DNA from: Geoalkalibacter ferrihydriticus DSM 17813
Lineage (GTDB): Bacteria > Desulfobacterota > Desulfuromonadia > Desulfuromonadales > Geoalkalibacteraceae
NCBI RefSeq assembly: GCF_000820505.1
Contig: NZ_JWJD01000001.1
Span: forward strand, 952,395-992,768
Direction of reading: 5' to 3'
Length of the DNA stretch: 40,374 nt
Position 1 is the stretch's first letter. The number at the start of each line of letters is the position of its first letter. The notes beneath the pieces are model-generated. The model was not told the DNA's origin. It worked only from the letters and a program-made list of their open reading frames with translations, and ran no database searches. The position numbers and the translations under genes are program-made. Below are positions 1 through 40,374 of the stretch, one piece after another.

Positions 1-3000
1 GTGGATTTGCAGTGGAGCCCGGCGACTGACGACACCGAGCCCCTCACCTATCTGGTGTACTGGGTTCCGTCAAGCCAGACCATCGACTGGAACAATCCCC
101 AGGCCACCACCACGGCGACGGCCTTTCATGTCACCGGACTGCAGAACGGGCTCGATTATCTGTTCGCGGTGCGCGCGCGCGATGCCTCACCGGCGCAGAA
201 CATCGACACCAATGCAGTGATCCGCATCGCCATCCCGCAGTCACCCAGTGAAAATGACATCTTTGGGCGCATGTACTATGCGGTGGCCGACAGCGGCACC
301 AACATCGGCGGCACCAGCACCAACCTGAGCTTGAGCTGCGACAGTTCCACGGATTTCACCTCTCACCGTATCTCGCTCATGCAGCCGGGCGGCTACAAAT
401 GCAGCCGCGACCGCGACCGCAACCGCCTTCGCAATATCAAAAGCAGCGGCAATATCGTCACCTGGGTGCTGGACAGCGCCTATACCACCAACACCAACAT
501 TCACGGCGGCTCCTTCACGCTGTATATGCGCAATCGTGAAAGCTCCAATACCATCAGGGTCTATTTCGACCTGGGTTACTGGGACAACGGCTTTGTGCAA
601 CTCGACAGCTACACGCGGGTGTTGCCGCGTCGCCATCGTGGCAGCGTCAAGGCGTATTTTCCCTCCGAGGACGGCAAGGTCGTGACCGTGCCCGAAGGCA
701 AGCGCCTGGCTCTCAGGGTGCGCAAGGACGGCTCGCGCGAGATGGAGATCTGGTTCGGCTCCAAGCGCGGCACCAGCATGCTCATTGTCTACGAGCAGGA
801 GCAGAATCTGCTGCCCGATCCCTTCAGCGTCACGACGCCGGGCTCGCCGGCGAGCGGGGTTGTGCCCATCACCTGGAATGCGGCCACGGACCCTGAAGGC
901 GATGAGGTGCGCTACGACGTCTATGGTTCGGTGGACGGCGGACAGAGCTGGCCTTATATCATCGCTCTGGACGAGGAAGGCACCAGCGCCCAGTGGGATA
1001 CCAGAAAGGATGGTCTGGCACTGACCGCGCCACTCAACAGCGTGCGGGTGCGGGTGGGGGCCGGCGACGGTCTGATGCACCGCATTCTGGAAACCGACCC
1101 CGGAGGTCTTGAAGTCGGCAGCTTCCACGATCGGCGCTACGCCCTGACCGGTACCTTCAGCGTGGACAACTCGGTGGATGTCACCCCGCCCGCCCCCATC
1201 ACCGATCTGGTGGCCGAGCACCGGCCCAAGGTCGGCACGGTGTGGCTCTACTGGCATGCGCCGGGTGATGACGGCATGGAGGGCCGCGCCCATCAGTACG
1301 ACATCCGCTACCAGGAGTCGGTGCCCTACAATTCTGCCGATGCCATCGACAGCGAGGCCAAATGGATGGCGGCAACCCCTGTCGTCGGCGCTCCGCCCCT
1401 TCCTGCCGAGCCGGGCAGCAGTCAGGGTTTCGAGGTGCTGGGCCTGAACCCCGGTAAGGACTATTTCTTCGCCGTCAAGACCGCCGACGCAGCGGGCAAC
1501 TGGTCGGGTCTGTCCAACTCGCCCTCGGCCAAGGGGGGCTTGCGCTGCGGCGTCTGTCACGGCAATCCACCTGATGATTACGCCACCATGGGCAGCCACG
1601 AGATGCACGGCTATACCCAGACGGATTGTGCCAAGTGCCACGGCGCCGCAGCCGAGCATTATGACCTGCAACATCCGGGCGGTGGTATCAAGCTCGCCTG
1701 GAACAATCCCAAAAAAGGCTATTTCAATGAGGCCGTCACCCACACCACTTTGTCAACCGACCTGGTGGAGTATCACGATGACGGGGTGCTGATCTATCGC
1801 GACGCCACGGGTCCGGGCGGCTTCAACGATCTGACCATCGAAATGAAGAACGTCGACAGCGGCACCTGTTTCGGGTTTAATGAAACGGGTGTGACAGGTT
1901 GCCACGGCAGCGGCGCGCCGGTATGGGGTGAGCGCGAATCGGTGTCCTGCGCACTGTGCCACGGCGACCCGGACCGCTCCAATCTGGACTACTATGGGCG
2001 CGCCTGGGAGGATCAGACCACCGATACCCGCTACGGCAACAATGAGCCCATCTACAAGGCGGCGCCGCCCATTAATCTGCTGGGCAACAGCGACGACCAT
2101 TCCGTCGGCCAGCACCTGCGCCACCTCAATTTCTCTTATCGTTTCACCGGTGATCAGTGTTCCCTGTGTCACATGAACGCCGATCACGCCGATGGCACAG
2201 TGGATGTGCGCCTGCATCCGGCGGCGGGCAGTCAGGCCGAATGGGTGCCGCCCCAGGGAGGCAATCCCGGCACCTGCCTAGGCACCTCGCAAATGCGCTG
2301 TCATGGCGACAGCCCCATCGACCCCGTATGGGCGCCGCGCAGTCCCGAGCCCCACGGACCCAAGCTGGTCAATTGCAACGAATGTCACGGCCATGAGGGC
2401 AATGTTTTCCGCGTGGGCGCCGCGACGCCCGTTCCTGAGCACTCAGCCACGGTAAGCAGCACGACCAACGGCTCGGGCACACAGACGGTCGTTCCCGTGC
2501 ACAGCGGCCACAGCATGCAGGCCGGCGATCGTTTCAGCAAGAACGGTCGGGCTTTTTACATCACCCAGACCACCGCGACGTCGCTCACCCTGAGCCGGCC
2601 TATCCCCGGCGGCATGACCTTTTACGCGGGCGATGTCATCGAAACCCGCCATATTCCGCATACCAGCGACGGCGGGGTGGTGCGCGAGTGCACCTGGTGT
2701 CATGTCGAGGGCCATCCCCAAGGCGATGAGACCGCCGAGGGGCGCAATCCCGAGGGCGAAGAGACGGTCTTCATCCCCAACTTCCCCATGGTCGGCATCG
2801 ATTACAGCTCGGGCGGCATTCATCTGCGCAAAGAGATCAACGGGCGTGGTCCTTTCCACACCGAAGCCGAGATCTGCTGGGGCTGCCATGACGCCCAGAC
2901 TCCGCGTATTTCCGAGTGGGGCTATTCCGCTCTGCCGAAAAACAAAAAGACCGAAGGTGCCATCAGCGGTGTCTCCCTCGGTACCACCACGACCGTGACC

Positions 3001-4482
3001 AGCAGCAATCACGGTCTGCAAACCGGCGATAGTGTGGTGATTTTCATGCCCAGAGGGCGCACCATTCTCAACGGCTGGGCCGGGACCATCACGCGTACCG
3101 GAGCCAATACGTTCAGGCTGGACAACACCAATACCGCCAGCATCGACAGCAACAGCCAAACCGGTAACTTCAATTCCACGGGCGCGCGCTGGAAGCTGGC
3201 GAGCAGTTATGATTACGGTCTGCTGCACAATGGTTCCGGAAGCTGGGGGAACCGTACGCCGACATCCAACTGGATCACGGGCACCTGGGACAGCCCCTAT
3301 TTCCCCTACAAGACAGGCGGAGTGCAGTCGACCCATTCAGCGAATCCCGATGTCATGCGCCCCGGTGTGGACGAGGTGGCTCAGATCCGTTGCAGCTACT
3401 GCCACGACGTTCACGATTTGAACCTGGCGCCGGGTGATGAATTCAGCGGCCGCCCTTACCTGCGCGGCAGTTGGAAGGGCAACCCCTACTTCGAGGACGG
3501 CGCGCCGGGACGATTCTCCGGTTATATGGATCTGCCCAACAACACCTATCGCGCCGAGTATTACTATACCGGCGAGCGCGACGACTTCGGCATGGTGCCG
3601 CGCGGCTCCACCGGTATGAACAAGATGGGCGGCTACTGGATCGACCAGAACAGCGATTATCCCACGGTGACCTGGACGCTGCAGGATTCGGCGGGCCTGT
3701 GCACCCTGTGTCACGGCACCGATGTCAACAACATGAACAAGTTCGACGTGGACGAGCAGGGCAATCCCGATAACGCCTGGCTGGGTGTCAACGGACATTC
3801 CAACGCCGTCATCGGCGGCAGCGGCATCCATCGCGCCAACGTCTATGACCCCGATCTGCGCAAGGAGGGCAATACTTTCAATAAACCCGGCATGGGTTAT
3901 CAGGACACCGACGGTTACCGCTCCGACCGGCCTGAACGCCTCTGGGGTCTGCGCAACCAGGATGAAGGAAGTACCTACATCAGCGACACTCACCGCACGG
4001 GGACAGCCAATCGCTACGGGGTCTATCCCTATGCCTGGAGCACCACCGACGGAAGAAACCGGTACGCCTACGAAGAGTTTTCGTGGGGGGTGGGTCGAGA
4101 AACCGGTCCCGGCGCTGCCGAGCCCATGTATCATCGCTTCAGTTGCTCCAAGTGCCACAACCCCCATGCCTCGCGCCTGCCGCGATTGATGATCACCAAC
4201 TGTCTGGACGTCAGCCACAACAAGTGGGACGATCTCTACGCGGATGATCCGGACTGGACCTCCGGCAGATATGACGGCAACAACATCAACTGGTCGACCT
4301 CCAACGTCATGCCCTACACCGGCAACGACGTCAGCGGCAAACCGCGTAACAGGCAGTATGCCTACGCCACCAGCGCCATCAACTGCCATCGCTTCGTCCA
4401 GGTCAACGGCGTCGTGCAGGAACCGGGCTGGAATCGCATCACGCCCTGGGAAGAAAACTCGACCTGGTATAACAACAACTAA
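1..4482 (+). CDS. Giant multihaem c-type cytochrome, C-terminal part (copy A, 5'-truncated by window edge)
   Basis: The reading frame is open from base 1 to the TAA at 4480-4482. The GTG at base 1 is an internal Val codon: the paralogue at 28655-36784 aligns from the first residue and continues about 1220 residues further upstream. The visible 1493 residues start in a fibronectin-III-like domain, followed by a beta-rich domain beginning ENDIFGRMYY, an Ig-like domain and another FN3 domain beginning ITDLVAEHRP. A haem domain follows from about residue 517 with ten CXXCH motifs. Two spaced variants are also present, CX10CH (1867-1905) and CX7CH (2275-2304), and the C-terminal pattern CLDVSH...AINCH leaves 60 residues between its two Cys. 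Two beta-barrel-like inserts, each with a HxMQAGD/HGLxTGD-type turn, interrupt the haem region. The protein ends EENSTWYNNN, as copy B does. It is presumably secreted and extracellular (inferred). DNA differs from copy B at many silent sites while the protein is well conserved, which suggests an old duplication kept by selection. Confidence 0.93.
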   Translation: MDLQWSPATDDTEPLTYLVYWVPSSQTIDWNNPQATTTATAFHVTGLQNGLDYLFAVRARDASPAQNIDTNAVIRIAIPQSPSENDIFGRMYYAVADSGTNIGGTSTNLSLSCDSSTDFTSHRISLMQPGGYKCSRDRDRNRLRNIKSSGNIVTWVLDSAYTTNTNIHGGSFTLYMRNRESSNTIRVYFDLGYWDNGFVQLDSYTRVLPRRHRGSVKAYFPSEDGKVVTVPEGKRLALRVRKDGSREMEIWFGSKRGTSMLIVYEQEQNLLPDPFSVTTPGSPASGVVPITWNAATDPEGDEVRYDVYGSVDGGQSWPYIIALDEEGTSAQWDTRKDGLALTAPLNSVRVRVGAGDGLMHRILETDPGGLEVGSFHDRRYALTGTFSVDNSVDVTPPAPITDLVAEHRPKVGTVWLYWHAPGDDGMEGRAHQYDIRYQESVPYNSADAIDSEAKWMAATPVVGAPPLPAEPGSSQGFEVLGLNPGKDYFFAVKTADAAGNWSGLSNSPSAKGGLRCGVCHGNPPDDYATMGSHEMHGYTQTDCAKCHGAAAEHYDLQHPGGGIKLAWNNPKKGYFNEAVTHTTLSTDLVEYHDDGVLIYRDATGPGGFNDLTIEMKNVDSGTCFGFNETGVTGCHGSGAPVWGERESVSCALCHGDPDRSNLDYYGRAWEDQTTDTRYGNNEPIYKAAPPINLLGNSDDHSVGQHLRHLNFSYRFTGDQCSLCHMNADHADGTVDVRLHPAAGSQAEWVPPQGGNPGTCLGTSQMRCHGDSPIDPVWAPRSPEPHGPKLVNCNECHGHEGNVFRVGAATPVPEHSATVSSTTNGSGTQTVVPVHSGHSMQAGDRFSKNGRAFYITQTTATSLTLSRPIPGGMTFYAGDVIETRHIPHTSDGGVVRECTWCHVEGHPQGDETAEGRNPEGEETVFIPNFPMVGIDYSSGGIHLRKEINGRGPFHTEAEICWGCHDAQTPRISEWGYSALPKNKKTEGAISGVSLGTTTTVTSSNHGLQTGDSVVIFMPRGRTILNGWAGTITRTGANTFRLDNTNTASIDSNSQTGNFNSTGARWKLASSYDYGLLHNGSGSWGNRTPTSNWITGTWDSPYFPYKTGGVQSTHSANPDVMRPGVDEVAQIRCSYCHDVHDLNLAPGDEFSGRPYLRGSWKGNPYFEDGAPGRFSGYMDLPNNTYRAEYYYTGERDDFGMVPRGSTGMNKMGGYWIDQNSDYPTVTWTLQDSAGLCTLCHGTDVNNMNKFDVDEQGNPDNAWLGVNGHSNAVIGGSGIHRANVYDPDLRKEGNTFNKPGMGYQDTDGYRSDRPERLWGLRNQDEGSTYISDTHRTGTANRYGVYPYAWSTTDGRNRYAYEEFSWGVGRETGPGAAEPMYHRFSCSKCHNPHASRLPRLMITNCLDVSHNKWDDLYADDPDWTSGRYDGNNINWSTSNVMPYTGNDVSGKPRNRQYAYATSAINCHRFVQVNGVVQEPGWNRITPWEENSTWYNNN

Positions 4483-4496
4483 ATAAAGGATGAAAA

Positions 4497-4524
4497 CCAA
4501 GGCCCGGAGAGATCCGGGCCTTGG
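4497..4524. terminator. GC-rich hairpin after giant cytochrome A
   Basis: An 11-bp perfect stem (CCAAGGCCCGG / CCGGGCCTTGG) with a 6-nt loop lies 15 bases after the stop codon of the giant cytochrome. No clear T-run follows on the plus strand; the minus strand has TTTT next to the stem. It is probably a transcription terminator or RNA-stabilising hairpin for copy A. The rest of the 383-bp gap to 4865 holds only a second terminator (4807-4843) and no convincing gene. Confidence 0.6.
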
Positions 4525-4806
4525 TGTATCCATGGTCCTGCCTCTTGCGCATCAGCGCTCTCGTCTTGTGTCTCTTCGCCTTGGCTTTAGCTGTGCCTGA
4601 ACCACCAAAATGCCTCAGAACTGTCTGACACGACTAATCATATGGAACACTCGCAGTCACAACGGCGTCAGCGTAATGTAAAAACCTTTACGCAATGATC
4701 TGGACAGGCTCGGTCTGGTGCTGGGCTTCCCAAGTATCCATGGGGGGGCGCGGCGGCGACCTCTTCATTGATCCGCCCAGTGGCCTAACGCGATACCGCA
4801 GAACAA

Positions 4807-4843
4807 AAAAAATCGGGTACCCCGATGGGATACCCGATTTTTT
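4807..4843 (-). terminator. Rho-independent terminator of the 31-haem cytochrome gene (likely bidirectional)
   Basis: A perfect 13-bp inverted repeat (AAAAAATCGGGTA / TACCCGATTTTTT) with an 11-nt loop lies 23 bases beyond the minus-strand stop codon. T-runs flank it on both sides, so it can terminate the leftward 31-haem cytochrome transcript and also rightward readthrough from the giant cytochrome. Confidence 0.85.
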
Positions 4844-4865
4844 CTGCCTCGATGTGTTTCGCGAA

Positions 4866-7800
4866 TTACTGTGCGTAAACCTCAAGTTCGTTGATGGAAT
4901 AACCGTTGGAGCTTCTGGCCCTGTTGCACTCGATCCGCACATAGCGCTCGCTGCGGCTGCTGAAGGTGATCTCAGAAGTGCCGCCGCTGAAGTCCTTGAT
5001 TTCACGCACCGTCGACCAACTGCTGCCGTCGCGTGATACCCGCACCCGGAATTCGCGTGCGTAATCATCATGCCAGCGAATTACCACACGGCTGACGCTC
5101 TGGCGGCTGCCCAGATCAACGTCCAATCGTTCAGTGCTGGTGCTTCTCGCCCACCAACGGGTATCGAGCTTGCCGTCGACAGCGTTGCGGTGACTGTAGC
5201 CTCTCTCCGAACGCGTGGCGCTGGTTGATTTGTTCAGCGCCAGGTTGTCACCTTCGGGCTCGGGCGCCGAGGGCGAGGAAAAAGCGCTTTCGGCGTAAAC
5301 TTCGAATTCACTCAAAGAGTAGCCGTCCCGCGAGCGTGCCTGGCGCATTTCAAGGCGCACATAGCGCGCGTTGCGCGTGGGGATCGTGCGCACCTCGTAG
5401 CCGCCCGTGCCGTTCTTGAATTCCAGAACGCGATCCCAGCTGCTGCCGTTGGAAGAGACGTAAATCCGATATTCTTCCGCATGCAGGTTGCTGTACCAAT
5501 CAAACGCGAAGGCGGCGACAGGGTAGGTGGCACCCAGGTCAACTTCAAATGTCGTGTCGCTGGTGCTTCTTGTCCACCAACGGGTGTCGATATTGCCGTC
5601 GACCGCGTTGGAGGCGTGATAGCCGCTTTCCTGGCGCGAGGCTTTGGCCGTTTTGTTGAGAGCAAGGTTCGGCCCGTCAGGCACGGGTGCGATGATTCCG
5701 GCGTCGGAATCGCACAGCGAACCGAGGTAGACCGCCTCGGCCAGGCGATAGGTGGCCAGATCGACGCGATTGCGGCTGAGATGATCGCGCCATCTGCTAC
5801 TATCGCACTTGACCTTGTCGGCGCGCGAACTATGGCAGCTGGTACATTTCGAAAGATCGCCCAGGTTTTGAGCATCATCGAAATGCGGCACCAGGTAGGC
5901 TCTGCCGCCGTATTCGATCGTGGCGACGTTGAAAGGCATGGTTGTCGCGGCGATCTTGAAGCCGCCCTTGTCCTTCATGTCTTCGCCGTTGGGGCGGATA
6001 TCCTCCCCCGGACCTTCCTTGATGGCGAACATGGACCAGAACAGGTTGAATTTGCCCTTGCCCGCGCCGTAGCCGGTGTAGCCGGGAATGCTGGCGGGAG
6101 CGGCGTGGTAGGGCTTGGTGTCATGGCAGGCCGCGCAGGCGCCGTAATTCTGGATGGGGCCGCCTTTGTCATGCATGTATTGTCCATGACATTCCCGGCA
6201 GGCGGCCTGATGCGGGCGATCCATAACCTCGGGCGGAACGCTGTGGCAGAAGGCGCAATTGCCTGTCTGGGACTGCATGGTCGTGTGGTGTGGATCGGAC
6301 ATGTGGCAATCCGCGCAGGAGGTTGACGAACTGGCCGCGGTGTGGCACACGCTGCAATCGCCGCCGACCTGCATGAGCGGATCACCGTGATGGATTTCGG
6401 GGATGGGCGCCGTGTGGCAGGCCTGGCAGCTGTCGCCCGAAGTCTTGATGGTGCTGTGGCAGGCGGTGCAGTCGCCGCTAATCGCCGCGGGCTGGCCGTG
6501 GTGATTGGGGCTGCTGTGGCAGGCCGCACAGCTTATATTGACCGGCTCGGCGCCGGTGTGACAGAAGAGGCACTGACCCATGAGAAACGCCTGGGTCGAG
6601 TGGTGGCGCTCACTGGCCAGGGGTGAGCCGGACTCGAAATGGCAGGCCGAACAATCCAGCCCATCGACATCGGCGCCGACATGACAGGAGGTGCAATCAT
6701 CCATCTGTGCGGGGATGGTCATGTGGTGCAGGTCGTTGATGGCGGGTTGCCCGTCGCCGGTGTGGCAGCCCTGGCAATCCAGGAAGGTGTAATCGGCGCC
6801 GACATGGCAGACCGTGCACTGACCTTGCAAGGCCAGATCAAAGGCGTGGTGGCGATCGCCGACGCTGCCGTTTGCCGAGTCGTGGCAATCGTTGCATGAC
6901 TGGATGCCTACATCGGCTCCGGCGTGACACAGGGTGCAATTGTCGGCGAAAAAGGCGTCGGTGGTGTGGTGCGCCTCAACGATGTCGCCGGTGCCGACCA
7001 GGGTCGTGTGGCAGGCGACACAGTCATCAGGCGTGGGCATGGTCAAGGCGAAGACAGGGGTCCATTGATATTCATGGCAATCCATGCAACCCAGGCCCCA
7101 CTCCGCCAAAATGGCGTCGTCATGGTGGCGGTTGCCTTCAAAGGTCGGGAAGCTGTGGCAGCTCGCGCAGCCGCTGGTCGATGTCATCTGGGTATGGCAG
7201 CTGACGCAATCAAAGCCCCCGGTGTCGGCGAGCAGATGGTGCTGGTCGCGATTCGATTCGGCGCCATGACAGCTCTGGCAGCCGGTCTCGGGCTGCAGCG
7301 AAGTGTGGCAGCTGGTGCAGCTGACATTTTGTGTTGCCGCATAGTCGTGATGAGCGTCTTGCGCCGTGCCCGGCTGGTGGCAGCTCTGGCAGCTGGTGGT
7401 GACAACGATATTGGTGTGGCAGGAGGCACAGGAGAGGCCCTGGCTGTCGACCAGATCATGATGGCGCACGCGTACCGAGCCGGCATGGCAGCTCTGGCAG
7501 GAGGTATCGGCGGACATGGTGGTATGGCAGGACACGCAGGACACGCCGGCGGCGGCAATTTCATGATGGCGGTTCTGGGTTTTGCCCTGATGGCAGCTCA
7601 GGCAGTCACCGAGATCGCCGACGCCGCTGTGACAGGAAATGCAGTTGCCGACCAGTGCGTCGGGGGTTTCGTGGTGAACATTCTGCAGCCCGAAGCCGTG
7701 ACAACTGGAACAGTCGCCTTCGGTATCGAAGCCTTCATGGCAGCGAAAGCATTCGCCGGCAAAGAACCAGGATGTTTCATGATGGCGCTCGGCCACGTCC

Positions 7801-7949
7801 TGACCGTGGCAATCGGAGCAATTTATGGGTGATGTTCCCCCGTTGCTTGATGCCCAGCTTGCAGTGGGCAGGCACAAAAGTGCGGCAACCAGACAACAAA
7901 TGAAAAAGACCGGCGCAAGGCGCGCGAAATCCCGCTGAACGACCCCCAT
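4866..7949 (-). CDS. 31-haem c-type cytochrome with HH-repeat modules and two C-terminal discoidin (F5/8 type C) domains
   Basis: Predicted 1027-residue secreted cytochrome. The frame extends upstream to 8159, but ATG at 7949 is preferred: a GGGAG-type ribosome site lies just upstream, and a signal peptide follows at once (hydrophobic VFFICCLVAALL, cleavage near SWA-SS). I count 31 CXXCH motifs between about residues 40 and 705, roughly one per 21 residues. About 14 HH dipeptides (RHHE, VHHE, DAHHD, ERHHS and similar) sit ahead of alternate haem motifs. They are well placed to supply distal His ligands, so the haem region reads as a tandem array of two-haem modules. About residues 758-885 and 900-1027 are two homologous discoidin domains, each with NLALNK, NAVDG..DTRWW and RYVR signatures. 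This fold usually binds carbohydrate. The likely role is a long electron conduit anchored to polysaccharide outside the cell (inferred). It is the last gene of the leftward block and has its own terminator. Confidence 0.93.
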   Translation of the reverse strand: MGVVQRDFARLAPVFFICCLVAALLCLPTASWASSNGGTSPINCSDCHGQDVAERHHETSWFFAGECFRCHEGFDTEGDCSSCHGFGLQNVHHETPDALVGNCISCHSGVGDLGDCLSCHQGKTQNRHHEIAAAGVSCVSCHTTMSADTSCQSCHAGSVRVRHHDLVDSQGLSCASCHTNIVVTTSCQSCHQPGTAQDAHHDYAATQNVSCTSCHTSLQPETGCQSCHGAESNRDQHHLLADTGGFDCVSCHTQMTSTSGCASCHSFPTFEGNRHHDDAILAEWGLGCMDCHEYQWTPVFALTMPTPDDCVACHTTLVGTGDIVEAHHTTDAFFADNCTLCHAGADVGIQSCNDCHDSANGSVGDRHHAFDLALQGQCTVCHVGADYTFLDCQGCHTGDGQPAINDLHHMTIPAQMDDCTSCHVGADVDGLDCSACHFESGSPLASERHHSTQAFLMGQCLFCHTGAEPVNISCAACHSSPNHHGQPAAISGDCTACHSTIKTSGDSCQACHTAPIPEIHHGDPLMQVGGDCSVCHTAASSSTSCADCHMSDPHHTTMQSQTGNCAFCHSVPPEVMDRPHQAACRECHGQYMHDKGGPIQNYGACAACHDTKPYHAAPASIPGYTGYGAGKGKFNLFWSMFAIKEGPGEDIRPNGEDMKDKGGFKIAATTMPFNVATIEYGGRAYLVPHFDDAQNLGDLSKCTSCHSSRADKVKCDSSRWRDHLSRNRVDLATYRLAEAVYLGSLCDSDAGIIAPVPDGPNLALNKTAKASRQESGYHASNAVDGNIDTRWWTRSTSDTTFEVDLGATYPVAAFAFDWYSNLHAEEYRIYVSSNGSSWDRVLEFKNGTGGYEVRTIPTRNARYVRLEMRQARSRDGYSLSEFEVYAESAFSSPSAPEPEGDNLALNKSTSATRSERGYSHRNAVDGKLDTRWWARSTSTERLDVDLGSRQSVSRVVIRWHDDYAREFRVRVSRDGSSWSTVREIKDFSGGTSEITFSSRSERYVRIECNRARSSNGYSINELEVYAQ

Positions 7950-8272
7950 AACGATGACTCTCCCTTCTTTCTGAAACGACGAGGAACTCCCTGGTGTCCG
8001 ACCCTTGAATGCAATGCATGCAACCTCCCACGGATGTCTGTTGGGCGTGACAGGAGGGTGCGAAAGGTGATCCGTAAGGCGCGCGCAGAAAAAAACGCCT
8101 GGGCAGGGAGCGCGCCTCACGGAAAATGTGCCAAGCTCCTTTTTAATGTGTTTTGGCACGCCTTGTCAAGGCGAAAAAGCTGGGGATTGTCTGCTAAGTT
8201 GAAGGATTAGCGCGATTTTACGGGCCCTGAAGGGTGTGGTTAAGATTTGGCAATGAAAGGAAAAAAATGTGG
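7950..8272 (-). promoter_or_regulatory. Upstream region of the 31-haem cytochrome gene, candidate promoter
   Basis: This 323-bp gap separates the spermidine-synthase-like gene from the 31-haem cytochrome gene and contains no other convincing gene. On the minus strand a TTGACA hexamer (8169-8164), inside the near-palindrome 8159-8173, is followed 17 nt later by a weak TTAAAA. Separately, a perfect TTGGCAC (minus, 8134-8128) resembles a sigma-54 -24 element, but the spaced -12 dinucleotide is GT rather than GC. Either could start a leader of about 160-185 nt. No clear terminator for the upstream gene is visible. Confidence 0.3.
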
Positions 8273-10807
8273 TCAGCCGCCGCGCCCATTGGTAGGTGGC
8301 TCCCGTTGAATTTCCACGGCGCGCCGATGGAAATGTTCGGCTTCCGCCGTCATGCCGACCCGTGCATAGCCGTCGCCCAGGTCATGCAGGGCTGCGGCGA
8401 ATTCTTGCGGGGTGGTGCCGAAGTTGGTGAGAGGCAGCAAATTGCTGCCGCGCGCGGCGAGCAGGCCTTGCATGTTGGCCTGCTGAAATTCGCCCAGGGT
8501 GTTTTGTCCCAGATTGTAGCGTGCCGCATGTTCCAGCACCGGGCGGTCGTCGGTGTTGAAGGGCGCGCCGCTGCCGGCAAAGGAGCGCAGGGATTGACTG
8601 CCGTAGAGATAGTGGCCGGCGATGAGATCGCCCGGCGAGCCTAAATCGATGGTTCGCATGACGGCGGCCAGGGTGGGATGGGCGAAGCGCCGCGCCATGC
8701 CCTGGTAATCAAACTCTACGGGCGTTTGCGAGGCGATGAGGATCAGGTCGGCGCCCGAGTGAAAGACCTGTACCTCGGGAAACACTTCCATGAGGGTGCG
8801 CACCGCCAATCGCAGATTGTCGGGCGTCATGTCGTAGAGCCCCAGCCATTGGCCGAAGATGCCGCCTTCATTGAGGTGCGCGGCGGCGAGGCGATAGAAG
8901 TCCAGGGTAAACAGGTTGGCGTTGCCGCTTTGCCAGGGGTTGGAAGGCTGGGAGACGATGACATCATAGCTCTGGTCGCGCGTCAGCAAGAGGTTGCGGC
9001 CATCCTGAACGAACAGGCGGATCTTGGGATCGTCCAGAACCTGACCGTTGGCTTCGCGGAAATATTTTTCGGCCCGTACCACCTCGGGAGAGATCTCCAC
9101 GCAGTCGATGCGCTCCGTGGGATGGGCGCTCAGGCCGCGCAGGGTGATGCCGGTACCCAGGCCGATAACCAGCACTTCTCGGGGCGCGGGATGGGCGAAA
9201 AGCGGCAACTGCCCGATGAGAGTCTGGGTGTAACGGTCGCGTCCGGTGCCACCGTCGGTCTTGCCGTTGACGGTGAAAAAGCGCACCCCGCCGTCGGCGC
9301 TTTCGAATACCGCCACGGTGGTGTCGCGTCCCTTGATGACTTCCAGGATGGTTTCATCGGCCAGAGCACCCTGCATGCCACCCAGGGCGCGGTATTTGGG
9401 CGCATAGATGTAGACTCCGCTGTTCATCAGCTTGGCGTCCCATTCCAGGGGCAGAAACAGCACTGCCGCGAGGACCGCGGCGGTGACGGGTATGATCCGC
9501 AACAGCGGACGGCCGAGTCGGAAGTGAAACACCAGCCACAGGCCGAGCACCAGATTGGCCAGTGCCAGCAGGCGGAAGCTGTCGAGTGGACCGAGCAGGG
9601 GCAGAAGGACAAAGCCTGCCGCCAGGGCGCCGAACACGCTGCCCAGGGTGTCGTGCAGCACCACCAGACCGACGCCCTCGCCAGTGTGGCGCCGGCCGGG
9701 ATCGAGAATCGCCACCGCCGCGGGCAGCAGCGCGCCGGACAGCAGGGTGGGCAGGCCCAGCACGGCAAAGACGATGAGATAGGAAAGCAGGGAGAGGTGC
9801 CACCAGCGATCCCCTGATACGTCATGGGCGAACTGGAAGGCCTGGGCGAGCTGATCATAGAAGGGGGCGCTCGCCAGCACCGCCAGGCCCATGAGCAGGG
9901 TCAGTAGACAGAACAGGCGCTTTTCATTGATGTTTGGATGGACCAGACGGGCATAAAGTGCGGCGCCCAGGGCGACGCCGACCAGGTAGGTGGACAGCAT
10001 CAGGGCAAAGGCATAGACCGTATTGCCGAGGAACAGCATGAGCACCCGCGTCCAGAGAATCTGGTAGGCGAGGGTAAAAAAGCCCACCAGGCCCACCGCG
10101 ATGAGTAGCGGCCGGTGGATTTTGCGGTCGAGGCTCCAGTCGCGATGGCGGGGCGGGGACGATTCGGCGCTGGGCGGGGTGCTGAATTGGCGCGACAGGG
10201 CGAACGCCGCGGCGGCCACCGCCAGGTTGAGAGCCACGGCGAGGTAGCCGGTGCGTGACAGTCCCAGGGCCGGAATCAGGACAAAGGCGGCGCAGAAGGT
10301 GCCCAGGGTCGCCCCCAGGGTGTTGAGAGCGTAGAGGCGTCCGATCTGACCGCCGCATTTCCTGCGGGCGAAGAGCCGGCACATGACCGGCAGGGTGCCG
10401 CCCATGAAGATCGCCGGCGGCAACAACAACAGGGCGCAGAACAGAATATTGACGCTGGTGGTGAGCCAGGGCGCCTGGGGCAGCATGTGGGTCCAGAAAA
10501 TGTAAACCCGCTCGACCATCATCAGCAAGGGAGCAAAGGTAAGAGCAGCTCCGGCGATGGCCACTTCAAGCCAGGCATAGACCCGCAGCAGGTTGGTGTC
10601 GTGGTCGACGGTATAGCGGCCGAACACATAGCTGCCCAACGCCAGGCCCGCCATGAAGGTCGCGGTGACGATACTCACCGCCCCGATGGTGGTGCCAAAG
10701 GTCAGGGCGAGGTATTTGCTCCACAGCACCTCGTAGATCAGGGCACAAAATCCCGACAGGGCGAAGAGCAGGTAGACGACGAACTTTTGGCAGGGGCGCG
10801 GCTCCAT
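8273..10807 (-). CDS. Polytopic membrane protein with C-terminal spermidine-synthase-like (SAM-binding) domain and terminal TPR
   Basis: 844 residues, ATG at 10807 preceded by GGAG. Residues about 8-455 are many hydrophobic segments with transporter-like small-residue motifs (GTTIGAV, GLALGSYVFG, PPAIFMGGTLPVMCR), as in fused MFS/spermidine-synthase proteins. Residues about 500-720 form a spermidine-synthase-like Rossmann domain: VNGKTDGG, the SAM loop VIGLGTG (548-553), acidic E571 in CVEIS, and QDGRN (601-605). At the catalytic position, where aminopropyltransferases have a DSSDP-like motif, this protein has SQPSNPW (619-625) and so lacks the key Asp. It may bind SAM or a related ligand without making spermidine. 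The last 35 residues look like one TPR motif. Known: such proteins are widespread with unclear function. Inferred: a membrane partner for cytochrome or matrix assembly here. Confidence 0.88.
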   Translation of the reverse strand: MEPRPCQKFVVYLLFALSGFCALIYEVLWSKYLALTFGTTIGAVSIVTATFMAGLALGSYVFGRYTVDHDTNLLRVYAWLEVAIAGAALTFAPLLMMVERVYIFWTHMLPQAPWLTTSVNILFCALLLLPPAIFMGGTLPVMCRLFARRKCGGQIGRLYALNTLGATLGTFCAAFVLIPALGLSRTGYLAVALNLAVAAAAFALSRQFSTPPSAESSPPRHRDWSLDRKIHRPLLIAVGLVGFFTLAYQILWTRVLMLFLGNTVYAFALMLSTYLVGVALGAALYARLVHPNINEKRLFCLLTLLMGLAVLASAPFYDQLAQAFQFAHDVSGDRWWHLSLLSYLIVFAVLGLPTLLSGALLPAAVAILDPGRRHTGEGVGLVVLHDTLGSVFGALAAGFVLLPLLGPLDSFRLLALANLVLGLWLVFHFRLGRPLLRIIPVTAAVLAAVLFLPLEWDAKLMNSGVYIYAPKYRALGGMQGALADETILEVIKGRDTTVAVFESADGGVRFFTVNGKTDGGTGRDRYTQTLIGQLPLFAHPAPREVLVIGLGTGITLRGLSAHPTERIDCVEISPEVVRAEKYFREANGQVLDDPKIRLFVQDGRNLLLTRDQSYDVIVSQPSNPWQSGNANLFTLDFYRLAAAHLNEGGIFGQWLGLYDMTPDNLRLAVRTLMEVFPEVQVFHSGADLILIASQTPVEFDYQGMARRFAHPTLAAVMRTIDLGSPGDLIAGHYLYGSQSLRSFAGSGAPFNTDDRPVLEHAARYNLGQNTLGEFQQANMQGLLAARGSNLLPLTNFGTTPQEFAAALHDLGDGYARVGMTAEAEHFHRRAVEIQREPPTNGRGG

Positions 10808-10960
10808 GAGGGCTCCGGGGGTGTTTAAGAGGCACTGCGCGCGGGATTACCCGAAATATCCTCGGAAACTCTGCAAAATGAACGCCGGAATCTGCCCAAA
10901 AATAAAAAATCCTTTTGTTGGGGTGATATCCCATTGTTTGCGGGACTTTTCCCTCAGGGC

Positions 10961-11446
10961 CTATTCCTCTTCGGAATTTTCGTCCCAGCCGTCTTCTTCC
11001 AGATCTTCCATGTCGTCCTCATCCGGTTGGGCCATTTCGACCATGAAACGCACCGCCAGGGACACGGCTTCGGCGCGCAGTTGCGGGTTGCCGCCGCGCG
11101 CCGGCATCAGGCCGCTTTCGCCCTGGTAGCCTTGGATGGCATTTTCCACCAGCTTGTGCATGCCCTTGTCCAGGCGCGGTTGCCAGGCGGGTACATCGCC
11201 CAGGCGCGGCGCGCCGCCCTCGCCGTCGTTGTGGCATTGAGCGCAGGCGCGGTGATAATAGCGTGCGCCCATTTCGGCCAAGTCCTGAGGATTGTTGGTC
11301 ACGATGGGACCCGAGGGTGTCGGCCGCGCTTCCGGTGCCTTTACCGCGGACGGCTCCTCTTTGGGTGCCGGCGGTGCGGGCTCCTCGCGGCTACAGGCGA
11401 CGAGAAAGACCAACAGGGTGCAAAGCAAAAACAGAGGGCGAATCAT
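10961..11446 (-). CDS. Monohaem class I cytochrome c lipoprotein with acidic tail
   Basis: 161 residues. The ATG at 11446 follows AAGGAG by 6 nt. The N-terminus is a lipoprotein signal (LVFLVAC-S), so the protein is predicted to be membrane-anchored in the periplasm or outer membrane. A Pro/Ala/Glu-rich linker of about 40 residues leads to a small cytochrome c domain with a single CAQCH haem site, GLGDVP-like and GLMPARGG segments; the Met of GLMP is the likely sixth ligand. The last about 25 residues are almost entirely Asp/Glu, an unusual acidic tail that could dock to a basic partner. It starts 24 bp after the TPR lipoprotein gene and probably belongs to the same operon. A 153-bp gap with no gene separates it from the downstream spermidine-synthase-like gene. 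Confidence 0.9.
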   Translation of the reverse strand: MIRPLFLLCTLLVFLVACSREEPAPPAPKEEPSAVKAPEARPTPSGPIVTNNPQDLAEMGARYYHRACAQCHNDGEGGAPRLGDVPAWQPRLDKGMHKLVENAIQGYQGESGLMPARGGNPQLRAEAVSLAVRFMVEMAQPDEDDMEDLEEDGWDENSEEE

Positions 11447-11470
11447 GGGATACTCCTTAATGCGAAATGG

Positions 11471-12787
11471 TTAGTCTTCCATTAGGGACGCAATGTATTG
11501 AGGAATCCAGGGATAGTGCACTTCCGACCAGGGAAGGTCAGCCAACTCCCGAAGAAGCTCCGCAGCCTCAAGCGCTTTGCCCAGTTCCAGATAAACTTCG
11601 GCCATGCGCAGAGGCAGGAAGGGATTGCGCGAATCCTCGGCGGCGGCCATTTCCAGCATGCGCAGTTCCTGATCGGGCAACTCCCGCGTACGGGCCAGGG
11701 CCGCCAGGTTGAGATATTCCACGGCGTAGCCGGGGTCGAGAGCCACGGTGCGGGCCAGGGCCTCGAGAGCTTCGCTGCCGGCGCGGCGCGTGCGCAGGGC
11801 GCGGTAGAGTTCGAATTGCAGGGGCGCATCGTCCGTCCAGCGCGCAGCCGCCTCACGCGCCGTTTCGAGAACCCGGTCCATTTCCAGGAAGGTGGCCAGA
11901 TAGAGAATGTCGCCGTGTTCGTGCCAGGCGCGCGGCTGCGGGCGCGTGAGCATGCCTGGCTCGGTGAATATGCGCGCCAGGCGATGGCCGAGAAAGCGCA
12001 TGTCGACACTCACCCGCCCCTCGCCTTGCCCCATCGAGAGAGTGGCGGCGCGCAGATCCAAGTCTTCCATGGGCAATTCGCTGAGGGTCTCGCGCATCAG
12101 CTCGAACACCGGGCTTTTAACCTCGTTGCGGTAGAGCGCCTGAAAAAAACCGAGGTCCACATGCAGCGCCACGGGACCGGAGATTTCCGGAAAATGCCCG
12201 GGAACGACGGCCTCTAAGGGGATGCCCGCGAGGGTCAGGCGAAATCCGCGTGGGTCGGCGGCCAGGGTTTGTACTTCCTGTTCATCAAGGAGTCCGCTAT
12301 CGAAAAGCTGCCGGCGAAAAATCTCGACATCGAGGGTTTGGGGCGATTCCTTGGTCGGCAAAATCCAGATCACCCGCGAGAAAAAACCGGCATCAAGGGC
12401 CGCCCGCAGGACTTGGCTCGGCAGCAGATGCGGGTCGGGCCGATCCGGCGCGGCATGGCGGCGCAACTCCTCGGCAGAGCCGTTGCGTACCAGGGTCGCG
12501 GCCGCCTCGTGCCTGGATTCTGGAATCAGTTGCAGAAAGGGATCTTGGGAGATCAGCACCAGGGTCGGCTGCTCGTTGTTGAGGGCACGCCATTGGGGTA
12601 TGGCCAGGCTGGCGAACTCCAGCAGCGCGGACGGATCGGTAACCTCGGGCGCGGTGGGTGGCGGCTCCGGATGCGCGGTGTCCGGCACGGCGGAAGTGGC
12701 GACCGGCGGGGGCGTTGATTCGTTGTCCCGCTGACACCCGAAGGTTGTCAGAGCAAGGGCGATGAAGAGGACCATGAGTGTTCGCAT
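11471..12787 (-). CDS. TPR-repeat lipoprotein
   Basis: 438 residues. The open frame continues far upstream inside the neighbouring gene, but ATG at 12787 is chosen because it begins a lipoprotein signal (LIALALTTFGC-Q) and lies 5 nt after the stop of the preceding gene. The first about 250 residues show no family I recognise (mixed alpha/beta, Pro-rich linker after the lipidated Cys). The C-terminal about 150 residues contain TPR-like helical pairs (LARTVALDPGYAVEYLNLAALAR, MAEVYLELGKALEAAELLREL). A scaffold or assembly role in the envelope is plausible because TPR proteins mediate protein contacts, but nothing here identifies the partner. It is translationally close to the polyferredoxin gene upstream and the cytochrome c gene downstream. 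Confidence 0.85.
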   Translation of the reverse strand: MRTLMVLFIALALTTFGCQRDNESTPPPVATSAVPDTAHPEPPPTAPEVTDPSALLEFASLAIPQWRALNNEQPTLVLISQDPFLQLIPESRHEAAATLVRNGSAEELRRHAAPDRPDPHLLPSQVLRAALDAGFFSRVIWILPTKESPQTLDVEIFRRQLFDSGLLDEQEVQTLAADPRGFRLTLAGIPLEAVVPGHFPEISGPVALHVDLGFFQALYRNEVKSPVFELMRETLSELPMEDLDLRAATLSMGQGEGRVSVDMRFLGHRLARIFTEPGMLTRPQPRAWHEHGDILYLATFLEMDRVLETAREAAARWTDDAPLQFELYRALRTRRAGSEALEALARTVALDPGYAVEYLNLAALARTRELPDQELRMLEMAAAEDSRNPFLPLRMAEVYLELGKALEAAELLRELADLPWSEVHYPWIPQYIASLMED

Positions 12788-12792
12788 GAGAG

Positions 12793-14295
12793 TCACCGAA
12801 TAAAAAGCCAGCGCAGGATGGTCGTGCCGTAAAGGCCCGCCAGCAGCGCCAGGGTGGTCAGGACACCTGCCGCAAAGCCGCGGCGCGACAGGGCGGCGGG
12901 CAGGGCGGCGAGGCAGGGACGGATGCTCAGGACGCTCACCGCTGCGCCGAGGGCGAGCAGCACGGCCACCAGCCATTTGAGGACGTCGAGGGAGATGAAG
13001 AGGCCGGGTGTCGGCACCGTATGCATCGTATTCATGGCGAGATAGCTTTTTACCCCGCTTGGGTCGCGCAGGGCGAGGGGCAAAAAGGCGCCCTTGGCGT
13101 TGATTTTGACCACCGCCAGAATCAGGTGCACGGTGAGCAGCAGCGGCACTAGAGGCAAGGCGAGATGCCCGAGGCGGTTCCAGAAACCGGGCCCGGTCGG
13201 TGGCTCGGGCAGGGCCTCGCCGGTTTGCGGAGGCGGCGCGGCCGCCACCCGCAGTTCGGCGAGGTGCCACACGAGATACCCCGGCAGCAGTAGCAGCAGG
13301 GGCAGCAGCAACGCCGCCCAGGGCGCGGCAAGCAGGTAAAAGCCGGCGCTCTGCCAGCCGAGCAGCGCTGCGGCCTGTTCGGGCGCGGCCCACAAAAGGT
13401 GCCGCAGGTCGGGATAGACCTTGGTGAAATTGACCGTCAGCAGGCCGAGCAGCACCAGGAAAAACAGAGTCTCCGAGGGTGACAGGCGGCCGCGGCCAAG
13501 ATCGCCCGGCCAGGGGCGGCGGCCCATGACCAGGTTGTCGTTGCCGCAATTGTGCGCGCAATGCAGACACAGGGTGCAGGATGCGCTGTCGGTCATTTGC
13601 GCCGGCACCAGATCGACGGGGCAGCCCTTGCGCCGTCCGTGCCAGTAGAGTACCGCCGGTCCCAGGGCCAGGCGCCGCCAGACGCGGCCGTCGGAGATAC
13701 AGTTCTGATCCGTGCAGGCGGCACAGGCGCTCTGATCGCCCACGCGCAGTTGCCAGGGAGCGATGCGCGCGTAGAGACCGAACACCGCTCCGGCCGGGCA
13801 CAGCAGACGACAGAAGGCATGGCCGCGAAACACCAGACCGCAAGCCACCGCCAGGATCAGCATCAGGGCCAGCAGGCGCGCGGTCAAGTCGGGAAAACGA
13901 TGAACGGCAAGAAAATACACCGCCAACTGCACACCCAGCAACGCCAGGGTGACGGGGATGAAGTTGTTGAGCCAGGCGGGCAGGGTGCGATAAAAGCCGA
14001 AGCGGGTCGCCAGTCCGTTGAGCCAGCCCAGGGGGCAGACGGCGCACCACAGCCGCCCGAACAGCAGCGCCACGAAGACCACGCCCATGATCCACCACAC
14101 CCAGAACAGGTGAGAGGCCAGATTGGTGTACATGAGCGGGTCGGGAACGCTCACGCCGGGGATGTCGCGATGGTGCCATCCCGCTGCGATCATCACCAGC
14201 AGCACGACCAGGCACAGCAAACGCAGCATCCGCCAAAACCAGGCCGAGCGCAGCACCCGCCCGAGCAGCGGTATATGAAAAACGTTCTTCAGCAT
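12793..14295 (-). CDS. NapH/NosR/CcoG-like polyferredoxin membrane protein
   Basis: 500 residues from ATG 14295; an alternative TTG start at 14304 adds three residues, and neither has a strong ribosome site. Multiple membrane segments surround a cytoplasmic-type Fe-S region. Numbering is from the TTG start. CAVCPLG (87-93) and CRLLCPAG (165-172) are the paired CxxxCP/CxxCP loops typical of the NapH/NosR family. Two [4Fe-4S] cluster sites follow: CAACTDQNC with a later GCP (C194, C197, C202, C228), and CTLCLHCAHNC (C243, C246, C249, C253). Known family members move electrons between the quinone pool and periplasmic redox proteins. Here it is the obvious candidate for electron exchange across the inner membrane with the haem lipoproteins of the same operon (inferred). 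It lacks the FMN-binding periplasmic domain of full NosR. Confidence 0.9.
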   Translation of the reverse strand: MLKNVFHIPLLGRVLRSAWFWRMLRLLCLVVLLVMIAAGWHHRDIPGVSVPDPLMYTNLASHLFWVWWIMGVVFVALLFGRLWCAVCPLGWLNGLATRFGFYRTLPAWLNNFIPVTLALLGVQLAVYFLAVHRFPDLTARLLALMLILAVACGLVFRGHAFCRLLCPAGAVFGLYARIAPWQLRVGDQSACAACTDQNCISDGRVWRRLALGPAVLYWHGRRKGCPVDLVPAQMTDSASCTLCLHCAHNCGNDNLVMGRRPWPGDLGRGRLSPSETLFFLVLLGLLTVNFTKVYPDLRHLLWAAPEQAAALLGWQSAGFYLLAAPWAALLLPLLLLLPGYLVWHLAELRVAAAPPPQTGEALPEPPTGPGFWNRLGHLALPLVPLLLTVHLILAVVKINAKGAFLPLALRDPSGVKSYLAMNTMHTVPTPGLFISLDVLKWLVAVLLALGAAVSVLSIRPCLAALPAALSRRGFAAGVLTTLALLAGLYGTTILRWLFIR

Positions 14296-14341
14296 CCGTC
14301 CCAACTACCGTTCATAAGGTTGACAAAAGCCACTCTCCTGC

Positions 14342-15241
14342 TCACCGGTACAGATTTTCCGGCGGCACCATCTCGCCGCGCGCGTTGCGGTAAAGCTGCG
14401 GGGTGCCGGTAATCATTTCCAAGCTGCGCGCCGCCCAAACCCGTACTGCAACCACCTCATCGTCCAGGTTTTTGCGCAGGGCTTCGGCGGCAGCGGGACT
14501 TCCGACAGGCCCCAGAGCCGTGGCGGCGCTCAGGCGCACCTGCCAGTCGGAATCCACGAGTCCGGCCAGCAAAATATCTTCGGCCCGCGCATCGCGCAAG
14601 CGACCGAGGGCGAGCAGGGCATCGGCGCGGTTGGGCCCTTCGGCCTGGGTTTTGAGAGCCGCGAAGGCGCGCTCGTCGCCGATGTCGCCCAGCGCGCGGA
14701 TCATGCCGCCTGCGGCCTGCGGCGAGGCATCGGGCAGGGCTTGGACCAGGGGCATGACGGCATTTCGGTGAAAACGGATCAGGGCGCGCACCGCGTTGCG
14801 GCGGACCTCGTCGTTGGGATCGTCCAGGGCGGCGATAAGGGGTGCAATTCCCGCCCGTTCGCCGATTTCTCCCAGGGCGCGGGCGGCGACGTAACGTCGC
14901 TCCAAAGCCCGGTCGGCAAGCACCGCGGCGATGGGCGCCGTGGCTTGGGTGACGCGCAGGGTGCCCAAGGCGGCGATGACATACTCGCGGCGCCGGGCAT
15001 CGCGGGTGTCGACTTGGGCGAGCAGGGCCGACGCCGCCGGGGCGCCGATTTCGATGAGCACCGGGTAGACGCGGTCGGCCAGGGCCGGATCGCCAAGCAG
15101 GCCGACCAGGCGTTCAATGGCTGCCGCATCGCCGCCGCGTGCCCGCCCTTCGAGATCGGGAAGATCGATGGGGCCGCTCGGACCGCAACCTAGCACGAGG
15201 AGCAGGGTCAGCAGGTAAAATCCTGTTCGCAAGCTGTTCAT
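14342..15241 (-). CDS. HEAT-repeat lipoprotein
   Basis: 299 residues. The start ATG (15241) shares its A with the TGA stop of the upstream gene (TGATG), indicating translational coupling; GTG one codon earlier is possible. A lipoprotein signal (LLTLLLVLGC-G) is followed by about seven HEAT/PBS-lyase-type helical repeats of about 31 residues, e.g. RRYVAARALGEIGERAGI and QVRLSAATALGPVGSPAAAE. HEAT solenoids are binding scaffolds, and no catalytic motif is seen. The C-terminus ends with a short TPQLYRNARGEMVPPENLYR tail outside the repeats. Confidence 0.9.
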   Translation of the reverse strand: MNSLRTGFYLLTLLLVLGCGPSGPIDLPDLEGRARGGDAAAIERLVGLLGDPALADRVYPVLIEIGAPAASALLAQVDTRDARRREYVIAALGTLRVTQATAPIAAVLADRALERRYVAARALGEIGERAGIAPLIAALDDPNDEVRRNAVRALIRFHRNAVMPLVQALPDASPQAAGGMIRALGDIGDERAFAALKTQAEGPNRADALLALGRLRDARAEDILLAGLVDSDWQVRLSAATALGPVGSPAAAEALRKNLDDEVVAVRVWAARSLEMITGTPQLYRNARGEMVPPENLYR

Positions 15242-15981
15242 CACCAGACCTTGGTCACTCGAATGTCGATGTTTTCCAGAAGCCGGCCGTCCTCGAGAAC
15301 CACCGCTGAAGGCTCGATGGTGCCCTGGTCGTAGCGCCCGTAGAGATCGCCGAGTTGCGGCGGGCCGCCGAATTTATCGCGGGCGGCGAGATAATAGGTG
15401 CCGCCCTCGGGCAGGTGGATCAAGTAGCGGCCGTCCGGGCCGGTTTTCTCCGACACGTACTTGGGGCGCTCGGACATCTGCACATGGTCATAGACATGCA
15501 CCCGCGCACCCTCCACGGGCCGTCCCTCGCTGTCGAGAACGGCTCCGCTCAGGCCGGTGCGGGCAAGAATTTGATCCTGCGTCAAAAGCCGTTCATCGCC
15601 GCTTTTGACGGGCGCCTCGACGTTGAGGCTCAAATGGCCGCCACGCACCTTGAGGGGCATCATTTCACTGCGATAGTCGCCGGCCACCACCGGGCCGGAG
15701 GTCTCGCCGTTCTGGCGCTTGCGCACCACCGCCATGTAATCGCCCTCGGGCAGACTCAACTCGAAGCGACCGTCCTCGGCCGTGGCCCGCGAGACGGCAA
15801 ACGCCGGACCGTGCAGATCCATGCCCTGGCGATAAACGTAGAGATAGGCGCCCTCCAGGGGCGCGACCACCTGACCTTCGATGCGCGTCAGGCCATCTTC
15901 CCCGGCCGGTGTGGAGGTTTCGGAGCAACCGCCGAGGGGCAGAACGAAAAGCAGGACCATCAGAATCAGAAGTCTGGACAT
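15241..15981 (-). CDS. Lipoprotein with two carboxypeptidase-regulatory-like (transthyretin-fold) domains
   Basis: 246 residues, ATG 15981. A lipoprotein signal (LPLGGC-S) is followed by two beta-sandwich repeats: about residues 30-115 (IEGQVVAPLEGAYLYVYRQ...GRFELSLPEGDYMAVVRKR) and about 140-246 (LSGAVLDSEGRPVEGARVHVY...GRYLIHLPEGGTYYLAARDK). The second ends with the pattern YYLAARDKFGGPPQLGDLYG, which recurs in the three related proteins of the rightward block (21667-22776, 23963-25048, 26393-27442). This single member in the leftward operon therefore belongs to the same local family. Function unknown; such domains are usually structural or ligand-binding. It is coupled to the HEAT gene by a 1-nt overlap. 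Confidence 0.9.
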   Translation of the reverse strand: MSRLLILMVLLFVLPLGGCSETSTPAGEDGLTRIEGQVVAPLEGAYLYVYRQGMDLHGPAFAVSRATAEDGRFELSLPEGDYMAVVRKRQNGETSGPVVAGDYRSEMMPLKVRGGHLSLNVEAPVKSGDERLLTQDQILARTGLSGAVLDSEGRPVEGARVHVYDHVQMSERPKYVSEKTGPDGRYLIHLPEGGTYYLAARDKFGGPPQLGDLYGRYDQGTIEPSAVVLEDGRLLENIDIRVTKVW

Positions 15982-16021
15982 GTCGTCAATCCATGGTTAG
16001 GGGTGCGTGAAAAAGTCAAAA

Positions 16022-16167
16022 ATATATGTAACTGTTTAGCTTGCACCGCAGGGTGCGGCGGCATCGTGTGCGGCAAAAACTCGCCTGTGGCTCAAACATT
16101 TGCCGCAGCACTCAACCGCCGCACCCTGCGGTACGGTCGGCGGCGACTGCTGAATAATTGCAAATAT
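16022..16167. repeat. Long imperfect hairpin element (MITE- or BIME-like)
   Basis: The core arms are a perfect 17-bp inverted repeat, ACCGCAGGGTGCGGCGG at 16045-16061 and its complement at 16116-16132. An inner pair TGCGGCAAA / TTTGCCGCA flanks the central loop. The outer AT-rich sequences also pair: the ATATATGTAACTGTTTAGC side resembles the complement of the GCTGAATAATTGCAAATATAG side. The right arm carries about 15 extra bases. The whole 146-bp unit sits between two genes of the leftward operon and would fold into a large RNA hairpin. I see no transposase, and no target duplication was identified. Confidence 0.6.
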
Positions 16168-16185
16168 AGTCTTTCTCAATGGCAT

Positions 16186-16212
16186 TTCTTTGCGCTCTCG
16201 GCGTTCTCTGCG
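16186..16212. repeat. 9-nt-period short tandem repeat (three units)
   Basis: Three adjacent 9-mers, TTCTTTGCG, CTCTCGGCG and TTCTCTGCG, match a YTCTYKGCG-like consensus just downstream of the minus-strand haem lipoprotein stop. This is one of several 9-nt-period repeats in the window. Confidence 0.5.
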
Positions 16213-16235
16213 GTGAAAAAATGGCGGCTCGACTT

Positions 16236-17261
16236 TCACTCCCCCGGCAGCAGCACCAGGATCTCCTCCAAGGTCGATGCATAATGATCGACGGGGGTGT
16301 GATCCATGATGGCCAGGCCGAAAGCCGTGCCCAGGGGGTCGCCGGGGCGAAAAACGATGTCGCGGGGATCGCCCGTATCCAGGGCGCGCCGTAGAATCAG
16401 CGTCCAGCGTCCCCCTTCGTGAGAGCTCCGGGCGCTGACATCGGCGCGGCCGCCGCGCGGGCGTTCGGTCAGATAACCGGGAGCGGTGCTGCCGGGCGGG
16501 CGAAATCCCGAGGCCGGTCTTCCGTCGCCGTCGCGCAGGGGTTGATCTCCCGGGGCAAAGGGCTCCAGACCCGCAGCCGGAGACTGGGCGGCGCGGGAAT
16601 TTTCCCGATAGAGTTCGCCCGGAATATCGGGATGCATGCCCTGGGCATCGAGCCATAGATCATCAGCGAAGCCGTGGCGCGCGCTGAGATCGGCGCGCCA
16701 GCGCCAGAGATCGAGCCAGGGGCCTTCTTCCCGCAGGCGCATGAGATTTCTGGCGTGAAAGGCCGCGCCGCTAACGGCGAAGTCGGCGAGGTGACAGGCC
16801 TGGGCGCAGGTAAAGCGCGGAAAATCTTGGCGCTCGGCCCACAGCAGGCCCAGACCGTCCTCCTGACCGCCTTCGTTGTGCCAGATTTCGCCGTCGAAGC
16901 GCCATTGCATGAGACGATCGTCGCGGGTGGCGTCGGGCCAGGACAGGCGCAGGTAGAGGTCGGTTTCGGTGTAGAAGGCGCGCATGTCGACGCTGATCGG
17001 CGCCGGCGGCAAAGCGCCGTGATGGCACGAAGGCGTGGAGGCATGCACCGTATCCTCGTCGAGGTTCATCTGGCCGCGCAGTTCATGCAGGCGCCCGCCC
17101 TTGACCTGCACCTGGCGCGGCAGGGCGCGCTGCCAATCGGCGTCCGACGGCGGCTGCGCCAGTTTGAGGGCGTAGAGGCGATCGGCGGGAATCTCGCGGC
17201 AGCCGTTCAAAGCCGTCGCAATCAGCAGGAATGCCGCCGCTATCCACATGCATCGGGTCAA
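16236..17261 (-). CDS. Ethylbenzene-dehydrogenase-related haem-binding lipoprotein with a CX3CH site
   Basis: 341 residues from TTG 17261, which has AGGAC at good spacing; ATG 17249, four codons later, is the alternative. A lipoprotein signal (LIATALNGC-R) comes first. The body resembles the haem-b-binding gamma-subunit family of ethylbenzene and DMSO-type dehydrogenases: VDMRAFYTETDLYLRLSWPDATRD, MQWRFDGEIWHNEGGQEDGLGLLW, GRWTLILRRALDTGD and AFGLAIMDH. Two Cys-His elements stand out, PSCHHGALPP (about 78) and CAQACHLADF (about 152). The second is a CX3CH motif that could bind c-type haem with a three-residue spacer. First gene of the leftward block, with a strong sigma-54-like promoter 56 nt upstream. 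Likely a periplasmic electron carrier or heteropolymer partner of the NapH-like protein (inferred). Confidence 0.83.
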   Translation of the reverse strand: MTRCMWIAAAFLLIATALNGCREIPADRLYALKLAQPPSDADWQRALPRQVQVKGGRLHELRGQMNLDEDTVHASTPSCHHGALPPAPISVDMRAFYTETDLYLRLSWPDATRDDRLMQWRFDGEIWHNEGGQEDGLGLLWAERQDFPRFTCAQACHLADFAVSGAAFHARNLMRLREEGPWLDLWRWRADLSARHGFADDLWLDAQGMHPDIPGELYRENSRAAQSPAAGLEPFAPGDQPLRDGDGRPASGFRPPGSTAPGYLTERPRGGRADVSARSSHEGGRWTLILRRALDTGDPRDIVFRPGDPLGTAFGLAIMDHTPVDHYASTLEEILVLLPGE

Positions 17262-17316
17262 GGTCTTGTCCTGTCTAAGGGAAAATTCGACTTCTCTTTC
17301 CGAATAGCCTGGAAAA

Positions 17317-17332
17317 GCAAAGAACGTACCAT
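17317..17332 (-). promoter_or_regulatory. Sigma-54-type -24/-12 promoter for the leftward block
   Basis: On the minus strand the sequence reads TGGTACGTTCTTTGCT. It matches the TGGCACG-N4-TTGCW consensus at all but one base, with exactly 10 nt between the invariant GG and GC. The expected start site is near 17305, about 45 nt before the TTG start of the haem lipoprotein. This is the best sigma-54 match I found in the window. Confidence 0.65.
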
Positions 17333-17504
17333 GCCCGGTTGCGGGGTAGGCTCCGGGTTTCGTTACGGCGCGTGTCGGTATTTTGACCTCAAGGCGGCGG
17401 TTATCTTTTCTGAAGCACGCGCAGAAATGGGTGCAGATATTGCATGATTTTCATGATTGCAGGCCAATCGCTTGGCGGTGGACGATCCGGCGTTGCCGGT
17501 CTCT

Positions 17505-17522
17505 GGACGGTTGGGACGGTTG
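17505..17522. repeat. Perfect 9-nt tandem duplication
   Basis: GGACGGTTG occurs twice in direct tandem in the leader of the FG-GAP gene. It has the same 9-nt period as the repeats at 16186, 21682 and 23990. Confidence 0.5.
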
Positions 17523-17539
17523 ATGCGGCGCGCGGGCGA

Positions 17540-17557
17540 TTTTGCCGCCCGGCAAAA
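17540..17557. promoter_or_regulatory. Perfect 18-bp palindrome, operator or hairpin candidate
   Basis: TTTTGCCG-CC-CGGCAAAA is a perfect inverted repeat with 8-bp arms, 63 bp before the start of the FG-GAP gene in the divergent region. It could be a regulator site or an RNA hairpin in the leader. No regulator gene in the window points to a binding protein. Confidence 0.35.
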
Positions 17558-17620
17558 AGGCCGGACTTTTCCGCCGCATGTGGTGATTTCACGGGATTTC
17601 TCGTTTTAAGAGGAGTGATC

Positions 17621-19084
17621 ATGTTCAAAGGATTGAAACAGGCGGCAATGGTCGGGATTCTGCTCATGGGCGGCTTGGGAACGGCGGGGGCGGCTGATTT
17701 TGCCGATGTCTCCGAATTCGCCGGGGTCGCCGACGAGGGTCTGGGCAAGGGCGTGGCCTTTGCCGATGTCAACAATAACGGCTACATGGACCTCTATGTG
17801 TCCAACAAGGGCGGTGCCAACAAGCTTTATCTCAACAACGGCGACGGCACCTTCACCGACTTTACCGCCCAGGCCGGACCCGGCATCGACCATCCCGGTT
17901 TCACCATGGGCAGCGTGTTCGGCGATTTCGACAACGACGGCTGCGTCGATCTCTACCTGGCCACCGGCGGGCGCCACGATATCGAGGCCAACCGCCTGTT
18001 CAAGGGCAACTGCGACGGCACCTTCAGCGATGTCACCGAGCAGGCCGGTGTCGGCCTCAGGGCTTTTACCTACGGGGCGTCCTTTGTCGATTTCGACAAC
18101 GACGGTTTCCTCGACATTTACTGCGCCAATTACGGCGTAGGTGCCAGGAATGTGCTGTTTCGCAACAACGGCGACGGCACCTTCACCGAGGTCACGGATC
18201 AGGCCGGCGTCGGTGATCGCGGCTGGAGTTGGATGGCCATCTGGGGCGACGTCAACAACAACGGCCTGCAGGATCTCTACGTGGTCAATGGCCGTTATCC
18301 GGCGGGGGAGCCCAATCGCCTGTATATCAACAACGGCGACGGTACTTTCACCGAGCGCTCGCGCGAGGCCGGGGTCGCCGATCCTCACTGGGGCCTGGGC
18401 GCGGCCTTTGCCGATATTAACAATAACGGCTCCCTCGATCTGTTCGTGTCGAACTACGTCGGCGGCAACCGCCTCTACTTGAACAACGGCGACGGCACTT
18501 TCCGCGATGCCTCCGCGCAACTCACAGGTAGCGGCGAGGGCTGGGGCAAGGGGCCGACTTTCGGCGACGTGAATCACAACGGCCTGCTCGACCTCTACGA
18601 GGGCGACTGCAAGTTGGCCAATCAGCTCTATCTCAACGACGGCGCGGGTCACCTGGTCAACGTGGCCGAGGATCTGCCGGTGGTCAAGTGCGAAACCGTG
18701 CGCACCAAGGGCACCGCTTTCGCCGACGTCAACAACAACGGGGCTCTCGATCTCTACGTGGTCAACTGGGGCGCACCCAACCGCCTGTTCGAAAACCAGA
18801 TGAAAAATGCCGACTGGCTCAAGGTCAAGCTCACCGGTACCCAGTCCAATCGTGATGCCTATGGTGCCCGTGTCAAAATTCTGGACCCGGATTCGGGTCA
18901 ATTGATTGCCATGCGCGAAATGCGCTCCGCCACCGGCTTTTGCGCCCAGGAGCCCAATCTCGCCCATTTCGGCCTCGACGGACGACGCGGTTACGATCTG
19001 TTGGTGCGTTTCCCGAGCGGCGTCGAAGTGCGTAAAAACGGTGTGAAAACGGGGCAGGTGCTGGAGATTGTTGAACCGCAATGA
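17621..19084 (+). CDS. Secreted seven-bladed FG-GAP/VCBS beta-propeller with ASPIC/UnbV C-terminus
   Basis: 487 residues. The frame opens further upstream, but ATG 17621 follows AGGAG by 5 nt and begins a signal peptide (MVGILLMGGLGTAGAA-D). Seven blade-type repeats of about 55 residues follow, each combining a calcium-loop motif (DVNNNGYMDLYV, DFDNDGCVDLYL, DVNNNGALDLYV) with LYLNNGDGTFTD-like strands, as in integrin-type propellers. The C-terminal about 90 residues (WLKVKLTGTQSNRDAYGARVKI...FGLDGRRGYDLLVRFPSG) match the ASPIC/UnbV family. Located in the periplasm or outside the cell. Such proteins are often adhesins or ligand-binding scaffolds and the precise role here is unknown. First gene of the rightward block. 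Confidence 0.93.
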   Translation: MFKGLKQAAMVGILLMGGLGTAGAADFADVSEFAGVADEGLGKGVAFADVNNNGYMDLYVSNKGGANKLYLNNGDGTFTDFTAQAGPGIDHPGFTMGSVFGDFDNDGCVDLYLATGGRHDIEANRLFKGNCDGTFSDVTEQAGVGLRAFTYGASFVDFDNDGFLDIYCANYGVGARNVLFRNNGDGTFTEVTDQAGVGDRGWSWMAIWGDVNNNGLQDLYVVNGRYPAGEPNRLYINNGDGTFTERSREAGVADPHWGLGAAFADINNNGSLDLFVSNYVGGNRLYLNNGDGTFRDASAQLTGSGEGWGKGPTFGDVNHNGLLDLYEGDCKLANQLYLNDGAGHLVNVAEDLPVVKCETVRTKGTAFADVNNNGALDLYVVNWGAPNRLFENQMKNADWLKVKLTGTQSNRDAYGARVKILDPDSGQLIAMREMRSATGFCAQEPNLAHFGLDGRRGYDLLVRFPSGVEVRKNGVKTGQVLEIVEPQ

Positions 19085-19091
19085 CGGGATT

Positions 19092-19164
19092 GTAGGGGCG
19101 AGGCATGCCTCGCCCTGGTTCTGCGGGGAATTACGGAATAGGGCGAGGCATGCCTCGCCCCTAC
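19092..19164. repeat. REPIN-like palindrome doublet
   Basis: Two identical 20-bp palindromes, GGGCGAGGCATGCCTCGCCC, at 19096-19115 and 19141-19160 are separated by 25 bp. The whole element has inverted ends GTAGGGGCG / CGCCCCTAC. A related doublet lies at 27502-27571. This is the layout of non-autonomous REP doublets (REPINs), normally spread by a RAYT transposase elsewhere in the genome; none is in the window. Confidence 0.8.
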
Positions 19165-19178
19165 GATTTTTGAAATGC

Positions 19179-19204
19179 AAAGGGCGCGGCATGTCGCGCC
19201 CTTT
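19179..19204 (+). terminator. Hairpin after the FG-GAP gene, also a single REP-like unit
   Basis: AAAGGGCGCG-GCATGT-CGCGCCCTTT has 10-bp arms and is followed by CGTTTT, so it could terminate transcription after the FG-GAP gene. Its 20-bp core has the same framework (GGGCG..GCATG..CGCCC) as the neighbouring doublet, so it may be a third, diverged REP unit. No promoter is obvious in the 36 bp before the next gene. Confidence 0.55.
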
Positions 19205-19240
19205 CGTTTTCGGTACACCACTTGCTATTGTCAATACTTC

Positions 19241-21670
19241 ATGAATAATCCAATCAAACTTCATCGCCGCACCTGCTGGGGCATGTTCCTGCTGTGCATG
19301 GCCACCCTCATGTACGAGTTGATCCTGACGCGGATCTTCTCGGTGCTCATGTGGTACCATTTCGCCTCCATGGCCATCTCGCTGGCGCTGTTCGGTCTGG
19401 GGGCGGCGGCTCTGACCATCGCCCTGAAGCCGCGCTGGTTTCCCCTGGAACGCAGCGAGCTCATCGCGGCGCGCTGGAGCGCTTTGTTCGCTCTGGGGGT
19501 CGCGCTGTTTTTCGGTCTGTTCGTCCTGTTCCGGCTTTATCCCCAGTTCGGCTTTACGGTTCTGTCCTTTTTTCATCAACCTCATTACCAGCCCTTTCAG
19601 CAGGGTCCCGGCGGCACTTCGGTGCCCGCCGGCATGCTGCCGGCTCTGGCCGTGCTCTATCTGGTCACCGCCTTTCCCTTCTATTGCAGCGGCCTGGCCG
19701 TAACCCTGTTGCTGACCCGTCACCTGCGCGACATCAACCGCCTCTACTGCTGGGATCTGCTCGGTGCCGGCGCCGGTTGTCTGGCCATTATCGCGGTGCT
19801 CAACCTGGTGGGCGGGATTACTGCCATCCTGGTCATTGCCGCCCTGGGCCTGGGGGCAGCAGCCCTGCTTCTGCCAAACGGCGGTTTGCGCAGGCAGCGC
19901 CTGGGGCTGTGGCTGGTGCTGACCGTGCTGGCGGCGGCGGGCGTCGGCAATTTCATCAACAGCTACGCCGAAATACGCTTTGCCCGCGGCCGCTACGAGC
20001 CGGGCATGATCTGGAGCGGCTGGAATTCTTTCTCGCGCGTGGCGGTTTATCCCTCCCAGGGGCAGGAACAGGAGCGGGCCTGGGGCCTGTCGCGCAGCTA
20101 CCGCGGACCCATTCCCGAACAACTGGGCATGGTCATCGACGACAGCGGCTACACCACGCTGTTTCGGCGCGATGACGAGCGCTTCCGCGAGTTTTTCCGC
20201 GCCAATGTCATCAGTCTGGCCTATGCCCTGCGTCCGCGGGCCAATGCCCTGGCCATCGGCCCCGGCGGCGGCAAGGACGTGCTGGCCGCCCTGGCCATGG
20301 ACGCCGAAAAAGTGACGGCGGTCGAACTCAATTCCCTCATCGCCGAAGCGGTCAATGAGCGCTTCGGCGCCTTCACCGGCGAACTCTACCGTGATCCGCG
20401 CGTGCGCCTGGCGGTGGACGAGGGGCGCAGTTTCGTGCGGCGTTCCAAGGAGACTTACGACGTCATCCAGGCCTCGGCGGTGTTTGGGCGCATGGCGCCT
20501 GCGGCGGGCGCCTTCACCCTCGCGGAGAACAATCTCTACACGGTGGAGGCTTTTGGCGACTACTGGGAGCGTCTCAGCGACGATGGCATTCTGTCCATTT
20601 CGCGTTTCATCTTCGAGCGTGAAACCCTGCGTCTGGTGTCCCTGGGTCTGGAATTGCTCAAGGAAAAGGGCGTGGCCGATCCGGCCGCCCACCTTGCCGT
20701 CATCCGCGAACGCGGCCTGGCCAATTTCATGCTCAAGCGCAGCCCCTTCACCGCCGAGGAACTCGCCTTTCTGCGCGAAGAGGCCCGGGCGCGTGAATAC
20801 GACCTGGTGTTCATGCCCGACGCCCGCGACGGCGACAGTCATTATCACCGTCTTATCGCCTCTCGGGGCAGCGACGCCTTTTATCGGGACTTTCCCTTCG
20901 ATATCCGTCCGGTGAGCGATGATCGCCCCTTTTTCTATTACATGCTCAAGCCCGCGGATTTCGTGCGCCTGCTCTCCTTTCCCGAGCAGAGTCCGTTTGA
21001 AGACCGCGCCATTCTGACCCTGCGCAACCTGCTGGTGGTGGTGACGGGGCTGGTTCTGGTGTGCTTGCTGCTGCCCCTGGCGGTGCTGCGCGGACGCGAG
21101 TTGCGCACGCCGGGTACGGCACCGCGCCTGGCGTATTTCGCCAGTCTGGGGCTGGGGTTCATGCTCATTGAAATCGGCTTGCTGCGCCGCTTTACCGTCT
21201 TTCTCGGGCCGCCTATCTACGCTCTGGCGGTGGTGCTCTTCGCCCTGTTGGTGTTTGCCGGCATCGGTTCGTTGCTTGCCGCACGCTGTCGCCCGGGGCA
21301 GGAGCGCGGTGTTTTGCTGAAGCTGCTGGTGGCATTGGTTTTGCTGTCATTGGTGTATGCGGCTATTCTGCCGCCCCTACTGACCAGTTGGCTGACTTTG
21401 CCTCTGGTGCTGCGCTGTCTGTTCGCGGTGGTGCTGCTGGCACCCCTGGGTCTTGTCCTGGGTATGCCCCTGCCTTTGGGCATGCGTGCCTTTCATCCGA
21501 CGCCGGCGGCGGTGCCCTGGAGTTGGGGCATCAACAGCGCCACCAGCGTATTTGGTGCCATCTTCGCCGCGGTGCTGAGCATGAACTTCGGCTTTACGTT
21601 CACCCTGCTGGCGGGGGTCGGGGTGTATCTGGTGGCGTTGGCGGCGGTCTGGTGGTTCCGGCCGGTGTGA
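19241..21670 (+). CDS. Polytopic membrane protein with central spermidine-synthase/methyltransferase-like domain
   Basis: 809 residues from ATG 19241. No ribosome site is evident; the frame continues upstream into repeat DNA. The arrangement differs from the protein at 8273-10807: about six to seven N-terminal membrane segments (12-235), a soluble SAM-type domain (about 250-590), then about six to seven more membrane segments (600-805). The soluble part has a glycine loop AIGPGGGKD (338-346), acidic E362 in AVELN, DEGRSFV (393-399) and YDVIQAS (406-412). Again the catalytic Asp of true aminopropyltransferases is replaced, so polyamine synthesis is doubtful. The next gene's GTG start overlaps its stop by 4 nt. 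It heads the operon of beta-sandwich/beta-helix pairs and may be a membrane modification or export factor for them (inferred). Confidence 0.86.
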   Translation: MNNPIKLHRRTCWGMFLLCMATLMYELILTRIFSVLMWYHFASMAISLALFGLGAAALTIALKPRWFPLERSELIAARWSALFALGVALFFGLFVLFRLYPQFGFTVLSFFHQPHYQPFQQGPGGTSVPAGMLPALAVLYLVTAFPFYCSGLAVTLLLTRHLRDINRLYCWDLLGAGAGCLAIIAVLNLVGGITAILVIAALGLGAAALLLPNGGLRRQRLGLWLVLTVLAAAGVGNFINSYAEIRFARGRYEPGMIWSGWNSFSRVAVYPSQGQEQERAWGLSRSYRGPIPEQLGMVIDDSGYTTLFRRDDERFREFFRANVISLAYALRPRANALAIGPGGGKDVLAALAMDAEKVTAVELNSLIAEAVNERFGAFTGELYRDPRVRLAVDEGRSFVRRSKETYDVIQASAVFGRMAPAAGAFTLAENNLYTVEAFGDYWERLSDDGILSISRFIFERETLRLVSLGLELLKEKGVADPAAHLAVIRERGLANFMLKRSPFTAEELAFLREEARAREYDLVFMPDARDGDSHYHRLIASRGSDAFYRDFPFDIRPVSDDRPFFYYMLKPADFVRLLSFPEQSPFEDRAILTLRNLLVVVTGLVLVCLLLPLAVLRGRELRTPGTAPRLAYFASLGLGFMLIEIGLLRRFTVFLGPPIYALAVVLFALLVFAGIGSLLAARCRPGQERGVLLKLLVALVLLSLVYAAILPPLLTSWLTLPLVLRCLFAVVLLAPLGLVLGMPLPLGMRAFHPTPAAVPWSWGINSATSVFGAIFAAVLSMNFGFTFTLLAGVGVYLVALAAVWWFRPV

Positions 21671-22776
21671 GGAAGAGCTTGGTGGACAAGGTCGACGGAG
21701 TGGACAAAGTGGACTGGGTGCGATTTTGGTTTGTTCTTTCTGCGGTTTTTCTTTGTTGGGCCTGCACGCCGAGCGACAGCGGTGTGGATGGCACCCTGCT
21801 GGTGGGTGAGCGGCCCCTGGCCGGGGCACAGCTCGAGATATATCTCAAGAGCGGCAAGGACCGCAGCGTTGCGCCTTTTGCCGTGGCGACCACGGATGAG
21901 CGCGGGCGCTATCGCCTGGATCTGCCGCCGGGGCGCTATTACCTCATCGGCAAGAAGCGCGAAGAGGGCGACGACGGCCGTGATCGCATGCTTATGGCCG
22001 AATGTCCGACCAACCCCGTCGAGGTGAGGGGGCGGGTGCGGGTGCCTCCTTTCAGCCTGCGCGAGATGGGGCGCGGCGCGGGGTTGGTGCCCGAACCCGG
22101 CACCGCAGTGCAGGGGCGGGTGGTGAGCGACGGCGGGCCGGTCGAGGGGGCCTGGGTCTATGTGTATACGAACCAGGCTTCGGGACTCATGGGTCCCTCC
22201 TACGCCGAGGCGGTACGTACGGACGAGGTGGGCCGTTACCGCATTCCTCTGCCCGCCGGCAGCTATTATCTTGCGGCGCGCCGGCGCGGCGACGGGTCGC
22301 GCCTGGGTGAGCCGGCGCCGGGCGACCTCAACGGGGTTCATGCGGGCAATCCGGTGGTCGTGATCCGGGGTCAGGAAATTGACCTGGAGGATATCCGGGT
22401 CAGCGTCGTTGAGCCTGAAACCCGCGCGCAGCGCCGCAACGAAGGCAAGTTTGTCGCCACGGAAACCGCGTTTACCGGCCGGGTGGTGGATGGGCGCGGT
22501 ACGCCCCAGGCAGGAATCTTCGTGTTCGCCTATCTCGACCGGCGCATGGTCGGAAAACCGACCTATATCTCCGAGCCGAGCAGCGAGGACGGCTCTTTTA
22601 CTCTTTATCTGAGCAGCGGCGGCACTTATTACATCGGCGCGCGCAGCCGTTTCGGCGGACCCCTGGAACCCGGCGAGCGAGTCGGTACCTACGGCGGCCG
22701 CGCCGACCACGGCGCCGACATCGAGCGCGGCGCGCAGGTCTTGCTGGACGATTTGCAGGTTCGGGAGGTGTGGTGA
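21667..22776 (+). CDS. Lipoprotein with three carboxypeptidase-regulatory-like domains (pair 1)
   Basis: 369 residues. The GTG at 21667 overlaps the upstream TGA (GTGA), which sets the start and implies translational coupling. The N-terminus contains VDKVDGVDKVDW, encoded by a 9-nt tandem repeat, then a hydrophobic segment and lipobox (FLCWAC-T). Three transthyretin-fold repeats follow: about residues 40-110 (LLVGERPLAGAQLEIYL...GRYRLDLPPGRYYLIGKK), 145-225 (VQGRVVSDGGPVEGAWVYVY...GRYRIPLPAGSYYLAAR) and 265-369 (FTGRVVDGRGTPQAGIFVFAY...GGTYYIGARSRFGGPLEPGE). The last carries the local family signature ARxxFGGP. Probably an outer-membrane-anchored structural or ligand-binding protein; function not established. 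Confidence 0.9.
   Translation: MRKSLVDKVDGVDKVDWVRFWFVLSAVFLCWACTPSDSGVDGTLLVGERPLAGAQLEIYLKSGKDRSVAPFAVATTDERGRYRLDLPPGRYYLIGKKREEGDDGRDRMLMAECPTNPVEVRGRVRVPPFSLREMGRGAGLVPEPGTAVQGRVVSDGGPVEGAWVYVYTNQASGLMGPSYAEAVRTDEVGRYRIPLPAGSYYLAARRRGDGSRLGEPAPGDLNGVHAGNPVVVIRGQEIDLEDIRVSVVEPETRAQRRNEGKFVATETAFTGRVVDGRGTPQAGIFVFAYLDRRMVGKPTYISEPSSEDGSFTLYLSSGGTYYIGARSRFGGPLEPGERVGTYGGRADHGADIERGAQVLLDDLQVREVW
21682..21717 (+). repeat. In-frame 9-nt-period tandem repeat in a lipoprotein N-terminus
   Basis: Four units, GTGGACAAG, GTCGACGGA, GTGGACAAA and GTGGACTGG, start at codon 6 and encode VDK-VDG-VDK-VDW immediately before the hydrophobic core of the lipoprotein signal. Confidence 0.6.
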
Positions 22777-23966
22777 AGGCATTCTTGTTGTTGATTTTTC
22801 TCGGACTCTTGCCGACGGCGGCGCAGGCCCTTTCCCTTTCCTCGGATACGGTGTGGCGCGGGGCTCTGGAGTTTTCAGAAACGGTCCGCGTCGAGCGCGG
22901 CGTGACCCTGCGTGTGGAACCGGGCACCGAGATTCATTTCAGCGGCGGCGGCCTGGAAGTCCTGGGACACCTGGAAGCGCGCGGTGCGCTCTTTTCCGGC
23001 GGCGACTGGGAGGGCATTCAGTTGCACGGCGGTGAGCATCTGCTGGACGACTGTCGTATCAGCGGTGCGCGCATCGGGCTGCTGGTGCTCGGCGGCGCGC
23101 CCAGACTCACGAATTTAGAGGTGTCGGGAAATGGCACGGGAATCGAGCTGCGCCGTCAGACCAGCGCGGAGGTGCAGCGGTGCCGCATTCTTGACAATCA
23201 CGGCGTGGGACTGTTTCTTAAGGACGAGGCCCGGCCGCGCATTCAGGATTGCCTGATCCAGGGCAACGCCCGCTTCGGCGTCTATGTCTATCGCTCTAAT
23301 CCCCAGGTGTTTCGCGACAATCTGCTGCGCGCCAATCCCGTGGGTTTGATGATCGCCTATTACGGCACCGATCCCGAGATCGGCGGCAACCGCTTCGAGG
23401 GCAACGAGGTCGGCATTCAGGTCGACCGCGCGGCGCGTCCGGTTCTCGTGAGCAATGTCCTTGTCGACGGCGGCACCGGGATTCTGCTGTCGCGCCGTGC
23501 CGACGCCCGGATACGCCACAACCGCATCAGCGGCAATCGCATCGGCGTCCAAGTGGAATATTCCAGCTATCCGGTGATTCGCGAGAACGACCTGGCCGGC
23601 AACGCCATGGCGCTGGTCTTGAGCCATCAGTCCTCGGCCTGGGAACGCGCCAACGGCGAGGCCGCCCGCGCCGCCGAGAGCAGCGGGCGCGGCGCCTTCG
23701 GCCAGACGGCGCGCCAGCCCGCTGATGCCGAGGCGCGGCGTCCTCGGGCGCTCACCGGCACGGTGGATGCAAAGCACAACTGGTGGGGCGCGGCCGAAAC
23801 CGCTGAATTGACGCGCAGCGCCGGGCGCGGCAATCCCCCATTTATCCACGACGGCCGTGATGAGCCGTATTTTGAGGATGAGGGCAAAAAATATCCGCTG
23901 GATATGGTTGAATTCGCACCCTGGCGGGCGGCGCCTTTAAATCCGGCAGCAAGGAATACGCAATGA
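22773..23966 (+). CDS. Secreted right-handed parallel beta-helix protein (pair 1)
   Basis: 397 residues. The GTG at 22773 overlaps the upstream TGA and follows GGGAGG by 4 nt. A signal peptide (FLLLIFLGLLPTAAQA-L) is followed by an N-cap (TVWRGALEFSETVRVERGVTLRVEPGTEIHF), then about ten short beta-helix coils of about 22 residues such as RILDNHGVGLFLKDEARPRIQDCLIQGN and NRISGNRIGVQVEYSSYPVIRENDLAGN. This is the NosD/pectate-lyase-like fold, often linked to polysaccharide binding or cleavage. No catalytic triad is evident. The C-terminal part has an NWWG motif (HNWWGAAETAEL), shared with the other two helix proteins of the operon, and an FAPW element. Overlaps the next gene by 4 nt (ATGA). Confidence 0.9.
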   Translation: MKAFLLLIFLGLLPTAAQALSLSSDTVWRGALEFSETVRVERGVTLRVEPGTEIHFSGGGLEVLGHLEARGALFSGGDWEGIQLHGGEHLLDDCRISGARIGLLVLGGAPRLTNLEVSGNGTGIELRRQTSAEVQRCRILDNHGVGLFLKDEARPRIQDCLIQGNARFGVYVYRSNPQVFRDNLLRANPVGLMIAYYGTDPEIGGNRFEGNEVGIQVDRAARPVLVSNVLVDGGTGILLSRRADARIRHNRISGNRIGVQVEYSSYPVIRENDLAGNAMALVLSHQSSAWERANGEAARAAESSGRGAFGQTARQPADAEARRPRALTGTVDAKHNWWGAAETAELTRSAGRGNPPFIHDGRDEPYFEDEGKKYPLDMVEFAPWRAAPLNPAARNTQ

Positions 23967-25048
23967 TGAAAACCAGAAAAAAATTCTATTTGGGATCTAT
24001 GGGACCTGTGGGCCTGATGCGACCGATAATTATTTCGCTGGTGTTGCTTGCGCTTGCCGTGCCGGCCTGGGCCGCTTCGGGAGTGCAGGGGCGGGTCGCC
24101 TGGCGTGGCGAACTGGTCGAAGGGGTCCAGGTCCATGCCTATGGCGCCATTGCCGACATCCCCGCCGGACGTGTCCTGGCGGTGTCGCCGCCGGTGGATG
24201 TCGACGGCAGCTATCGGCTGGATTTGCCGCCGGGAGACTACTACCTGGTGGCGCGCGATTTCGAGGGCGAGCCGGGGCCCGGCAACCATTTCTGTTATTA
24301 CAGCGGTGCGCCGGTGCGGGTCAGCGCGGAGCACTACACCAACGTGGGGTTTAATCTCATTCGCCTGGGCGAAACCCCGCCGCCGCAACCGGGTGAAATG
24401 AGCGGGATCGAGGGCGAAATCACCTTTGAGGAAGAGTTGCTGGAGCGCGTTTATCTCTACGTCTACACCGATTCCGCGCGGGGGTTCAAAGGGCCGGGCT
24501 ATACCATCCAGCCGGTGGAATCGGGTCATTTCCGCCTGCGCCTGCCGCCTGGAGAATACTGGGTGCTGGCGCGCAAACGCGCCCAGGGCGGGATGTTCGG
24601 CCCCATCGAAATCGGCGACTACTTCAACTACTACTACGGCAATCCGGTGCGCATCGCCGCGGGCGAGATGCACCGGGTGGATATTGAAACCATTACCCGC
24701 CTGGCTTTGCTCGAAGAGGGCGAGGCGCCGGCCTTTCGCGGGGTGCGCGGGGTCGTGACGGGGCCGCAGGACGAACCCCTGGCGGGGGTGCGGGTGTTTG
24801 CCTACCGCAACCCGGAGATGACCGGTCATCCCGAGGTGTTTTCCGCGGCGACGGACGCCGCCGGGCATTTTGAGCTGCCCCTGGGCGCCGACGGCCCCTG
24901 GCATCTTCTGGCGCGCCAGTCTTTCGGTGGGCCGGTCGGGGAGGGCGAATGGTACGGGCGCTATGAAGCAGGCGCTGCGGGATTGACCCTGAGCGCCGAG
25001 GGCAGCGTTAGCGAGGTACGTATCCGTGTCGAGAAAAAATCTCTTTAG
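23963..25048 (+). CDS. Secreted protein with three carboxypeptidase-regulatory-like domains (pair 2)
   Basis: 361 residues. ATG 23963 overlaps the upstream stop (ATGA). The N-terminus reads LGSMGPVGLMRP, encoded by a 9-nt-period repeat, just before the signal-peptide core (IIISLVLLALAVPAWA-A); ATG codons inside the repeat are alternative starts. Unlike pair 1 it has no lipobox and should be released by signal peptidase I. Three transthyretin-fold domains lie at about residues 40-130 (VQGRVAWRGELVEGVQVHAY), 145-245 (IEGEITFEEELLERVYLYVY) and 255-361 (VRGVVTGPQDEPLAGVRVFAY). The last ends with the family pattern LLARQSFGGPVGEGEWYGRY. Function unknown. Its 3' end overlaps the next gene by 23 nt. 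Confidence 0.9.
   Translation: MMKTRKKFYLGSMGPVGLMRPIIISLVLLALAVPAWAASGVQGRVAWRGELVEGVQVHAYGAIADIPAGRVLAVSPPVDVDGSYRLDLPPGDYYLVARDFEGEPGPGNHFCYYSGAPVRVSAEHYTNVGFNLIRLGETPPPQPGEMSGIEGEITFEEELLERVYLYVYTDSARGFKGPGYTIQPVESGHFRLRLPPGEYWVLARKRAQGGMFGPIEIGDYFNYYYGNPVRIAAGEMHRVDIETITRLALLEEGEAPAFRGVRGVVTGPQDEPLAGVRVFAYRNPEMTGHPEVFSAATDAAGHFELPLGADGPWHLLARQSFGGPVGEGEWYGRYEAGAAGLTLSAEGSVSEVRIRVEKKSL
23990..24025 (+). repeat. In-frame 9-nt-period tandem repeat before a signal peptide core
   Basis: Four units, TTGGGATCT, ATGGGACCT, GTGGGCCTG and ATGCGACCG, encode LGS-MGP-VGL-MRP between the start codon and the hydrophobic signal segment. Confidence 0.6.
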
Positions 25049-26396
25049 ACTGCTGTTTGCGGCAGCGCTGATTCTGCCCGGAGGTGCCCTGGCCTCATCG
25101 CCGGAGCGTCTGCCGGCGGGCGAGACCCGCTGGAGCGGTGTGGTCGAACTGAAGCAGCCCCTGGAGGTCCCGACGGATGCCAGGCTGTTTATCGCGGCAG
25201 GCACGCGGGTCGAGGCGACCGAGGCGGCGACGCGCATTCTGGTGCGGGGACGGTTGGAGATCGCCGGTACCGCGGATGCGCCGGTGGTGTTTGCCTCTGC
25301 GCCCGGTTGGCAGGGCATCGAATTGATGGAGCCGGCCGCGCCTGTGGAGGTTCGCTACGCCCGCTTTGCGGGGGTCGAAGTCGCCCTGCGGGTTCTGGGC
25401 GCCCGTCTGCGGGTTTCGCACAGCGAGTTTCGCGACGGCGGGCACGGCATCGACCTGGTGCGCGAATCCCAGGCGGTGATCGAGGATTGCCTGTTCACGG
25501 ACAACGAGATCGGTATCGAGGCCCAGATGAAATCGCACATCCAGATCCGGCGCAGTCTGTTCCGCAACCATCGCGGCAGCGCTTTTATCGCCGGTCACGG
25601 CAGCGGCGGCGATATCGACGACTGCCGTTTCGAGGACAACCGCCAGGCCATCGGTCTCAAGAGCCGCTTTGACGGAACCATCGGCGGCAACCGTTTCATC
25701 GACAACGCAATCGCCATCTTCTGCAATCAGACTCAGCGCTCCCCACATATCCGCAACAACGAATTCAGTGGCGGCGAAGTCGCCTTGGCCAATTTGTCCT
25801 TTTCTTTTCCGCAGGTTGAAGACAACCGCTTCGTCGGCAACGGCACGGCCATGCGTAACGATCAGTTCGCCTCGGCTCAGGTGCGCCACAATCTATTCGC
25901 CGAAAACGATACCGCCCTGTGGAACAACCGCAAGTCCGATCCCGTGGTTGAAAAAAACGAATTCCGCGCCAATCGACGCGTGCTGTATTGCGACTATTCC
26001 TCTTATCCGCGGGTACGCCGCAATAACTTCATCGGCAACGCCATGGCGGTGGAGCTGGGGCGTTTCCAGAGCGCTGACTTTGAAACCCGTGTGGGCTCCC
26101 GGGGGCAGGTCATGAACCAGGCGCAGGCGCGCCAGAGTCAGAATCCTTTGCTGGCGCGTGCGCCTACGGAATTTCGCGACGAGGTGGATGTGCGCGATAA
26201 CTGGTGGGGGCCGGACACCTCGGCTCTGGAGGCGGCGGACAACGCAGGCGCGTTATCCTTCTTTCGCGACCGCCACGAACTGGGACGGGTCAGTTACGCA
26301 GGCTGGGGAGAGGAATCCTATCTTATCGACCAGGTGGTGTTTGCTCCCTGGCTGAACGAGGCGGTGAGCGATGCCGGACCGCGGGAGGTGCCATGA
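25026..26396 (+). CDS. Secreted right-handed parallel beta-helix protein (pair 2)
   Basis: 456 residues from GTG 25026, inside the end of the preceding gene (23-nt overlap). A signal peptide (LFAAALILPGGALA-S) is followed by the same N-cap as pair 1 (TRWSGVVELKQPLEVPTDARLFIAAGTRV). Roughly fourteen coils follow, with recurring asparagine-ladder turns: CLFTDNEIGIEAQ, RFIDNAIAIFCNQ, LFAENDTALWNNR, NFIGNAMAVELG. The C-terminal region repeats the RDNWWGPDTSALE and VVFAPW elements. Likely an extracellular polysaccharide-interacting or structural protein; no active-site residues are recognised. Overlaps the next gene by 4 nt (ATGA). Confidence 0.9.
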   Translation: MSRKNLFRLLFAAALILPGGALASSPERLPAGETRWSGVVELKQPLEVPTDARLFIAAGTRVEATEAATRILVRGRLEIAGTADAPVVFASAPGWQGIELMEPAAPVEVRYARFAGVEVALRVLGARLRVSHSEFRDGGHGIDLVRESQAVIEDCLFTDNEIGIEAQMKSHIQIRRSLFRNHRGSAFIAGHGSGGDIDDCRFEDNRQAIGLKSRFDGTIGGNRFIDNAIAIFCNQTQRSPHIRNNEFSGGEVALANLSFSFPQVEDNRFVGNGTAMRNDQFASAQVRHNLFAENDTALWNNRKSDPVVEKNEFRANRRVLYCDYSSYPRVRRNNFIGNAMAVELGRFQSADFETRVGSRGQVMNQAQARQSQNPLLARAPTEFRDEVDVRDNWWGPDTSALEAADNAGALSFFRDRHELGRVSYAGWGEESYLIDQVVFAPWLNEAVSDAGPREVP

Positions 26397-27442
26397 AAAA
26401 AACATTTCTGCTTTTTTTCGCAATGCTGCTGATATGCACGACGGCTTTCGGCGCAACCATCGAAGGCCGGGTGGTGCTTGACGGAGAACCCCTGGCCGGG
26501 ATGCGCGTCGAGGCTCACACGAACCTGGATTTTTCCGGCGAGCCACTGGCGGTGTCAGCCCCCAGCGATGAATTTGGTTTCTACCGGCTGAATCTGCCGG
26601 TGGGCCTCTATGCTCTTTTCGCCCGCGACGAAGAGCGCGGCCTGTTCGCTTTTTGCGGGCGCAACCCCGTGGCTTTGGCCGACGAGACGGTGTGGGCGGG
26701 ACTGCAAGGGGTGGTGACGGCTCCGGCTAAGGCGCTGCCCTATGACGATGACTTCAACGCTGCGGTTGAAGGGGTGGTGCTCCTTGACGGCGTACCCGTT
26801 GCCGACGCCCGGGTTTATCTCTATCTCGACGCCGAGGAGGACCTCAAGGGGCAGGGTTATCGCCTGTCGCCGCCGACCGGTGTCGATGGGCGTTTCGCCT
26901 TCGATACCCTGCCCGAAACCGGCTATTTCCTCGTCGCCCGCAAGCGAGCCGGAGGCGGGCAGGTGGGTCCGGTGCGCGAAGGCGATCTGTTCGGGGTTTA
27001 TGCCGGCAATCCCCTGTATCTTCAAGCCGGACAGACGCAACAGATCAGCCTGCCGGTGGTGCGCAAGGTGCAGGAGGAAAACCGCAGCGAAACCTTCGTC
27101 CGCGCCACGGGCATGGCCTTTTCAGGGCGCGTTACCAATCCCCAGGGACAGCCTGTGGCCGGGGTGCACGTCTTCGCCTATACGGATCGCGTGATCGGCC
27201 ATCAGCGCCCGGCGGCCCTTTCTCCGCCCACCGGCGTCGACGGTCGCTATGTGGTCTACGTGCGGGAACCAGGCGTCTATTTCGTTGGCTCGCGGCAGAA
27301 ATACGGCGATTCGCCACGGCCTGGCGAGTTGTTCGGCATGTATGACGAAACCGCCGATCACAGCCTGACCATTCTGCCCGGAGAGACTCTTGAGGGGATC
27401 GATATCGAGGTCGAGCCGGTGACGTTGGGGTTTGAGCTGTGA
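26393..27442 (+). CDS. Secreted protein with three carboxypeptidase-regulatory-like domains (pair 3)
   Basis: 349 residues. ATG 26393 follows GGGAGG by 5 nt and overlaps the upstream stop (ATGA). The signal peptide has core FLLFFAMLLICTTAFG-A. Domains lie at about residues 22-95 (IEGRVVLDGEPLAGMRVEAH), 120-215 (VEGVVLLDGVPVADARVYLYL) and 240-349 (FSGRVTNPQGQPVAGVHVFAY). The third ends with YFVGSRQKYGDSPRPGELFG, a diverged form of the ARxxFGGP signature. Domain number and order match the pair 1 and pair 2 proteins, so the three arose by duplication together with their beta-helix neighbours. Its stop overlaps the GTG of the next gene. Confidence 0.9.
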   Translation: MKKTFLLFFAMLLICTTAFGATIEGRVVLDGEPLAGMRVEAHTNLDFSGEPLAVSAPSDEFGFYRLNLPVGLYALFARDEERGLFAFCGRNPVALADETVWAGLQGVVTAPAKALPYDDDFNAAVEGVVLLDGVPVADARVYLYLDAEEDLKGQGYRLSPPTGVDGRFAFDTLPETGYFLVARKRAGGGQVGPVREGDLFGVYAGNPLYLQAGQTQQISLPVVRKVQEENRSETFVRATGMAFSGRVTNPQGQPVAGVHVFAYTDRVIGHQRPAALSPPTGVDGRYVVYVREPGVYFVGSRQKYGDSPRPGELFGMYDETADHSLTILPGETLEGIDIEVEPVTLGFEL

Positions 27443-28416
27443 ATCGAAGGGGCGCGCCGACGTGCGCCCAGGGTGAATCCATGGAAATTGGTTTTGTTGA
27501 CGTAGGGGCGACGCATGCGTCGTCCGGATTGTCCCGCACCCCGCCAAGGGCGACGCATGCGTCGCCCCTACGGATTATCCTGGGGTTGTGCCTGTTGCTG
27601 CTGGTCGGTTGCGCGCGGCCGCCCGTTGCGCCGCCGGTACTGCATCTGACCGATGCGGTGATCGAGGGTGAGGCGGTGTGGAGCGGCGAGGTGCGCATTA
27701 CCGGCGTGGTGGTGGTGAAGAAAAACGGCCACCTGACCATTCTGCCCGGGACGCGGGTCTTGTTCACGCCCATCGACATTGACGGCGACGGCATCGGCGA
27801 TTCGGAGTTGCTGGTCGAGGGCGGCATCGTCGCGCGCGGCACCCCCGAGCAGCCCATCCTGTTCACCAGCGCGGCCGAGAATCCGCAAAAATCCGACTGG
27901 AAATTTCTCTATCTCAACTTCGCGCGCGAGGGTGTCATCGAGCACATCATCAGCGAATACGCTTTCAGCGGCATTCAGGTGCATTTCTGCCAGGCTTCGG
28001 TGAAAAACTCGGTGTTTCGCCACAACGTCGACGGGGTGCGTTTTTCCACCGTCAACCTCGAAGTCTCCGGCAACCTGATTCACGACAACACGCACGGTCT
28101 GCGCTTCGAGGAGCGGCGCGGGCGCGCCCATGTGCATCACAACGAAATCCGCGACAACGACATCAACATCTTCGTCGTCACCCGCTCCGACGATAACAGC
28201 CTCATCGAATACAACAACATCACCGCTGCCGGCCAGTATCACGTTAAACTCGGCTTCGACCAGGCGGGCGACCTAACCCTGCCGCGCAACTGGTGGGGTA
28301 GCGCAGATCCTGTGGAAATGCGCCGTCTGTTCTTCGACCACGACTTCGATGCGCATCTCGGTCGGGTGCACGCCCCGGAGCCGCTCGCGGCCCCCCTGTC
28401 TCTCGCGCTTCCCTGA
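27439..28416 (+). CDS. Right-handed beta-helix lipoprotein (pair 3) with a REPIN-derived N-terminus
   Basis: 325 residues if started at GTG 27439, which overlaps the upstream stop (GTGA) like the other junctions. ATG 27481 has a better ribosome site (AGGGTG), and TTG 27529 is also possible. The region before the lipobox (GLCLLLLVGC-A) is translated REPIN DNA, giving the duplicated peptide ATHAS. After the lipid anchor comes the shared N-cap (AVWSGEVRITGVVVVKKNGHLTILPGTRVLF), with a calcium-loop-like DIDGDGIGD insert. About six beta-helix coils follow and the chain ends near RNWWGSADPVEM. It is shorter than the pair 1 and pair 2 helix proteins. Likely an outer-membrane-anchored carbohydrate-binding or scaffold protein (inferred). 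Confidence 0.87.
   Translation: MNRRGAPTCAQGESMEIGFVDVGATHASSGLSRTPPRATHASPLRIILGLCLLLLVGCARPPVAPPVLHLTDAVIEGEAVWSGEVRITGVVVVKKNGHLTILPGTRVLFTPIDIDGDGIGDSELLVEGGIVARGTPEQPILFTSAAENPQKSDWKFLYLNFAREGVIEHIISEYAFSGIQVHFCQASVKNSVFRHNVDGVRFSTVNLEVSGNLIHDNTHGLRFEERRGRAHVHHNEIRDNDINIFVVTRSDDNSLIEYNNITAAGQYHVKLGFDQAGDLTLPRNWWGSADPVEMRRLFFDHDFDAHLGRVHAPEPLAAPLSLALP
27450..27571. repeat. REP-like unit plus REPIN-like doublet inside coding sequence
   Basis: A single 20-bp unit GGGCGCGCCGACGTGCGCCC (27450-27469) is followed by a doublet. The doublet units are GGGCGACGCATGCGTCGTCC (27506-27525) and GGGCGACGCATGCGTCGCCC (27548-27567), within inverted ends GTAGGGG / CCCCTAC (27502-27571). The palindrome framework is the same as at 19092-19204. 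All of it lies within the open frame of the beta-helix lipoprotein and upstream of its hydrophobic signal. Confidence 0.78.
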
Positions 28417-28444
28417 GTTTTTCAGCCTTCTTTTTCGTTGATCC

Positions 28445-28472
28445 AAAAGGGTGCCTTTGTGGCGCCTTTTTT
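28445..28472 (+). terminator. Rho-independent terminator after the beta-sandwich/beta-helix operon
   Basis: AAAAGG(G)TGCC-TTTGT-GGCGCCTTTTTT forms a stem of about 10 bp with one bulge and one wobble pair, followed by six T. It lies 29 nt after the stop of the beta-helix lipoprotein and should separate it from the giant cytochrome gene. Confidence 0.75.
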
Positions 28473-28475
28473 GCA
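28460..28475 (+). promoter_or_regulatory. Sigma-54-type -24/-12 promoter candidate for giant cytochrome B
   Basis: TGGCGCCTTTTTTGCA has GG and GC exactly 10 nt apart, with TTGCA intact and 5/6 of TGGCAC. The GC lies 181 nt before the start codon, almost the same as at the third giant gene (180 nt). It overlaps the 3' half of the terminator hairpin, an unusual packing. The 170-nt leader that follows holds no recognised gene. Confidence 0.5.
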
Positions 28476-28654
28476 TTGGTAAGATCTAACTGATCAGGCC
28501 TATTTGACTGTAAGCTCCCGTTCTGCAGGGTTTGCCAAGCCCGGCAGCGAAGTCCAAGGTCGGTGGGGTGCCTCGGCACAAGCCGCGATTTGACTGTTCT
28601 GGTCGTGATAATGCGAAAAATCAACCGTGCGGGAAGAGCATTTGGGGGCGATGT

Positions 28655-31600
28655 ATGCGGTGGTGGTGGCGGCAGTGGGTCTTTTCTCTGGTGTTTGTGG
28701 CTTTGGGCGCATTGTCGGCCGAAGCCACAGTGGTACACAATTTCGATTGCAAAAATTGCCACAAGGTCGGGGTCAGCTTCACCGATCTGGGTCAGGGCAC
28801 AACCAATCTCTGTTTGCAGTGCCACAAGGAAGGCGCCGGTTCGATCCTTATGCTCGACGGCACCTTTCGCTCACCGGGAGGGCGGTTCGCCCCGGGTGAT
28901 GCGAGCAACGCCATGGGCTCTTATCCGGCGGGGCTGAATGAGGGCGATCAGGTTTCGCACATGTGGGCGGCCAAGGATGTCAACGCCGCCGCCGGCGCCC
29001 AGGCCCCCAGCGATCGACGTTTTTACGGGCGCTACAATATTTCCACCGGCAAGATCACCTGCCAGCGCTGTCACGATCCGCACAGCCGCGACCCGCAAAA
29101 TACCAAGATCCTGCGCCTGGGCGCGGGCAGCCGCGACCAGATGTGCATCCAGTGTCATGCGCCCTGGGTGGTCGGCAGCGAAGATCGCGGCCTGCTGACC
29201 CACCCCACCGTCGAAAGCTACGCGGCGGTGGTTGCCGCCCAGCCCGAGAAGTACCGCTCCAGCGCCGAGGTCGAGGCCTGGCCCGGAGACATCCAATTGC
29301 TCAGCAACGGCGGGGTTGGCTGTTCCTCGTGCCACGGGGTGCATTTCGCCGACTCGCGTTCGGATACCCCGACCGCGCCGGGTCAGGCCGGCACCGGCGA
29401 CGGCAAGCTGCTGCGCGGTGACGGCCCTCAGTCGGCGGGAACCTATCCGCTGTGTCAGGCCTGCCATACCTACAAGGCCCACGGCAGCGCGGTGGAAGAA
29501 GTGGGCTGCCTGGTGTGTCACAGCGGCCATTCCTACAATAATGGCGAGGTCAACTACTTTGTCCTGCGCAGCCAGGCCCAGACTCTGACTTACGGTGCCG
29601 TGGGCGGCTTGCGCTATGCCGCGCTGCCCGCGTTCCACGGTGGCTCCTCCACCACCGCCGCTCAGTGGGCGGGCAGTCCCGGCGCGGCCGACGGATTCTG
29701 CGAGCGCTGCCACGGCGAACTCACCAGCATGCCCAACAGTGCCCGTGCGCACATTGAAGGTGAGAACTGCCTGGACTGCCACAACCACAGTGGCGCGGGT
29801 ATGGAGTATTCTTTTGCCGCCAACTGTGCCGACTGCCACGGGTTTCCGCCGTCGGCCAACGTCGCCGGCGGTCCCGGTGGCTATGCCTATGTGGAAGGCG
29901 GCCACAATTATGCCGCCAGCTCCAATCCTAAGAACGAGGATTTCACCCCGCACACCTCACATTCCGGTGCGGGCAGCGGTTATGGTTTCGCCTGCAACCT
30001 GTGCCACAATGCCGACGATTTCGCCGCCACGCATAATCAGGGAAGCTTCCAGGATATTTTTCTCGGGGGCAATTCCTTTAATTCTCTGACCACCGGCGGC
30101 GGCATCCTGAATCCCTCCTACAATGCAGCAGGAAACGGCACCTGCAGCAATCTTTACTGTCACAGCAGCGGCGGCAAACACAACCCTTCCGGAAAGACCC
30201 TGAGCGATTTCACTACGGTGAATGTCTCCTGGGGCGGCGGTAAGGGCGCCATCACCACCTGCAACGCCTGCCACGGCAACGATGCGGACAGCATGGACGG
30301 GCGTAATTCAAGCGCCCACCTCAAGCATCTGGCGGCGGGCTATGCCTGCAATGTCTGCCATGTGGATACCGCGGGAAGCGCCACAGCCCTGCAGCCCGGC
30401 GCGCGCGGCACCACCCATGTCAACGGCGCGGTCGATGTGGCGTTCGCCACGGGCTATAATCTCGGCAACGCCCTGCTCGGCGCGGGCAGCTTTAACAGCG
30501 GCGACGGAAGCTGCGCGGTGTTCTGTCACTCCGATGGACAGGGCAACTTCGCCTCACCCGCCTGGGGCGATGCGGCCAGCGGCGCCTGCGGCAGTTGCCA
30601 TGCCGTGGCGGGTGAAAACTTGAGCGGCAGTCATGCCGTGCATGTCGATGCCACCGGCGCGAATATAGGTTGCGGCACCTGTCACGGAGCGGGCGCCCAT
30701 GCGGGATCTCATGCCGGGCATGTCGATGGCGCGCTGACGGTGGATGGGGATGCCTGCAACGCCTGCCACGGGGTGGAGTCGCCGGAGATCCTCCTGGTGT
30801 GGGGCAACCCCGCAAGCGCCGACTGCATCACCTGTCATACCGGTGCGCAGACCACCGTCTATGTTGATGCCGACGGCCGGGAGCGTACGGCATCGGCCAA
30901 GAGCGTCTATTTCTCCGCCGGCCACGGCGCCAGTCCCTTTGATCAGGCATGCAGTTCCTGCCACAGCCTTGACTTTGACTCCGCGCACATGGGCGCGGCC
31001 GACACGACGCGTTTACGCGTCCTCTTCGGCAGGGATTTCAGCACTGACCCGAACGGCTTCTGCCGTTTCTGCCACAGTGCTTCCACCCCGAGCCACTTTG
31101 CCTCAAGCGGCGCAAGCGAGGATGCTTCAAGCTGCGTCGCCTGTCACGACCCCCACGGTCAGAGTGAGAGTTCCGACGCCATGGTGCGCACCGAAATCGG
31201 CGGCCGCCAGGTGGTGGGTTTTGCCGACCGCGGCGTTCGCGAAAGCTACTTCCTTGCCACCCCCAACGCCTCCGGCAACAACCAGTACGGCATCTGCCAG
31301 GTGTGTCATGACGCGGGCGCGGTCAATTATTTCAATCGCACGGTCGATGCTCCCGCCCATTTCGCCGGTCAGTGCCTCAGCTGCCATGAGCACGACCACG
31401 AGACCACCGCTTTTACTCCCAGCGGCTGCAACGGCTGCCACGGTGGCGGCAACAACGCCACGCCCGCCGACAACTTCTGGCCCGACGGCGAATTGCGCGA
31501 CGGCTACAATATCGCCGATCGCGCCGGTTCTCACTTCGTCCACGTGGATGCCATCGGGCAGGCCCTTTCAGGGCTCAGCGACGGTGCCTGGGCGGCCTAC

Positions 31601-34600
31601 AGCGACAAGCTGAGCTACCAGAATCTGGCCTGCGCCTCCTGCCACCCCGATCCGGGCGGCAGCAACGCCTCGGGCGGCCCGCATTCGAGCCCCGTGACCG
31701 GGCGCGCCGACACCACCGCCGACGTGCATGGCGATGTGTGGAACAGCACCCAGTTCCGCGACCTGTACGGCAATGTCGATCCCACCGGTTTCTACAACCC
31801 GGTGATCAAGCGCTGCTCCAACATCGCCTGCCACAGCAACGGCGACTTCACCTGGACCTGGTACGAGGACCAGATCGCCCCGAGCAAGATCACCGATCTG
31901 GTCGCCGTCACCGGCAGCGCGGTCGGCACGGTCAACCTCGCCTGGACGCCGCCTTACAACGACGGCGACCTGGGGCCGGAATATCTTGGACCCAAGGGGC
32001 CGGGCGTGTACGGTTACGAGATTCGCTACCGCACCGGCGGTGCGGTGACGGATGCCAACTGGACCTCTTCGACCATCGCTGCCGGGCCGCCCTCGGCCGT
32101 GCGCAACTACGAGGACGACCCGCGCATCCAGACCATGACGGTTTACGGCCTGCAACCCGGCACCACCTATTACTTCGGCGTCAAGGCCTTCGACGAGACC
32201 ATGATCAACCACTCGCCGGTCTCCAACAGCCAGGGCGCCCAGGCGCTGCTGGATAGCTTCGCACCGCGCTTCCAGGGGCTTGAGTCGGCCCAGCCCGCCT
32301 ACATCGACGGCTCCGTGGACCTGCACTGGAGCCCGGCGCGCGACGACACCGGCCCCCTCACCTATCTGGTGTACTGGGTTCCGTCAAGCCAGACCATCGA
32401 CTGGAATAACCCCCAGGCGACCACCACCGCCACCACCTTCCACGTCACCGGACTGCAGAACGGTCTCGATTATCTGTTCGCGGTGCGCGCGCGGGATGCC
32501 TCCCCGGCGCAGAACGTGGATGCCAACACGGTGATCAAGATCGCCATTCCCCAGGTGGCGAACGAGAACGACATCTTCGGTCGCATGTACTACGGTATCG
32601 CCAACAGCGGCACCAATCTCGGGGGAACAACGACCAACCTGAGTTTGGGGTGTGGAAGCTCCCTAAGCTTTACGTCCCACCGTATTTCGTTGATGCGCGC
32701 CTCTGGTTATGTGTGCGGCGATCGAACCCGCAACCGTATTCAAAGCATCAACAGCAGCGGCGATATCGTCACCTGGGTACTCGATACGGCCTATGCCGTG
32801 GATACCAACATTCATGGCGGATCCATGTCGCTGTATCTGCGCAACCGCGAAGACAGCAACACCATCGTCGTGCACTTCGACCTGGGCTACTGGGACAACG
32901 GCTTCCAGCAGTTGGACAGCTATCGCCGTGTCTTGTCGCGCCGCCACCGCGGTAGTGTCAAGGCTTATTTCCCGTCGGTGGACGGAATGGTCTATACGGT
33001 GCCGGCCGGCAAACGTCTGGCCATTCGCCTGCGCAAGGAAGGAACCCGCGAAATGGAGGTCTGGTTCGGCTCCAAACGCGGCGCAAGCCTGCTCACCGTC
33101 TACGAGCAGGAGGAAAACAAGCTGCCGGGCCCCTTCAGCGTCACTTCTCCGGGGGCAACGGTAAGTGGCGATGTGCCTATTACCTGGACGGCGTCCACCG
33201 ACCCCGAAGGCGATCAGATCTTCTACGATGTTTACGGATCCGTGGACGGCGGCGTGACCTGGCCCTATGTCATCGCCCTGGACGTGCCCGGCACCAGCGC
33301 GGTGTGGCGGACAAAGAACGATGGTCTGGCCCTCAACGCGCCCCTCAACAACGTGCGGGTGCGGGTGGGCGCGGGCGACGGGATGCTGCACCGCATCATC
33401 GGCAGCGACCCCGGCGGGTTGGCGGCGGGCACTTTTCATGATCGTCGCTATGCCGTGACCAACACGTTCACAGTGAACAACTCGGTGGATACGACGCCGC
33501 CCGCGGCCATCACCGACCTGGTCGCCGAGCACCGGCCCAAGGCCGGCACCGTGTGGCTCTACTGGCACGCGCCCGGCGACGACGGCAAGGAAGGGCGCGC
33601 CCATCAGTACGACATTCGTTATAAGGAATCGGTGCCTTACAACGCGGCCGATGCCATCAACAGCGAGGCCAAGTGGAGCGCCGCGACCCCCGTGATGGGT
33701 GCGCCGCCCCTGCCGGCCGACCCCGGCCGCAGCCAGGGGTACGAAGTGCTGGGTCTCAACCCCGGCAAGGATTATTTCTTCGCCGTCAGAACCGCCGATA
33801 AGGCGGGCAACTGGTCGGGCCTGTCCAACTCGCCCTCGGCCAAGGGCGGCCTGCGCTGCGGCGTGTGCCACGGCAACCCGCCCGATGACTTCGCCACCAA
33901 GGGCAGCCATGAGATGCACGGCTATACCCAGGTGGATTGCGCCAAGTGCCACGGCGAGCAGTCCCAGCATTATGATCTCAAACACGATGTGGGCAGCATC
34001 CGCCTGGCCTGGAACAATCCCAAGAAGGGCTATTTCAACGCAGCGACCACGCACACAACCCTGAGCGCCAGTCTGGTCGAGTATCACGACGGCGCCCATC
34101 TCATCTATCGCGACAGCACGGGCCCGGGTGGCTTTAACGACCTGAGCATCGAGAAACAGAATGTCGACAGCGGGAGCTGCTTCGGCTTCAACGCCACCGG
34201 CGTCACCGGCTGCCACGGCAGCGGCGCGCCCGTGTGGGGCGAGCGCGACTCAGTGTCCTGCGCGCTGTGCCACGGCGATCCTAACCGCTCCGCAAAAGAC
34301 TATTACGGGCGCGACTGGGAGGATCAGACCACCGACAGCCGTTACGGCGGCAACAAGCCCATCTACAAGGCGGCCCCGCCCATCAACCTGCTGGGTAACA
34401 GCAATGACTTCTCGGTGGGCCAGCATCTGCGCCACCTCAACTTCTCCTATCGCTTCACCGGCGATCAGTGCTCCCTGTGCCATCTGGGTGCCGATCACGC
34501 CGACGGCACGGTGAACGTCATCCTGTCTCCGGCCGCGGGCGACGACGCCCAGTGGATTCCGCCCCAGGGCGGCAACCCCGGCACCTGCATCGGCACTTCG

Positions 34601-36784
34601 CAGATGCGCTGCCACGGCGACAATGCCGATCCGCCGGAATGGCGGCCGCGCGCATCCGAGCCCGACGGGCCCAAGCTCATCACCTGCAACGAATGCCACG
34701 GCCACGAAAGCAACGTATTCTGGCCGGGCGCCACGGTGGCCGCAGCCACGGTAGGGCGCGCCTCCACGGTGAGCGGCAATCAGAACGGCGACGGCATCAA
34801 GACCACCCTCACGGTGTCGAGCACCGCCAACAATCTGCAGGTGGGCGATCGCATCAAAAAGGGCGAGACCTTCTTCAAGATCCTGGTCAAGGATGGTACC
34901 ACCCTGACCCTGCATCAACCCATTCCCGTCGGCGTTAATTTTACCAACGGTGAACTCGTGCGCACCGAGCACATCCCCCACGTCTATGACGGCGGTGTGG
35001 TACGCGACTGCACCTGGTGCCATGTGGAGGGTCATCCCCAGGGCGATGAGACTGCCGAGGGCCGCAATCCCCTGGGCGAGGAGACGGTGTTCATCCCCAA
35101 CTTTCCCATGGTGGGCCTCGATTACAGCTCGGGCGGCATTCACCTGCGCAAGACCATCAACGGGCGCGGCCCCTTCCACACCGAGGCCGAGATCTGCTGG
35201 GGCTGTCATGATGCGCAAGCGACGCGCATTTCCGAGTGGGGTTACGCAGGCGTGGAAAGGGGCAGGAATGTCGGTGCTGCCATCGGCAGTGTCTCCAAAT
35301 CCCTAGGCCAGCCCATCAGCATCACCAGCAACGGACATGGCCTGGTGACAGGAGATCGGATCGTCATTTCCATGCCCACGGGGAGCAGGCAGCTCAACGG
35401 CTGGGCCGGAACCATCACCCGGACCGGCACCAACACCTTTACGCTGCTTGATACGGAAAGCTATTCCATCACCACCTCAACCAGCTCCGGGTCATGGAAA
35501 TTCGCCACCCACTATGACTATGGAATCCTTCATACGAACTCCGGAAGCTGGGGCAACCGCACACCAACCTCCAACTGGGTCACGGGGACCTGGGACAGCC
35601 CCTATTTCCCCTACAAGACCGGCACCGTCAAGTCGACGCACGCCGCCAATCCCGACGTGACCCGCCCCGGTGTCGACGACGTAGCGCAGATCCGTTGCAG
35701 CTATTGTCATGATGTCCATGATATGAACCATGCTCCGGGCGACGTGTACAACGGGCGACCCTACCTGCGCGGCAGTTGGAAAGGCAACCCCTACTTCGAG
35801 GACGGCGCGCCTGGCCGTTTCAAGGGTTTTATGGACCTCTCCACCGATGCCCTCAAGGCTCAGTACTATTTCACGGGCGAACGCGACGACTTCGGCATGG
35901 TGCCGCGCGGCGCCACCACCATGAACAAGATGGGCGGTTACTGGATCGATCAGAACAGCGATTATCCCACCGTCACCTGGACCCTGCAGGATTCCGCTGG
36001 TCTGTGTACCCTGTGCCACGGCACAGACGTCAACAACATGAACAAGTTCGCGGTCGACGAGCAGGGCAACCCTGACAATGCCTGGCTGGGTGTGAATGGA
36101 CATTCCAACGCCGTCATCGGCGGCAGCGGCATTCACCGCGCCAACGTCTACGACCCGGCCGTGCGCAAGGAAGGCAATGCCTTCAACAAGCCGGGCATGG
36201 GCTACCAGGATACGGTCGGCTACCGTGTTGATCGCCCCGAGCGCATGTGGGGATTGCGCAACGAGGATGAGAGCAGTACCTTCATCTCGGATACCCATCG
36301 CACCTCGACCAACAGCGTGGGGGTTTATCCCTATGCCTGGAGTCCGACTGCGCAGAAAAATATCTATGCCTACGAAGAGTTTGCCTGGGGGGTCAGCATG
36401 GAATCCGGGGTGGACGCGGCGGAGCCCATGTATCACCGCTTCAGTTGCTCCAAGTGTCACAACCCCCATGCCTCGCGTTTGCCGCGTCTGATGATCACCA
36501 ACTGTCTGGACGTGAGCCACAACAAGTGGGACGATCTTTATTCGGTCGATGGCGACTGGACCTCGGGGCGCTATGACGGCACCAATATCAACTGGTCGAC
36601 CTCCAACGTCATGCCCTACACCGGCAACGACGTCAGCGGCAAGGCGCGCAACCGCCAGTTCGCCTACGCCACCAGCGCCGTCAACTGCCACCGCTTCGTC
36701 AAGGTGGGCACCACCATCCAGGAGCCGGGTTGGAACCGCGTCACGCCCTGGGAGGAAAATTCGACCTGGTACAACAACAACTAG
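28655..36784 (+). CDS. Giant 2709-residue multihaem c-type cytochrome with FN3-like domains (copy B, complete)
   Basis: The frame opens at 28532, but ATG 28655 is chosen: GGGGG lies upstream, a signal peptide follows (VFSLVFVALGALSAEA-T), and copy C starts at the equivalent point. Haem block 1 (residues about 29-1060) has 24 CXXCH plus CX4CH (30143-30163), CX3CH (30512-30529) and CX4CH (near 31814). It contains the Geobacter-type CxxxxCH...CxxCH module (TCSNLYCHSSGG...TCNACHGN). Residues about 1074-1725 are beta domains: two FN3-like, a domain beginning ENDIFGRMYY, an Ig-like and another FN3. Haem block 2 (1733-2690) adds ten CXXCH, CX10CH (34178-34216), CX7CH (34586-34615) and CLDVSH...AVNCH, and is interrupted by two small beta-barrel inserts. 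Total about 40 haem sites. Presumably an extracellular electron conduit or filament-like cytochrome (inferred); no outer-membrane anchor is seen. Confidence 0.96.
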   Translation: MRWWWRQWVFSLVFVALGALSAEATVVHNFDCKNCHKVGVSFTDLGQGTTNLCLQCHKEGAGSILMLDGTFRSPGGRFAPGDASNAMGSYPAGLNEGDQVSHMWAAKDVNAAAGAQAPSDRRFYGRYNISTGKITCQRCHDPHSRDPQNTKILRLGAGSRDQMCIQCHAPWVVGSEDRGLLTHPTVESYAAVVAAQPEKYRSSAEVEAWPGDIQLLSNGGVGCSSCHGVHFADSRSDTPTAPGQAGTGDGKLLRGDGPQSAGTYPLCQACHTYKAHGSAVEEVGCLVCHSGHSYNNGEVNYFVLRSQAQTLTYGAVGGLRYAALPAFHGGSSTTAAQWAGSPGAADGFCERCHGELTSMPNSARAHIEGENCLDCHNHSGAGMEYSFAANCADCHGFPPSANVAGGPGGYAYVEGGHNYAASSNPKNEDFTPHTSHSGAGSGYGFACNLCHNADDFAATHNQGSFQDIFLGGNSFNSLTTGGGILNPSYNAAGNGTCSNLYCHSSGGKHNPSGKTLSDFTTVNVSWGGGKGAITTCNACHGNDADSMDGRNSSAHLKHLAAGYACNVCHVDTAGSATALQPGARGTTHVNGAVDVAFATGYNLGNALLGAGSFNSGDGSCAVFCHSDGQGNFASPAWGDAASGACGSCHAVAGENLSGSHAVHVDATGANIGCGTCHGAGAHAGSHAGHVDGALTVDGDACNACHGVESPEILLVWGNPASADCITCHTGAQTTVYVDADGRERTASAKSVYFSAGHGASPFDQACSSCHSLDFDSAHMGAADTTRLRVLFGRDFSTDPNGFCRFCHSASTPSHFASSGASEDASSCVACHDPHGQSESSDAMVRTEIGGRQVVGFADRGVRESYFLATPNASGNNQYGICQVCHDAGAVNYFNRTVDAPAHFAGQCLSCHEHDHETTAFTPSGCNGCHGGGNNATPADNFWPDGELRDGYNIADRAGSHFVHVDAIGQALSGLSDGAWAAYSDKLSYQNLACASCHPDPGGSNASGGPHSSPVTGRADTTADVHGDVWNSTQFRDLYGNVDPTGFYNPVIKRCSNIACHSNGDFTWTWYEDQIAPSKITDLVAVTGSAVGTVNLAWTPPYNDGDLGPEYLGPKGPGVYGYEIRYRTGGAVTDANWTSSTIAAGPPSAVRNYEDDPRIQTMTVYGLQPGTTYYFGVKAFDETMINHSPVSNSQGAQALLDSFAPRFQGLESAQPAYIDGSVDLHWSPARDDTGPLTYLVYWVPSSQTIDWNNPQATTTATTFHVTGLQNGLDYLFAVRARDASPAQNVDANTVIKIAIPQVANENDIFGRMYYGIANSGTNLGGTTTNLSLGCGSSLSFTSHRISLMRASGYVCGDRTRNRIQSINSSGDIVTWVLDTAYAVDTNIHGGSMSLYLRNREDSNTIVVHFDLGYWDNGFQQLDSYRRVLSRRHRGSVKAYFPSVDGMVYTVPAGKRLAIRLRKEGTREMEVWFGSKRGASLLTVYEQEENKLPGPFSVTSPGATVSGDVPITWTASTDPEGDQIFYDVYGSVDGGVTWPYVIALDVPGTSAVWRTKNDGLALNAPLNNVRVRVGAGDGMLHRIIGSDPGGLAAGTFHDRRYAVTNTFTVNNSVDTTPPAAITDLVAEHRPKAGTVWLYWHAPGDDGKEGRAHQYDIRYKESVPYNAADAINSEAKWSAATPVMGAPPLPADPGRSQGYEVLGLNPGKDYFFAVRTADKAGNWSGLSNSPSAKGGLRCGVCHGNPPDDFATKGSHEMHGYTQVDCAKCHGEQSQHYDLKHDVGSIRLAWNNPKKGYFNAATTHTTLSASLVEYHDGAHLIYRDSTGPGGFNDLSIEKQNVDSGSCFGFNATGVTGCHGSGAPVWGERDSVSCALCHGDPNRSAKDYYGRDWEDQTTDSRYGGNKPIYKAAPPINLLGNSNDFSVGQHLRHLNFSYRFTGDQCSLCHLGADHADGTVNVILSPAAGDDAQWIPPQGGNPGTCIGTSQMRCHGDNADPPEWRPRASEPDGPKLITCNECHGHESNVFWPGATVAAATVGRASTVSGNQNGDGIKTTLTVSSTANNLQVGDRIKKGETFFKILVKDGTTLTLHQPIPVGVNFTNGELVRTEHIPHVYDGGVVRDCTWCHVEGHPQGDETAEGRNPLGEETVFIPNFPMVGLDYSSGGIHLRKTINGRGPFHTEAEICWGCHDAQATRISEWGYAGVERGRNVGAAIGSVSKSLGQPISITSNGHGLVTGDRIVISMPTGSRQLNGWAGTITRTGTNTFTLLDTESYSITTSTSSGSWKFATHYDYGILHTNSGSWGNRTPTSNWVTGTWDSPYFPYKTGTVKSTHAANPDVTRPGVDDVAQIRCSYCHDVHDMNHAPGDVYNGRPYLRGSWKGNPYFEDGAPGRFKGFMDLSTDALKAQYYFTGERDDFGMVPRGATTMNKMGGYWIDQNSDYPTVTWTLQDSAGLCTLCHGTDVNNMNKFAVDEQGNPDNAWLGVNGHSNAVIGGSGIHRANVYDPAVRKEGNAFNKPGMGYQDTVGYRVDRPERMWGLRNEDESSTFISDTHRTSTNSVGVYPYAWSPTAQKNIYAYEEFAWGVSMESGVDAAEPMYHRFSCSKCHNPHASRLPRLMITNCLDVSHNKWDDLYSVDGDWTSGRYDGTNINWSTSNVMPYTGNDVSGKARNRQFAYATSAVNCHRFVKVGTTIQEPGWNRVTPWEENSTWYNNN

Positions 36785-36890
36785 GGGTGCAACGGATAAG
36801 CCTTTGAAAATCCACATCAAACCAAAAGGGAGCGGCAGCGCAAACGTCCATCCCTGCTGAACTGCCCCCCCCCTGGTTCTTTGACTTGCG

Positions 36891-36932
36891 CAGGCATCCC
36901 GTTCAGATGAATACCCCTGAACGGGATGCCTG
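36891..36932 (+). terminator. Terminator of giant cytochrome B
   Basis: A perfect 16-bp stem (CAGGCATCCCGTTCAG and its complement) with a 10-nt loop, followed by the T-rich GCTTTGCTTCC, lies 107 nt after the stop codon. It separates two giant cytochrome genes. Apart from this and the promoter at 36975-36990, the 384-bp gap to 37168 holds no convincing gene. Confidence 0.75.
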
Positions 36933-36974
36933 GCTTTGCTTCCTCCAGCATCCGCTGACAAAGAATTTCCCGCC

Positions 36975-36990
36975 TGGCCCCGGTCTTGCA
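36975..36990 (+). promoter_or_regulatory. Sigma-54-type -24/-12 promoter candidate for giant cytochrome C
   Basis: TGGCCCCGGTCTTGCA has GG and GC 10 nt apart, TTGCA intact and TGGC intact. The GC lies 180 nt before the ATG at 37169, and ATT-GG-like sequence after it resembles the copy B site. A weaker sigma-70-like TTGCTG-N17-CATAAA (37111-37139) also exists. Confidence 0.5.
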
Positions 36991-37168
36991 TTAGGTTTCA
37001 CAAATGATTTGCCGAAAATAGCATAAGTCGCCGTTTTCCCGGGCCGTTGTGCAGGGAAACAAGATCACAGGTCGATGAAGTGCCGCAAGCATGCCGTGCA
37101 ATGGCTGAACTTGCTGGTGTTTTTACGTGATTTCATAAATTGTAGAACAGTGTTTTGCGAGGTGTGTT

Positions 37169-40100
37169 ATGCAGTGCTGGAAAAAATGGATGTTTTCGTG
37201 TTTTTTTCTAATTGTGACGGCGTTTCCTTCCGGTGCTACGGTCGTCCATAATTTCGACTGCAAGAACTGCCACAAGGTCGGTGTGAGTTTCACCGACCTG
37301 GGTCAGGCTCACACCAATATCTGCCTGCAGTGCCATAAGGACAACCCCAGCTCCTGGACCATGCTCGACGGTTCCAGCAAAACACCCATCGGCCTGTTCG
37401 CGCCGGGCGATGCCAGCAATGCCCTGGGTTCCTATCCCGAAGGCATGACCCCTGGTTCGCAGACCTCGCACATGTGGGCGTCGCCGGATGTCAACAGCGC
37501 GGCCGGTGCCCAGGCACCGAGCGACCGCATGTTTTACGGGCGCTACGGAATTTCCACCGGAAAAGTCACATGCCAGCGCTGCCACGATCCTCACAGCCGT
37601 GACCCGGAAAACACCAAACTTCTGCGCCTGGGAGCCGGCAGCGTCGAGCAGATGTGTGTCGAGTGCCATGTGCCCTGGGTGGTCGGCACACCGGACCGCG
37701 GCCTGCTGTCGCACCCCATCGTGCCGGATTACACGGCGGCGGTGGCGGACAAACAGGACCGCTTCCGCCTGGCTGATGAAGTGGCGGACGCGCCCGGCGA
37801 GGTGAAATTGGTGGATGGCGGGGTGGTGTGCACCTCCTGCCACGGAGTGCATTTTGCCGATTCTCGTTCGGCGACTCCGATTGAGCCCGGCGCGGCGGGC
37901 TATGGGGACGGCAAACTCTTGCGTTCCGACGGGCTGTTGGCCGAGGACGCTTCGGTACTCTGCCAAGCCTGTCATACTTACAAGGCCCACGGCAGTCCCA
38001 CGGAAACGGTGGGTTGCCTGGTGTGTCACAGCGGCCATTCCTACAACGCCGGCGAGATTAATTATTTCGTGCTGCGCAATCAGGCGCAGACGGGGGTTTT
38101 CGGAGAGGTCGGCGGTTTACGCTACACAGCTCTGCCCGACGTGCATGGCGGCACTTCCACCGTCGCCGCCCAGTGGGCAGGCCAGTCCGGCGCGGCGGAT
38201 GGCTTCTGCGAACGCTGCCACGGTGAATTGACCACCATGCCCAACAGTTCGCGTGCCCACATCGAAGGCGAAAATTGCCTCGACTGTCATAGCCATAATG
38301 CTCCCGACATGGCCTATTCTTTCGCCGCCAACTGCACGGATTGTCATGGTTTTCCGCCTGCGGTGAATGTCGCGGGCGGCCCCGACGGTTATGCTTCCGT
38401 CGAAGGTGGACACAATTATGCCGATGACAATTTCTACAAGAACGAAGCTCTCGCCCCGCACACCTCCCATGCCGGCGCGTCCAGCGGCTACGCCTTTGCC
38501 TGCAACCTCTGCCACAACGCCGATGATTTCGCTGCCACGCACAGCCAGGGAACTTTTCAGGATGTGTTTCTCGCGGGCAACACGCTTGATCCCCTGGTCA
38601 CCGGCGGCGGTATCCTGAATCCATCTTATGATCCGGCCGGCAGCGGCACCTGCAGCAATCTCTACTGCCACAGCAGCGGCGGCAAGCACAATTCTTCGGG
38701 CAAAACGCTGAGCGACTTCACCACCCAAAGCGTTTCCTGGGCAAACGGCAAGGGCGCCATCACCACCTGCACCGCCTGTCACGGCAACGATGCGGCGAGC
38801 ATGGACGGGCGAAATTCAAACACGCATCTCAAGCACTTGGCCGCCGGTTACGCCTGCAACGTCTGTCACGTGGAGACTGCGAGCAGTGCCACACAACTCA
38901 CGCCTGGGGCACGCGGCACTACCCACGTCGACGGGGTGGTGGATGTAGTCTTTGACGGCAACTACAACCTCGGCAACGCGCTGCTCGGCGCGGCGACCTA
39001 CAGCAGTGTGGACGGCAGCTGCGCGGTATTCTGCCATTCCGACGGCCAGGGCAACTACGCCACGCCTGAATGGGGCGATGCCGCAAGCGGTGCTTGCGGC
39101 AGTTGTCACGCAACCGATGCTCCAGGTTTGGGCGGCAGCCATGCCGTGCACGTCAATCCCGCAGGCGCCAATATCGGTTGCGCGGCCTGTCACGGCGAAG
39201 GAGCTGATGTGGGCGGCCATTCCGGACACGTCGACGGCGCGCTCACGGTGATGGAGAGCGCCTGCAATAGCTGCCACGGAGTGGAGTCGCCCGAGATCAT
39301 CCTGGTGTGGGGCAGCTCCGAGAGCGCCGATTGCCTGACCTGCCACACCGGCGCACAAACGACCGTGTATGTAGACGCCAGCGGCCAGGAGCGCACAGCC
39401 TCTGCCAAGAGCGTGTATTTTTCCGCCGGGCATGGCGCCATTTCCTTTGGTCAGGTGTGCGGCGATTGCCATAGCGACGCTTTCGATGCCGCGCACATGG
39501 GCGCGACCAGCACCACGCGTCTGCGCACCCTCGATGGCAAGGATTTCAGCAGTGATCCCAGCGGTTTCTGCAGCGCCTGTCACAGCTTTGCGGCTCAGGT
39601 TCACTACGCCACCGGCGGCACAAGCCACGACGCCTCGGCCTGCATCGCCTGCCATGATCCCCACGGTCAGAGCGCGAGCCTTGACGCCATGGTGCGCGCC
39701 GAAATCGATGGCCGCCAGGTGGTGGGTTTTGCCGACCGCAACGAGCGCGCAAGCTACTACCTGGAGTTGCCCAACGACGGCGGTAGCAATCAGTACGGCA
39801 TCTGCCAGGTCTGTCATGAATCAAGCGCGGTCAATTATTTTAATCGCAGTGTCGAAGCGCCGACACACTTTGCGGGTCTGTGCATCAGCTGCCACATGCA
39901 TGACGGCGAAGAGATGGCTTTTGCGCCCACCGGCTGCAACGGTTGCCACGGCGGCGGCAACAACGAGCCGCCTACGGATAACTTCTGGCCCGACGGGCAG
40001 TTGCGTGACGGCTACACCATCGCCGATCGCGGGGGGGCGCACCTCACTCATGTCAATGCCATCGGCCAGGCGCTGTCCGGACTGGACGACGGTGCCTGGG

Positions 40101-40374
40101 CGGCTTACAGCAACAAACTCGGCTACCAGAACGCGACCTGCAGCCACTGCCATCCCGATCCGGGCGGGCGCAACGCCGAGGGCGGGCCGCACTCCGAACC
40201 CATCGGGGGACGGAGCGATCTGGTTGCCGATGTCCACGGCGATGTCTGGAACGACACCAACTTTACAGATCTTTTCGGCAATGTCGATGTGACCGGCTTC
40301 TACAATCCGGTGATTCAGCGCTGCTCCAACATCGCCTGTCACAGCAACGGCGACTACACCTGGACCTGGTACGA
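37169..40374 (+). CDS. Giant multihaem c-type cytochrome, N-terminal part (copy C, 3'-truncated by window edge)
   Basis: ATG 37169 follows GAGGTG by 5 nt, and the frame stays open to the last base (1068 codons). It begins with a signal peptide (MFSCFFLIVTAFPSGA-T) and then ATVVHNFDCKNCHKVGVSFT, nearly identical to copy B. I count 24 CXXCH motifs plus the same three variants in the same order: CX4CH (38651-38671), CX3CH (39020-39037) and CX4CH (40322-40342). The Geobacter-type CxxxxCH...CxxCH module is present (TCSNLYCHSSGG...TCTACHGN). The visible part ends at the boundary where copy B enters its FN3-like region (YTWTWY), so the same C-terminal half is expected beyond the window. It has its own promoter candidate and follows a strong terminator, so it is probably transcribed separately from copy B. 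Confidence 0.93.
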   Translation, partial: MQCWKKWMFSCFFLIVTAFPSGATVVHNFDCKNCHKVGVSFTDLGQAHTNICLQCHKDNPSSWTMLDGSSKTPIGLFAPGDASNALGSYPEGMTPGSQTSHMWASPDVNSAAGAQAPSDRMFYGRYGISTGKVTCQRCHDPHSRDPENTKLLRLGAGSVEQMCVECHVPWVVGTPDRGLLSHPIVPDYTAAVADKQDRFRLADEVADAPGEVKLVDGGVVCTSCHGVHFADSRSATPIEPGAAGYGDGKLLRSDGLLAEDASVLCQACHTYKAHGSPTETVGCLVCHSGHSYNAGEINYFVLRNQAQTGVFGEVGGLRYTALPDVHGGTSTVAAQWAGQSGAADGFCERCHGELTTMPNSSRAHIEGENCLDCHSHNAPDMAYSFAANCTDCHGFPPAVNVAGGPDGYASVEGGHNYADDNFYKNEALAPHTSHAGASSGYAFACNLCHNADDFAATHSQGTFQDVFLAGNTLDPLVTGGGILNPSYDPAGSGTCSNLYCHSSGGKHNSSGKTLSDFTTQSVSWANGKGAITTCTACHGNDAASMDGRNSNTHLKHLAAGYACNVCHVETASSATQLTPGARGTTHVDGVVDVVFDGNYNLGNALLGAATYSSVDGSCAVFCHSDGQGNYATPEWGDAASGACGSCHATDAPGLGGSHAVHVNPAGANIGCAACHGEGADVGGHSGHVDGALTVMESACNSCHGVESPEIILVWGSSESADCLTCHTGAQTTVYVDASGQERTASAKSVYFSAGHGAISFGQVCGDCHSDAFDAAHMGATSTTRLRTLDGKDFSSDPSGFCSACHSFAAQVHYATGGTSHDASACIACHDPHGQSASLDAMVRAEIDGRQVVGFADRNERASYYLELPNDGGSNQYGICQVCHESSAVNYFNRSVEAPTHFAGLCISCHMHDGEEMAFAPTGCNGCHGGGNNEPPTDNFWPDGQLRDGYTIADRGGAHLTHVNAIGQALSGLDDGAWAAYSNKLGYQNATCSHCHPDPGGRNAEGGPHSEPIGGRSDLVADVHGDVWNDTNFTDLFGNVDVTGFYNPVIQRCSNIACHSNGDYTWTWY

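Follow-up and report, generated by a model that had tools for sequence, protein, structure and literature searches.

Modules A1 and B1 of a conserved envelope redox gene set and a triplicated giant multihaem cytochrome in Geoalkalibacter ferrihydriticus

Related systems

Porin-cytochrome conduits (OmbB-OmaB-OmcB, Ext, MtrABC) resemble the window (the whole 40,374-nucleotide stretch of DNA analysed here) in having multihaem cytochromes and probable lipoproteins, but no barrel was recognised among the scanned proteins here. The initial annotation saw no outer-membrane porin; this holds for MtrB/PioB-type porins, for which the whole genome gave no match at E 1e-10.

The gamma subunits of ethylbenzene dehydrogenase and of type II DMSO reductases (EbdC, NXR-C) share the PF09459 domain and the fold of one window protein, EB_dh, and the haem protein first proposed is borne out by this domain (84.5 bits, cut-off 33.3). 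Foldseek gives an E-value of 6.8e-11 to 7b04_C, with matches to NXR-C and ethylbenzene dehydrogenase gamma. PMC8387239 describes haem b in NXR-C as bound by Met and Lys, whereas EB_dh has an N-terminal Cys17, SCHHG and CX3CH that are invariant in 20/20 sequences, and no invariant Lys in the 20 aligned. EB_dh falls below TIGR03477 (type II DMSO reductase gamma; 29.2 bits, cut-off 169.85), and no Mo enzyme is found among the window's scanned proteins.

NosZ maturation (NosD, NosR/NapH) likewise combines NosD-type beta-helices with a NapH-type polyferredoxin, but the matches here are far under the curated cut-offs: 27.8 bits to TIGR02163 for the NapH-like protein (cut-off 213.05) and 43.3 bits to TIGR04247 for NosD2 (cut-off 300). 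The CxxxxCH/CxxCH multihaem cytochromes are represented by TIGR01904 and PF09698. Giant cytochrome copy 2 exceeds both cut-offs (54.5 bits, cut-off 27, and 35.2 bits, cut-off 21.7, respectively) and displays CX4CH motifs; the giants here differ in their size of ~2,700 aa, the fn3 domain and the presence of three copies around the block.

The GeoRSP system (TIGR04302/04303/04304) is represented in this genome by a cassette of radical SAM, PqqD and YedE genes on another contig than the window. Its radical SAM/SPASM protein (G000:C7) scores 450.6 bits to TIGR04303 (cut-off 400). The adjoining PqqD-like and SPASM-like proteins are under the cut-offs of TIGR04302 (92.8 bits, cut-off 100) and TIGR04304 (105.6 bits, cut-off 300); they are divergent relatives. 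A1 and B1, the modules described below, are absent from the GeoRSP family names. No published account of GeoRSP or of the A1/B1 module was found in the limited library searched, where "GeoRSP" led to one unrelated paper.

Gene content of the window

The window probably comes from an iron-reducing bacterium. Its features are shown in Table 1. Module A1 comprises the EB_dh, CarboxypepD, HEAT and NapH-like genes, and module B1 comprises SpdM and the CarboxypepD/NosD pairs.

Table 1. Features of the window, with positions, strand and basis of assignment
Feature	Position	Strand	Basis or remark
Giant cytochrome copy 1, C-terminal part, 10 CXXCH	1..4482	+	N-terminal part (24 CXXCH) upstream of window
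31-CXXCH cytochrome, two C-terminal F5/8C (discoidin) domains	4866..7949	-	motif count and Pfam
MFSspd, fused MFS-like/spermidine-synthase-like membrane protein	8273..10807	-	NF037959, 111.4 bits, cut-off 40
Mono-haem c-type cytochrome, lipobox-like LVAC	10961..11446	-	PF13442
TPR-like protein, probable lipoprotein by eye	11471..12787	-	weak TIGR02917, no Pfam hit
NapH-like membrane polyferredoxin (A1)	12793..14295	-	PF12801
HEAT-repeat protein, probable lipoprotein by eye (A1)	14342..15241	-	PF13646
CarboxypepD_reg lipoprotein, lipobox-like LGGC (A1)	15241..15981	-	PF13620
EB_dh/NXR-C-like haem protein (A1)	16236..17249	-	PF09459; fold match 7b04_C, 2ivf_C
Sigma-54-type element (GG-N10-GC) before A1	17316..17332	-	43/46 upstream regions
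FG-GAP/ASPIC-UnbV protein	17621..19084	+	PF13517, PF07593
Sigma-54-type element before SpdM	19210..19226	+	6/22 regions
SpdM, membrane protein with spermidine-synthase-like domain (B1)	19241..21670	+	PF01564
CPD1, CarboxypepD_reg protein	21700..22776	+	profile match
NosD1, right-handed beta-helix	22770..23966	+	PF05048/PF13229
CPD2, CarboxypepD_reg protein	23963..25048	+	profile match
NosD2, right-handed beta-helix	25026..26396	+	profile matches
CPD3, CarboxypepD_reg protein	26393..27442	+	profile match
NosD3, beta-helix lipoprotein	27481..28416	+	profile matches, lipobox pattern
Terminator-like hairpin and T's, between NosD3 and giant copy 2	28446..28472	+	sequence; Rfam match with hairpin, below that family's threshold
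Giant cytochrome copy 2, complete, 2,709 aa, fn3 domain	28655..36784	+	34 CXXCH + 1 CX3CH + 2 CX4CH
Giant cytochrome copy 3, N-terminal part, 24 CXXCH	37169..40372	+	runs on past scaffold N

Pfam and NCBIfam profiles bear out most of the families first named from the letters. The polyferredoxin is a NapH-like Fer4_5 protein (with invariant Cys across 21 sequences), both membrane SAM-domain proteins carry spermidine-synthase-type domains, and the propeller is an FG-GAP/ASPIC protein. The three beta-sandwich/beta-helix pairs are CarboxypepD/NosD-type pairs, and there is a fourth CarboxypepD protein as well. As to the HEAT and TPR lipoproteins, the HEAT repeats were recovered, but the TPR assignment has the one weak profile match. 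Export and lipidation of the open reading frames were judged by eye; a simple lipobox pattern, run on 19 of them, matches in 3 only, and EB_dh, HEAT, TPR and CPD1 show, by eye, a looser Cys motif. The true start of SpdM may be ~14 codons further in.

The giant cytochromes

Three paralogous giant cytochromes, of ~2,700 aa with 34 CXXCH, lie around the block. The five annotated cytochrome open reading frames are the mono-haem protein, the 31-CXXCH cytochrome, one complete giant and two giant fragments. They hold 100 CXXCH (10+31+1+34+24), in agreement with the figure of about 100 in five cytochromes first given, although two of the five are pieces of giants. The six-frame total in the window is 103, with 3 outside these frames.

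Single scaffold N's bound the window at 0 and 40375, and they fall within giant copies 1 and 3. Because the apparent frame breaks of these two copies fall on N's, one with ~100 bases duplicated, an assembly cause is likely, and truly frameshifted giant cytochromes were set aside. The idea that one repeat contig was collapsed and then used to fill both gaps is also unsupported: the 544- and 543-base inter-N pieces show 31 mismatched positions and one gap, and copies 1 and 3 remain highly identical past these pieces.

PMC12016550 lists among EET candidates a G. ferrihydriticus 24-haem cytochrome of 1,208 aa that follows a 38-haem one, an arrangement that resembles copies 3 and 2. There are misfits with that paper, however. 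It places two fn3 domains at the N-terminus, whereas the fn3-like sequence here comes after the haem part; the 24-CXXCH open frame runs for 1,269 aa up to the next stop, N included; and for copy 2 the three motif types counted add up to 37 rather than 38. The comparison suggests that a cytochrome already in print may be shortened by an assembly gap. For the cytochrome-nanowire fold, a single PDB sequence match was obtained, 3ouq_A (E 0.0097), and the AlphaFold model was unusable (pLDDT 32.2).

Conservation and gene order in other genomes

SpdM is present in 40/147 genomes at >=55% identity, i.e. at least 55%. The initial annotation proposed a check on whether the families occur together elsewhere, and they do: SpdM is found in 38 of the 46 genomes with EB_dh, and giant cytochromes in 43/55 genomes with GeoRSP vs 7/92 without it (147 genomes). 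GeoRSP accompanies EB_dh in 40 of the 46. The idea of one contiguous locus acting as a system fares less well, as A1 and B1 lie apart in 12/22 charted genomes, and giant cytochromes adjoin A1/B1 in 5/22, four of them from one family; contig-end fragments of giant-related frames occur in two further charted genomes (G040, G121). In this family a triplicated giant cytochrome neighbours the modules. The envelope system to which A1 and B1 belong is conserved in Desulfuromonadales; it is widespread but unstudied.

By hand count, A1 is followed directly by GeoRSP-side genes in 20/35 named loci, by other genes in 4 and by a contig end in 11, i.e. in 20/24 where the next gene is visible. L105, a relative at 35% identity, keeps this order. 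In the present genome, two loci away from the window contain the GeoRSP radical SAM/SPASM, PqqD-like and YedE genes, PhnD-/OsmF-like binding proteins, DUF362 and a second polyferredoxin.

Another order shows giant cytochromes in 31/35 genomes with GeoRSP vs 30/106 without, the cytochrome matches being weaker there. Large multihaem frames are close to GeoRSP in three of its genomes (G142, G137, G146) and ~29 kb off in G139. EB_dh and SpdM matches were absent from all six GeoRSP-bearing genomes of that order in a first sample, and the stretches read of two of these (G136, G143) have no open reading frame with >10 CXXCH.

The nifH control for co-occurrence is weak (odds ratio 2.0, p 0.06). These comparisons are Fisher's tests on related genomes, together with genus counts: 22 genera have both GeoRSP and a giant cytochrome, 6 and 2 have one only, and 31 neither. 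There are exceptions, e.g. 11 of the 46 EB_dh genomes, several of them fragmentary, are without a giant cytochrome at E 1e-10, and G076 (listed 100% complete) has 8 giant matches and no GeoRSP. The 31-haem cytochrome, with relatives in 16/147 genomes (E 1e-10), also tracks GeoRSP (15/16 carriers); the GeoRSP link may therefore be to a cytochrome-rich lifestyle. The co-occurrence points to a possible shared role of the giants and the GeoRSP-linked system in cell-surface electron transfer.

Promoter-like elements

A strict sigma-54-type element precedes EB_dh in 43/46 unique regions, vs 0.22 expected in shuffles, an expectation that is post hoc as the element was defined after candidate sites had been seen. 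Before SpdM it is found in 6/10 divergent arrangements and 0/12 others, and ten other gene groups show 0 to 2 each. Matches upstream of CPD1, apparently within the SpdM coding sequence, were ignored. No strict element was found within 400 bases before the giant cytochromes (0/12).

Giant copy 2 is separated from NosD3 by the terminator-like hairpin and is therefore probably transcribed on its own. A sigma-54 promoter candidate before copy 2 (28459-28475, score 13.5) was set aside because it overlaps this hairpin. A looser match before copy 3 (36974-36990, p 0.007) scores 14.0, as high as the EB_dh site. It is not explained by hairpin overlap and does not fit the strict element.

Possible roles

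Our preferred reading, held tentatively and on sequence comparisons, is that the window may join A1 and B1 of a conserved envelope redox/maturation system to a neighbouring triplicated giant cytochrome, with the system serving surface cytochromes. Gene content, conservation, gene order, promoter-like elements and co-occurrence are shown; all the functional steps that follow we infer. The quinol pool would feed electrons to the NapH-like polyferredoxin, which would in turn pass them on to the EB_dh/NXR-C-like haem protein. Building or loading of a redox cofactor or of a surface protein would fall to the NosD-type beta-helix proteins and the CarboxypepD proteins, whether periplasmic or at the cell surface, and for this product the GeoRSP enzymes would make a modified peptide or cofactor. 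Surface redox proteins, e.g. the giant cytochromes, would benefit. An unexplained radical SAM/PqqD cassette is here tied to a fixed envelope redox set and, statistically, to giant cytochromes, giving a defined gene set for asking how metal-reducing bacteria make or use very large cytochromes.

The model first put forward, a locus that itself conducts electrons from the inner membrane out to giant extracellular cytochromes in a polysaccharide-binding matrix, now seems somewhat unlikely. One 40-kb region does bring redox proteins together with exported-looking products and with giant cytochromes, the 31-haem cytochrome carries F5/8C domains, and the EET candidates of PMC12016550 resemble copies 3 and 2. 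The electron-transfer idea keeps the association of giants with GeoRSP in its favour, but the view of a single unit is weakened: the modules are separable, the giants seldom adjoin them and do not share the strict element of A1, and no outer-membrane barrel was recognised.

It is unlikely that GeoRSP/A1/B1 acts on oxyanions of selenium or sulfur (in their uptake, their sensing or a Se/S-containing cofactor), with the giants as bystanders. In favour, the GeoRSP locus has a YedE protein (TIGR04112, 397.4 bits, cut-off 200) and a cysteine desulfurase family protein (TIGR01977, 454 bits, cut-off 377), and there are also an ArsP-type permease and a PhnD-like protein that matches TtrS and a putative selenate-binding family below their cut-offs. 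Against it stand giant cytochromes as neighbours in two orders and their co-occurrence with GeoRSP across genomes.

The preferred reading could be widened to an undescribed, class-wide respiratory system in Desulfuromonadia, which we regard as distinctly unlikely. Here GeoRSP radical SAM enzymes, haem/polyferredoxin modules that are quinol-fed and sigma-54-controlled, and NosD/CarboxypepD proteins of the surface would install a modified peptide or cofactor on which giant 30-40-haem extracellular cytochromes depend, and loss of the system would silence these. A chance gathering of unrelated functions in the Geoalkalibacter lineage fits the separable modules and cytochromes and the concentration of 4/5 clear adjacency cases in one family, but is quite improbable given that in another order large cytochromes lie next to GeoRSP and that the co-occurrence is strong against the weak nifH control.

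Leaders of the giant cytochromes

A riboswitch in the cytochrome leaders was considered and set aside. The leader of copy 2 gives two weak Rfam matches at E 1 and that of copy 3 none. No unusual stability was found in a cytochrome leader, and no Rfam riboswitch family reaches its gathering score there in the loci searched. The sole Rfam match at gathering score in these loci is a TPP riboswitch in locus L154.

Gene content and conservation of the modules

The minus-strand genes of the window are, in order of transcription, EB_dh (an NXR-C-like haem protein), CarboxypepD, HEAT, NapH-like, TPR-like, a mono-haem protein and an MFS/spermidine-synthase-like protein; the first four form module A1. 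On the plus strand, an FG-GAP/ASPIC protein is followed by SpdM, a membrane protein with a spermidine-synthase-like domain, and then by three CarboxypepD/NosD pairs, with ends that mostly touch or overlap (SpdM and the pairs form module B1).

Among 147 related genomes, EB_dh relatives are found in 59 at E 0.001 and in 46 at 1e-70 (hand count), NosD2 relatives in 68 at E 0.001 (a count that includes paralogues), and SpdM in 62 at 1e-40, 40 of these with at least 55% identity. EB_dh neighbourhoods were scanned for the best 80 of 213 relatives. The A1 gene order is unbroken to the contig limit in the 35 best named loci (L072–L106), including the most distant, L105 (35% identity); exceptions on the chart are a CarboxypepD protein without its own charted ORF (L073 and L082) and a split NapH (L094). 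A response regulator like A2_RR lies immediately upstream in 27 of the 35. Downstream are GeoRSP-side genes directly in 20, other genes in 4 and the contig end in 11. The weaker EB_dh relatives (L107–L148) display no NapH-like or CarboxypepD neighbours on the chart.

A1 and B1 are adjacent in 8 of 22 charted genomes (own included), separate in 12 and undetermined in 2; some of the 12 are drafts with the modules on different contigs, but the neighbours differ. An adjacent pair of 12-CXXCH ORFs is present ~10 kb from the A1/B1 block in G010 (contig C38) and G062 (C21).

Association with GeoRSP loci

GeoRSP is a radical SAM/SPASM and PqqD-like cassette (TIGR04302/04303/04304), located outside the window. 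The locus on contig C7 of the same genome comprises a sigma-54-type response regulator, a small binding-protein-like gene, two NosD-like genes, PhnD-like, TPR, YedE, PqqD-like, radical SAM/SPASM, SPASM-like, a cysteine desulfurase family gene and a small lipoprotein. A locus on C9 comprises an ArsP-type permease, CarboxypepD, NosD/propeller, NosD2-like, OsmF-like, DUF362 and a polyferredoxin; some gene names at both loci were assigned by eye. The C7 radical SAM protein scores 450.6 bits, above the cut-off of 400, and the PqqD-like (92.8 of 100 bits) and SPASM-like (105.6 of 300 bits) products fall below theirs.

GeoRSP is present in 40/46 genomes with EB_dh vs. 15/101 others, and SpdM in 38/46 vs. 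2/101. Giant cytochromes (~2,700 aa) are found in 43 of 55 GeoRSP genomes and in 7 of 92 without it. By genus, the sole correction for descent, 22 have both, 6 GeoRSP only, 2 the cytochrome only and 31 neither. In another order (141 genomes) the figures are 31/35 with GeoRSP vs. 30/106 without; cytochrome matches beyond the own order have ~29%–45% identity and may include other multihaem proteins. In the nifH control, GeoRSP has an odds ratio of 2.0 (p 0.06) and the cytochrome one of 1.8 (p 0.16). Most genomes with the 31-haem cytochrome likewise carry GeoRSP (15/16). G076 is an exception, with eight giant-cytochrome matches (C150 and C124) and no GeoRSP match.

The initial annotation grouped the genes of the window as one candidate electron-transfer system. 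Its parts are real, but the grouping is half right: A1 and B1 appear to form a single conserved system with the GeoRSP loci, from which the giant cytochromes stand apart as a unit of their own, one that tends to co-occur with the system and adjoins it in some lineages. The likeliest role of the system, proposed tentatively, is envelope redox or maturation for surface cytochromes. A direct electron conduit ranks second and is rather unlikely, a selenium or sulfur role is a little less likely again, and a chance neighbourhood is the least probable.

Giant cytochromes

Giants lie next to the modules in the own genome, G001, G002 and G005 (one family) and in G009 (another family); in G121 and G040, related ORFs are present as fragments where contigs end. 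In the other order, GeoRSP neighbourhoods were charted in six genomes. GeoRSP, accompanied by NosD, CarboxypepD, OsmF-like and ResB-like genes, lies among ORFs of 11 to 34 CXXCH in G142, 11 to 25 in G137 of the same genus, and 14 to 27 in G146. G139 has an 8-CXXCH ORF ~10 kb and a 27-CXXCH ORF ~29 kb from GeoRSP; the charted regions of G136 and G143 have no ORF with more than 10 CXXCH. A gene that we take to be ResB-like also follows a giant in G001, and similar genes adjoin GeoRSP in the other order.

Locations of features
Feature	Location	Remark
EB_dh	window 16236–17249	20 sequences aligned
Leader of giant copy 2	window 28476–28654	~180 bases; similar to leaders in G002 and G001
Sigma-54-like match	window 36974–36990	score 14.0; lies 175 bases upstream of giant copy 3; no hairpin explanation
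Single N's	G000:C1 951849, 952394, 992769, 993313	inside giant copies 1 and 3
Presumed ResB-like cytochrome biogenesis gene	G000:C1 998776–1000008	downstream of the window, behind giant copy 3
TPP riboswitch	L154:16656–16767	own genome, near the C9 locus
5,682-aa open frame	G139:C4 141687–158732	at most 1 CXXCH; near GeoRSP and the 27-CXXCH ORF

The ~100 CXXCH motifs first reported in five cytochromes were counted as 100 in five ORFs. Three of these are whole or partial copies of paralogous giants; of the other two, one encodes a cytochrome with 31 CXXCH and two F5/8C domains, the other a small mono-haem protein. Copy 2, complete in the window, has 34 CXXCH, 1 CX3CH and 2 CX4CH. Copies 1 and 3 each have 24+10 CXXCH, summed either side of the gaps.

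The window covers positions 952395–992768 of contig C1 in the own genome, G000. Both window ends are single N's, past which copies 1 and 3 extend, and in each copy a second N lies ~545 bases from the first. About 100 bases are duplicated at one N, and the apparent frame breaks at the N's are probably assembly artefacts. A collapsed repeat in both gaps was considered and withdrawn, since the pieces between the N's differ (512 identities, 31 mismatches, 1 gap). Copies 1 and 3 share 90%–97% identity across ~2 kb and 57%–88% in the remaining 200-column windows. Because the ~2 kb includes those pieces, the high-identity stretch is longer than they are; it could have arisen by gene conversion or in the assembly.

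As far as the available part of PMC12016550 indicates, and provided that the DNA is from Geoalkalibacter ferrihydriticus, two of these cytochromes are already in print as EET candidates, and its 24-haem cytochrome may be copy 3 shortened by the gap, with some features misfitting. A structure model of a cytochrome N-terminus was unusable (pLDDT 32.2). The copy 2 leader gave no good Rfam match and its stability is not unusual. Open frames of 3,816–4,360 aa containing giant-cytochrome-like stretches are found in G151 (C134) and G026 (C123).

Upstream elements

The element GG[CT]A-N6-TTGC is present within 150 bases upstream of EB_dh in 43 of 46 unique regions vs. 0.22 expected from shuffles; two of the other three have sites at 157 and 195 bases and the third none convincing. 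It precedes SpdM in 6/22, all within the 10 divergent arrangements (window included), NapH in 1/37 and NosDb in 2/76. It was not found upstream of HEAT (0/41), CarboxypepD proteins (0/102), FG-GAP (0/11), NosD1 (0/42), PhnD-like (0/33), OsmF-like (0/14), rSAM (0/32) or the giants (0/12), and giants and FG-GAP remain at zero when the range is widened to 400 bases. These counts make A1, and SpdM in several genomes, look sigma-54-controlled and do not show such control for the giants. A looser weighted sigma-54 scan over 400 bases gives p < 0.05 for 3/12 giants (window copies 2 and 3 and one of G002); the matches before copy 2 and the G002 giant coincide with a terminator-like hairpin.

The EB_dh protein

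The EB_dh structure model (pLDDT 73.8, pTM 0.77; low confidence around SCHHG and CX3CH) matches NXR-C and EbdC. The haem b ligands of NXR-C are Met155 and Lys305, according to the portion of PMC8387239 available. Unlike NXR-C with its Lys305, the 20 aligned EB_dh sequences have no invariant Lys. CX3CH, SCHHG and Met170 are kept in 20/20, and the sequence suggests a possible, putative unusual covalent haem at CX3CH.
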